Assembly: GCA_030272155.1 (NCBI GenBank)
Contig: CP126200.1
Span: 1,488,001-1,552,000 of the forward strand
Reading direction: 5' to 3'
Length of the DNA stretch: 64,000 bases
Source: Tetradesmus obliquus
Taxonomy: Eukaryota; Chlorophyta; Chlorophyceae; Sphaeropleales; Scenedesmaceae
Part shown: positions 1-64,000 of the stretch, piece by piece
Position numbering within the stretch: position 1 is the first letter of the stretch
How the letters are laid out: every line of letters starts with the position of its first letter
Position numbers and translations under genes: made by a program
The notes under the pieces: model-generated
Told to the model about the DNA's origin: nothing
What the model saw: the letters and a program-made list of their open reading frames with translations, nothing else
Database searches by the model: none

Positions 1-2303
1 AAGGGCAAGGGCAAGTGGTTTGGCTGAGGGTGAGGGTGATGAGGCTGTATGGTACTGTGCTGCTGCTGGGGGCTGCAAATGAGGGTGGCTAGGGTGACTG
101 TTGAATGGACGCCAAGGGCAGTATGGCACGTGATCTGTTCGGCATGCTTTGAGGTTAGATAAGGCAGACAGGCAGCTGGCTGTGATTGGTCCTATGAGTG
201 GGTGCTGTGCATGCACTGCTAGCCGGTGTGGTGTGTGCTGTTGGTTCTTCAAGCTCATCGGTTTGTGCTTTGTTTTCCCCTCCATGCCGCGCATGCTTGC
301 AGCATTGGCAGCGGTGCACATATGCAGTTTGGTTTGGATGTGCTGCTTATGGTTTTTGTTTCTTTTTTCGAGAGTCAGGCTAGCTGGTGCAGGGTTACAG
401 CAGGGATGATATAAAAGGACCCATTGGTGCCTATCGTGGGTTTGTTTTCCTGTGCTTAATCCTGAGTTTTATCTACCTACGCAATGTCGAGGTCAGCAAA
501 TGCGTCAATGTGGCCAGGCACGGTGCAGGTTGGCGTGTGTTTTGCTAATCGTCACTACAGTACAGTTTGCTGGAGCGTTGCAGCGGATGACATAAAGACT
601 GCATAAGGCTGGGTGGTGTACAGTCCCTGTGAGGGCGGCGTTTCGAAGTGCTTCAAGAACAGAGTATTTGCTCTTGCTTTGCCCAGCCGTCACCGCCAGC
701 AGTAGTGTGTCAAGCAGGTGCCATAGACGGTGCATGTGTGCACAAGGTTGCATGCATGCCCTGGGACACTGGACAACAGCAACACTGGATGGCTTCTAAG
801 CACCATAAACACATGCGCTGTACAGCTCTGTCTTGGCTTCGCAACAAAGCGGATGCATGCCCCGACACTGTTTAGCTGTCAGGGCTGGCGCGGCAGTATG
901 TTGGCTGGCCTTGCGCTCAGCGTGATGTAGAAGTGGCAGTCAGTGCTTGGCAACATGGGCAGTGGACGCCTGGCAGCCCTGTTTTCAGCACTACTGCGAT
1001 TTGCAGAGTTGCTTTGCAGCATCGCTGTTGTTAAGCTGCTGTGGCAGTCGGCGGTCTATGCGGCCTGGTGTTGTCCTGTCCTGCCTGGTCTTGCACTGTC
1101 AGCCACCTTTGGTGCTGCTTGTGGCAATTTCATCAACACATGTTATTGTTGCACTGGCAGGCGTTGTGTCATGCACTTTAGGCGAGCATGAGCGTTACGC
1201 AAGTGGGTGTGACGACACATGTTTCTTTTGTGGTTGCTGCACCCATCATGGGCTATGACACAGGTGTGAAGGCCACCGCCGTCAGGCGAGCAAGCCGCAT
1301 GTTGATGGCTGCAGATCACTGTGTCTTTTTGTGATGCACAACAACACTAAGTGGCTTTGCACATATGAAACAGGGCTGCTGAGTACAGCCGGCCAGTCAC
1401 AATGCTGTGGTGGAATGACCGGCTTGTATGGCGTACTTGCTGCTTGAACAAGTTGTCAAACTGCTGGTGGTGGGTGCAGTTGATTCAGGACACTAGCTTG
1501 GCTGCATTTCGCTTGTAATGTTTGCCTGCATGCACGCTGTAACTCTTGATAGTGCATTTGTGCAGCAATGTGCTGAACGATCAGGCACATGAAGCAGCTT
1601 GTGCACGCTACTGCTGTACACTTGCAGTCCATGGGGGGTGTCAAAGAACGGTCATCAGAAGCAATGCTTTAGCGAGCAGCCGTTGCATATGTGTTTCACT
1701 CTCGAAGCACGCATTCGAGCAGCTGATGCTTGCGCGGCTGCAAGGCCACTGTATTGTTTGGCACTGGCAGGGATTGCACTGCATGCATTCTCAAAACCTG
1801 CGCCTATGTGGTCCTTGCTTTACCTCTGCACCGAGTCGTCTGACCTGCCAGGACTCGGAGTCATGTTCTGTAACATCCTGCAAGCAGTCACTTCTGGCCT
1901 TGACTGGTATACCTACGTAGCCGCTGACATATTGTAACACTTGTCACTTTGTTGGTGATGTGTACAGATGGATGTGGTCGCGCGTGCAGGGCTAGTAATC
2001 TGCAGCTGCGGCCTGCCAAGCAAGCAGGTTAAGTAGTGACATAGCCAAACTCCGTTACACAGGAATCGCATCCTATGATCTGTCAGACACCATCTACGTT
2101 ACATGCAGCCAACAGTATTCAGTGGCGCCCATGTGTGATGGCCATCAAGCGCTGCCCTGCTGCACTGCAATGCCGCTGCATGTACTTGTGAGGTCCACAC
2201 CAGCGCCCTGTTCCAAACTGCAGCTAGTGCAACAGCAGCATGTCGAGCTACATATGCTAGGTGCAATGAGGGCAAACTGTTGCCATTATCCGCAACCTGG
2301 CGG
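1..2303. other. No gene recognised
   Basis: Only short, overlapping frames without recognisable protein character are present. The base composition (TG/GC-rich, few triplet runs) resembles the other intergenic stretches. It lies beyond the 3' end of the minus-strand gene that stops at 2304, so its right edge may hold that gene's 3' UTR. Confidence 0.5.
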
Positions 2304-2648
2304 TTATCGGTGCCGGTGGTTCTTCTTTTGCTTCTTTTTGCTGCTGCTGCTCTTCTTCTTCTTGCTGCTACTGCTGCTGCTACTGCTGCTCTTGACGCCT
2401 GCATTGCTGCCTGTAGCTGCAGCTGTTGCTCCTGCCTGCCTAGTTTGCCGCTGCGCTCCGGACTTGCTGCTGCTGCTGCTGCTGCTCTCAGGCACTGCTG
2501 ACAGCACATCTGCAGCTGCTTTGCTGCAGGCGTCCTGCAGCTCTGCCGGCATGGCGCTCCATCTGCAGAAGGGGTCTATGCTGTGCTGCACCATCTTCAC
2601 CAGGAAGCGGGCGCGTATGGCTGGCGACTGCAGCAGCAGGGGCAAGCA

Positions 2649-2692
<44 letters not shown>

Positions 2693-5160
2693 GCAGCAGC
2701 AGCAGCAGCAGCACGAAGCAACTCGGCGCCACATCATGCACAGCGAACGATCCTCAGAAACCTGACCACGCTTTGCACATTGGCGTGCTCCGCCAGAGCT
2801 TGCAGTCGTATGTGTGTACAACAAGTAGAGGACTGCTTTGGGCTGCGCTTCAAGCAGCATGTGAGGCAGCCTAAGTTATGACAAGTGCTGCAGGGAATGC
2901 CGGTGCATGCACATGCACTCGCCTCACCATATGCTGCAACAAAGCTGTCCTGCAGTCTGCTGGCAGCCCTGCCACATTCTCACCTGCGCTCTTCAACTGC
3001 CGCAGCCATAACCAGCATGTACACCTTCAACAAACAACCTCGGCCTTCTTGTGCCGAAACACAGCTATAAATCTTGGCTACACCCACCTGCTGCTTGAAC
3101 TGCTGAAGCCATTCCAGCAGCACCGGAAGCTCCATGTCCCATGCAGCCTGCGCCCGCACAGCAGCATCAAAGCCAGCATACTGCTGCATGTACAAGCTGT
3201 CTTCTGGCCGCCCCTGGCCCTCCACAGAAGTGCCGACAGCGTCAGTAACAGTTACGCCGGCAGGCACGGGGCCAAAAGCTGTGCCACATTGCAGTAGGTC
3301 TTCGCGGCCTTTGCCTAGAAGGGCAAGCTTGTGCAGGTAGTGGCGGGGCATGCTGGCTGCAGTGCAGCAGAGGGCCCATTTGATGCCACATTGGAACAGC
3401 CACTGCTGCTGCTGCTGCTGGAGGCGTTTCTCTTGTTGCTGTCCGTCTGACGCAGCGCCATTTGCCTGCTGCTGCTGCTGTTGGGGTTGCTGCTGCAGCT
3501 TGTCATCATCTGAAGAACTAGTATCACTGCCGCTGCTGCTGCTGCTGCTGCTGGTGCTGTTGTCGACCCTGCCGTACTCCCTCAGCTGCCAAAAGTCGCT
3601 GTCATCTGACTTAATGCACAGCGGGTGTGGCTCAGGCAGCGCTGCATTCGCTGCCACAACTGCTGCTATGGCCTCATCCGCTGTGCAGCCTGGCATTAGC
3701 AGCGGCTTGCCTGGCAGCAGTGCCTGCTCCAGCGTGTGTCTGCAGCATGCATATGTCACAACGTTATGTAACATGACATGGGTAAGATAAGTGACGTGGC
3801 AGCAGGACTGCAGGCCGGGCAGCAGCATCTGCTTCACAGTGCAAGCAATGCTTGCACGATGTATTGTAATACGTACGCTTCACAGTATGCTTGCACGATG
3901 TATTGTCATATGGGTTGTGTTCTTGCAAGCACGAGTCACGAGGATTCATCTGCTCTATAGTGATGCATTTGCATTTCAGCCTGGCATGACATGTGCTGCA
4001 AGTTGATGAACCGCTGCACCAAGCGCCCCTTGCAGGAAAGTGGGTGATGGTGCAAAGTTCATGCACGGAAGTTCATGCAGAGGTCTGCAACATGACCCAC
4101 ACATCATGCTACAACCCATGTCCTGTTGCGCACCTGGCAATGAACAGCAGGGCACCTCTCAGTCTGAAAGTGACATCCAAAGTTAACTGCTTCTCAGCTG
4201 CTGCAGCATCTGCATCTTCTTCCAGCTGCTGCTGCAGCTCCTGCTGCTGCCCATCAGCTTCCTGCTCTTGCTGCAGCAGCTGCTCTGCTGCTGTTGGTGG
4301 GGCTGCAGCTGCTGCCTCTTCAGTGAACTCTGCATCTGCTACACCCAGCTGCTCTGCCAGCTGCTTTGCTTTGCTGACAACCAGCTGCTGCGTCTTCCAT
4401 CTGCTGCGCTTGCCTGCATCAGTGACTACTACTAATCGTACGCTTCCCTCCTGCTGTAGAGCATCTTGCAGCTGTTCAGCATCAGCAGTCACGGCAGCTT
4501 CCTGCTGCTCAACAGCAGCAGCAGCAGTGGTGTCTGTGCTGCTATCTGTGCTTGCTAACACAGCAGGCCTAGGATGCTGCGTGCCTGAATGCAGCAACTG
4601 TTCTTTCCCTTTGCCCACGTCCTCTGTCAGCTTGCTTTTGAAGGCTTTTGCGTGAGCTCCCAGCAGTCGTCGCAGTTTGTGTTCCAGTCTGTTGCGCTCA
4701 AGCCTGAGGTCCTGATCGGGTAGCTGCAGCTGCAGCTCATTGAACTCGGAGACTAGTTCTCGAGCATCATCGGCTTTTTCTTGGAGGAACGCTTCGATCA
4801 CGGAGTCCATCTCGGCAAACACATGATTACTGAAGTCCAACAGAAGTACAAGAGGCATCTCGATGCAAAGTGAGGCAGAAAACCAACAATGAACAAGGGA
4901 AATATGCATAGGACAGCCAGAGGGGTCAGCTGTGTGAAGCAAGGCTCCACACTAACAGCTCCAGTGTTTAGGGATCCACATCACCAGCATTTGCTGCATC
5001 AAGCATTTGACACATACGTGACAGTGATCCCAGGCTGATTTGCTGTAATTAAACTTAGCATACGCTGCAACTGCCGTTTAAAACACCAGTTGATGCCCTC
5101 TACCTGCAGCAGCTGCTGCCTTGTCTGCAGCAGTGCTTCCTCAACAAGCGGGAGACTCAT
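2304..5160 (-). CDS. Unrecognised 608-residue coiled-coil, low-complexity protein (5 exons)
   Basis: Function unknown. Exons (minus strand): 5160-5087, 4829-4134, 3739-3088, 2842-2762, 2627-2304. All splice sites are GT-AG and all phases agree (total 1827 nt). The start is the ATG at 5160, which opens MSLPLVEEALLQ. Residues about 25-100 are rich in Leu, Glu and Arg and look like a coiled coil. Gln/Ala and Ser/Asp low-complexity stretches follow, then a denser segment around RHTLEQALLPGKPLLMPGC and another around MELPVLLEWLQQFKQQ. The C-terminus is a Ser/Lys-rich basic tail that could be a nuclear signal (inference). Exon 3 carries CTG/CAG runs encoding Gln and Ser. Intron 2 holds a 39-bp near-perfect tandem duplication around 3830-3906. 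The gene lies 170 bp downstream of the MYND gene on the same strand. I match it to no family; the gene model is better supported than any function. Confidence 0.6.
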
Positions 5161-5330
5161 AAACAATTGACAATGCACTGTATCACACAAACGATTCTTC
5201 AGCAGCAGCAGCCAGCACACCCTTAAGCTGCTTCCAGGAAGCCATCTGCCAATGATGAGAGTCCAGTAAAGTGCATACCGGAAAGTCAATCAAGCAATCT
5301 CCTACCCAAGTTAGGGCAATTGTGGCAGCC

Positions 5331-5837
5331 TCAAACGCATGTCAGGCCAGCAGCAGCCATGCCCTTGCATGCATGCTTGTGCCGCTTCCAGTCAGCCGTC
5401 TGGCAGGCCGCACTGCAGTAGTGGCACCTGCAGGCAGCGCAGCGCTTGCTCGCAGCTGCAGTCTCGCTCACTCCAGCCAGGCTCTCACAGCTGGGGTTGT
5501 TGCACACCAGCGGCAGCGGTGCAGCAGCTGCTAGTGCCCTGCACAGCTCCAGTGTGTCTATGTACTGCTGCTTGGTTTGCTGGATGGCACCGTCACTGCC
5601 GGTGCCGTCGAAAGCAAAGATCCCCACTTCATCACGCCAGCCAGGCCACTTGGCATCAAACGCAGCCACTGCCGCTGCCCAGCGTGGGCTGCGCTGCTGC
5701 AGCTGCAGCAGGTAGCCCCAGCTGACCTGCTGCGTGCTGCTGCTGCGCCCAGGCACACCGCTGGTGCTGCTGCTGCTGCTGCTGGCACCAGCAGCAGTCG
5801 GCGATCCTGCTGCCGCATCTGCTGTGTCAGGCGCAGC

Positions 5838-5890
<53 letters not shown>

Positions 5891-6241
5891 ATGCTTCTTG
5901 TGCTAGCAGCCCTGTGCCAGTTTTTATGAATGGACACAGCACCTGGAGCATTGCCCGCAGCATGCAGGCCAGCCAAACATGCCATTGGCCCGGTGCGTTG
6001 TGCGTTGCACTGCCACCATGGGGTGGGAACGTTCTGAAAATGATGGAGTCGTCCTTTCCTGGCTCCCACTGCATATGGTACCTTGGCTGTGCTGTAATGC
6101 AGGTGAACAGCAGCTGGGGCCCTGCTGCCTGCATTGCATCTGCCAGCTGCACCAGGCTGCGGGCAGCAACCGCAGCCAGCACAGCACTGCTTGCAGCAGC
6201 CTGTCTGCTGTTGGTGCCGGTGCTGCTGCTGCCGCCTCCTG

Positions 6242-6288
<47 letters not shown>

Positions 6289-6337
6289 CCTCCTGTGCTG
6301 CTGCTGCTGCTGCTGCTGCTCCTGCTGCCGCCTCCTG

Positions 6338-6379
<42 letters not shown>

Positions 6380-8432
6380 TGCTGCTACCAGTACTAGTGA
6401 CGCTGCCATGCTGCAATGCTCTCAACGGGCTGTCTGACACATGGCCAATCAATCCAAGGCATGGCAGCTGGAAAGCATGCTGCTGCTGCAGACTCCATGC
6501 CTTGTGCGGTGGAGGCTGTTGACGGACCTTGCTGCATAGTTGCCCCCCTGATCAGCTGTGCTGCTCGCTTGGCAAAGCTAGTGATTGCAGATGCTAGGCC
6601 TGCCACTGCTGCTGTGTTTTGCAGCAGGGCTCTAGATGCCCTGCCTGCGGAGCCCAGCACTGCAACTGCTGTGTGTGCAACCACCTCAGATGCTGCTACC
6701 ATACTTGCTGCCTGCAGCACTGGCGAGCGCAGGTAGCAGTCGATGAGGGCTGTGAAGGCCTGCGGGTGTGCTGCTGCCAGGCTAAACAGTGGCACTGCTT
6801 CCAAACCTGCGCTAGCAGAGCACAAGATACAAGCGGAGCAACAGGATGTCAATCTGTCAGAGTCATCACAAGAAATCAGCCAGCTGATGAAGAAAGGATG
6901 CTCAGCTGGACAGCGGGCCAACGGAGAGGCATGCAGGCAATTCAGGTTTCCATATCTTACTCATTGCAGGCCGCCCACCCAGGGGCGCAGCAGAAAGGAG
7001 CCAGGCAGCTAGCTGACAGCAATCTGGATACTTTGAACCAGCACAACCGTCTGCCACAGTCAAACAACTTTGCTTCAAACAAGAAAATATTCTGACAGCT
7101 CTTTGCGCAAGGCATAAACAAAGCACTCGTGCGGCGGCGTGGGCTGCTTTGCTCCAGCTGGCCACCTAAAAGTAAAGAACATGCTTGAGGCACAGGGGGT
7201 GAAAGCCTTGCACAGCTGCACTTCCTCACCAGATGTTGCGCGCAGCAGCTCTGGCAACTCTAGCCCAGGTGCAGCAGCTGTAAGGGTCGACAGCTGCTGC
7301 CCGAGTGAACCCTGTTGATTGCTTGCAGCCTCCTCCACTGCAGTAGTGCACAATGCGCTGTCGCCTGCAGTCAGCTGCAGCTGCTGCAGCGGTGCTGCCA
7401 GCGCCTGCAGCAGCTGCAGCCCGGCCTGCTGCAGCACCTCAGGCGGCAGGCAGCTGGCGCCAGCTTGCAGGCCTGCTCTCAGCTGCATGTTCAGCAGTGC
7501 TGCGCTGCTCAGCAGTAGCCGAGCTGAGTTGATGACTGGTTCCTCATGCTGCTCCTGCTGCTGCAAGCGCTGCACTGCGCCAGCAGCCAGCAACTGCAGC
7601 TCCAGCACCAGCCGCACAGCAGCATCGGACAGCACAGAATCCACCCCATCTGCTGCCAAGCTGCGCTGCTGCTGCATGCACCACTGATGCAAGATGAAAT
7701 CTAGCATGCCTGCCAGTGTGTTAGCGCGTGCAATGCAAGTAAGCCGCATGGACGCATGGACGCCACAAGCAGTGGCTAGCACCTGGCCTGCTGTGTCAAG
7801 GTACACCTGACCACCTGGCAGTAGCTGCAGCATGTCTGGATGCTGGTGGAAGGCAGGTGTACACAGCAGGTCTGCACGCAGCTGCTGCTTGGCAGACAGC
7901 CTTGGCTGCTGCTGCTGCTGCTGCTGATGCTGCTTGCTGTGCGCTTGGTGCAGCAGCATGGTGTAAACTGTCAGCTGCTGCAGCAGCAGCTGCACTGTTG
8001 CAGGCTCCCGCAGCACGCTGACAACCTGTGCTGCTGCTGCTGTGTCTAGCTGCTGCTGCGTGTGCAAAACGAACAGCTGGCGGGCATAGTCTCCAAGATA
8101 CACCTGCATTGTGCTGTAGGTCACAAACACCTCTTCAGAGCCACTGTTGTCAGCTGATGCTGCTGCCACTGCTGCTGTGCTTGTTGAGACATGCCTGCCA
8201 TAGCACTGCAGCTGTTGCAGCAGCGGCAGTGCTGCTTGAGCAAGCGTGGTCACCTGAGCAGCCACATGCGGCATTGCCAGGGACCACATGTTGGGCAGTG
8301 TGATCTGAAATGTCTGCAGCAGATCATCACAGACAGCTGCATGTCTGTTTGGCACCTGCTGCTGCTGCTGCTGCTGCTGCAGCAGCAGCACCTGCACAAG
8401 CTCCGGCAAGCTGGCAAAGAGACCTGCATGCC

Positions 8433-8517
<85 letters not shown>

Positions 8518-9279
8518 TTTACATGATCAATGTGTGAGGAACAAAGCTTCGTGTACTTCACTTTAAATGCTTTATTGAGCTGCTCCGGCAAGCTCCTCTG
8601 GAACAATATAGTGATGACAATCGCAGATACGCAAGACGCACTACCCCCCGACATGCCACCACAAGCCCCCTGTGTGCAGCAAACTGATAGCCATGTCAGA
8701 TTGAATTAAATCAGATTTTGCAGCCCATTGCTCGAGTGATTCGGTTTACTCAACCCTCTCTCAGCAGCAGCGGCACCCACCTGACTGAAGCAGCTGCTGT
8801 GTAAAGTTGACCGTCAGCTCAGCGACAGCCGCAGTGTAGCTGCTGTGCATTGCTAGGCAGCTGTACAACAGCCCGGCAAGCCCATCCACTAGCTTCATGC
8901 CAGAAAACCAAACGCCTTCCATGCTGCCGGGATCCACCGGGCTACCGTCAAAGCGCAGCAGCACTGCAGCCAGCTGCTGCGGCTGCCTCTGCAGCCACGC
9001 CAGCAGTGCGCCTGCATTTTTTCCTGGCTGGCGTCGCAGCACGCGCTGCAGCAGCTGCGCTGCTGCTGCTATCTCTGATTCGTTTTTGACATCTTCAGGC
9101 AAGGCTTCATGCAGCTGGTGCTGGCTAATGCTACAGCTGGCTAGCGCTGTCTGCTGCGCTGTTGTTGGTTGAGCAGGCGGGGGCCCCTGCAGCAGCTGCG
9201 TCACTTGCCGGCTGCGAACCACGCTGCTTAGCTTCCCTGATGCATCATCTGCCTGCTTCAAGCGCTGAGCTGGCTGCAT
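5331..9279 (-). CDS. MYND zinc-finger protein 1
   Basis: Large algal-type protein ending in a MYND zinc finger, a Zn-binding protein-interaction module. Exon 1 runs 9279-8781 and exon 2 runs 8423-7230, both phase 1 and consistent. Exon 3 starts at 6806 with the same phase. Its donor (about 6440-6480) and the acceptor of the last exon could not be fixed, because (CTG)n tracts at 6230-6385 offer many equivalent CAG acceptors. The last exon ends at 5331. The finger is near the C-terminus: Cys pairs CNNPSC, then RCAAC, then HYCSAAC, then WKRHKHAC, so all eight ligands are present. The body is Leu/Gln/Ala-rich and probably helical. A poly-Ala run of about 19 residues is encoded by CTG repeats at 5835-5890. 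Intron 1 carries (CTG)27 just before its acceptor. The two MYND genes at 37-44 kb are paralogues. No catalytic SET domain is seen, so a lysine methyltransferase role is not supported. Confidence 0.75.
8434..8517. repeat. (CAG)27 uninterrupted triplet run
   Basis: About 27 perfect AGC/CAG units on the plus strand. On the transcribed (minus) strand this is (CTG)27, placed 11 nt before the CAG acceptor of exon 2 of the MYND gene, where a polypyrimidine tract normally sits. A shorter CTG run followed by CAG units lies at 8358-8397, inside exon 2, so the two can form a long CTG/CAG hairpin. Confidence 0.95.
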
Positions 9280-11743
9280 CAAAGCAGATCACGTTGCTGG
9301 GTGGCTGGGATATGCCTGTTGCTTATGCTGCTGCTGTTCTTCAGCTGCGGTCTGGCAAGGTTGCCAGCCAGCTCAAAAGGCCCTGATCAGAGTGATTATT
9401 TGCCGATAAATAAACTTTCACATTTTAATTCCTTCGTCAGAGGCGATGTTGCGCAAGCCGGGGGTGTCCAAGGTGTGGCGTGGTCTCGCCTGAAGGCCGA
9501 ACACGTCCGATCTACATGATCGCCTGCAATACAAGAGCTCAAATTGCCTTCTCAACACCAAGTGCAGTTGTACATATGCCGCGATGTAGGTTTCATGACT
9601 GCTGCTTCGGACACTGATCATCAGTACCGCCGGCAGTACTACTAGTGCTGCTGGCCCGGCCTAGTAGGCTGTTGGCCCGGCAGCCCCAGTGGGACCGGCC
9701 ACATCACTGCTCTGGTCCTGCAAAGCACTATTGCGGGATTAACGTCGATTGCACGTAATCAAACGCAACTATAATAACTGACCTGTGGCATGAAGCCAGG
9801 CGCCAGGCTGATGTAAAACAGCCACTAGCAACACCTGGTGCTGCAGTACACACTGGCAGCGGTTGCTCACGCTGTCTGCCGCAATCCTGCAGGTAACTGA
9901 ATAATGTCAAACACCCATTTGTTTCCCAATCACTCACTGTGACTACACTTCAACAACAAAGGACACCTTTTACAGCGGTGCAAGCCGCACGTATGCACTA
10001 TCTGTACTGCAGTACCGCAGCAGCACCAGCAGCAACTTCATCAGGAGCGCAAGCGGTCGCTGCCAGGCAGCCGGCTTATAAGCCGGGTAATAAACCTGCC
10101 CCACCAGGCCTGGTGTGCCGCACACAGCTGAAGCGACCGCCTGTCATTGACGCTGAGAGTCCTGCACATGTACAGCTCCACACAACCACCACCCAATCAT
10201 TGGTTGGGGCCAACTATGAAAACAATGCAGCAGCCAGGCCCACTTGGCCATGACGCATGCTGACATGTTGTACAAGGCAAAACATCTGTGTCAGCCGATG
10301 AGTCACACAGCCAGCACTTTGCCGGACAACCAACTGGGCAGCAGCATGAGCCTTTGCTGCTATCAACCAGCACAACAGGACCAGCTGCACTGCTCCGGAT
10401 GACGTCATAAAGCAGTTGCGTCCCCAGGCAACCAGCCTTCGGAGCCTGCCCATGCTGCACGGCGCACGACCACAGATCTGCCTATTTGGCAGCGGCGGCA
10501 GCCTACTCTTGCCAAAATCTGGCAGCCTGATGCTTGACAGCAGCAGTTGGGGCTTGGCCACAGCACCGCGATCACTGTTGTACATGCACAGTGTGTGCAG
10601 AGGATACTGCTGCCCCAACAAAACGCCACACACAACGTCATTTACGGCCACAATACAACTTCTAGCCCTGACTGCAAAGTGCATCAGGTTGTCTACAGCA
10701 TACCGCGCATGCGCACCCATGCAGATGAGCATTGCCACATATTGCACCCCCCATCCTTTCCATGCATTGCACTGCCACGCATAGTGTACATGCTGCGCAG
10801 CAGCAGCAGCAGCAGCAGCAGCTGCAGCTGTTGCTGCATTGCTGCTGAGCCAAATCGTGATCACGGCACACATGCTCAACACCCCTCGTGCACGTCACTG
10901 CCAATGCCACCCCTGCCAGCAGTGGATGCCTATGACACAGCTGTCCTGTCGCAGCACCAGGCAGCACGCTCGACGCATGCTCAAAGCCTTGCTGCGCATG
11001 CATCAGCATATATTCAATGGTAATGCACAGACGCATGCGCGTCGAACCACCACAACCCCACCAGTGTGTGGACACAAGAAGACACAAGAAGAAGGCTCGC
11101 ACATGCAGCCACATAACCCGGCCCTACTCTCTCTCTGTGTGTGTGCAACACTGTTAGCATATGACACACAGCAGGCTGTGCAATGCCTCCTGTGCAACTT
11201 GAAGCGCAAATAGCAACTTCTACATACACCACGGTGGCTGCCCTCCTGCTCAGTGCATGCACACTCGCAGTGCATGGTCATATCACATCTGCTCGCCCTG
11301 CTCCTAGCAGCACACATAGCATGGCATCAACGATGCACAGCCAGAAGAAAAGTCTGCTGCAGCTGCAGTACTAACAAGGGCCCAACGGCCGCTTGCTGCA
11401 GTCCCTGCAACTTCCACCTTGACTGCCCAGCTCTACACAACCCACACCCATACGATCCCAAACTTCAAAGCTAGCACCCAGCAACTCCCCTGCAACAAGT
11501 CGCTTGCCAGTCCTGCGCTTGCGGCGCAAATCCACATGCGCATGCATGCAAGTGGTGATACCCACTGCACCCAGCCTGCCCCGGACCTTGCCTGGTACTG
11601 GTCATCAAGCCACACTCGCATGCATGACTTTTGCCACACATGCTGCCCATGACTACTCCTCGCCAGCACCACCTTGTCACAAGTGCCCCAGCCATCTGCG
11701 TCTCGAGACAGAAGCTGTCAGTTTGGCACATGTCGCAATGCAC
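9280..11743. other. Intergenic, no gene recognised
   Basis: About 2.4 kb upstream of MYND gene 1 and downstream of the 458-residue gene, both on the minus strand. Frames are short and show no family features. It contains a perfect 16-nt palindrome at 10071-10086 with TATA in its centre, and a CAG run near 10798-10825. A promoter for MYND gene 1 is expected just above 9279 but no motif stands out. Confidence 0.5.
10071..10086. repeat. 16-nt perfect palindrome CCGGCTTATAAGCCGG
   Basis: A self-complementary 16-mer that can form an 8-bp stem or serve as a dimeric binding site. It lies in intergenic DNA about 0.8 kb upstream of MYND gene 1. The role is unknown. Confidence 0.5.
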
Positions 11744-12221
11744 TCAGTCAAAGAAGCCCACATCCACCTCGGGCGCCCAAAAATCTTCGATCCAATCAAC
11801 CTCAGGCAGTCCATCAGCCAAAGCAGGATCAAATGCCATCACAAATGTGTGGACATCATCATCAAGCGCCGTGTCAGCCTCCTCATCTTGCACTTGTGCC
11901 TGCTGGCTGCTCTGCTGCACAGCCAGCTGCACCTGCTGCTGCATCCAGGCCCCAATGAAGTCTGCCTTTGGCTGCTCAGCACCACCAGCAGCAGCAGACA
12001 GAGGCGCCCCAGCTGCTGCCGTCTGTGCTGAGGCCTTCACATCAGCGCTAAAGAAGATTTGCTTGAACAGCGCAGCCACGATGACATCTGCGACACCAAG
12101 AGGCAGCCGCGCGCTGCTGTGGCTGCTGTGGCTGTCATGGCTGCTGCTGCTGACCTCCTCACCCCAGCGAGATAGGCACAGCAGCAGTGTGCGCACCTGG
12201 CAGCAGTGAAAAACACCAATG

Positions 12222-12257
<36 letters not shown>

Positions 12258-13081
12258 CAGGCTCACCGCCAGGACATAGGTGTGCAGCAGTGATGGATGC
12301 ACATCATGAGCCTGGCGCGCACAGAGATCTCTAGACGTCGTCTAGATGCTCGAAGCGCAGCATAAGCTGGTCGATGCATGCAGCTGTTGCAAGAGCGCAG
12401 AGAAGCACAGCATTGTCACAGCCTTTCGCTCTCCGAGCTGCGCCTGTCTGCTGTTGCTGTGGTAATAAAACATCCAGCGGCTGCGTGTCAATCCCCTTTC
12501 AATGATTGTGTCAGCCACCCACAGAAATAAGCCAGATGTTGCTGCTGCTTTTGCTGTGCCTGTGCCTACCTGCTGCTTGAAGGGCTGTGGGTAGTGCTTG
12601 TGCATTGCGGGGCTCCACTCTGCTCCACCCGGCACCCAGGGCGTGACGTACAGGCTGATCTGGTCCCAGCTGTCACCTGACCTGCCACTGAGTCCTGCAA
12701 GAGTGAGGCCCTCTGGTATGGCGATGACCTGCAGCAGCATGCATGAGGAGTGCATTGCTTTTGAACCAATAACACACACAGAGCTGAACATGCCTCAGCG
12801 CCAGCCAGCGAGCCGATCACTGCTCATGAGGGTTCAAATTGTACCCGGTTACACACAGAGCAGCTGAACTCATGTGCGAGAAACAGTGTGAACACAGCAT
12901 GCCATGCCTACTGCGCTGTTGACAAGAAGCTGGTGCGCACATGCGTGCACATGGCATGCCCTGGCTGCTGCAAATGCGTGCTGCGCTGCGCACCTGCAGG
13001 TTTGCTCCCTTGCACGGCTGCTGGTGGGCGCTGGGGAAGCGGCTGGGGCCTACGCTGCACACGCGCTCGCTGCCATCAACT

Positions 13082-13117
<36 letters not shown>

Positions 13118-14131
13118 GTAGAAGGCTGTTGATTTCTGGAAACTGCAGCCTGTAGCATACGCACAAGCAGCAGGATGTAGTGTGATGAGCATGCTGCACA
13201 AGTCGAGGTGCGTAAGCCACATGTGATCACTGGTGCGAAGTGACGAGGGATTGGCAAACCAGCAGCCACTACAAGCCAACTCAAAGGGCTTGATCAGGAC
13301 GTTGGCTACAAAGCTGCCAGCAGCATATGTTTTCTGCAAGCGCGGGCGTCACCAACAGGCACGTCCTGCAAGGCCACACCTGCTGCCATGGTGAAGCGGA
13401 GGTGGTTGAGGCAGATGGCCCCTGCTGCCCATGCCATGAAGCCATACTCGACACCAACCATGGCCACACGCTCGTCATCTGCAATGATGATGTCCGTTGC
13501 TGCAGGGATGGTAGAGTTCCGGCAATGGTAGGCAGCAGCAAAAGCAGCAGTTTGAGGTGCTGAAGGGGTCATGCAGTGGTTGCTGCAGATCTTGCAGGAT
13601 GTTGGGTCAAGTGTGCCCGCCCTTGCCTGTTTCTGAAAAGCTGGAAAGTTTGCTGCATGCCAGCAGTACCCAGTACAGGCACTACTCCGCCGATGCTGGA
13701 TGTCCTGCAAGCTGCTGCTGTGACCAACTTGCTGCAAAGATCTCTGCAAATAGGGCGGGAAGCAACTGTCCAGCATCGGCCGAGCGTGCAAGTAACTTAC
13801 CATCTGCAGTCGACCTTATGTTTCCTGTGCCTGTGACTGGCACTGCTGCCTGCGCTCTTGGCTCTGCACATCTGCTGTAGGAGGCTTGAAGGTGAGACAG
13901 TACCCTGTGCTGCTCAATGTGCATGCTGCTAAGACGCACTCCAGAGCTGCTGCCGCAGCCCATCGCCAGCCCAAGTTGGGTTAAGTCATCCCGGTGGTCG
14001 AACGAGCCGCCTCCATGGCCCCCTATATCTGCTAGTTTGAGCAGGTAGCTACTCATGCTGGACAGTTGTTGCAGAGGGCTATCTCGGCGATTGCTGTCAC
14101 GATCCCCTGAGGCGAGCTCGATTGTTAACAT
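11744..14131 (-). CDS. Unrecognised 458-residue protein (7 exons)
   Basis: Exons: 14131-13801, 13652-13380, 13079-12994, 12728-12570, 12366-12337, 12311-12267, 12196-11744. All sites are GT-AG and the phases sum to 1377 nt with TGA at 11744-11746. Exon 1 is supported by a strong donor (gtaagt). Visible features are a Ser/Gly-rich N-terminus, a Cys cluster CKICSNHC at about residues 130-137, a hydrophobic segment in exon 2 (around VGVEYGFMAWAAGAICL) and a conserved-looking block DSWDQISLYVTPWVPGG in exon 4. The C-terminus is acidic and ends EVDWIEDFWAPEVDVGFFD. The 30-nt exon 5 and 45-nt exon 6 are tiny but keep frame. Intron 2 ends in CTG triplets just before the acceptor, as does intron 6. 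I recognise no family. The hydrophobic stretch could be a buried helix or a single membrane pass. Confidence 0.6.
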
Positions 14132-15162
14132 AATTGAGAAGATCAGAATCGTCGGTGCGTGTCACGAGAAGCAGCGGCAGGGCAAACCACGTTCACCTAG
14201 GCGGGCAGATGTGTAGGTGCAGACACCTTGCTTGACGGTATCCACGCAAAGTGCATCACGTAAATGTTAAACATGCCCTATGCAACATCCACCATAGGTT
14301 GATGTGTGTAAGGCACTTTTCAAACCATTAGGGTTCTTGTCCAACAGCATCCATATGCCCGGGCGCAGCAAGCTCTTGTGTGGGCCACCGATGGTTCCGA
14401 CAGGAGACGTAACAGCTTGGAAATTGTATGAGCACATACTGTAGCAGCAGCTTCTGACTGGGGACCAGACTGTGAGCAATGCAGCAGTCGCAGGCTCATG
14501 AACTGCATTAATCAACCTGTCAGCCGCCAAAATGGTTTGGGACAGTGAAGTTTACAGCAGTGACGCTGAAATTCGTTCCATTGGTTCAAGCACCCGGTGC
14601 ACTGCAGGCTGCAAGATGACAACATGTTCATCTGCACGCACGGCCTGCTGCCAGCTGGCAGTGCAAGCAAACTGATGCACCATGTGCCGCGTCAAGGGGC
14701 GCATGCACCGTTTGTCTCTGATGAACGTCAAGCCACGAGGAAATGATTCCAAATTTACCCTTCATAGTTTGATAACAGTCTCCGGCCAAGTAACCTGATA
14801 CACCACCAGAGCGTGACTGTCCGACATGATGGCATCAAAGTCTGATGATCAGACAGCTGCAGAGCTGATTGCCGTCATGACAGGCCCTCACACAACCACG
14901 CCAGACAGTACATGTACGTATACACAGGGACAACAGGTTTACTCAGCGCTGCAGCGGCAGCAGACAGCCTGCAGTGCTCGCCATGGCTGAGACCACTGCA
15001 GGTATCACTGCATTTCCTGCAGCCGTCAAGCCCCAACTTCACAACACAGCAGCAGCAGCAAGGCCATCACTTGCCGCTGTGTTAGGTGGACGCTTCAAGT
15101 TCTGAAACTTGCAAGCGTTCGGCAGTTTGCAGGCATTTCCATCCACACGTCAGGAGGCTCTG
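14132..15162. other. Intergenic, no gene recognised
   Basis: About 1 kb between the start of the 458-residue gene and the stop of the helical-repeat gene, both on the minus strand. It should contain the promoter of the former and the 3' UTR of the latter. I see no coding signature or clear regulatory motif. Confidence 0.5.
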
Positions 15163-17533
15163 TCAACTGGGGCTGCGGCAGCTGCCATGCCAGCATGTCG
15201 CCACACGCAGCCGCATTACGCTGCTCCACGCAGGGTGCAACTTGAGGTAGCTGTCCACAGCGACCGCAGCACGCCATCCTCCATAGGGTGTCGCAGCTGC
15301 TGCAATCGCGCAACGCAGCAGCTGCTCCAAGTGCTTGCCCTGCAGGCTGGCCACTGCTGGGAGCATCCACATGCGCTGAAAAACATCGCACTTGCTGCAT
15401 TCCAGTGCGGCTGCCAGCACCTGGCAGCATGCATCAGCACTTAAGGGGGCTGCATCCTTTCTTCACCAAACCAATTGTCTTCCATTGACCCAGTGCCTCA
15501 ATCAGCATGCGCAGCGTATTCCATGCATCACTGCGCACCGCCAGCACCATGGCAGGCACAAGCAAGTCATCAGCAGCTGCCGCCAACGGGGAGTTCAGCA
15601 GCACTGCCAGACTACTCATGCTACCTGCCCCCACTGCTGCCTGCAACGCTGCAGCCACTGCTGCGGGCTGCAGCTGGTTAAACACAGGAAGTGCAGCAAG
15701 TAACTGCAGGTTGCCGCCGTCTCCCATTGCCGCTGCTGCCTCTACTATGCTGGCTAGCTGGGCAGGGCTGATTTGCTCGGCAGCTTCCTGGTGGCACAGC
15801 ACATGCAAATTGCTGTGTGGCGCCTGCAATGCCTGTTTCATCAGGGCTGCTACTGCATCTGCTGGCAGCTGTTCTGCACCTTCCAGCAGGTTAAGCTGGT
15901 AAAACCGGGAGCTTACCAGTCCCATGTCATCATCCAGAACGATAGCCCGTTGCATCAGCGGCAGCACTTGCTCGTGGGTCAGGTCATTAAGTGCGTCACA
16001 GTCCAAGTTCAGCATCATGGTTTACATCACCTCCATGTGATTGCGCTCAACTGCGGCTTGCAGCAAGTCCAGGGCTTCAGTTGTGGAGAGCTCCAAAGCA
16101 GTGTTGGCAGACTTGCGTATCACGATCGCAGCTGTGCCTGATACACCTTTGATGCTGCTGTTGATGGACAGGTACAGGAGGTCAAGCAGGTCTGCCTCAT
16201 CAATCTGCATGGTACATGGTGGCATGGGCAGCAACAACAGCATGAGTGCTTGTAGCCACTGCAGGGCAGGTGCCTCGGCAGGTGTACTTGCTCCGGGCTA
16301 AGAAGTCAAGCGCGATTGTTGGGTGTTGGGGCCACACCTGCACATACTGCCACCAACATGCAAGTATGCTGCCTGCGGGCAACATGCTGTGCCGTGCAAG
16401 GCGTACCTGGCCAATGTCTTTGCACTTCATCCAGTAGCAGTTATCAGTGAACAGCGACTTCATCATGGGTGGGATGTCGCCTGCGAGCCCCAGGGCGCTC
16501 TGCGCAATGATCCATACCTCAGCGCCTGCAGGACGGCAAGCACGTCAAACAGTCGAGGTCACCAAAGAGTCACAACCACACTTGAGCATCTTTGTGCCAG
16601 GCCCTGGCTGTGGTTTGCACATTGCAGCTGGGCGCGGTGCCACCGCATGCACTGATGTCATATACTGAGCTACGCACAGTATGTGTGTGCTTGCAATGAC
16701 CAAGAAGACACCTTCTACACATTAGCAGCTTTCCTGCAAGCAAAAAAATTGAGTCCCCTGCACGTTTGCAGCTGACAAGGTGTAATACCAGCACTGAGCT
16801 TAAATGCGAAGTTCTTTGGGCTTGCTGTACAAACAGGCACAGGCACACGTTTGGATGCCAACTCAACCACTCACCTTCCAAACCCTGCCTGGCTGCTGCC
16901 GCAATCGCCTTGTAAGGCACTTTGACATCCAGCTCGCACAGCTCGATGGCCAGGCTGCGCGGCATGCGTGGGATGGCAAGCAGTCCTGCAGGAACGCTGG
17001 GGTGCTCTGCCAGGCGTGCTTCTGGCAGGCTGTTGAGCAGCCAGTGCACTGCTGACATGTGCTTAGCCTGCAGTGCAGGTGCCGTGGCATGTGCTGCATC
17101 TTTTACTGCTGCCAGAAGCCAGGTGGTGTCGGGCTGGTCTCTCAAAAGCTGCAGCAAAACAGAGCGCAGCAGCTTGCTGCTTGCACACATGCAGCAGACG
17201 TCCAACAAGCTCCACGCGCCAGCTGCAATGAGGCAGACAACATCACATGGGCGGAGGGGGGGGGGGGGGTCCGTTGCTGTGAGCAATAGAAGTAGCAAGG
17301 CAAGTGCTTGCAAGGAACACAGCAGGCAAGAGGGACCACCAACCACCTGTTTCCAACTTACAGCAGTGCTGGCTTCATCATGCTTACCCCTCACCTGCAC
17401 AGCTCGCCTCGAGCAGCTCATAAACTACATCGTGGTCTCCGTTCTGAGGCTCAACATCATTCGTGCTCGAACTACCATCGAAACTTTGACGGTCTAGCCC
17501 AGCAGGACACTTGAGAATGCCGCAGCATAACAT
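15163..17533 (-). CDS. Helical-repeat protein gene interrupted by an in-frame TAA
   Basis: Exons: 17533-17395, 17222-16875, 16525-16407, 16258-15467, 15420-15163. Phases agree and the total is 552 codons. The product is Leu/Ala-rich and built from degenerate units of about 33-36 residues with the pattern helix-loop-helix (for example ALDLLQAAVERNHMEV and AALMKQALQAPHSNLHVL), which suggests an alpha-solenoid scaffold. It is not clearly ankyrin or HEAT. Codon 281 (16024-16022) is TAA, in frame between two repeat units, and the same frame continues with repeat-like sequence for another 185 codons. Either the gene is broken, or the stop is removed by a small unrecognised intron, or the base is wrong; a 60-nt in-frame intron from gtgatg is conceivable but has weak sites. 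The start is the ATG at 17533, opening MLCCGILKCPAGL. Function unknown. Confidence 0.6.
17256..17269. repeat. G14 homopolymer (C14 on the transcript)
   Basis: Fourteen consecutive G on the plus strand, within intron 1 (17223-17394) of the helical-repeat gene. In the transcript this is a C-tract about 33 nt before the acceptor, where it can serve as a polypyrimidine tract. Confidence 0.9.
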
Positions 17534-18531
17534 GCGAAGTGCCGATAACCTTGCACCTTGCGTCCTCCTTCATCAATTTGAAGTTCAACGGACACATCTG
17601 ATGTTATAACTGATGGACATCATGCCTATACCGTGAAAACATGTCTTCCTGTGTACAGCAGGTTAGGGTTTGGCCTGACTGTTGGCAGTGCACTGATGAG
17701 CTGGGCTACTACAAGTCACTAGCATAAGAATACATCCAATGATACATCATTTGTGTCAGGATTACGCAAATATGGTTGTGTGCAACCGGCCATGTGCTGT
17801 TTTGGCTGGTCTGTTGGGTGTTTCAGTTGGGTGAGAAAGTACACGTAGATGTGTAAAGTTTCAGCCACAAAAATGATTTCATGATGCAGCTTGATCAGGC
17901 TGTGCAGGTGATGCCCCACTTTGGCAACGAGCAATTCGCACATGAAGAACAAGTCATGTGTACAGGCCTGTAAGGCTTTGCGGACTGCGTAGTCTTGCAG
18001 ATTGAAGGCTGAGACGCAATGCAAGGCTTTGACGACAGCATCGTCACGCAAAATGATCAGCATGCTGGCAACATCTGCATACTTTGATTTGTACTGCAGC
18101 ACAGCTGTACATGCAGGTACACATAGTACAGTCGTCGATCAGGCTATCTTAAAGATTCTAAATAATAAACAAAATCAGCGAAATTCAAATAGTATCTGGA
18201 CTGTTAGATGGACGATGACTGGCATCACGATGCACACGGCGTCGGTGAGCGGTGAGCTGTTGCGCAACAGCCGGTATTGTGGCGCTAAAATACCGGTATT
18301 TTGGCGCGATAAACCGGCGTGAGCAGCTGCGTACAAGCCGAATCCTTGTTTATAGCATGCCTTGCTTGATGAAATGCTTGATTAAGTGGCGAATGAAATG
18401 ATAAGCTGCAATACCACGCTGCTATGATGTGCTCAGCTCCTGCACTCCTTGTGCGTGTTGGCACGATCCCAGCATCTGCATCATCAAAGTTCGTAGAACA
18501 TGGTTTTGTGTGACTCCCACAGCCTCCTCCC

Positions 18532-18563
<32 letters not shown>

Positions 18564-19066
18564 TGCAGCAGCAGTACTGCTAGATCTGAGATCGCGACAG
18601 CAGCAGCAGCAGCAGACACCACCCAGCAGTGGAACACCAGCATGGCAGGTAACACATCGATATATGAGGGTTGCATCTCTCCACACCTACTGCAGGATTT
18701 GCGGCGAACACCATCCAAACCATGCCAGCACAATCACGTCGATCAACAGGCGCCGGCTGAACTAAGCTGTGATCCCAATCAAAGCTGCTCAGCAGCGTTG
18801 CCCATACACTGCGCGACACCGCAGAACATCACGTCCAACAGTACCAGCAACACAGGTTAACACCACTAAAACCAGTGCTAGCCAGTTTTTCGCATCCATC
18901 ATGGAGCCAGCAACATCATGACACCGCTGCCACAGCTACAAGCTTCAGTGAAGCTGGTTGCACAGTGATGGTGACACTGGTGCACAGCAGCAGGACTCGA
19001 CCTTGCTGCAGCGCTGCTTAGGACCCTGTTGCTGCCTCGCGATGTTTGTCTGCCTTTGAGACGCAT
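17534..19066. other. Intergenic with one doubtful ORF and a palindrome
   Basis: No confident gene. A minus-strand frame at 17719-18102 translates to 127 residues without triplet bias and with amphipathic helix character, such as DYAVRKALQACTHDLFFMCE. It might be a remnant or exon of a helical protein like the adjacent gene, but nothing confirms it. A CAG run lies at 18534-18576. Confidence 0.35.
18287..18302. repeat. 16-nt palindrome AAAATACCGGTATTTT
   Basis: A perfect self-complementary 16-mer. It sits inside an imperfect direct repeat (CCGGTATT followed by GTGGCGC or TTGGCGC) spanning about 18270-18310. It could be a protein-binding site or the trace of a small inverted-repeat element. It is isolated from any gene. 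Confidence 0.5.
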
Positions 19067-19211
19067 CTATTTCTTTGCAGTGAAGAAGGCACTGATCTTT
19101 TTGGAGCCTGCTGCATGCTTGGCCATCTTGGCTGCCGCTGCTGCAGCGCGCGACTCCTCTGCCTTCTTGCGCGCTGCATCTTTGGGGTCAATAACCTAGT
19201 GCAGGGCATAG

Positions 19212-19248
<37 letters not shown>

Positions 19249-20556
19249 GTTGGCACTTGGACATGCAATGTGCCAGCTGCAACAAAGGGCGCACACAACA
19301 ACGCAGAATAGCCTAGAGGTGGACGTTGCCAGCTTGACTACTGTCCTGCAAGTTTAGAGCAGTTCTGAATGCCCACCTTCTGCTTTTTCTCTGCATCTGG
19401 CGGGGTGGAGGCAAGTGCTGCTGGCCGAGTTGCAGCAGCGCTGCCGTCTGCTGCAGCACCTGCAAGCCGCAGGCACGGATGCAAAGTGCATTTGCGGCGT
19501 CAGTCAGCTGTGCTTGCAACCCTGGCGCAAAGCACTGCTGTGTCAAATGAATCCGGCACAGGCTACGCAGTGGCCAGCAGTACCCATCCAGTTCAGCGCC
19601 TGCTCGCAGTAAATTGCTGCAAATGCAGGTTTCAGCGGCAACAAGGAAGGCACAGGCAGTTACAACCTGTCATGGTACATAGTGATCAAAGGGCAGCGCA
19701 GAAAACACTTGCAGGTACTTGATGGCAGCTGCTGCGCAGCACCTCACACTTACTGAATGCGCGTGCATCCATCCCATAGCTCGCCACCAGCTTGCCATGC
19801 CACGCCTGGCTCATGTACTCTTTCAAGTAGCCCAGCACATACGCCTGCTGCTCCTGCGGCGGCAGCCCTGCTATGCTGGCTGGCGAGTGGGTTTGGAAGG
19901 CAGCCAGCGCTTGGCTCACACACACCCGCAGGTACGCAAGCACCTGCACGACAGCGCGGCAGCCGGATGGGTGCCAGCCACCCAAGCATATCGCTGTGTG
20001 TGATGGTGGGTTGAGGGACACATGAAGCCAACATGCAGCTGTAGCACAATCGGCAACTGCCGGCAGGAGCAGCCATGACAGTAGTGCTGCACTATAACAC
20101 TTATGGTGCTAAGTCTGCCTCTGCCCACCTTGGTGTTGTTCAGCCTGTAGTAGCAGCAGTCTTCTAGCACCTTCACATCACAGATGCACGGCAGCTGCTG
20201 TGCTGCCAGCCCCAGCAGCTGCTGCGCTGCAGGCCACTCCTCGCAGCACAGCAGCGACTCTGCCTCCTGGAACATGTCAGCTGCCTGCGGACAACACATC
20301 CATCATCACATCACTGTTTGCAGCCAGAACACTAGAATTGGTTGCAACATGTGCCATCGGCATGCATGCATGCTGCAGCACCATGCATGCATGCAGCGCT
20401 GCTGCTGCTGGTTCTATTGTGCTGGCCGTGCAGCCTGACAACAGCTGCTCAGCTGCGGGACGCACCTGGTCTGGCGCTGACCGCAGCAGCGCCAGCAGCA
20501 CGTACACTGCATTAACTGGCGATGCCAGAAACGCACTGCCGTCTGCGCAGCACACC

Positions 20557-20600
<44 letters not shown>

Positions 20601-21403
20601 TGTAAGGCAGACAACAAGTCTGTGTGTGTAGGCGATGCAGACGATCACACCGTGCAGCTGCGGCCACTCCTATTCTATCCTGTTTGTCGCACTTTCAAGT
20701 GAAAGCGCAGCATTTATACAGTTGTTGAGAACCTCCCATGCACTCCCGCACAGCTGTGTTGCTGCGGGAAGGCGGCCTGATTGTCTAGATTCTCCTTGCA
20801 AATTCAAGTGCACTCTTTGCAGGATAAGCACGGGTCTATGTGTTGAGGAGACATCTCAGCTGCTGCCGCGCACCTGATATGAATGACTCGCCCACCAGCC
20901 AGCTGCACGCTGCGTGCTTGACCCGGTTCACCTCCAGCAAGCCGCTGGCTGTCAGGATGTATTGCTGCTGCTGGCCTGCGATGTAAGCATGCCGGTCAGC
21001 AGTCTGAAGATAACTAGAACTTTGATAAAACAGCAGTGACATGGCATCTGTGCATCTAGCAGCTGCTTGCTTGCTGGTATCATGAAAATTCATAGTCAGG
21101 TGCAAAAAGTGACTGTGCAACATCTGCCGGAAGATTCTAACATGTGAGCACTTCCGTAGCTCAGGCTCTGACCCTACAGCATGCAATAGCTTATGCAGTA
21201 ACAGTAGGCTTACCTGTGCTTGGGTTCGGCAGCTGGAGAAGTTTGTAACCTGCTGGCTGTACTTCTGCATCTCCATCTGCAGATGATGGTTCCCCTGCAT
21301 GGTGCAGCAGCACTGTGCTCAGCTGCCTGCTGCCTCATGCTTCTCAAGCTATCAAGGGTCCCTGAGGATGCCCACCTTTCAAGATCAACACCCTACTGGC
21401 CAT
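19067..21403 (-). CDS. RNASEH2B: Ribonuclease H2 subunit B
   Basis: Non-catalytic B subunit of the heterotrimeric nuclear RNase H2, which removes ribonucleotides misincorporated in DNA and RNA in RNA:DNA hybrids. Exons: 21403-21376, 21294-21214, 20975-20874, 20542-20466, 20284-20129, 19943-19754, 19459-19377, 19195-19067. All are GT-AG and phase-consistent, 846 nt, 281 residues (human about 312). Family features in order: N-terminal MASRVLILKG then LPNPSTG (triple-barrel start), SWLVGESFISGDG with FLASPVNAVYVLLALL, and the wHTH block CICDVKVLEDCCYYRLNNTKVLAYLR. A helical segment follows, then a C-terminal Lys/Ala tail. The tail ends KKISAFFTAKK, resembling the C-terminal PCNA-binding (PIP-like) motif of animal RNASEH2B. 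It is divergently arranged with the Alfin gene across 535 bp. Confidence 0.88.
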
Positions 21404-21938
21404 CTCCCGGCAGTCCCAGCAGCTTCAACGGCAGTTTTGTGGCGAGTGTAAGCTGTTGCCTGCTCTAAGTTCGTCAAAATATAAAGTTAAGTAGTGTCAA
21501 GCTTCTGGATAGAGGACGAGCGTGATGATTGAGAGAATGCGTCGCCAAATTTGAATTGGTCGAGAGGCTGAACTCCAACAGTGTCACGGTGAAACGATAA
21601 GCAACCGAGATAGTTCTCAAACCTAGCTGGTGTGGCTGTGAAAGTACTTACTGCTACCCTCCTGCTCCAAACCCTACCGGACCTGGTTTGCCATTATCGG
21701 CTGGCCCCTCAAGCAGCAGTACACGTCAAATGTTTGATCATTGATTAGTGCTTGTGTTGTTTGGTGCATTGAGCTGTCTGATTGACCTATCCTCTGGCCC
21801 ACCACCACAACCAGCAGGCTGCTCTTCGCGTGTAGGCTGTCTGATCAGCGTAGCCGGCTGCGTGTCGGTAGCTAAAGACACAGCTGTGCCGCCGGGCGGC
21901 AGCAAATGCACTGAACAGTCCAAAGGCCAGGCACAGCT
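21404..21938. promoter_or_regulatory. Putative bidirectional promoter, RNASEH2B / Alfin gene
   Basis: The two start codons (21403 minus, 21939 plus) are head to head, so this 535-bp stretch should contain both promoters and 5' UTRs. It is lower in triplet repeats than its flanks. No clear TATA box or named motif was assigned. Confidence 0.45.
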
Positions 21939-24610
21939 ATGAGCGAAGCGTTCCCCAGGACCCCCGAAGAGATTGCTGACGACTACTTTGCTCGTCGAGG
22001 AGGGATTCTGCGGGCTCTCACAGACGGTGAGCCCATACAGGCCCTTGCCGACGGTGCAGAAGCTATTTTGTTGAACAAGTGTTTGCAGCTGCCAAATGCT
22101 CCGCTCTGCCATCAACTTGTTGCTGCAGAGGTTGAAGACTTCTATCAAGCATGCGATCCTGAGAAGGAGAACCTATGCCTCTACGGTGAGTGCGCTGCAG
22201 CTCGCCACCCATCAGCAGCAGCACATGTAGTGCTTCCTGTGCACATCTGCCTTCACCCATGCTTCCTGCAGCCTCTTACCACCTCAAGCTGTACGCAACA
22301 CATCATTTCTAGCTATCAACCCGCTGCTGTGGCCCTGTGTTGCACCGCAGGCGAGCGCAACGGTGCTTGGAGTGTAGAACTGCCAGCAGAGGAGGTGCCT
22401 CCTGAGCTGCCAGAGCCCTGCTTGGGTGTTAACTTTGCGCGAGATGGCATGGCTCGCAAGGACTGGCTGGCGCTGGTGGCAGTGCACTCGGATGCGTGGC
22501 TGATGGCAGTGGCCTTCTTCTATGCAGTCAAGCTGGACCGAGAGGGCAGGTGCGCAGCTGCACGGCACAGAAGCAGCTGATGCAGCAGCGCGGAGGCAGC
22601 TGAGGCGACGGCGTAAAGCAGCAATGGTTGGGGGATTGAGGGCAGCGGCTGCCTTGAGCAGCAGGGCCTGTGGCATGCCGCAGTAGCTCACAGCGTCTGG
22701 CATGCTGCATGTTTCAGTGCAGTGTGTGGCGCATCGAACGTTGGCAGCAGCAGCAGCTCAAGCGCAGGAGACGGTGTGCAGCTTCGGGCCGTCGTGTGTC
22801 TGCAGGAGAGCAACAGCAGAAGCCCGCCAGATGGTGCTGCAGGTGGTCGCCTGCTGTGCATGTTGTAGAGCTGCCGCTGCATCGTTGAATCATCAGCAAC
22901 AGCAGCTGTAGCAATCAAGCAACTGCTTCCACCCTCTCACCACGCGCGTGTTGTGCCGTTTATTGTGGTATTGGTGCAGGTCGAAGCTGTTCAAGCAGAT
23001 CAACTCGCTGCCCACGCTGTTTGAGGTGGTCACGGGCAGGGCCAAGCTGCCGCCTAGCGCAAAGCCAGCGGGGGCAGCAGGCGGCAGCAAGCCAGCAGGT
23101 GCAAAGCGGAAGCAGGACGGCGCAATGGTGAGCAGCAGCAACAGCAGCAGCAGCAGCAGCAGCAGCGGCGGGTGTGCCTGTGTCCTATTAACATGATGCA
23201 CAGCAGTGCGACATGTGCAGCAGCATCAACGGCCTCCAGAAGCTACAGGAACAGCAGCAAGCAATGGATACTGCAGAATTCTGCGCGCCCTTGCAGGAGA
23301 GTGCAACATGATGTATACCGGCACTTCTTTGCCTCACACTCTCGGTCTTATCGCAGATGCCCTGTGCTGCTGGCTGGCTGGCTAAGAGATCAAGTACTGA
23401 CAGCATGCTGTGCCCTGCCGCCTGCCTGCTCTTGTACATGTCTGCGCTGCTTGACACATCAGCCGGAGGGCTACACAGGCACAGGCTCAGCATCAGGCTC
23501 CAAGAACCCTAGCCCCGGCACGCGGCAGTTGATGCCGCATGACGTGTCACCCATGCTAGTAGGAGCAATGGCGGAGGTGAGCGCTGTGTGAATTGCAGCA
23601 GATGCAGCGCGGGCGCTGTGGACAGCAGTGCGCAGCAGTAGGCGCGTTGTGCAGCCAGCAGCAGCACCTTCAGCCGCGCGGCTAGTTATGTAGGGTTGAC
23701 TGGATTGAACCAAGCTGCTGTGCAACACAGTAAATGCATAACGACTTGACTAGCTTGAACCTGCACCGTGTCCACATTTGCAGTCAAACCAGGCGCTGCT
23801 GCTGCGCTGCATGCTGCTCAACCTTGTTAACGACACTAACACACTGTGCACACACTGCTGGCACTGCTGCTTTGCTGTATTTGCTGCTGCAGCTGTTCTG
23901 GCCTGATGATGGGCTGTGGTACCCGGTGCGCATCGAGCGGCTTGACCCAGGCAGCCGCACAGCAAAGTGAGTACGGCAACCAGGAACCTGACGTTATTTC
24001 TCAACTTGTGTTGATTTAGGTGTTGGGTGTCACGTCCGTTTGATGCATTCCCAATGCTCTGAGATTGCGCATATTGCTCCATCCTCTGTCACGCTAGCGT
24101 GGCAGTTCCGCAGTCGTAGCCTTGCTGTAGCAGTTTTAGCAGCTGTGTGAGCCTACCGCCTGCACAACTGGCGTGGCAGCCAAAGGAGCAGTGCCTATAC
24201 AGTGTGCTTGTTGTGAACCCTTTCAGCCAGCTGATTTCAGGATGGTAGAGTGCAGGCATCTGATACGGTAAGATACCACGTGACAGAGGATACTCATGCA
24301 GCATGATCTGCAGCATGATCTGTTGTACATCAACTTCTGTGCTGCAACTTTGTCGGTGTAAATTGTTGAATGTCTGCTTGCAGGATCCTATACCTGCCAG
24401 GGCTCGAGGAGCAGGACCTAGACCTGGACGACATCATGCAGCACATCACATGTTCCTGGTGTTACTAACATTGTTATGTTGTCATTATGTATGCCTGCTT
24501 GCAGGATCCTGTACCTGCCAGGGCTCGAGGAGGAAGACCTAGACCTGGATGACATCATCCGTGACGGCCACATGATGCTGCAGCAGCCGCAGCAGCCGCA
24601 GCCCTTCTAG
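21939..24610 (+). CDS. Alfin-domain protein with C-terminal Tudor-like module
   Basis: Chromatin-associated protein of the plant Alfin-like type. Exons: 21939-22026, 22129-22185, 22351-22549, 22980-23127, 23463-23576, 23893-23966, 24505-24610. Phases agree, 786 nt, 261 residues. Residues 1-134 are a clear Alfin domain: PRTPEEIADDYFARRGG, the block DPEKENLCLYG, LPAEEVPPELPEP, FARDGMARKDWLALVAVHSD, and LFKQINSLPTLFEVVTG. A Lys/Ala/Ser-rich linker follows. Plant Alfin-like proteins end in a PHD finger that reads H3K4 methylation. No PHD Cys/His pattern is visible here in any frame. Instead residues about 203-246 (LFWPDDGLWYPVRIERLDPG then KILYLPGLEEEDLDLDDI) resemble a Tudor fold. The last exon exists in two tandem copies; the second gives the ending used here. 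The link between exons 4 and 5 rests on phase only. Confidence 0.78.
24384..24468 (+). repeat. Duplicate (alternative) copy of the last Alfin-gene exon
   Basis: This copy starts after a CAG acceptor and encodes ILYLPGLEEQDLDLDDIM, almost identical to the true last exon 121 bp downstream (24505). It then diverges and stops at TAA 24466-24468. If spliced it would give an alternative C-terminus (QHITCSWCY). The upstream intron tail is duplicated too. Confidence 0.85.
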
Positions 24611-26949
24611 GCTGGCGCACCTTCAGCAGCATGCGGCGGCACGGTGGAGTGCCGCTGTGCAGCGCGTGGTGCTCTGCAGCGCTGCTGCTGTCGCTCACGA
24701 CAGTGTCTTCACCGTTGAGTTGGGGCTGGGCCAATCCGATTGTCATGCCTGTGGTGCTCTGGGAGCTTGGAAGGGGCGTTGCAGTTGTGGTTATGTGCTA
24801 GTGCATGCAGCTGCTTAACTGCTGCCAGCAGCCTCCCAACTTCTGCTAGCACCGGAGGCTGAGCCCGTGCATACGTAGGCTTGGCACTGCAGGTCCTGCC
24901 CAGTGGCTGCTGCCTGCCACATTTGCTGCAGCTGCTTGCAGCTCGCTGCAGCAGCTACTGCAGCCAATGTTTTGGCTGTCGCCCTTGTGCGTTGCACGTG
25001 GTGGTGTGTGGGTTTGCTGCAATCGTGCAGCTGCACCGGTTGATATGTGTGTGTGGTGACATTGACCAGATTGGGTTGGTCATAGGGCGCTCGTGCTGTT
25101 GCACAAGGCACAGCTGAGCAACATGCAGCTGTTTTCTGCTAGGCTGCTGACTGGTGGAAGACCGCCTCATGCCACGGTGCAGCACCCTCGCAGGGTGGGT
25201 AGGGGCCGATGCTAGTGTGTGTAAATGCTGGGTGCAACTGTTTGTACTGTGGGATGGTGTTTGTCGTTGGTGTGTGTGTGTGTGCCAAGCCGTGTGTTTG
25301 GCGGGTCTGGACTTGGGTGTGTTGCGCTAAGTTGTAGGGGACGTCAAAGGGGATTGCCACAGCGACGTAGGAAGCTGTGCACCTGCAGGATCGCTGCTGC
25401 AGGTTGAGCAACCACTGCAGCAGCACGCTGTCACATGGTTGGCAGACGGTGGCACAAATCTGTTGTATTACGGAAGGGCAGCAATGCACATGCTGCTGTA
25501 CAGCACTGCACGTGTGCGTGGACGGCCACGGTCATAGCAGGTTCTGCCTCTGGCTGACATCCAGCTTAGTTGGGACAGGTCCCGATGCTTGACCCAGGGA
25601 CCATGCAGGGCACCGCTGCCTGGTGTACCAGGCACATGATGGCAAGCTTGCTGACAAATGTTCAGGTGCAGCTCCCTTGCGGAGGGGCGAGGAGGCGGTC
25701 GGGTGGCCTGTGATGCTGGCATCTGGCGCTGTCCTGCGATGTGTGATGCATGCAGCTTGTCGTTGGCTGCTTGCTGGCTGCCAGGGTTTTGGCGCCAAGG
25801 TTGGTGCCGTGGTAGGTTCGAAATGGTTGGTTTGACGATCGGACGGGCTGGTTGGTGGCTTCTGCTCAGCACGTTGCTGGCTGCAGCTACGGATCTAGCA
25901 TGCATGCTATGCACTGTGAGCAGCACAAACCATTGTGGCCTTTCAGTTGAATGGTGCTGTGGCACATGTGCAGCACTCCTCCTGTGCTGCTGCCAGCAAC
26001 AGTGCCGCAACTGCAGCTGCGCGCTACCTGGAACAAAGAGTGCTATAGTCATTCGTGGACGGCGATCGTTTCTGCTGCAGCAATGCTGTAGCGAGGTAGC
26101 TGCTGCTGTGCATGCTGCAGCTGTGATGATGTGAGGGCAGATTAGTGCAGCGCACTGGCATGCGTGCATCTGCTATGCATTCATTCAGTGTTTGCGCAGC
26201 TGTCATGTGCCAGTTTTACATGCTGCAAAGCTTGCATGCAGGTGTGTGTTAGTGTGCATGCATGCAGTGCAGTATCCTTGCACGCGCATGTACTGCACAA
26301 GGGTTGCCTGCGGGATGTTTGCCAGTGCAGCTTGCTGCATCAACTGTGGGTGTGCAGCAGCGTCACGGGGTTATCAGCGCATATTGGTGTTGTACCTTCT
26401 TTCCGCCTTGCTTGCGGCTGCTTGCGCTCACACCAGCAGCCTCAACAGCGTGCCATCATGTGGATGCCAACTGCTAGTTGGGCTGTGCGTATTGAGTAAG
26501 CATGGAGTTACGCCCAAGCTGGAAAGTTGCAGGTGGATTGAGTGGATCTGCTGTGGTGTAAGCAATATGCAGATGCCTGGTCATCGAATGAAGCCTTGGC
26601 TGGCTCCTTACAATGTTGCTTGCCAGCTGTGGCAGAGCATGCCAAGACAATGCGAATGCTGCTGTCATGGCTGCAGCATCGCGTGTCGGACGGTGGTAAC
26701 TTGCCGTCCGTGGTAGTTTTGGGCTGTGTTGTTCACTGCCTGCAGCTTCTCGCAGGTCTGGAGGCCTCTGTACGTGAACGTTGGATTTGGCACGTGTCAC
26801 CCGCCCTCCGAGTCATTGCGTTGCTGTCCTGTAGCCACCCGAATTGAGCTACTATAAGCTATCAGTAATTTCCAGCGTCACCCAGCCGACGTGACGGAGG
26901 ACGTTGTGATCACCCGCTAGCGTTTCGGACATACCGCATTACTCATAGT
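24611..26949. other. Intergenic, no gene recognised
   Basis: About 2.3 kb between the Alfin gene stop and the FAR gene, both on the plus strand. It has TG/GC-rich sequence, a short (GT)n near 25268-25284, and frames without family features. The first few hundred bases should be the Alfin-gene 3' UTR. Confidence 0.5.
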
Positions 26950-27087
26950 ATGCAGCTAATTGGGCGCCCCACATGCCCCAAAACGTATAGAGTACCAAAC
27001 GGATCAACAGTATCCATAGTAATGGGACGAGCAATGGCTGTTGAAAGGAATGGACATCATATGAATGACGGGGACACGCCGTTCGCC

Positions 27088-30000
27088 ATGGGGGGCCTAA
27101 AGCGCTATTCGATCACCCAAGAGTTCAAAGGAGCCACAGTTCTTGTTACTGGTGAGGCGGTGGCAATCACGCAGGGATCCCGTAGCTCACGTTAGCAACA
27201 GGTGCAGCAGCAGCACCTGCTGCTGCTGTCAGGCCCGGGCCCAAAACACCGTATGTTTCGCACGTACAAGGCCTTTAACAATACAGCAAGGTCAGTAGTA
27301 CCATCTGCATGGTCGGAGCGCACTCGATACAGCATGCACACATATATGATCTGCTGACATTCTGGGCTCAGGCCAGTCCAGGCTGCAGCTGCAGCTGTCA
27401 GGAAGCAGGCCTCAGGCTGCAAGCAACCATCCTTCCCGCACAGACATACTCTTCATGTTCACGAGTTGCTTAGCTGTCTGCAGGAACCAACTCACTCACC
27501 TAACTAATTTTTGTGACTACAGCGAGCCGCTCGCATGCTGGACACGCATCTTGAGCAAACGCCATTTGCAGCTCACTGCTGTGCCTGCAGCAGTGACAGC
27601 TGCTTTGCCTGCAACGCATCCGCTGCCAAAATAAACACCATGCACAGCAGCAGCCAGCCGCTGCAACTTTCCCATCCTCCTGCCCTTTTCTGCGTCGCCA
27701 TGACGTCCAGCTCATGGGCAGGAGATGGGCGTGTTTCGTTCAACACAGCAGTGCTGCCTGTGTTGGATACTGTGGTGTTGAAGCTGCCATTCATAACACA
27801 GCACTACTGCTGCTGCCAACAACATCGTATAATGGCCGCATCCCTTGCAGGTGCCACTGGCTACATCGGCTCGCTCGTTGATGAGCTGCTGCTATGCACC
27901 ACAGCCGTTACCCTGATGTGGTATCGCCATCAACAGTTTTCTGCTGCCGACACATCTATATTAATGCCTGCAGGTGCTACTGGCTACATCGGCTCGCTTG
28001 TTGTTGAGCAGCTGCTGCGCACCACGGCAGTGTCCCGCATCTTCCTGCTGGTGCGCGGCAAGCGTGGCACCAGCAGCCAGGAACGCATCGCAAAGGTGCT
28101 ACGCAGCGGGCTGTTCCACTTAGTAAGAGACGACCCCAAGCTGCTCTCCAAGGTGGGTGGGCATTTCATCTGTACACATTGTCAAGATGCATGTGTAGGC
28201 ATCGACTGCAGGAAAGGTTGCAGCACACTTGCGTGCAGCCGCCAGACAAACAAAGGCACATGTGCGTGAACACGCATGAATGCGTGGGTGACCCATAGGG
28301 CAGCCCGACTGCCCCCAACACGCAACCGTACCTGGCTCTGTTGCCGTGGCCAATTCACAGTGTTGAACCCCAACTGGTTCCTGCTACTGCGCGGGTGCTG
28401 CAGTGCCACGTGCTGCTAACCCACAGCAAAGCAGCACGCAGTAGGGCCAGCATCATTGGTGGCTTGTATATCAGATGTTTCTCGATGCTGGCCTTGCATT
28501 GCACTTTGCAAACGTCTTTGCTTGACACTAAATGTAACAAGCATTCTAGCTTACGCCCTCAACCTTTTCTGGACGCTGCTGCGCCGACAGGTTGTGGTGG
28601 CTGAGGGCGACTTGAACAGTGAGCAGCTGGGCCTGAGTGAAGCCACCATGCAGCAGCTGCTGGAGCAGGTGGACATCATCATCCACTCCGCAGCAAGCAT
28701 AGGTATGCGTTCGCAGCACTGCTTTGCAGATGCACACGTGCTGCTGCAGCTGCGTGAGCAAGACATATATTTATACTGCAGCAGCCCTGCTATGTGCAGA
28801 AATGGTTTCTGGCAGCACCGCCGGGCAGGATGGCAGTAAATGCTGCTAGTTCAAGCACGTGTTTGCCTCAAGCAGAAAGCGGAGCTTTTCTTATGCTACC
28901 ACTTGTTATAACACATGATTTGTAACCTTTCCTGCAGGCCTGGAGGCTGACGTGCAGGCCACGCAACAACTCCCTTTTCCTGTACATACTGTTGCAATAT
29001 GTCTGCCATGTGCGGTTTTGTTGCAGGGCTTGTGGCTGACATGCAGGCCACGCTGCCCTGCAACTACCTGGGCACATGGCCTCCCTTTTCCTGTACATAC
29101 TGTGGTAAATTGTCTGCCATGTTTGACCCTTTTCCTGCAGGGCTGGAGGCTGACGTTCAGGCCACGTTGCGCTGCAACTACCTGGGCACATGGACTGCCT
29201 TTTCCTGTGCATACTGTTGCAGTCTTGTTTGCCATGTTCGATCCTTTTCCTGCAGGGCTTGAGGCTGGCGTGCAGGCCACGCTGCGCTGCAACTAACTCA
29301 GCACATGGACTTTAAAGTCAAATTTGCCTTTTCGTACAAACTGCCACTACATGTCTGCCATGCGTGGTCCTTTTCTTGCAGGGCTTGAGGCTGACGTGCA
29401 GGCCACGCTGCGCTGCAACTACCTGGGCACGCAGCGGCTGCTGGCGCTGGCTGCCGCCATGCCGCGCCTGCGCTGCTTCCTGCACGTGTCCACAGCCTAC
29501 GTGAACATGAACCTGGAGAGGTGAGCGGCAGCATGCGCAGCAGCCACAGATTCGGCCGTCCATGCATGGTCCTTCTTCAGGGGCGGGCAGCTGCCTTGCT
29601 ATTGCCATGCCTCCAAGCAGCACACTTGAGCAGTAAAACATGATTGTGCAGGAGTGGACAAGGCACTGTGCCCTTGTGCGAGCAGCTGTCTTGCAAGTGC
29701 TCTTTTTGCAAATCACATTGTAACGAGCGCCTGTTTGGCCCAGCTGCAATACCCACAAGCAGCTGGTACAGGCTCACCGGACCCATGCCAGCAATACAAC
29801 CGGTTGCACCTGGAAGTTGGTTTTGACTTGCGGGCACTCAGGGGCTTCAGGGTGGATGTGGTGCTGTACCCGTTGACAAGCAGCTGTCCTGCAAAGCCGC
29901 CAAGTCAAAGATTGTAAGTTTAACCTGCTTCTGATTTTCAATTTCTACATGTCTGCTTGTATGCAGGGGCGCCACTGTTGACGAGGTGCTGTACCCGCTG

Positions 30001-33000
30001 GCAGTGGGCAGGCAGGCGTCCCACTTCAGGGACGTGGTGGAGGACCTGCTCAGCATGGACCCAGAGGGAGCCAACGTCCGGGTGAGTAGTGCAGCTTGCT
30101 TTTCCCACTTCTTGGTCTCGCTTCTGTCCCTAGACCATGTGTGTGTCCTGGTGTGGCAGGTGCTGTGCCTAGATGGTGCCGATGACCACTTGTGCTGAGG
30201 TCTGCTATGGACTGCTGTGCACATCCATGTATGGACCCCGAGGGGGCTAACGTCCGGGTGAGCAGCACAGCTTGCTTTCGCCCCTTCCAGGTTTCTCTTC
30301 TGCCTCTCAGACCATGCAATTGTTGTAGTGTCGCTGCTGCTGTGCCTGGGTGATAACCCGTGCAAGCATGACGCAATGCTCCGTGCTGCGCCTGCCCCGA
30401 CTGACAACACGCCCTGTTCGTGTGCTGCAATGTGGCTCTTATGCTGCTGCCCACAGGCCCAGATGTACATGGACATGTGGGGCTTCCCCAACACCTACAC
30501 GCTGGGTGAGCATGTGCTGCCAGCACCAGCAGCTGCAGCAGCAGCGGAGGTGGCAGCAGCGGCAGCAGAGACAGCAGCAGCAGTGGAATATAAGTGAGGA
30601 CAGCAGCTGCTGCTGTGGCAGCATTGCTGCATTTTGTTGCCAATCAGGCAGGTGCCATTCAGCAGCTCTGCAACAACAACACACAGCAGGCGTACCACAC
30701 AGGGGCATTGCAACAAACTACACGTGTCATGGTGCACATACATCACAACTCATGGCTCAGCAAAGATCCTGTGGTTGTGCTGCAGGCAAGAGAACCTCAC
30801 TGAGAAGCTGGTGGCTGCTGTTGCTGACTCAGCACATCTTTCACTGAATGTACCTCTGGCTAAGTGCTGTTGTACCTCCGTGCTGCTGCAGGCAAGAACC
30901 TCACTGAGAAGCTGGTGGCTGCTGCACACCGCAGCGGGCTACCCACCGCCATTGTGCGGCCCAGCCTGGTGTGCGGCCTGGCAGGGGCTCCTTACCCTGG
31001 CTACTGCGGTAACCTGGCAGGTGCGGCAGCCAGCGATGCTGATTGGTTTTGGTCCACCAGCCATAGCTGGACAGCTGAAGGAACATGCCCAGCCCTCCAC
31101 AAATTCTGCTTGTACTGGCTTGAATCACAGCCAGAGACGCTGATCAAGGTGTCCCAATGTTCAGGTTGCATTGTGCTGCGTGCAGGAAACCATGCAAGCA
31201 TCACAGTTGCAGAGTTCCTGCGCTCTTGCAACATACACATTGCCGCCAACCAACTTACTGCTGCTGCTGCTGCTGCTGCTGCTCCTCCTGCTGACAAACA
31301 CAACTTTTCTGTGCAGGCCCAGTGGGCATGGGTGTGGCCATGGCTGTGGGCCTGTTTGACAAGCTGGAGTCAGTTGCCATGGTGCCAACACACGTGTGGG
31401 ATGCAGTGCCTGGTGATGTGGTGTCATCCGTCATCCTGACTGCAGCAGCTGCCACAGCAGCAGGCCTCAGCATCAATGAGTATGCTGCGGATGCACCGGA
31501 GTCGGTTGGGGGCCCGCTGATTGTGCATGCAGGCACAAGCACAACGTACCCAGTCAGCATGGCAGAGGCGTCATATGCAAGTGAGTGACGTGTTATGGTG
31601 TGAATGTGCTATTGGTGTTATGATATACGTGAGCGATTTAGAATGTGATGCATTCCATAACCATTATGTGATTGGAACAGAATGTCCTGTAGATCTGGGT
31701 GCGTGCCTGCATTGTGCTGTGGCTGTGGTGCATCCGCATGCTGTGCAGCAGCTGCTCTGTAGATGCAAGGCTAGCTGAGGGCTGTCGAGGTAGTGATGCA
31801 ATGAATCAGCAGACGTAGCTTGTCCAGCAGAGGCAGCAGGAACCTGCACTCTGTTAATTCTTTGCTCGCAGCATCTGGCAAGTTACGCCTCCTCTCACAA
31901 TCATGGCATTATGCACAAGCCGCCTCATCCATCACATGTATGGTTGCATGCACTGCAGGCGTGGACTTCCTGCGGGCCAACCCTGCGCCCTTCAAGCTGC
32001 CGGGCTCGAGCCTGTTCAAGATCCCGCTGGACTACGTGCCTGATGAGGCAGCAGTCAAGCGTCGCAAGTACTGGACGGGCTGGAAGGTGCGGCAAGGTTC
32101 ATCATGCTGCGTTTGGGTGGCAGGCAGCAACCACAGTACTGCGCTGACTTTGAGACCATCGATCACAGTTGCTGCAGCTGGTCAATGTGGCTGGCAATGA
32201 ACGATCCTGCAGCCCTGCCTGTTGCCTGCTACTGTGGCACATTGCTTGAGCTCATGTGCGCGTTGAGGCGTCACATAGATGTCGCAACCACTGCTGCAGA
32301 ACCGTCGCTGTTCCATCCTGCAAGGCAGCTGTGATGTCCTGCAGATCTTTATCGGGTCTGTTGCCACCACCACTGCTGCTGCCGGGCCTTCACCTCCTGT
32401 CTGTTTGTGCTGTGCAGGTGTGGGCAGCTGTGCACTTGCTGCAGCTGGTGCGCCAGAAGAAGACAGCGCACAGGCTCAAGTACGGCTACCTGGCCTGGGA
32501 GGTGCGTGCTTTGCTGCAGCACATGCAGCAGCACGCAGCGCGTCAAGAGCATCATGTACCATCATAACAAGCATCATAGTGTGGTAGCATTGCAACTCGT
32601 GGGCATGCTGCAGGCCCATGCAGATCAGCACTACTTGGTCCATGCTGTGTATGTGCTTTGGACATGATGCTCTCAACAGCAGCTCTGCCTTGCCAGGACA
32701 ATGATTTTCGGCATGCTTGTGGCTGAGCATGCGTGTTTGTTGCCAACTGTGTGTTGCAGGTGATGAACAGCAGCAAGACTGACGTGAACATCTTCTTCAG
32801 CAGCAGGAACCTGCTGCAGCTGGAGGCGTTGCTGGACGAGGGTGACGCAGGTGGGGAGGGCAGACTGCTGGTTCTGCATGTGCATGCGGCGGTTTCATTT
32901 TGCATAAGCAGGTGTTGAAGGTGCTGGAGGATTACCATGCTGCAGCTGGAGGCGCTGCTGGACGAGGCTGATGCAGGTGGGGAGGGCAGAGGTGCATGGG

Positions 33001-33829
33001 GCGGTTATGTTTGCATAATCAGGTGTCGAGGTGCATGGGGCGGTTATGTTTGCATAATCAGGTGGTGAGGTGCATGGAGTGGTTATGTCTGCATAAGCAG
33101 GTGGTGAGGTGCATGTGGCGGTTATGTTTGCATAAGCAGGTAGTGAATGTGCTGGAGGACTGTGTGCTGCAGCTGAAGGGGTGGCTGGACGAGGCAGAAG
33201 CTGGTGGGCAACCAGCCATTATGTGGTGAGTGCTGCAGAGCAATCTTGTTTCAGCACTTTCTAGTGCTCTGCTTGGTCGCATGACTCACCAAGCATGCCG
33301 CAGCCGTGCTGCTGGCTTGTACAGCTTGGTGTGCATGTACACCGTGCGCAACGCGTAAGTACCCTGTCGCCCCTTGCCTTTGTGCCCCTTGCCTGTGCAG
33401 ATTCGCGGCTCTTCAAGATCACATGGACGCTCAAAGAAGGCGGGTGGCATCGCTACATTGCCACACAGCTGGCGGGCATGTACAGGCAGGTCTTTGGCAT
33501 CGGCAAGGTGAGCAGCGCAGTGTGGAACAAAGTGCCTTGAAGGCATCAACTGCAACATGTAAGGCCATCTTCTGCTGCAGCATACAGTTTCTGTGCTGGA
33601 CAGATCAAAGCTGCCTTTAAAGCTCGTCAGCTTTCCCAGCTTTCCTCAGGTACTGCTTGCATGTAACATATACTGCTTGTACTGCCTTCACAGGTCAAGG
33701 GTCTGAAGTACAACGACTTCCGCTTCATTCCCAACCAGCCCATCACCCCAGCAGACATCGCTGCTGTGGCAGCAGCAGACTCGCTCATCAGCAGCGGCAG
33801 CAGCAGCAGTGGCGCAAGACTGGCAGCAG

Positions 33830-33861
<32 letters not shown>

Positions 33862-34362
33862 GTGGAGATACAACCTCAGCTGCCCGCTGCTGTTGCCAGG
33901 TGGGTGGCTGCTGCTTGTTGCTGCGGCAGTGTTAAGGGGAAGGTGAGCGCTGCAAGCGCTACATGATGTTTGACCGTGTTCAAAATCGCAGCCACTGCAA
34001 TGGGCCAGAAAGCATGACATTATCAAACATGCAATATCCGCTGATGCTGGCGGCATACTTTGTCATGGCTGCTGCAAAGCTGACAGCTGGACTGATTCCT
34101 TGACTGGCTTTCCGCTCCCTGCTGCATGTGCTGCTGCCTCTGCGCGTGTCCTGCAGGCACCCAAGCACGCAGGGTGGACAGCCAAGCGAGCAGCAGCACC
34201 TGCTGCAGCAGCTCCTGCAGCCTCACAGCTCAAGTTCCAGTGGAGGCTCCAGCGACGCCAGCCCCGATCTGAATAACGTTATAACATCCACCTACATTGG
34301 GGGCGCAGCAGCATTCATCAAGGTGCCAGCATCTGGTTCTGAGAGGTTCTCCTTTGACCTGA

Positions 34363-34395
<33 letters not shown>

Positions 34396-34769
34396 TGGAC
34401 GCGGCTCCTGAGCTGGCAGCATCATTGAGTGAGGGCGCGGCTGGTGTGGGGTATGCTCGCAGGGCTATCACACTGCCGCCTGCTGGCATGCTTGTGAAGG
34501 CTGCCGGTGATGGAGCGCAGGATGTGGCAGGTGCTGCTGCAGATGCAGTAAAGGCAAGTGCATTTGACACAGCAGCAGGCGCAGCAGCAGCAAGTGCAGC
34601 GTGCGGGGGTGGCATCGTGCCTCGCAAGCAGTCTGCTGGTGCTGTGTTGCAGCGGGTCTTGAACCTGAACAAGCCCAAGCAGCAGCAGCTGCTTGCTGCT
34701 AGCCCAGCAGGCATTGCTGCTGCCAGCCCAGCAGGAGTGGCTGATCTGGCAAGCAAGAAAGATGTGTGA
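27088..34769 (+). CDS. FAR: Fatty acyl-CoA reductase (alcohol-forming type)
   Basis: Reduces fatty acyl-CoA with NADPH to fatty alcohol, for wax or ether lipids. Exons: 27088-27151, 27974-28152, 28591-28702, 29382-29520, 29967-30081, 30457-30505, 30892-31020, 31317-31580, 31959-32086, 32418-32501, 32760-32850, 33401-33507, 33694-33899, 34157-34769. Every junction is GT-AG with matching phase: 2280 nt, 759 residues. Motifs: Rossmann VLVTGATGYIG at residues 18-28, formed across intron 1; HVSTAYVN; catalytic Tyr217 and Lys221 in YTLGK; IVRPSLV; and a C-terminal FAR/'sterile' domain including LFKITWTLKEGGWHRY. A 272-residue Gln/Ser/Ala-rich extension follows that domain. The start at 27088 has a GCCATGG context; in-frame ATGs at 26950, 27022, 27034 and 27061 are alternatives (up to 805 residues). 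Introns contain many partial exon copies. Confidence 0.9.
27851..27915 (+). repeat. Copy of FAR exon 2 start with acceptor
   Basis: After CAG at 27848-27850 this stretch reads as GATGYIGSLVDELLLCTTAV, nearly the same as the true exon 2 beginning at 27974 (GATGYIGSLVVEQLLRTTAV). It lacks the rest of the exon and an obvious donor. It completes the Rossmann motif equally well if used. Confidence 0.85.
28938..29440 (+). repeat. Five tandem copies of the FAR exon 4 acceptor and 5' edge
   Basis: Acceptor-plus-exon starts occur at 28938, 29027, 29141, 29256 and finally 29382 (the real exon). Each reads like GLEADVQATLRCNYLGT and then runs into the same intron tail (cctttttcctgcag type). The spacing is 89-126 bp. 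Only the last copy continues into full exon 4 with a donor at 29521. The intron between exons 3 and 4 is therefore a small tandem array. Confidence 0.9.
29842..29890 (+). repeat. Degenerate copy of FAR exon 5 start
   Basis: Matches the beginning of exon 5 (29967) around VDEVLYPL; here it reads VDVVLYPLTS. It lies about 120 bp upstream of the true exon. Confidence 0.7.
30229..30320 (+). repeat. Copy of FAR exon 5 end with donor
   Basis: Repeats the 3' edge of exon 5 (MDPEGANVR) and its GT donor plus following intron sequence, about 175 bp downstream of the true donor at 30082. It represents a decoy 5' splice site. Confidence 0.85.
30785..30835 (+). repeat. Copy of FAR exon 7 start with acceptor
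   Basis: The CAG acceptor is followed by sequence very like exon 7 (NLTEKLVAA), about 107 bp upstream of the true exon at 30892. It carries a 2-nt insertion near its start that shifts the frame. Confidence 0.85.
32877..33215 (+). repeat. Intron 11 minisatellite with copies of FAR exon 11 end
   Basis: About five copies of a roughly 39-nt unit (GTGCATGGGGCGGTTATG core) lie at 32877-33150. They are flanked on both sides by copies of the 3' edge of exon 11 (LQLEALLDE): one at 32939-32985 and one at 33168-33215. All sit in intron 11 of FAR. Confidence 0.85.
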
Positions 34770-37382
34770 GAGGGGTGCTCAGTGCTGTTTAGTGCGGGCT
34801 GCCTAGAGGCAGTGTTGGGGTGATTGGCGAGTGGTCAACGGACGTGCCAGGTCATGTTGCATAGTGTGCCTGTTCTGTGTTTTGACGGGCCTGGTGGCGC
34901 ATCGCGCACAGGGCCTGGGTATTGCTGGAACAATGGGCCTGGTGGCGCATCGCGCACAGGGCCTGGGTATCGTTGGAACAAGCTGTTTGGGTGCTAGAGT
35001 TGGGTGATATGGCAAGCTGGGCCGCAGCTTGCTGGATTTGTGATATCTTGGGACGTTTGTCTTATTGCCTTTATCTACAACACAGAGGCTACTACGCATG
35101 TGCAGGGCTGCATTGCAGGGCTTGTGACCACTGCACTGCTTGGAGCTCTCTGGTGAACAAATGCATGGCGTCTGGCCGAACTATTGTTCAAGACTAGTGC
35201 CTGAGGAGGGTTGTCAGTCTTGTTTAACTATTGTTAAACTATTGTATTGTATTGCATCTTTGTAGATGTAGGCATTGCCAGGCTGCTTCTGCTTGTTGTG
35301 CCAGCACATGTCACACCAGCTCTCTTGACACTTCTGCATCCCGCTGGGTTCACGGGGATCGCACACCCCAATGTGCATAAACAGTGGTGTGTATGTGCTC
35401 TTGTGCAACGTTTACTCACTGGCACGATTTGGGCTGGTTCACTCTCCTGTTGACACAGCACTGGCCAGTACTAGTGCACGATGCTTGCATTTTGGTCGCC
35501 GCTGAATATGACAAATTCAAAGCGGGACGCTGACGCATCAGCTACGTGTATAGGTATGGCGGCCAAGCAATGCATTGGCACAGAATAACGCAATCCATGT
35601 CACAGCGATTGTGACAGAACATGTGGCTGAGGATGCCGCAGCAACCAGCACTGGTGCATGACTGGCGCAGGATGAGCATGGTGTACCTTTCGGCGGCATT
35701 TGCGGTTCTGCAGGCAGCGTTATGTGATGGGCTGTTGCCGTCAGGTGTGATGGACAGTTGGTGATGGCCGCGTTTGGCAGTTGTTCACGGATGGCTGTGA
35801 GTTGCTTCGCTGTGTTATGTTATACATACTATGTATGCCTGTTACATGCCTCTTGTGAATCTAGGACTGCTGGCAGCATCTAAGTCGGTCGCTTTGGCAC
35901 GCCTGTCTAGGCTGCTGGCACAATCTCCTTGCACGCCTGACTGCAACCTTTGCCATTGTCTGCCACTTCATGCCACGCTGCCGCTTTTTGTTCTAACTAT
36001 CCTGTACGTCAGGGCATGCACTCACTGCGCAGCTGCCTTCCTGCACAGCAAGCACAGCTGGTGCTGGCTGATCTGACACTGTTGCTGTGGTTGTGGGTCG
36101 GGCTGCTGCAGCCAACTGCACGAGGCCAGCTCCCTTGCTCGACAGTGGCTGCATGCAGGATGACCGTACAGCATGTTGCCTGCAGCATGGTGTGCATGCT
36201 TTCATGCATTTGTGCACGCAGGCGGTATATATATATAATCAACTTTGCTTTAAAGCTGGCTGGCTGCTCGCTGGCGTAGACAAGCATCTGCTTGCCAGGT
36301 TTACTAAGCTGATGAAGTACGTACCAGCTTTCAAACACAGTGTTGTCCACACACCACTTGTGTGGTGCGAGACCGCAAAATGTTTGTGCTGACGTCATGT
36401 GAGGTGGTACATCAGCTATGCCTGCAGTTGCCGTTGGGCCGTGCCCCACGATCACCTGCACTTGACCACACTCTGGTCACACGAAGCTCTGTAACTTTTC
36501 TCTACCGGCTGTGTCTGGCCACAAGCAGTTCTGCATGGGCAGCTCAGCAGTGAGCCTTCCGCCAAGTGCAGGCCACCAATTCACTCTGTTACAGGTGCTT
36601 TGCTGCCCTTTTTCCTGTGTTGGTTGCTGCCACTGTGACACTCCTCCTAGCGTTGTAACAACATTTGATGTTTTGTCACAGCTGGGGCCCAACACATAGT
36701 CAGACTCTCAGGTCACTGCTGCCAGTGCTGCTGCTACTTCAAGTAGCCACAATGTGGCAACTCAGAGGCTGTTTTCATACAGTGACGCAGCAGAGCACTC
36801 GCACGTTCTGGTGTTGGATCAAGCACAAGCGCTGTATGGTTGGGCTGCTCGCTGCTCGTGGTCCTTCAAGCACGGCTGAGCTGTGTGATGCAGTTTCACT
36901 ACACCTTACAGTGTGGACTGCAATGCTGTCAACATTCTCAGCTGCGTAGGGGGATGTTGCTGCACTGCGACTGGAACTTACAGCCAGACTCTCAGAGGGC
37001 TCGGGCAGCAGCGTCTCAGGGCAATGATCAGCAATTGACAATGCATAAAACGGTACATGTGCTAATGCTGGAAGGGACAAGACGCAGAACCAGTGACGAG
37101 AGGGATCATTGCTGGAAAGGACGAGATGCAGAACCCTCACTGAAGTCGTTGTGCCACTGATGTTGACCAACCTCACATTGCACTGCAATGCAGCTGCTTC
37201 GCACATGTACATGAAACTTCACACAGTTCATCATTAAAGAGCTGTTTCAGGCAGGCGCGAAGAGGCAGTTGGGCAGGCTGCAACGGACTGCAGCAGCACT
37301 TCCCGCCAAGCCTTTCCCAGACAGCACTTACAGCGATAGAAACACCGCCTCCGACCCTGCTCTCCTTTCAAGGCTCACAGCC
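34770..37382. other. Intergenic, no gene recognised
   Basis: About 2.6 kb with no supported gene. It holds two copies of a 47-bp unit at 34887-34933 and 34935-34981 (period 48), and a diverged 44-bp tandem duplication near 37067-37140. Promoter elements of the MYND gene at 37383 are expected at the right end. An in-frame ATG at 37269 could extend that gene. Confidence 0.5.
34887..34981. repeat. Two-copy 48-bp tandem repeat
   Basis: Nearly identical units beginning GGGCCTGGTGGCGCATCG. They lie about 120 bp downstream of the FAR stop codon, probably in its 3' UTR or just beyond. Confidence 0.85.
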
Positions 37383-40300
37383 ATGCCTCCAAGCCCTGGC
37401 TTTGATGAGGCAGCCTTCGTGAAGCTGCTACAGCAGCTTAAGCTTGCGGAAGCGAGAGACGATAGTTTGTCAGAAGACAGACTTGGGCGCCTGCTGGCCA
37501 TGCTGAGGCATCTGCTGATGAATCCGGAATGCTTGGAGTACATGGACACAGAGAGGCTGGTGTCGCTGGCAGCCACTGCGCTGGCACAGAGTCTGCAGCT
37601 CAGCTTCAGGCAGCAAGCATCAACAACAGCGGCTTTGTGCATGGGTCATATTGAAGGCATACTCAGGGAGTGTGCCTCAGCTCATGTATTATCAAGACGC
37701 TAGCCAAAACAAGCAGCCCCCTGTTCCTGCACAGCAACATATCCTGCCTTCTCCCTGCGATTTCCATCTGCGCCGAGGCTGCAGTCTTCACCTGGAGCCA
37801 CACCCTTGACAGCAGCAGCAGCAGCACCGGCAAGCGTCACAGCCAGTCTGTCAGCCAAATATCCAAGGAGATGCTGCAGCTGGTGCACAACGACTGGACA
37901 GCGAGCACGCTGCAACAGTTTGGCATGTATGCTGCCATGGCTGACGACTGGCCAGCTGACTTGCAGCAGCATGTGCCTGCAGGCTGCATTTTCAAGAAAT
38001 CAGCAGCAGCAGCAGCAACAACAACCCCAAGCATGCTGGATGTAGAAGCTGCGAATCAGGCAGCTGCAACAAATAGCCTCATTGCGTCTGAAGCCCTGCA
38101 GCAGCTAGCAGCGCTGCAGGTCTTTAGAGCTGATGAGCTTGTGAACGAGGTGCAGCGCAAGGTTTGAGGTGAAGCAAGCAGCAGCACAGGCTTCAGCAGC
38201 GCTTACAAGAGCTGCAATGGTGCCAGCAGCAGCAGTAACATGTGCCCTAAGGCCAAGCCTCCCATGCACAGCAGCAGCCAGGGCAGCCCCACCAAGCATG
38301 GCAAGCAGTCATGCTGCACGGCAGCACCAACAGACAACTACAGGGATTTTCTCAGCGACAACGTGCTACACAATGGACAACTGCTGCTCAAGGTCGACAT
38401 GCAACATCCAAATATGAGAGTCATCAACAGGAAGACAATCGAGGTTGCTAGTTTGACAGCACACTCTATGTTAGCTTCAGCAGCACGCTACTTGCATTGG
38501 TGGGCGCAGCAAGGAGGCATCACAACAGCGTTAAGCCAGGCGCCGGCAGTGGGCAGTGGCAGCTGTGTCTAGCCGTCGTCCAGCAGCAGAGCAGCAGCAG
38601 CAGCAGAAGCAGCACCTCCGCACCGCCCTGTCAACTCCAGGAGCTGCCCCATTGGGTGCTGCTTGTCTGTCTGGCCTGCTGTGAGATGGCTTCTGTGTGG
38701 CCTAGCGGGCCTCGGTATGGCAACCTCGGCGTTGGTACATGTGTGCGTCTGTGCCGCTCTTTTGTTGAAGGCATCAACGCGGCAGCTGGCAGCTTTGCAG
38801 GTGGGACGGCAGGTGGCCAGCCAGCTGCTGCCGGTCTGTTTGCGGCTGACCCGGCAGCGCCTGCGCTGCACATGCTGGGGCCAGCCCTGGTGCGTCAGGA
38901 CGCCTTGACCCATCGCGTGATGAAGGAAGATTTGCAGGCCTCGCTGATGCAAGTCAGCTGCTGTTCAGCCAGATGTGCAGCAATATGGATGAAGGCATGC
39001 ACGACACTGCGAAGCGCCAGGCTGAGCAGCACATCCATGCGCTGCAGTACAGCGACCTGCTTGCAGCAATCATCACAGCAGGTGCGGGCTGGTCTTTGCT
39101 TCCATGTGGCACTTGGCTCTGCTGGGCAGCGTTTGCAGTGTGCACGCAGTGACACTTGCATACATATTATGGCTTTGAACACTCCAGGTGTGGTCGACAG
39201 CATTGCGTGAGTCTTCTACAACATGCCAGGCTTGAGCCTGCCGCATGACTGCAGCCAAAATGCTTTGAATGACGGGGATGCTGAGCATGGTGTTGTGTAG
39301 TCTGTCTCTAGTATTGGCTGCTTGCCAAAAGCACAGCAAGTACATATAGACTCACTATGTTGCCGCCACCAACGCTGTTCTTGAATGCAGACACGGCTGC
39401 AGGAACACAGCGCTTGCGTTCTGCCTTCTGCCAGAAGCCAGCCGGCAGTGCAGCAGCTGCAGAGCTGGCAATGAGGTCCGAACCCAGCAATTGCCTGCTA
39501 GACTTTGTCACTCAGGGCCTATGCTTTGCAGCAACCACTGGTGACCTGGCAGCACAGCCTGAACATGCAGGGGCCTTATTCTCATTGCTGATGACTGCAG
39601 CGAAGACCGCACAGCACTACAGCGGCAGCAGCGGAGACAGCAGCTTCAGTAGTGGCCATGGGGTTGCAATGCTCAGTTACTATTCGGCAGCTCATCTCTG
39701 TGCCATGACCACGCAGCTAACTCAGCAGTGCTGCAATGCTGACAGCAGCAACAGCAGCAGCAGCAGTACACAGCCCAGCGGCCCCACCAAGAAACGGGGT
39801 GTCAAGGGCAAGCTATTGCAGGACAACAGTACAGGTGGCGGCAAGGATGATGGCGGCAACAGCAAGAGCACTGGCAGTGACATGATGCGGTGGCCAGTGC
39901 TTGCAGCTCGCTGTGTTTTGACGATGTGCCAGCTGCTTGAACGCGCAGCGGCAGCAAAAGGTGGCAGCTGCAACGCTGCATCCCAGCAGCACAGTTCCAG
40001 CCCAACAGCAGCAGCAGCAGCAGCAGGAGGAGCTGTTAAGCTGCACACACCGCAGCAGATGCTGTTGTTGCTGACTTCTGCCACCTCATCCCTGGGTGAG
40101 CTGGTGCAACAGCTGCCCTTGCCACACACTGAGCAAGCAGCTGTTGAGGTGTCAAAGGAGATGGACGGCAGCGCAACCGTCAAGGCTTCACGCAGGCCAG
40201 GGACAGCACCAGCAGGCAAGGCAGCCATGCCAGCAGCCACATCAATCCTGAGCTCCACTGTCAAGCAGCTGCGCAAGCAATTCACGCTGCTGCAACAAGT

Positions 40301-40682
40301 ACTGAATGATGCTGCTGGTGCTGCATCAACTCCATGCAGCTCCCCCACTGCCAACTGTGACCCCACCAACTGTGAAGTCACGGTCTGCAGTAGCAGTGCG
40401 CTGGCGCAGTTTGGCAATCTGCCGGAACCAGAGCTGGTGACGAAGGTGAAGGCCTTCGCGGGGCAGACGTTTGCTGCGCTGCCGCTGCTCATCTGCTGCG
40501 GCAACCCTGCCTGCATGAACCTCAGCAAGCGCAGCGAGACGGTGCTGGCAAGCGGCCCCCGCGGCATATGCAAGGGCTGCAGGGCGGTTCGCTACTGCAG
40601 CAAAGAGTGCCAGCTGGCAGCATGGCCGCTGCACATGGGGGTGTGCAAGCGCCTTCAGAAGGCGGCAGCCAGCGAGGAGTGA
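37383..40682 (+). CDS. MYND zinc-finger protein 2
   Basis: Paralogue of the MYND gene at 5.3-9.3 kb. Recognisable coding blocks: 37383 to about 37675; about 37731-38165; parts of 38240-38560; 38590-38950; about 38948-39080; and 39385-40682. The splice sites between them are mostly unresolved, so the span is firmer than the exon list. The C-terminal finger is complete: CCGNPAC, then ICKGC, YCSKEC and WPLHMGVC, giving the canonical C-x2-C-x5-C-x3-C-x7-H-x3-C second half. The remainder is Ala/Ser/Gln-rich with CAG-encoded runs. Blocks such as PVLAARCVLTMCQLLE recur in MYND gene 3. The start at 37383 was chosen as the ATG nearest the first dense coding block. Function beyond protein interaction is unknown. 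Confidence 0.7.
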
Positions 40683-40713
40683 ATGCATCACCACAACTGC
40701 AGTTGGACTGCTG

Positions 40714-41037
40714 CTGCAGCTAGGAGTACCAGCTGGCAGCATGACAGCTGCACAAGCCTGTGTGCAAGCACCAACGGAAGGCGGCAGCCAGTGAGAACAT
40801 CAAGCAGTTCCCCAGGTGCAGGTACAATGCCACTGCAACAGGCAGCGTCAGGTGGCAGCGTGTCAGCTGCACAAGCAGGTGCACAAGCGTCTGCAGAAGA
40901 TAACAGTCACTGAGCAGTGAATGCATCACCCCGGATGCAGGTGTGCTGCTGCCGCAGCAGGGAACACCAGGTGGCAGCATGGCGGCTGGCAAGCCAGTTT
41001 GCAGACAGATGCAGGAGGCGACATCCACCGAGGAGTG
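40714..41037 (+). pseudogene. Three decayed tandem copies of the MYND last-exon end
   Basis: Copies at about 40714-40796, 40838-40917 and 40957-41037 each match the region around ECQLAAWPLHMGVCKRLQ and the stop of MYND gene 2. They carry frame changes and in-frame stops and lack the first zinc-ligand pairs. Period is about 120 bp. They are remains of tandem duplication of the terminal exon. Confidence 0.85.
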
Positions 41038-41099
41038 ACTGCAGTTGCCAGGGTGCTGGCTGGCTGCCCATTGTGATCAGTGATTGCGCCAAAGCACAT

Positions 41100-42365
41100 C
41101 TGGGCTCAGCTTATCGGGTTAGCATGTTTCCAAGTTACTCACCTTTGTCAGCATTACAACAGCCAGTAGATGGGTTGGTTATCACCAGCGACTGGGTGGG
41201 AGGGCCACATCAAGGAGTGCTCAAACAAGCGGCATGGGCTAAGGTGGCGATGGCGCCAGACAGTCGTTGACATGAACTGTGGACGCTGTCTGCTGGATTG
41301 ATACATTGCAACAATGTTGTCTCAGGCAACCAAGGAACGCATGCCTGAGCCAAAAACATGGCGGCGTCTGTTCATATGTGTATGTGTACTTCACAGCTGA
41401 GCTGTGTGTTCAAAGGGTGATGTGTGCGTATAAAGACAACTATGTGTGTGTGTGTGTGGGTGGGTGGGTGATCGTCAGCTTGGGTGTGTTGCTTTATGCC
41501 CATCATTGGTTTGTATGAGCTAGGAAGCCACAGATTGATGGAATATGCCATTGGTGCTGTAGCATGTGGGCAGTACAGCCAAGCAAGATATTGCGCAGGA
41601 TCCGGCTGCCCCAAGTGTGAGCTGTTGTTATCCTTGCTTGTCTTGTCCTCTTATTTCTTCATCTCTTCAAATTTCTTATTCCTTCTCTCTAGCTCATGGC
41701 AGTCTCTGTCCATTAAAAAAATGCCAGCGCCAACCGCAAAAGCCTGGGAATCGCAGGTGTTCCTGGGATAATTGCTGAATCACCTGTGGAGCATCAGTTT
41801 GAGCCTAGCTAGGCTCTATCTATAGATGTTGTTGTCAGTAGCTGTTTCTCAATGTAAGAGGCAGCTGGGTAAAAGGTTTGTGCGTACATAGCCCTATGAC
41901 TGGTGTTCTGCGGAAGAGTAGTGTTCTGCCTGCAGTACGCTGATTCAATGGCTAATGCCTTGTCATGTGACAGTTGTGGCAGATGCAGAGCAAGGAGGCT
42001 GGCTGTCGTGTCACGACAGCCTACAGCATCCCTGAAGTTAAATGTCTCACATGGCTGTTGAGTAATGCTTCAAAGTAGCAGGTGTAAAGCCTTACCTGAA
42101 GGGACAGTAAGCAGCACGTGAATTCAAGCAGGAGCTTCACATCAGTCCTGTGTTACACTTCAACAGCATGAGAAGCTTTGTAGACTGCAAGGGAACGCCG
42201 ATCAGGTGCAGAGAGTCCGGCATCTCTAAACTATCTTGAGTGTGGCGAGGCAACGCACCCGTGCGCGTTAGCACTGGATCGAGGCTGCCGGTGCTAAAAG
42301 CGAACGCTGGAGGCACCATGGCAGGTCATCCAGCTGCGAAGAGCCAATTCAAGACAGTGACTTAG
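41100..42365 (+). repeat. Segmental duplicate of the WDR20 promoter and first exon
   Basis: The sequence matches 47550-48415 in order, most clearly over 42000-42365 against 48027-48415. The match runs through the ATG (42318) of the WDR20 first exon. The copied exon reads MAGHPAAKSQFKTVT and then stops at TAG 42363-42365, whereas the true exon has a GT donor at that point. The copy lies just upstream of MYND gene 3, and it differs by many substitutions and small indels. Confidence 0.88.
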
Positions 42366-42420
42366 CAGCACAGCCTGCGCATGCCAGCTGGCTGGTTCCC
42401 GTGCTGGCGACCCGCTGCCA

Positions 42421-43829
42421 ATGCCACACGTTGCATTGGCGGCGGCAGCAGCAGCAGCAGCAGCATGCTTCAGTTTCGGTCAGCTGTCGGCAGCGGCCCG
42501 CTACTCACCAGCAGCTGGCCTCGGCCTCATGGCCATGCAACTGGCTCGGCAGTGCAGAGCTGCTAACAGCAGCGGCAGCAGTGGACAGCCAGGCAGCCCC
42601 AGTAAGAAAAACACCGGCAAGAACAAGCTGCCGCAGGCCAGCAGCCGCTGCTGTGACAGGCGGCGGCAAGAATGGTGGCGGCACTAGCAGAAGCAGCAGA
42701 GTAGCTAGCTAGCGGCAGTGACATGACGCTGTGGCCAGTGCTTGCAGCTCGCTGTGTGTTTGTTATGTGCCAGCTGCTTCAACACGCGGCAGCAGCAGAG
42801 GACCTCAACTGCACACCTGCATCCCAACAGCACAGTGATTTTAGCCCAGCAACAGCAGCAGCAGCAGCTGATGATGATGACGATGATGAGTTGCGCAGCC
42901 TGCAGGAGATGGCGCCATCTCTGGCGGCTGCCACCTCATGCTTGGGTGAGCTGCTGCAGGGCCTGCAGCAGCTGCCTGCAGCGCCAGGCAGCCAGGCAGT
43001 ACTGCAGCCCGGCCCTGCTGCCACAGCTGCACGGGCAGCAGGTGCTACCCCAACAAGAGCAGAGCATGCAGCTGCCAAAGTGTCAAGCCAGGTGGACGGC
43101 AGCGCGACCATTAAGGCTTCACGCAGGCCAGCGTCAGCACCAGCAGGCAAGGCAGCTAAGCCAGCAGGCACAGCAGCGAAGATTCCCACCCTCAGTCAAC
43201 TGCTATCACAGTACATGCCATTGCAGCAGGCACTGGATGCTGCTGCTGCTGCAGCAGCAGCAGCTCCGCGTAGCTCTTGCGCTGCCACCTGTGATGGCAC
43301 AGTCTGCCGCAGTGGTGTGGCGGGGCCAGAGCTGGTGGCGAAGGTTAAGGCCTTTGCGGAGCAGGCCTGTGCTGCGCAGCCACTGCTCAACTGCTGCGGT
43401 AACCCTGCGTGCATGAACCTTGACAAGCGCAGCGAGACAGTACTAGTGCGGGCGGCCGGCAGCCGCAAGCGTCCCCGCTGCAAGGCGTGTCGCTGCTGCA
43501 GCAGGGAGTGCCAGGTGGCAGCGTGGCGGCTGCACAAGCCGGTGTGCAAGCACCTGCAGGAGGCGGCAGCCAGCACAAGAAGTCGTTGCAATGGCTGGGC
43601 TGCAGGCGTGTTGCTACCCCCAGCAGGGATACTACTGCTCGACTGCTGCGGCAACCCTGGCTGCCTGAACCTTGGCAAGCGCAGCGAGAAAGTGTTGGCA
43701 AATGGCAGCCACAAGTGTCCCCGATGCAAGGCGTGCCGCTACTGCAGCACGGAGTGCCAGCTGGCAGTGTGGGCGCTGCACAGGCCAATATGCAAATTGT
43801 TGCAGGAGGCAAAAACCAGCGGGAAGTGA
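42421..43829 (+). CDS. MYND zinc-finger protein 3, double-finger, 5' end damaged
   Basis: Partial duplicate of MYND gene 2. The intact frame is 42723-43829. It encodes PVLAARCVFVMCQLLQ, an Ala/Gln-rich middle and two successive MYND fingers separated by about 37 residues. Finger 1 has CCGNPAC but RPRC in place of the expected CxxC, so one usual zinc ligand is Arg. Finger 2 (CCGNPGC, CPRC, YCSTEC, WALHRPIC) is complete. Upstream, 42421-42722 aligns with 39650-39890 of gene 2 but needs a frame change near 42640 and crosses stops near 42711, so the 5' part is broken or spliced in an unseen way. The WDR20-like promoter duplicate ends 55 bp upstream. It may be a truncated gene or a pseudogene. Confidence 0.6.
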
Positions 43830-44731
43830 TCGAGTCAGCTGGGGCGCGCAGGCTAGCTGCCGACGGCAAGCATCACAGCAAATATGTTTTGAGTCAGCTG
43901 TACTAGGCATGTATAAGGTTGCAGCAGACCTGCTTGTGAAGGGATGGAACATGACAGCAACAGAAGTGTTGGTCACTGACTGGGTGTGTATGCCACATTC
44001 AGCTGTTCCACACATGTAGCTGGAGAATTCAGTTTTCTACACAGAGATCAGACAACACAGCTTGATGCAGAGGAATCATGAGAGCTGTAGCAGGTATGCA
44101 GGATACACAGGATGTTGCTCAAGAGGCGGCTGCTTTGACTGTGAGCATACGACAGGTGCTGTGGTTGGGTGATTGCCGTCGAAGCTGCTGGTCAGTCAGG
44201 ACAAACAAAGTTGACCAGGCCGCCCACGCCATGAGCGGCACTTCCTGATGTTCTGCTTTCTTAAACCTTGCAGTTGAAAAAGCTGTTTACTGTTGTGAGG
44301 GGCGGCTGCCTGGCAAGGCTGGTGCTTGCATCCTTTTCATGTGGTGTCCTGCCATTTAGCATGCGTGCAGGTGCATGCATGCACCGTACCATATGATACG
44401 TTGGACGGGCAACAACCAAATAGACGGAACCACGAACAATTGATGCCACGTTTTTAAAATTAGACCGAGACAACTATTATTGATGGGTAATCACTCTGTG
44501 CGCCGAGCTATCACGTCACGAAAAGTGGGTAGTCTCAACGCCTGACGCCTTGCAAGGCCAATTGGAGGCGCCACTCGGCCTCACGTAGCCTCGACAGCGC
44601 CCCAGCTGTTTATTAGAGGTTGATCAAACGTTGTGGACGAGTCGTTCGACGTCAATCGGGTGTTTCGTGTTGCCGCCGACAGTTCAGCTTGCTAGGAGGC
44701 CACCAAGGCTTGCACAGCCTGGCACAGCTGC
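43830..44731. other. Intergenic, no gene recognised
   Basis: About 0.9 kb between MYND gene 3 and the BTB gene. No coding signature is seen. Confidence 0.5.
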
Positions 44732-46877
44732 ATGATGGTCTTGAACGCCAAACTCTTCAAACAAGAAGCTGGTGATCACGTGGAGGCTGACGTTATCCTC
44801 GTGATCAGGTGCTGGAAGCAGGGCCTTGAGAACCAATGAGATGCTGCTCCAGGTACCAGGCATTCTATGTGGATGCCTGCAGCTGACTTTGTTGCTTGAT
44901 CTTCTTGCAAGCAGGTCAACAACAACTTCAGATGCTGATGATGATGCAGCAGGAGGTGAAAGTGTCACCGTTTCTGCCCACAGCGTTGTCTTGGACAACT
45001 GCGAGTACTTCAGATCGCAGCAGGTGTGTGTGCGCGCGGAGGGACGGGGCCTGCTGTGTTGTGGCAATCATGCACCGTGCGTGTAGCGCTGCTTTATGCG
45101 TAGCGCTGCTCCACAGAGAGAGACTTTGCATGACTGCAGCAATGTAGCTGCAGTGCATCCCTGGTGGCCACTGATGCAGATGCCAGCGTAGTGCTGCTCC
45201 AAGTGTACTGCTGTGTGCATGTTGTACATGTCTAGATCTGGCAACAGCAACGTTAGGCGTTGCTCTGATGACCATGTTGCCACTGAAGTGAGCGAGCTGG
45301 GCCTTGAAAGCAGCAGCCCTGGGAGCTGTGCAACACAGCAACTGTGGTTTGCATTGCATTGATGAACCTAGAGTGCCAACCACTGCTGCTCAACACCGGC
45401 TGCTGATGCTGCTGTCATGCGCTTGCTGCTGCTGGCCAACAGCATCTCTGCAACTTCCTTCATCTGATGCACTGCTTCTGCTACCCTACAGGCGAAGCAC
45501 CGGCGGTCAAGCGGACAGGCCCCCGACACCCTCAATGATAATCTTGGCAGCGGCAGCAGCGGCACCATTTACTGGGGCAGCAGCAACAGCAGCAGCATGA
45601 GGAGTAGCAGGCGTAGCAGTGCTGCACATGCCGAGCGGCCAACAGTGTACCTCACTATTGACACCAAAGAGCAGCTGCCAGCAGCAGAGGCAGTCATTGC
45701 GGCAATGTATGATGTGCCAAATGCAGTGAGCAGCCTGCAGCAGGAGCAGATGGTGCATGCGCTGGCCATTGCAGACATGGTGGATGCAAAGGCTGCAGTG
45801 CAGCAGGCGCTGCAGGCACTGCAAGCAGCAGCAAAGCAGGGCCTCACAGCAGGTGCAGCAGCAGCAGGCGGTGGTTCTCAGCTTGCGTGTCCCGCCTGCC
45901 GCCGTGCTGCAGCTGCTGCCAAGCATTGTCGCGCATGCACCCTGCTGCAAGGTGGATGCGGCAGACTTCAAAGCAGTAGCAGCAGCCGATGCTGGCGGTG
46001 CGCTACAGCAGCTGCTGCTTGCTGCATTTGGCGACCTGCAGGCAGTGTGGGCAGATAGAGAGCTGCAGGCGCTGCTGCTGCGGATGCCGCTGCAGGCCAT
46101 GCAGCTGCTGCTGAGCTCGGACCACCTGCTTGTCCCCTCAGAAGACACTGTGCTGTACACTGCCAGGCAGTACGTGCAGGCACAGGACGACGGCGCAGCT
46201 GCAGCAGCAGCCATAGCAGCGCTCGCACAGCTTGTGCGTGTGCGGCAGCTGTCATAGTTTGAGCTGCGCTGCTCTGCTCTGCTCTGCGAGACGGTGACCG
46301 GGAGCTGCTAGGCTCCTATGATACGCAGCTCATGTGCCTGTGCTTGGAGAGGGGCATGGTCACTGCCACTGAAGAGGATGCAGAGCTGCGGAGGGAGTGG
46401 AGCAAGGGCGCCCCAGCCAGCTGGCAGTTGGGGCCACGGCAGATCAGGGCGCCAGAGGATGGGGCGCTGCTGCAGTGGCGGCTGTCACTGGAGCGTCTGC
46501 AGCAAGCCTGCAGGGGCAGCTTTGCGCAGCCGAGGGCAGTATTCCTGCACAGTCCCAACAGCCCACCCTTCGGCGGTGTAGCGTGGCGCATGATGCTGGA
46601 GTGCTACCAGCGAGATGGGGGTACTGTGATAGGGCTGCGTGTAGCGCCTGTAGGTCTGCCAGCTATAGCGCCGGTGCAGTTCAAGTTTTCTGTCGCATGG
46701 CTCGGTAGCAAGGCCACAATCCGCAGTCCCGAGATTGCGCCGCAGCATGCCTGTGAGCTCGACTTTGGCTTGCAGCCTATGGCGGGTGACGGCTGGGATG
46801 CAAAGTCCTGGGCAGCTGCCTGCCTGCCTACAACAGGCGAGACGCTGCTGGAGCTGTGGGTGCACAGTGTGTACTGA
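44732..46877 (+). pseudogene. BTB-BACK-MATH-like gene with three lesions
   Basis: Resembles algal and plant BTB adaptors of Cullin-3 ubiquitin ligases. Exons 44732-44808, 44915-45023 and 45488 onward agree in phase. BTB features: HVEADVILVI, VTVSAHSVVLDNCEYFRSQ and RPTVYLTIDTKEQLPAAEAV. BACK features: AMQLLLSSDHLLVPSEDTVL and RQYVQAQ. The end (GVAWRMMLECYQRDGG then VQFKFSVAWLG) resembles a MATH/TRAF-like domain. The frame is broken in three places: a one-base shift within the CAG run at about 45852-45875, an in-frame TAG at 46255-46257, and a second shift in a TCTGC repeat near 46270-46288. No introns explain these, so the locus is probably a recent pseudogene, or the assembly has errors in repeats. 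The start is the first of two ATGs at 44732 and 44735. Confidence 0.7.
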
Positions 46878-47274
46878 TGAAGATGCGTGTCTGCCAGCAC
46901 GTTGGCAGCGAGATTGCATTCGGCAAGTAAGCATGCTAGCATAGTGGGCGGTGCATAGTGCAGTCAACAAAGTAAACAGCAAACGTAAGCGTTGTGGCCT
47001 GTGCTGGTTGGTGAGGCTGGATCCTCTGCAGGGTATGCAAGTTGTGCTCCCATCAAGTTGTGCTCCCATCAATACGCCATCTTATTGCACTGTGCGGCTG
47101 GAGCGGCTGCGGTGCTGCAAAGTTGCGTGGGGTGTCAGTTCTGTGTCGCTATCGTGCGTGGAAATGAGGTAGATCACAATGAGCACCCAGCAGTACAGCA
47201 GGTCCGCGTGCTGCGCAATGACGCGGTGAAACCGTAGCTGGTCGCCGCCCAGGGACTCCATGATCTGTGAACCG

Positions 47275-47310
<36 letters not shown>

Positions 47311-48362
47311 CAGGAGTCAGTGAGAAGTAGCTGCATTTGCAAGTTTGCAGGCCTGCTGCTACTGCAGCAGGAAATGCCAAGCCAGGTTACCGACAATGGC
47401 AGAAGCTGGCAGTCAGTGAGCGGCGCCTGCATATGCCAGCTTTGCTGCCTGGCTGCCTGTTGTGCTGAGTGGTCAGGCGCAGTGCATAAAGGTCATCTGC
47501 GCTCAGCTTCAATGCTTGGCATGTTTTAAGTTGCACAAGATTGTCTGAGTGAGCGCCACAACAGTTGGCGAATGACTTGGTTGTCACCAGCGGCTGGGTG
47601 GGTGGGCCACATCCAGGGGCACTTACCTAAGTGGGCTCAGGTGTGCCATGGCATCGAAGGGCTGCTGGGATGAACTGCAAGTGCTGTGTTCTGCATTGAA
47701 ACGATGACATACATGTAGCTGCAGGCAAGCAAAGCATGCAAACGCCTCAGCCACCAACATGGCCATCCCTGAGCAAATGCGTGTGTGACGCTGTATGGTC
47801 CACGCGGTGATGCCTGCATGTTCAGGCCGGCTGTGCATGTGTGCGTTTGTTGGCTTGGACATGGCAGACGATTTCCGACTGTCAGTGATGTGTACAGGCG
47901 TTGATTGGAGGTTCTGGCTAGCAGCGGTGTACTGCCGCGGGGGCAGTACGATTACAGTTGCTACGGCCCTGTCGTGACAGTCTGTGCAGAGCTACAAGGG
48001 GCCTTTTAGGCCCTAACAGGGCGCTGTCTGTCGTGTCAGTACAGTCTACAACCGTCTCAGAAGTGTAAATGTCTTACACAGGCTTTTAGCACGCTTGATC
48101 ACAGCAGGTGCCAGGTCCTACCTGCAAGCACCGTAAGCAGCACTTGGATCCAGCAGGGCTTCACGTCGGTGGTGTGCTGCGTAGCAAGAGCAAAATAAGC
48201 TTTGGAGACTGGCAGAGAACGTGGATCAGGTGCAGAGAGTCCGGCATCGCCAAACTACACTGTATGTTGTGTGTCGAGAGGCAATGCACCCGTGCGTGTT
48301 AGCACTGGTTCGAGGGTGGTGCCGGTGCTAGAAAGTGAACGTTGAAAGGAGCTGGAGGCATC
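46878..48362. other. Intergenic; WDR20 promoter region and source of the segmental duplicate
   Basis: No gene recognised. A CAG run sits at 47278-47310. From about 47550 to 48362 the DNA is the counterpart of 41100-42317, so it contains the WDR20 promoter and 5' UTR. No TATA box was assigned. Confidence 0.5.
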
Positions 48363-51300
48363 ATGGCAGGTCACCCAGCTGTGAAGAGCCAGTTCAAGAC
48401 AGCAGAGGGCAGGTGAGTGTTGTAGGTGTGTGCTGATGAGACCCACCTGGAATGGTCTCACATGGAGAGATGTTAACAAGCTGATCAAACTTCAAGTTGC
48501 TTTATGAACAAGCAATGATGGGTGGTGTGCAGCAGTGATGCCTACAGCAGTAGTGCCTGGGGGCTCTTCTGCTGCATGTCAGACGTGCCAACCTGCTTGT
48601 ACAAAGCATCGCACCAGCCGTCAAGCAAACGCAAGCATATGCAACCGCTGCCAATCTTCCAGGCCGCGTCATTCTATGTATTCCACGCCATGCCTTGCCA
48701 TGCCATGCATGTCCTGCAAACCCTTGTCTCGTGAGCAGGTATGCGCTGCACTCTGAGAAGACGACTGGCCTCGTGCCCTTTGCCATGCGGCGCACCACAC
48801 GGCTCACCATCGCCACGCTGCATGGCGGCGATGAGGAGGGCATGTACATGGTGTACAATGTGGGGGACTACCTGCATGTGGCTCCCTTTGACGCCACAGA
48901 CAAGGTGCGGCGACAGCACTGCCACAGCAGTGGCAGCAACAGCAACAAGTGTAAGCAGACTGCGTGCAGCTTGGAGGCCAAAGGCAAATGTGTTGGCATG
49001 CAGCAATTGCACCTGCTGCGTGGCAGCGATCCTTGTGCTGATGCGCTGCAGCGCACGATGCTTGCTGCCGCATCCGCACTGTCAGCAGTGACGCCTGACA
49101 CAGTGCCAGGCATAGCTGCGCATCGCACCATCAGGCAGCACACTCCCTGCAAGCACCACAGCTCTCACATGCCACAGCTGTCTGATTACTTCGCTGTTGG
49201 CCGCGTTTGTTCTTTGTGTTTCCCTGTGTGCACGTGCTTGCAGGACCCTGTGTGCTCGCTCATCTTCAACCCCTCAGCAGTGCGAGATGGCCACCCCAGC
49301 TGCCACGCATACTATCCCACAAAAGATGGGCTGGACCTCCTCGTGGGGTTTGCCAATGGCGAAAGTGTGTACACAGCAACTAGGCTGGTTGGGCTGTTTG
49401 TGTATGGATGCGCAGCAGCGCGGCACGGGAGTCGGCGTCAGCAGCTTTAGCAGCAGCTGGCAGCTGGAATTGCAGGAGTGAGCATGGCAGTGCTGCAGCT
49501 ACGGCAGTGCTTACAATGGCAGCTATGTATGCACTTGGCAGTGCTGCCTTGCAGGAGCAGCGTAAAGGCGCAGTGCACCAGGTCGGCCAGCCACCTGCTT
49601 TGCTAGCCACGCCATGCTGATGTACACTACAGTTTTATGTCTAAACAAGGCGCATGTGCGCAGCTTATTATGTAACTTGCTGTGCCTGCTGTCATGCTGT
49701 TTGCAGTTGCGCTGATGTCGCTGCGGACGCAGCTGCAGGCGCCACCCGGCAACACGCGGCCCATCATAGCAGCAACGCTGAATGCAGACCAACTGCATGA
49801 CAGCAGCAGGTGCAATGCAGTGCTGTGGGCCCCGCGCAGCAACGGTTCGCAGTTCCTGGCATGCCATGCAAGCGGCAGCATCCTGGTGTACAAGAAGGTG
49901 CGGTGAAGGAGCTATCCAGCAGATGCGCGGGGGCGGATGAGCACCAGCCATTGAAAGGGCCGCAGGCACTCCTGCAGTGGTCCAGCAGGGCTCTGGGCTT
50001 GCTGGCAGCTGCTGATGTGTGGTCCTGTGCAGTCGGCTCTCCTTTTTGAGCAGATTTGAATCTAAACATTGATTGAAGCAGCTTATGCAGGCAGCAGGCA
50101 GCACACGCTGCCCATGCGCCACACTTCCTTCCAGACCCAAGCAGCATGACACGGACCTTGCTCGTTTGTGATCGACCCTTGGCAGTTCCTGAAACCCTCC
50201 TGCTGCTGACCTTTGAACCCTGCCCCGCAGAACCCTGGCATGACTGGCGAGGGCTCAGGCAAGCTGCTGTCACACCTGTCAAGCAAGTCCACAGGCAGCA
50301 ACCCCAGCAGCACCATCAGCCTGGCCTGTGGCGGCATCAATGACGCTGCCTTCTGCCCGGATCGGGGCAGGCTGGCTGTGGCCTGCAGGGACGGCAGTGT
50401 GCGGCTGCTGGAGTGGCCCAGCGGCGCGTGCCTAGGGGGATATCAGGTGGGTGGGGGCAGCAAGCATAAGAAACAAGGACAGGTAGTTGTTAGGTAGCAT
50501 CTGCTTGGGGTGTTGGGTGTGCTGTTTCCAGGAGTGGTGGGGTGAACAACTGAGTGTGGCTTGCAAGCAGATGGAATGGTGGCAGCTGGAGCGGCGCAAT
50601 GAGGGCGGCAGCTGCCAGCAATGACTGGCGTTGCGGCACCGCATGCATCCGCTGATGGTGGTTGGCCGCAGACATGCTGCACGGTGCAGCAGCAGCGCCG
50701 TCTGAAACTTTGTCAAGATATCCGCATGTATGCATGTGCTGCTGCTGCTGCTGCAGAGCTACTACGGCGCTGCGCTGTGTGTGTGCTGGAGCCCAGATGC
50801 TGCGCTGCTGGCCTCAGGCGGGGAGGACGACCTGGTCACAGTCTACAGCGTGGCAGATCGCCAGGTCAGTGAGTAGCCAGAGCAGCTTGCATGACGTTTG
50901 CTTGCACATGCAGCTGTTTTTACTGCAGCAGAAACCGATGCGGTGTGATGTGCATGTGAGCCATGCATGTTGGCACCAGCAGCGCGCCTTGACCCTGGGC
51001 AGGAGGAGGCTGGTCAATGATCCTCTCAACTCAATCAACGCTGCATGGCAGCTTCCTTCACTCCTGGCCGGCTGAGCTACCTGAGCTGGCTAAGGGGCAG
51101 GCGCTGCCAGCCTTCCAGATGCTTGCAGGCTGGCGAGCAGCTGCATGTTGTGGTGGTTCTGGCAGCACGACATCGCCTGACAGCTGGTACGTTTGATGAT
51201 GTGACTCCAGAGAATCACCTATGGCTGTGCTGATGCTGCTGCTTCAGGTTGTGGCGTTTGGCGAGGGCCATGCAAGCTGGGTGAGCCGGGTGGCTTTTGA

Positions 51301-52962
51301 CCCCTGGCTCTGCACAACCAGCAGCAGCAGCGGGCCAGGTGAGTCACTGATGGCATGCACGCCGCAGCAGCTGTGGCTGGCTGCAACCTACACAGCAGCA
51401 GCAGCAGTGGCCAGTTTGGTGAGGCGGCTGCAGCAGACAGCACTGCTTCAGCATCAGGCTCTTGCTGGTCACCACTGCTGCACTCTTAACGCCAATTGTG
51501 TGGCGTACGCTTGCAGGTTGCCTAGTCAACTGGTTATGCGCAATGGCTCTCAAACAACACTTGTGCTGTTCGCGTTTGCTGCAGGCTGCCAGGTGCAGGA
51601 GCGCTTCTACCGGCTGGGCAGCGTGGGCCAGGACACCAACCTGTGCCTGTGGGACCTGGTCATAGAGGAGGACCCGGCGGTCAATGCAGCAACGGGGCAG
51701 AGCGGCGGGCTCAAGTGAGCGGGTTCTGGCGTGCTTATGCAAACGGGACAAGCTGTTTGTGCGTGTCTGCTCGGATTCAGCCGTAATGCGTTTGATGTCA
51801 TGACAGGGATGTGATGCGCTGCTGTGCACAGCTCTGCATGGCCATGGCTTGAGGTGTTGTCTATCCTATGTGGAGCTGTACTGTGTTGTGCTTGTGGAAC
51901 CTGGTCATAGAGGAGGACCCAGCCATACATGCAGCAATGGGGCAGAGTGGCGGGCTGAAGTGAGTGTTGCCATGCGCATGCAGGTTGGGCTGTGTTAGGT
52001 TAGGTGTAGTGCGTTGTGGAGGCAGTTGTGCCTGCCTGGGCTGTGATGCGCTTTGTGCACGGCGATGGTGTTGATGCGTTGGTGCTGTTGTGTTACTGAT
52101 GTGCGGTGCTGCTACTGCGTGTATGCGTGCATGCGCGTTGCTGGCTGCGCGTAGCAAGCTGCATGATCGCCTGTGTTGGAGGTGCACACCGATGCTGCAA
52201 ACCTGATGCGCTGGATTTCGCCACGGTTTGTGCCAATTGGACTAACATCTGCACGCGCTTTTGATGCACTATTGTGCTGCAGGCGGGTTGCCAGCCAGTC
52301 TCAGGTCAACATCCCTACAGTCAGCAGCAGCGCAAATCTAGCAGCACACCAGCAGCAGCACCACTCCCAGCCAGAGCAGCAAGCAGCAGCAGCACCAGGC
52401 CACTCCCGCAGCACATCTGACGGGGCCTTGGCTGGCGTAGGCACAGGCATAGCAAGCAGCAGCGGCAACAGCAGCAACCGCACAGCGAGCGGCAACTTGC
52501 TGTCGCTGCTGAAGCAGCAGCCACACCAGCAGGCAGCGGGGGCTGCGCCGCAGCAGGCGGCGCCGGTGGCCCTGTCGCTGCCGCGCAGGGAGATGACAAT
52601 GCTTCCGCCAGTCATGCAGCACCGGTGAGTGCAGAGGCAACAGGTTCTGGCGCAAGTTTGTTTGGGTTGTATTGTACAGACATAGCAGTCGTAAGCAGAT
52701 GCGGGTGCAGTGTAGCGGATGCACAGTATCATGAGCCGCCTGCGTAACCTGTGTCAGCGGCTTGCAGGAAAGGTTCTCGCGCCTGCTGTCTGACCTTTGC
52801 TTGCACTGCGCTGCTTGCTGCGCTCGCTGTGCTTGCAGGATACACGTAGAGCCTGTGTCTGAGATGCTGTTCACAGAAGAGGCCATCTTCACTGGCTGCT
52901 GCTCAGGGCAGATCAAGTGCTGGCTGCGGCCTGGCCTGCTGAGCAGCGAGGAGCCCAGCTGA
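48363..52962 (+). CDS. WDR20: WDR20-type WD40-repeat protein
   Basis: In animals WDR20 binds and activates USP12/USP46 deubiquitinases; the fungal relative is CreC. Exons: 48363-48412, 48739-48904, 49244-49364, 49707-49897, 50231-50446, 50757-50864, 51248-51338, 51585-51714, 52283-52624, 52839-52962. All are GT-AG with matching phase, 1539 nt, 512 residues. Diagnostic order: KSQFKTAEGRYAL near the start, LLVGFANGE, FLACHASGSILVYKK, INDAAFCPDRGRLAVACRDG, YYGAALCVCWSPD, GGEDDLVTVYSVADRQVV, GHASWVSRVAFDPW, YRLGSVGQDTNLCLWDL. A Ser/Gln-rich insert of about 115 residues precedes the last blade (IFTGCCSGQIKCWLRPG). Human WDR20 has a similar insert. TGTAA, the usual green-algal poly(A) signal, lies at 53059-53063. 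Confidence 0.9.
51870..51966 (+). repeat. Copy of WDR20 exon 8 end with donor
   Basis: Repeats the 3' half of exon 8 and its GTGAG donor, 245 bp downstream. It encodes LCLWNLVIEEDPAIHAAMGQ against LCLWDLVIEEDPAVNAATGQ in the true exon, with several substitutions. It lies in intron 8, whose 3' end is the true exon 9 at 52283. Confidence 0.88.
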
Positions 52963-53475
52963 GGGCCAGGGGCTGTGAACACAGCTTAAATACACAGTAG
53001 AGCTATGTGCTGTGTGCTGTTGTTTTGGACTTGCTGCATGTTTTGCGGTCGGAGGGTGTAATGATGGCCTGCTTCTGACAGCCCTAGGTGGGAGGTTTGA
53101 GCTGTACCTGCCGGTTCCGGCACGTGCACAGGGGAGAGCTGTAAGATAAAATGTTTTCAAAGGTAAATGCCTGTAGATTTCAGGTGCCGCGGTATATGGG
53201 GCGTCCATCCGATATTCACAATTCAGGTGTAGGTGTGAGAACTGAACAACCAAACACCTCCCTGATCAGCGACGTTCAACACTTGTTGCACATCAAGTAG
53301 GGAGCAGAACCCTGTTTGAGAGTGAGCGTGTATCATTTGACGAGCTAAGGAAAGGCAGCCCCTTCATCTGGGTGCCCTTCTTGCGGCACCGCCAGCGTCG
53401 TCCTGTAGCGCATGTTGTTCTGGGAACATTGATATAAAGGCGGGTATAGTGATCAGCGGGCTTCTGTGCTCCACC
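52963..53475. other. WDR20 3' UTR and DUF4864-gene promoter
   Basis: A 513-bp gap between two plus-strand genes. It contains TGTAA about 95 nt after the WDR20 stop. No other motif is assigned. Confidence 0.5.
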
Positions 53476-55899
53476 ATGTTGCTGAGGAGCACACGGGCCC
53501 TTGGCCAAGAGCGTTTCGTTTGTCGGGGCCACCATCATGCGCGCCAAGCCTTTGCACCCCTGACAGTACATGTAGCAGCTGGCAGGCGGCATGTTCGCTG
53601 CAAGGCGTGGGAGGGCGACGAGGCCTTCGCCGGGTGGCAGCATTCGCTTGACGGGTGGGCCATGGCCGACCACCCGCAGCAACATCACGTCGAGCAGCAG
53701 CCATTGCAGCAACGTAAGCAGCAGCAGCCTGATCCAGCAGCTGCACTGCGACGGGTGCTGGAGGTGGTACGCTCTGGGCAGCTGGACCCTTTGCTGGAGT
53801 TCTGCCCAGACGAAGTTATTGACAAACTGCTGGCTCTGAGAAAGGAAACAGGGTGAGTCTTAAGCATGAGTATGTCAGCAGGTCCGTGCCTGCATGTCGT
53901 GCAGGGGGTGCTCTACTGTGCTGAACAGCAGCAGCGCCAGCCATACAGCCATGCTAGCATGGCTGGGAAATTGCTAGCAGGCTGCCAAAGAACGCATGAT
54001 AAAGTTGTATTTGCGAAGCAGCTCAGCTGTGATCGTTCTGCGCTGGTGCAGCAATTGGTTCATGACGTTCTGCTGTCAATCGACAAGCAGCAGCGCGCAC
54101 TGCTCAGAGCACAGCGTCTGCTGCTCAATAATCCTGAGAAGCACCCTCTCGCAGCTGCGGCATGCAAGCATGCTGGTGCAGCACACCAGCACTCTGCAAC
54201 CTCTTTCTGATGTCCGTGCTTGTCCCTGTGCGTGTGTGAACTGGTTCCCGCAGGCATACTCTCAGTCATGCCACCCTGCAACAATTGCCCTGACACCGCA
54301 TACTGCCTTCCGCACACTCCTCCTGCACATTGATGACACAGGTCAACGGAGCAGGTGCACTTCGAGGATATTGTGCGCGCCAGCAGCGATGGAGAAGGCA
54401 CGCCGTTCCTGGACACCTACTCGCTGCGCAACCTCGTCATGGCAGCTCCCAGCAGCGTGCAGCTGCTGTCAGCGATGCACATCAGCCCTGAAAAGTACCT
54501 GCAGCGCTGCGCGATCGTGGCGCCGTCTGGCGAGGAGTGCGTGCTGACGTTCAGTGCAGCCCTGCAGGAGGTGCAGGAGTGCCAGTGAGTGCCTGGGACC
54601 AGCAGCAGCAGCAGCACTGTGGCGTACGCAGCAGAGGCAGCAGCAGACGCTGCGTTATCAATACCATTTTCAGACACTGGCCTGTGCTGGCTTGACGTTG
54701 GGGATGATGGTTTCTTTTGGGTACATCCTTCATTCCTGTGGTCGACATGCTCAGTCGCAGCACTGGCAGCTGTTGACAGCAAGCATCAAGCATACAGAAG
54801 TGTGTCATTGCTGCAGCGGCAGCTGCGTACATCCTCACAGCTTTACAACACCTCCTTCTGACATTCGTTGCTGCTGCTGCTGCTGCCGCCGCAGGTACCG
54901 CGGCCCGCCGCTGCTGTCAAAGAAGTGGATGCTGCAGGGCGTGAGCGGCGAGTGCAACAGCGATGAGCTGCCCTCACACCCCTCCCCCAGCTTCCCTCCT
55001 GAAGCAGTTGTTGAGGCACAGCTGGCGGCACTCAGGTGCGCTGCTGAATGATTGGCGGAGCTGATGGATGCGACAGCAGCAGGCGCAGCAGCAGCGGATG
55101 GGAGCACTTTGGTGCCGCAGCACAGGGCACAGCAGAGGCAGCAGCAGTTGGTGTAGGAGCAGCAATGATACTCTGGCACAGCTGGCGGTGCGGTTGTGCA
55201 GGTGCAAGTGCAGCAGTAGGGGCGCTGCCATGGAGGTGCCGCTGATAACTGTGTAAGCAGCCACCTGTGCAGGCACAGCGGGCAGTATCCACTGGCCGGT
55301 TCAATGCTGCTGCTGTGGAGAAGCTGGTGGTGCCTGTCTGCAGTTGATACCTGCAATCAACTAGTAGCACCTTCCCTTTGGGACACAGTGGCCTTCGCAC
55401 TGCATCACCGACCAAGTGCGTGCGGCCATCATCATGCGCCTTGCTACAGCCACCTTCTGACCTGCTGCTGCTGCTGCTGTCGTTCTGTACCATACACAGG
55501 GAGGGCCGTGTTGCGTCTGTCTTTGCGCACGCCTCTCCAGAGAACAAGGCCTCCACCGGCCCAGTTGAGAAGTTTGCGGCCATGCTCAACACCAACCCGC
55601 TCTACTCGCCGCTCATGCGCCACGCAACAGCCGAGACAGTGCAGCGGCTGCAGCCCAGCGAAACCACCTACATGGAGGTCATCATGATCACCCCGGCAGC
55701 ACCACAGACTGATGGCGCTGCTTCTGGCAGCAGCAGCAAGGCAAGCGGCAAGCGCGGCAGCAGCAAGCAACAGCAGCAGCAGCCGCTGATTTTCATGTGG
55801 ATCCTGTCTCGCCAGAGTGAGAACAGCGCATGGTCAAACTGCTGGATGACAGATGCTGTGCGGCCCATGAGCAGCATTCCAGCAGAGTTCACGCGGTGA
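53476..55899 (+). CDS. DUF4864-domain protein, probably plastid-targeted
   Basis: The C-terminal half matches the DUF4864 family of plants, algae and bacteria, whose function is not established: PEAVVEAQLAALR, EGRVASVFAHASPENKASTGPVEKFAAML and YSPLMRHATAETVQRLQPSE. Exons supported: 53476-53852; a second from about 54027 with an uncertain end; 54342-54584; 54895-55035; 55500-55899. Phases agree for the last three. The N-terminus (MLLRSTRALG, then Arg- and Ala-rich with few acidic residues) looks like a chloroplast transit peptide. The start at 53476 is preceded by CCACC. A middle helical region (VLEVVRSGQLDPLLEFCPDE) precedes the DUF. A Gly/Ser/Gln-rich insert lies before PLIFMWILSRQ. The second exon could end early (donor at about 54072) or extend to about 54200. 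Confidence 0.65.
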
Positions 55900-56403
55900 A
55901 CTTTGCACCTGCTGTTGGGCGGCAATGTTTCTTGTAGTGAAAATTTGCTGGCAGGGTGCGCAGTTGCTTTGACGGGGTGATGTGATGCGAGTGCGCATGT
56001 GGTAGGGCTGCTAGCGTATATGGGGGCATTCGTCGCTGTATAACAGGGATTGCTAGCTGGCACGTGCAGCAGGCAACAGGCAACATCTGGTTGCTTTGCT
56101 GTGTCAGTCCAGGGACACCGTCGCTGCAAAGTCTGCATAATGCGGGCATTGGGATTAGGGTAACCATGCTTGTGGAGGTATATTTTATGCAGAGCTGAAG
56201 GCTCGCGTTAGTCAGTGCGGAGAGCTTTGGTTGTGCTGTTTGTGTTGCTGCAGCAGCGCTGCTTGTCTGCGACAGCACAGTGGGCAGGGCGTCATCCCCT
56301 GCTTGCTGCAGGCGATACAGCACTCCGTATCATGAATAAGCATGTCCGCACATCAGCATGATGTTAACATAGCACTTGGTGCATGCATCAGGATCACCAG
56401 GGC

Positions 56404-56483
56404 GTTGCGCGCCGCACACGTGTTGTTATGTGCCGCGTGGGGATGCCGTATTCCACAGGAGTTGCGCGCCGCACACGTGTTGT
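56404..56483. repeat. Direct repeat, 23 nt, 57 bp apart
   Basis: Two identical 23-nt copies (56404-56426 and 56461-56483) with the core GCGCGCCGCACACGTG, which contains an E-box/G-box-like CACGTG. No gene is nearby. Confidence 0.8.
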
Positions 56484-59251
56484 CACACATTGTCCTCAGG
56501 CTCCTGCTGTGTGTGTGGCAGTGCCTGCTGGCTCACTAGATGGCCTACAGTTGCACATGCACACCTTCAGGCCTTGCTGTTGTCACACCTGCGATGCATG
56601 CAACTCTCAGCGCATATCGTCATTGGTGGGGACTCGCTGTCTTAACAGAGAATCCCAAGTCTGGTTTAGTGTGAACTAGATGTGCATGTGTGCTGCGGCT
56701 GAGGTGAACGGCATTACATGTGGAAGTATACTCACGTTTCCAGTGCTGCGGCTGCTGCCATGTGTGCAGTGCATCAACTTGGGTGGTGTATGCGGGCTTG
56801 TTTGACAGCTGTTGCAGCTTTGGTGATGCAGACCCCACCCCGCAGCTGCTGCTGCTACAATTTGGGCATATGCTGTGTGCAAGCAGCGCCTGAGTTACGG
56901 CAGGGCTTGCAGAAGCGGGTGCGCTGCTTGATTGCTTGCTGTGCTGATCATTGGCGCGTGCTTTCTGCATCTGCTTGCAACTTTCGGCCTGCTTGCTGCA
57001 CCCTGTCGACGTGAGAGATGCTGCGATGCTGGTATCCGCGCAGGTCACAGCAGGCATGCCTACTTCGTATGCAATGCCTCGCGTGTGCATGGATGTTGGT
57101 TGTATCCGGATTCAGTCATTGTGTTGAAGCTGGTGCACGGCACTTGCGCGTTATGCTGCATGTTGGTCCGGGTCTCTGCGCAACGCGCAAGATCAGTGCT
57201 GCAGATTCCGGCGTGCTGTGTCTGGCTTTGGGGGCCTGTCGTCGGATGCTTCAGTGCAAGGGGTGTGTTTCCAGTGTTGCATGGGCGAAGACACCATATG
57301 CCTTGTGGGTTTGCGGCTTGCAAGTGTCCGTCCCCTGCCGGTTGCATCATCTGTGTGGCACACCCTTCTGTGTGTGTGGTGGTGGCTTGGCATTGCGTTC
57401 ATTGCTTAGGGCGCGCGCCCCATGACTATGTCTGTTGAGGCGCAATGCATCGCCATATAGCGAGGTGCTGCTGGGAGCTGTCCGGTCACATGCTGGCTGG
57501 CAGTTTGGCTGCTGTTGCTGCTGCCATACCCTGTTTCTGACAGACAGGTGTGCCTGCAGGCGCAGCTGTGGGCAGGTGCTTCCATGCCAGCCTCACAACT
57601 TCAGGTCAACCGTGGTTGGTATTATGCTTGAACTGGTAAACCCTGCTGCTGCAAGCTCCTGGGTCCTGCCCAGGGGTCGTCAGTTTTTAGTGTTAGGTTG
57701 TTACTTTGTCACATTAGCAACAGGCCAGTGTTGGACACTGCAGCTGCGCATCGATGGTGCAGTCGAGCAGCAACAGACGCCTGGCGTGTGCATTTGTACC
57801 AGCAGACTTCAGGATTCAGGTGCATGCTGTTGGCGAAGCAGAAGAGTGCAGCACCCGTGGCCATCACGGCAGATCAGTCTGCGATCGTGGCTGCAAGTCT
57901 TTCAGTTATTTAACACACATGTAGTAGGCGTGGTCGCCCCTGCAATCCAGGAGCTGCAAGGCATTTGGCTGGCCAGTGCCGTTGGCCCCTGTGTATGTTC
58001 AGGCATTTAGGTCTTAGGCTTTGCTACGCTAATGGCACAGAGAACAGTGTGTTGGTGGCAGGCAGCTCAGAGTGCACTGCGCAGCTCACTAGTGTGTGCT
58101 GCTGCGGTGCAACCTGCTACTCCTGTAGTGCAGGTCTGTAGGCAGCCGACGTGATGGACGCGACGCAATGAGCAGTTGAGGAAGTGTGTCAGGGCATGGG
58201 TAGTCAGCCTTGGGCGGGGTTTGGGTTTCACTGGGATGCAGCAGGCAGGGCATATTGTGCCCAGGGCCAATCTCATCTCACTCTTTAGATCACTCTTTGG
58301 ATCATGAGGTGGTGGATAGTGTGAGGGCCTGCTGACGAGGCGGTTAGTTTGTGGGGTGACTCTCAGCTTTGAGGCAGCAAAGGGCCTTTGCGGGCCACAT
58401 GTGTCACCATGCAGATGGTGTGGTTGCGCAGTTGGATGGGCAATTGAATCGGCAGATCAGAATGAAACGCTGTATGGTTGCATCATTGCCTGTTGGTGTG
58501 TTGGTGTGTTGGTGTGCGAGCTTGCTGTTTGGCTCATGAGCCGGAAAGCTGGCATGTGGAAGCATGGCAATCGAAGCCAACTGGGCAGTTGCATGTTGCG
58601 CAGAAGAAGATGGAGCGATGCAGTTGGGTTTGTTAACTGTCCTGCATTGCTGTGTTGTGTTTGTTGTGTGGCAGAGGATTTGGAACGTAGTACGACTAGT
58701 TGTTGTGTGGCTTGCATACCAGCCTTGTGTCGTGTTGTTAGGGCTTGATGTGGCTTGTGATCTGCCTTGCAGGCTTGCATTGCCGCGGTTTGTCGGGTGA
58801 GAGCGCTGGTACTGCTACCCGCTTGGCAGCATGCTAGCGCCTGTATCATTACTGTGTGTAGCTGTACAACCAACAAAACCCGCACTTGCTTAGTACGCCG
58901 TCGTTGGCTACCTCTGCTTACATTGTTTGGCGTAGCAGGCTGTCTGCAGGGGCTACAGCAGGTCCAGCAGCAGCAGCAGCACGCGCTAAGGTTGCAAGCT
59001 GGGTTCATGGCAGCCAGTCGGATCGTTCTGCATGTACATGAAATGTTGCTGCGCAGAATGCAGGCATATAAGTAGGCAGTAGTGGAGTGTGTCGCGTCCA
59101 GTGCTTGTGCAAGCGCTGGTGTTGGCCGGCGCTGTGCATAACATGCTGTGCCATATCCGCAATCTGTCCAGGCAGGGCTGCTGAGCTGCTTGCTGTTGCG
59201 CTGCTGCAGCGAACTCTGGGCTCATGCTGCATCACATGCCACATGAGACAT

Positions 59252-59356
59252 GTGCCGGGTTGTGAGTTCTCACTGCCGGGTTGTGAGTTCTTAGTGCCGG
59301 GTTGTGAGTTCTTAGTGCCGGGTTGTGAGTTCTCAGTGCCAGGTTGTGAGTTCTCA
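59252..59356. repeat. 21-bp minisatellite, five copies
   Basis: Five head-to-tail 21-bp units, each containing GGTTGTGAGTTCT, with one to three changes between copies. The period is a multiple of three, so one frame reads as a PGCEF(S/L)V repeat, but there is no gene context and the frame stops soon after. It is treated as non-coding. Confidence 0.9.
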
Positions 59357-62300
59357 GTGCCACTCAGGCTTGCATTGCAGTGCTCCCACAGCAGCTGCTT
59401 GCAGTTATGCCGGTGAGACCAGCGAGGCAGAGAGCGGTGTTTGAGCTTTCCTTGTGCCAGTTGCAATGGCATGTGCTACAGCTATTGGTACTACAGATAC
59501 TGCCTGTTGTTGCCCCCTCGCAGCGTGTGGCTTGGCTGGCGGCGTGCCTTGGCATGTTGCTGAAAGCGCAAGTGTAGTAGTGACTGTGTGTTTGTGCATC
59601 ATTCCAGGAGGCGTTGCATGTTGGGCAGTGTTTGGCCAGCTTTGGGTGCTGTGCATGCTGCTTTTTGCTGCGGCGAGTAGTGACAGTAATTGAGCTCGGG
59701 ATGTCTTTCATACGTGCATGTGCTGTGCATGTCTCAGATTCTGAAGAAGAAGTAGAGTTTGTGGAGTGCACGAGGTCGTTCCCTTTCATGCAGAGACAAG
59801 CTACATGTGGATTCTGGCAGTGTTGTACATATTGGGCCAGGTGGTGCCATGAGCAGGCCGGCCGTGTAACGTATAGTACCTGTACGTATTGCTGGTTCTT
59901 GCACAACACCTCGAGAAAGTGTCTGCAGGCTGCCGGCAGCCTGCGGAGGGCAATTGATGTGGTGCTGGGACCCTGGGACCATATGTGATGAGGCAACTAA
60001 GCGGTTACACTATCAAAGTTGCACAGGCCCTAGAAGTTGCAATACTCAGTTGACAGACCAGCACACATGCTGCAGCCACTGAATGAAAGCCCGCGGCAGC
60101 CACTGCAACGGCAAGTCAAGTTGACACACCAAAATAATCATGCTGATGCTGCGCACCCTGCACATGTGCGGTCCAATAGTGACGTGACGCAGTACACTTA
60201 GGCGGCTGCAGACCTTGACGCCAATCAACTCCCAAACATGCATGCAGCGCCTTTTCAACGGGCACAAATCCCAGCAGTTGGGTTGTCAGCAGCTTCAACT
60301 GACCCACCGCCAGCCAATCCATGCATGATCGAAGTATCAATGTTAGTCACAAGCACATGCACCACTTGGCCGCCTGTATCTCCGCATGCAAACGTCAAAG
60401 CAGCACGCATGTAGCAACATATGTTTGCAGTTGCAAGCCAACCAGCCAGCTCACATGCCACCCGCATGCGCAACAGTGGCAGCAATTGCGGAACTGGCCC
60501 CAAGACGTGATCCAGTGCAAAACCTGCTAATGCCCGCCGCCAAACCCCGGCCCGGTTTCTGGCCCACACAACAGGCCTTGCTAAGCAACCCCATGCGCTG
60601 GTTAGCTGCTGCTGCCTGCAGCTGCTGCTGTCATTTAGATCACACAGCACGGAGGTCGGACTGACCCCCCATCCCAATACTGGCATGAATGCGGCCAAAG
60701 CTGGGCCATGCACCAGTGGGAAAGGAAGTCGCCCCATTGCGGCCCAAAGTGGGCCGTTCACACAGATTGCAAGGGGCCGTCTCTTTGCAACAGAGGCTGT
60801 CCCGAATGCTACAAAGCCATCTACTCGCAGTTAAGTCAGCCTGCAGGTGACACAGCTCCGTCCGCCGATGACCGAAGCTCTTCGTTTTGTACAGCATTGC
60901 ATGCCTTGCAGCTGCAAGCGACTCCAAGTAATACACCACTCAAAGGAAGCAGCAGCATCTGTGAAGCACCACAAAGCACAAAATCCCTCTTCTCCCCTCC
61001 CCACACAAGCATAACATGTCTGCCATGTACAGCTTCAAGGTGACCGGCGCATGCATATGGACACAGCACAGCCAGCACAGTGGCCCGCCAATGCACAGCT
61101 ACACAAGGAGGCACCCGCCGCAGCCTAATGCATGCTACGTTGCACTGTCACTTATGCAGCAAAGTCGCTGACTCATGCTGCCACTGATGCTGCTGCTGTT
61201 GCACCTGCGCACCAAGAGATGTGTGCACTGGCGTGATCAGCAGGTGTAGTCCAGTGCAGCAAGGGTGCAACAAGTGCCAGCTCAGTCACAACGCAGAGTC
61301 TTTGACACGCCATGACTGCAAAGCAAGTCACCTGCAGTCAACTCCCAGCGCTGAGGTGTCTGCAAGCTTGCAGCCACCTGCAGTAGCAGTAGCAGAGCCA
61401 CAAAGTCACTCAAGCCTCAAGCCTGCACGCTGGCAGGACTTTCTCTCAAATACACAAGCCCAGATGCATCAGCACAAGCCACACACCTCAGTGTGTGGTG
61501 CGTGCTGAAACAGACGACACTCTGCATCAGATGCGATCACTTTTCACTCAAAAGTGATGTGTCAGGCAGCAACTCAACATCAGCACACGCGCGGGAATGC
61601 CAGTGCACACACCCTTTAACTTCAACACCAGCGCATTGCAGCCAGCCAATCCACGTGCATATGCTGCATAGTGCATGCAAACAGGCTGTAAATGGAGCAA
61701 TCTGTACGTGTCCGTCCACATCAGCACACTGAAATGCATGCATGCATACACACACAAACACACTTTGCGAGGCAGTTCAAACTTGCAGTCTCTGAGCCTA
61801 GTAGGCTCATAGCACGCCGCACAAAGCGCCACCGAGGCAGCAGCAGTTGCAGCATGTGCCTGCAATCCGTGCCGCGCCCCTGACACTCGCGGCCGAGGTA
61901 TCCTATCTGCTTGGCATGAAAATCACCCAAGTGCTCGATCTGCCAGACACCTTGAACGGTCAGCTGCTGTCTGAGCATTGACGCCGGCTGGCAGTGCAGT
62001 GAACACAAAGTATGTATGTGCACCAGTCGCTGCAGAAACAGGCTCACAGCAGGCTGCGGGATGAGCCTACAGTTTTACTTTGCAGCGCGTGAAGGGGAGG
62101 GGAGACAAGACCTCTGCAGAGGCAGATGCTGGCCAGATTCACAGAAGCTGGTGCCACTCGCTGCCAAGCAAACTGCAGCAAGCAAGGGCACCTGCAACAG
62201 GCACAGAGCTCCCGGCACTCCACCACACATCACACATTCAGTACTACACACACGTAATATCACACACAAGAAGGATCAATGCAGAATTGTTACATGCGGA

Positions 62301-63424
62301 GCTGTGGAACCTTTGTCAGCCTTTGGTGGTGCTGCTGGTGCGCGTGTGAAGGTACAGCGAGGCACGTCACAAATGTGTGTTTGAATAAACAACATGACAC
62401 ACTGCGCCTCAACAGAAAACCTCAGCATCGTCCTGCGGGTGTCAGACTGGTGAAAATGCCCCCAAAAATGTCAAGCGGTAGTGCCTTTCCAAACCACTTT
62501 CCAGCAGGTATGCAGGGTTGCTGCTGCAGCGCAGCTACTGCCATCCTGCAAGCACCACACTGTGCGCAGTGTGTTGCTGCAACTGGGAGTGACCGCCTCG
62601 ATTAACAGGCAAGGCAACAGTCAAACTGCAGCATGTGTCAGCATCTGGCGTGTCGCGAAAACAAAGTGTGTGATGCAAATGGGGAGATGTGCAAGTGTAT
62701 GCAGCGGCCAGCATTGCAGGGCACACACTGCAGGTGATGTAACAAACAGGGCAGAAAAGAATGGTGCATCACACACGCCAGGAGCACAGTGCTGCAAGCA
62801 CACTGCCGCAGGTTTTGCCGTTCCTGCTGCTGCACAATGCGCGTAACATGTAAGCATGGAAACAAAGACACAGGAGGGACGAATGAAGGGGGAGACACAG
62901 CAGGGAAGATGTAGGGTGCTGGTAAGTACGTGCAGCTAGTTGACAATGCAGTGCAGATCTATTTAAGTCAACAATACTGCTAGACTTTAACAGCATGTGC
63001 TGCCGTGCTGCAGGCACAATGCACATGCAGTTTGTAGTAACTCCACGATCAGAGTACAATGCATGCCTGCAGTGCAGTACACCTGTACAATGCTTCACCG
63101 CAAATGCAAGCATGAGGCATGCAGCAGGCATGGGTGCATGCGTGCTGGCTGCAAACAAGTGTGCTGCTGCAGTGCCGCCACCACTGCAAAAAGTGCAACC
63201 GTGCAGAGCAGCAGATTGCCGGTGTGAAACCTCACACCTGACTGTAAGCATGCATCGCTGTTGCCACAGACGCACACGCATCCACATACATTAAGACAAA
63301 CAAAGACGCCCAGCTGTACCCCGTGTCGAATAAGCCATGTGGTGGCTATGATGGTGCGCACAGCATTTGCATCCTGCAGCATACGTGTCACCACTTCTGC
63401 ACATCCCTGGTCAAACCACCTGTG

Positions 63425-63872
63425 TCACCACTTTGACCAGACAAGGTATCCATAGTATCTGCCAGCAAAGTCAGCGTTAGGGGTCATAGGGTCTCCGGAA
63501 AAACCGCTGGCAGGCTGCTGCACAGCTCGCTCACGCGCCGCCTCCTGCAGCTTCAAAATGATATCGCTGCCATTGCTGCTTTGAGCGCACGCACCACTCA
63601 TCAGGCAGTTAGCAGCTACACCAGCCACAAAGGGTGCTGCTGCCGAAGTCCCTGAGATAAAGTAGGTTCCAATGTCGTTGGGATCGTCTGTCTGCGAGCC
63701 ATAGTCCATTGGTTGCGTGGTGGGTATGTTTGAGCCTGGTGCCGCAAAGATGTGCGCCTTTTCTGTGTCATTTGCAGCAGCTTCCAGGAAGTTGCTGCTG
63801 TCCAATGGCTTGCTGACGTCATAGTTCAGGGCAGTGACAGCAGCGGTGCTTTGGCACACAGCCGGGAAAGAC
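63425..63872 (-). CDS. Subtilisin-like serine protease, C-terminal exon (gene continues past the window)
   Basis: Secreted or vacuolar-type S8 endopeptidase (localisation inferred). Only the last exon is seen; it starts at the CAG acceptor (63872) in phase 2 and ends with TGA at 63425-63427. The catalytic Ser block GTSAAAPFVAGVAANCL is intact (family consensus GTSMAAP), preceded by FAAPGSNI and FPAVCQSTAAVTALNYD, both typical of the S8 fold. After the catalytic block there are only about 65 more residues, ending YYGYLVWSKW. The Asp and His of the triad must lie beyond 64000. Bases 63873-64000 are intron or earlier sequence. Confidence 0.85.
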
Positions 63873-64000
63873 CTGCAGAGAACACATTTGAACGCATGAC
63901 AGCAACATCAGCATCAGCAACAGCAGCAGCAGGCGGTCAGACTTCAGCACGCATACCAACTACAGCACAGCATGGAGAGTACTCCTACAGGTGGCGATGG

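Follow-up and report, generated by a model that had tools for sequence, protein, structure and literature searches.

Partial copies of exon edges and their splice sites in adjoining introns of Tetradesmus obliquus

Three genes in the window, by which we mean the whole 64,000-nucleotide stretch of contig CP126200.1 that was analysed, carry partial copies of their own exons in the adjoining introns. FAR was confirmed by PF07993 (the match begins at 27973) and the Alfin-type gene by PF12165. A match to PF00400 supports the WD40 gene, whose designation as WDR20, like the term Tudor, is putative and comes from the earlier reader of this DNA. The original prediction had placed such copies at five sites in FAR and at one each in the Alfin-Tudor and WDR20 genes, and all seven were found by self-BLAST and direct reading (Table 1). 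It had also claimed that the copied unit spans a splice junction. This was borne out, as each copy in the window comprises a single exon edge together with the splice site and lies, in direct orientation, in the intron of that edge.

The AG or GT was kept in all 11 copies of the window. The nearest copies at the seven sites lie 106-245 bp from the real edges and the farthest array member at 444 bp. Each copy contains about 27-73 nt of an exon of 106-189 nt (model lengths), and duplication of a complete exon was found at none of the seven sites. Such similarity is not expected by chance, since none of 79,965 null windows (order-1 resampling from 8 loci) reached at least 34/40 identical positions. 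The self-trained gene model places five of the seven real edges at the positions given here. The other two, 27974 and 32850, were set by reading, where the model starts the first exon from an ATG at 27964 and places the other donor at 32879.

Table 1. Copies of exon edges in the window, and a tandem duplication of a different kind.
Feature	Positions	Strand	Copied part and real edge	Similarity and spacing
Alfin-type gene copy	24384..24437	+	acceptor and exon start; real exon from 24505	37/40 identical; TTGCAG kept, 121 bp from real acceptor
FAR copy 1	27851..27908	+	acceptor and exon start; real exon from 27974	36/40; distance 123
FAR copy array 2	28928..29381	+	four copies of acceptor and exon start; real exon from 29382	exon copies from 28938, 29027, 29141, 29256: 28, 37, 37, 39 of 40 identical; period 114 (TRF)
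FAR copy 3	30231..30347	+	exon end and donor; copy end 30257, real exon end 30081	about 27 terminal exon nt copied; 78% identity across 117-column alignment
FAR copy 4	30778..30820	+	acceptor and exon start 30786; real exon from 30892	95% identity over 43 columns, 2 gap positions
FAR copies 5	32938..33208	+	exon end and donor at 32976, 33203; real exon end 32850	36/40 (32976) and 32/40 (33203) identical; 39-bp minisatellite between them
WD40 gene (putative WDR20) copy	51887..51964	+	exon end and donor at 51959; real exon end 51714	87% identity over 78 bp; distance 245
Tandem MYND domain duplication (putative name), not an exon-edge copy	43382..43810	+	in frame inside ORF

In the window, 6 of 11 local duplicate clusters covered a predicted junction, compared with a mean of 2.6 in random shifts (p ~0.03). 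Sampling of 20 random 10-kb loci yielded 90 such clusters. With one locus of low G+C (0.325) left out of the junction counts, 63 of 89 clusters in 19 random loci covered a predicted junction, compared with 34.2 +/- 3.9 in random shifts. The genome-wide process proposed in the original prediction is thereby supported. The window is not special within its genome, where many exon ends have one near-copy or several.

Junctions were predicted by gene models self-trained without RNA, and low-complexity queries were dropped before counting. A lower limit of 30 nt on exon length gave a set of 601 exon edges; a limit of 70 nt, with edges lacking a flank also removed, gave 392, made up of 258 from random loci, 54 from the window and 80 from five loci of FAR paralogues, which were not chosen at random. 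In the random loci, with direct copies as the kind sought, 44 of 258 edges (17%) had one on their own side, but when the intron on the other side of the exon was searched the count was 4 of 244, a difference expected if the duplicated unit must contain the junction. The spread is uneven: two loci supplied 26 of the 44 matches, and without these two richest loci copies were found at 18 of 201 edges. A gene model trained without the test loci gave a similar outcome (46/230 on the own side, 5/215 across the exon).

Copies were about three times commoner for exon edges (63/392) than for intron interiors (21/374). With one score threshold applied to both, a slightly stricter demand on a 50-mer, 12 of 350 intron-edge 50-mers had copies reaching the junction, compared with 63 of 392 exon-edge 60-mers. 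The exact start of 45 of the 63 copies at the splice site was dismissed as evidence for the boundary because the exon query was itself cut there; the intron side was measured separately. Copies were present at 1 of 9 stop-codon edges and 1 of 15 start-codon edges, too few to serve as a control, and the sole start-codon edge with a copy belongs to the FAR exon that the model began at the wrong position.

In 52 of the 63 cases the copy extended to within 3 nt of the junction, and removal of the other 11 left 52 clean pairs. Their distances peaked at 100-139 bp (22/52), with a further 9 at 230-249 bp, and the spacing mode matched that of local duplicate clusters generally. Gaps between long exons had a median of 537 bp with copies and 299 bp without. 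Some pairs kept nearly intact units, one of them (L026, 9695) with 36 of 37 exon and 52 of 53 intron positions identical, and similarity of the intron part exceeded the 95% level of the null in 18 of the 52 clean pairs, but not in the other 34. Together, the nearly intact units and these 18 pairs indicate that duplication took in the entire unit in some cases at least. The copies were direct and close to their edges, with the junction inside the unit, a geometry that agrees with tandem duplication across the junction.

The main oddity, as judged from the same alignments, is that the exon-derived part of a copy is conserved beyond the intron part of its own duplicated unit. Pairs with gaps being left out of per-base figures, the exon-derived part was 92.5% identical to the exon (1376 of 1488 interior positions), whereas over 30 nt of the intron part 38 of 52 clean pairs had an identity no higher than 0.53, about the level of the null. 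No gradient was seen towards the end of the tract, the last four exon bases matching at 91.1%. The contrast is inflated by the selection of pairs through exon similarity. Four pairs that were found through intron similarity and had matching exon parts differed by 4.2% in the exon and 7.1% in the intron part, near the neutral expectation; these fit a whole unit with both parts ageing alike, which was otherwise not what we found. The FAR array of the window was mildly unequal (exon part 14.0%, intron part 19.7%).

These figures bear on the possibility that random tandem duplications arise everywhere, that those straddling a junction are tolerated, that the constraint on their exon partner keeps them recognisable for longer, and that the remainder of the unit is lost to a high structural turnover of introns. 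The commonness of local duplicate clusters agrees with such survivorship, as do the four pairs found through the intron, the nearness of the FAR array to its expectation, and a third-position share of differences of 0.50 (0.46 simulated), roughly that of an unconstrained copy. However, among the 21 pairs with an exon identity of 0.92-0.97 the intron identity was at least 0.7 in 14%, where neutral simulations predict 39-87%, and even 0.8 indels per substitution left the predicted intron similarity above that found. Comparison of copy with copy, both intronic, also argues against it. In 14 of 50 such pairs the intron parts could be aligned with few gaps, and there the divergence was 7.1% for exon-derived stretches and 23.4% for intron parts, the exon-derived part being less diverged in all 14 pairs and in 6 of 6 arrays; the corrected exon/intron divergence ratio was 0.26 (0.37 for named genes) against a neutral expectation of 1. 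The scarcity of junction-reaching intron-edge copies, with the reservation on threshold made above, points the same way. Plain neutral decay fits the exon/intron contrast poorly on this evidence, and we consider such survivorship unlikely.

Selection on the copies themselves would be another way of keeping them exon-like. The decoy splice sites of the original prediction hold at the level of sequence only: 45 of 52 copies scored above zero on the splice matrix, with a median of 5.2 compared with 6.4 for real sites, and GT, GC or AG was present as printed in 46 of 52 (48 allowing two evident alignment offsets). The splicing machinery might bind these copies, and nucleotide-level selection might keep them as competing sites with a tuning role in splicing or in the retention of introns. 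A precedent is the human caspase-2 In100 decoy 3' splice site, likewise a splice-site-like intronic sequence close to the real site, as outlined in PMC2082412; unlike In100, the present copies, as putative decoys, come from the adjacent exon itself and occur often among the edges sampled. However, the copied GT/AG was kept in 83 of 90 cases (92.2%), no better than the exon interior, and 17 of 81 copies contained indels. Differences between real exon and copy were mainly at third positions, but those between copies fell on all codon positions, though unevenly (46:27:49). Taken together, the codon pattern, the indels and the state of GT/AG reveal no clear coding or splice-site constraint, and coding constraint on the copies as the sole cause was dismissed. 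The dN/dS-like ratio of 0.25 between real exon and copy and that of 0.58, below 1, between copies, with the codon pattern, leave room for some constraint. Two stops occurred in 976 codons of copies. In protein alignments of eIF5B and HydG the copies were extra to the conserved protein, and overall they look mostly non-coding in these comparisons. The alternative exons and exon birth of the original prediction would be hypothetical outcomes. Splice-tuning selection appears unlikely.

The near-null intron identity of most clean pairs would also be expected if only the exon edge and splice consensus had been copied, for instance by templated insertion, and the intron part never duplicated. Such edge-limited copying is likewise improbable in view of the 18 pairs with intron-part similarity, of copies that reach the junction as tandem geometry, but not dispersed insertion, demands, and of a spacing mode shared with local duplicate clusters generally. 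An artefact of gene models or assembly, suggested by self-trained models that call many copies exons, is very improbable, as the model trained without the test loci agrees, the eIF5B and HydG alignments mark copies as extra, and differences of several percent, as seen in most copies, are not what assembly stutter would give.

We favour, at a probability somewhat below even, junction-straddling tandem duplication combined with homogenisation of the copy by the exon. Short tandem duplications, most commonly of a unit of about 115 bp, would repeatedly straddle splice junctions across the genome, each placing a copy of an exon edge and its splice site in the edge's own intron and lengthening that intron. 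For this step the direct orientation, own-side placement, preferred spacing and association with longer introns were observed. The remainder of the unit would then drift away. Template switching or gene conversion among adjacent repeats would keep pulling the exon-matching stretch back to the sequence of the exon, which is under selection and would serve throughout as template. Splicing would usually pass over the copies. No conversion event was directly seen in this single genome, and homogenisation is something that we infer. The lack of a gradient at the tract end, the share of the contrast owed to selection of pairs, the four pairs found through the intron, the FAR array and the room left for constraint on the copies all count against it. 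More broadly, and somewhat more tentatively, about one sixth of sampled exon edges, unevenly spread, may bear a copy that is actively kept exon-like, either by exon-templated homogenisation or by selection for splice-site mimicry, with introns growing in steps of about 115 bp and storing near-identical spare edges.

Intron gain by tandem genomic duplication is reportedly described by the Rogers model and by Hellsten in 2011. Potato RdRp is one case, as outlined in PMC4974935; there, as here, a gene acquires new GT/AG sites by tandem duplication, but what the present data show is a greater length of existing introns that hold copies, not a new intron. Short intragenic duplications that take splice sites along, as cited in PMC3443670 and PMC4974935, are similar, but in the present case an intron already in place holds repeats of a single exon edge, with a preference for a spacing of about 115 bp, and the exon-derived part is kept better than the remainder. 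Tandem exon duplication and mutually exclusive exons also double exon sequence in the adjoining intron, as outlined in PMC9013439; unlike these, the copies of the window reproduce 27-73 nt from a single edge of longer exons, and those of eIF5B and HydG are extra to the conserved protein. Introners, as outlined in PMC9860276, resemble the present case in that one process acts again and again on introns across a genome. A mobile family of this kind was dismissed here: in a search of the 104.7-Mb genome with the two sequences tried, the best-scoring candidates included no relatives of the FAR array elsewhere, and none of the WDR20 unit beyond its two places. Among the literature matches listed (titles and abstract starts, with few subscription journals covered), related models were described, but not the exon-edge pattern.

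The pattern touches on intron growth and on the origin of alternative splice sites, and a genome with copies at about one in six sampled exon edges would be a natural laboratory for both. It raises the questions of how spliceosomes bypass near-perfect copies of their targets about 115 bases away, and of homogenisation among neighbouring repeats with a selected exon as template. Gene prediction is also disturbed, as self-trained models repeatedly took copies for additional exons.

The last exon of MYND2, offered in the original prediction as a further example, is ruled out as an exon-edge copy. Its copies (43382-43564 and 43634-43810) lie within one open ORF (42705-43829), 252 bp apart, a distance divisible by 3 without remainder. 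For the neighbouring MYND ORF (39312-40682), degenerate copies are present downstream of the stop codon.

Self-BLAST of the window, with positions set by direct reading, identified 11 copies of an exon edge together with its splice site, at seven sites in introns of FAR, an Alfin-type gene and a WD40 gene, the last two being the Alfin-Tudor and WDR20 of the original prediction, which had named all three genes as carriers. The nearest copies lie 106, 121, 123, 126, 126, 176 and 245 bp from the real edges, two of which (27974 and 32850) were set by reading, contrary to the gene model. AG or GT was retained in all 11 copies. MYND2, a window ORF also claimed to be of this kind, was ruled out as exon-edge copying, its two copies lying 252 bp apart within one open frame.

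The genome sampled, in which the window is G000:C10:1488001-1552000, comprises 104.66 Mb in 17 contigs; its size and gene content point to a green alga, presumably of the Scenedesmus group. The random sample consisted of 20 stretches of 10 kb from the first 3 Mb per contig; the low-G+C locus L019 was excluded. A small gene-finding model trained on these stretches, the window and the FAR loci (about 423 introns) gave the splice consensus CAG/GTGAG for donors and CTGCAG/G for acceptors. In the random loci, a copy lay downstream for 41 of the 261 exon ends tested (last 40 nt) and upstream for 39 of the 251 exon starts (first 40 nt). Copies were found for about 3-8% of 40-nt windows distant from edges; about 100 nt into introns, opposite direction included, about 10-11% of windows match, and the copies themselves sit there. 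An order-1 resampled null (8 loci) gave 0 matches at ≥34/40 in 79,965 windows. In a gapped 60-mer test (score threshold 44; null from other loci's flanks, 99.5% at 31, maximum 52 in 1,469), copies accompanied 63/392 edges overall, 44/258 in random loci and 5/54 in the window, as against 6/372 when these edges were searched for in the intron on the far side of the exon; intron-interior 60-mers had copies in 21/374 cases. Predicted junctions were covered by 63 of 89 duplicate clusters in the random loci, compared with 34.2 ± 3.9 at random placement (1,000 random shifts, maximum 49), and by 6 of 11 in the window, compared with 2.6. Junction-spanning copies thus exceed random controls in the window and outside it, the latter supporting the suggestion of a genome-wide process.

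Exon-edge copying is uneven across loci. Fifteen of the 44 random-locus matches lie in L012 (eIF5B) and 11 in L026, which holds HydG and an adjoining gene with no Pfam match at 1e-5. Matches occurred in 10 of 17 loci with testable edges, and loci L021 and L022 had copies at 0 of 49 edges, their testable edge numbers being similar to those of L012 and L026. The locus bootstrap interval on the 17% copy rate is 7-28%, and the rate is 18/201 without the two copy-rich loci. A model trained without the random loci gave copies at 46/230 edges (20%; 10-30%) versus 5/215 across the exon.

In the 52 clean pairs, where the copy reaches to within 3 nt of the junction, best-copy distance peaks at 100-139 bp (22 pairs), with 9 pairs at 230-249, and all local duplicate clusters (20 random loci and window) have the same mode. 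Among these clusters the commonest spacing is 100-130 bp, and few are spaced closer than 70 bp. Where successive predicted exons measured 70 nt or more, the gap between them had a median length of 537 bp if it held a copy (46 gaps) and 299 bp if it did not (145 gaps). Copy-rich loci have longer gaps, and by locus copies correlate with gap length (Spearman 0.88; 15 loci, each with at least 5 gaps); longer introns also offer more room for copies, so the link may run either way.

Gene models frequently predict copies as exons, so homology is needed to tell real edge from copy. When predicted eIF5B was aligned with PDB eIF5B, copies coincided with gaps or with regions left unaligned: one of the two VLEVKTME-LGTTVD segments, additional LVTRIKSLKTP-like segments, four D(I/L)FSK blocks, one KTFAVIIAFDVPVS block and one LPTSFINKDPIV stretch. 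HydG behaved likewise, for example with a second VGIGTLF-LYDYK stretch and repeated VGMSQMSAGS. At the level of these predicted proteins, copies are outside the conserved protein in the two genes aligned.

Real edge and copy are about 0.93 identical along most of the exon side. Within the intron, donor-side identity is down to 0.35 at base 14; acceptor-side identity declines more gradually and is about 0.5 at base 20. Ungapped clean pairs matched at 1376/1488 exon bases 5-40 from the junction, 164/180 of the final four exon bases, 83/90 GT/AG bases and 138/180 of the next four intronic bases. Intron identity reached at least 0.7 in only 5 of 52 clean pairs, and intron-part similarity exceeded the null 95% in 18; in an earlier, less clean set, z was above 2 in half of 82 pairs. 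Between copies within arrays, where both parts are intronic, the exon-derived part was nevertheless less diverged in 14/14 pairs with a gap-poor intron alignment (14 of the 50 copy-copy pairs), from 6/6 arrays (mismatches 42/594 versus 128/547), although a few such alignments may be chance, because the homology call admits 35/1,327 unrelated pairs. The named-gene loci gave 22/260 versus 57/272 (7 pairs, 4/4 arrays). Running against this contrast, the window's FAR array shows mild inequality only (14.0% exon-derived versus 19.7% intron divergence), and FAR copy 3 (30231..30347) is similar over its entire length (78%).

A tandem duplication spanning the splice junction, as proposed, accounts for the spacing of the copies, their placement on the edge's own side and their association with longer introns. 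Keeping the exon part while losing the rest seems to take a further step, and repeated homogenisation from the exon would retain that part of the copy. We tentatively favour this combination of junction-straddling duplication and exon-to-copy homogenisation.

Neutral decay of copies with heavy intron turnover is unlikely. We simulated donor edges with ages uniform to 0.30 substitutions/site and with 0.8 falling to 0.05 indels per substitution, the real exon accepting silent changes only and the copy drifting freely. Intron identity of at least 0.7 was expected in 0.39-0.87 of pairs at exon identity 0.92-0.97 (observed, 14% of 21) and in 0.71-0.98 at ≥0.97 (observed, 17% of 12), for pairs whose selection favours low exon divergence because they were found by exon similarity. 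The reverse search, from intron edges, found copies for 12/350; only four had a matching exon part, and their divergence (exon 6/144, intron 14/198) is close to the neutral expectation. Junction-reaching intron-edge copies are, however, several times rarer than exon-edge ones, an imbalance that plain decay would not yield.

Selection retaining the copies as candidate splice-site mimics appears rather unlikely, since the copied dinucleotide is no better kept than the exon interior, contrary to what strong selection on splicing would lead one to expect. Real-copy differences fall 71:41:129 by codon position (single changes 83 nonsynonymous, 105 synonymous; ratio 0.25), and copy-copy differences 46:27:49 (60 and 31; 0.58); 17/81 copies have an exon-part indel, and stops occupy 2/976 codons. 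Judged from these substitution patterns, constraint acts on the real exon, whereas the copies come closer to free change without being entirely even across codon positions. A previous tally of 55 pairs gave 46:41:86, a ratio of 0.34, no stop codons and a third-position share of 0.50, versus 0.46 simulated for a free copy. That the copying process is itself restricted to the exon edge we likewise regard as unlikely.

In the literature consulted, tandem genomic duplication is treated as an intron-gain route shown in vivo (PMC3443670). PMC4974935 sets out the Rogers model with an example from potato, and cites Gao & Lynch on whole introns copied by segmental duplication. Among the matches listed (titles and abstract starts, subscription journals mostly outside scope), no account of exon-edge copies at comparable scale appeared.

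No tRNA was found in L019, which is possibly organellar or foreign DNA within the assembly. Other features are collected in the table.

Further features of the window and of one sampled locus
Feature	Position	Strand	Remark
Long CAG/GCA-type trinucleotide runs	window 8434-8516, 6205-6386 (examples)		many overlap open frames
39-bp minisatellite	window 32989-33146		within FAR copy array
Adjoining similar ORFs (MYND genes of the original prediction)	window 39312-40682		degenerate copies of own end beyond stop codon
	window 42705-43829		in-frame tandem repeat
Stretch pair, 76% identical, 6 kb apart	window 41998-42357 and 48023-48402		self-BLAST; perhaps a dispersed repeat
L019, 1-10000	G000:C2:898364-908363		G+C 0.325 vs 0.55-0.61 in other random loci
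21-bp minisatellite	window 59252-59361		about five copies
ORF with GTSAAAPFVAG motif	window 63425-63907	(-)	motif presumably subtilase-like
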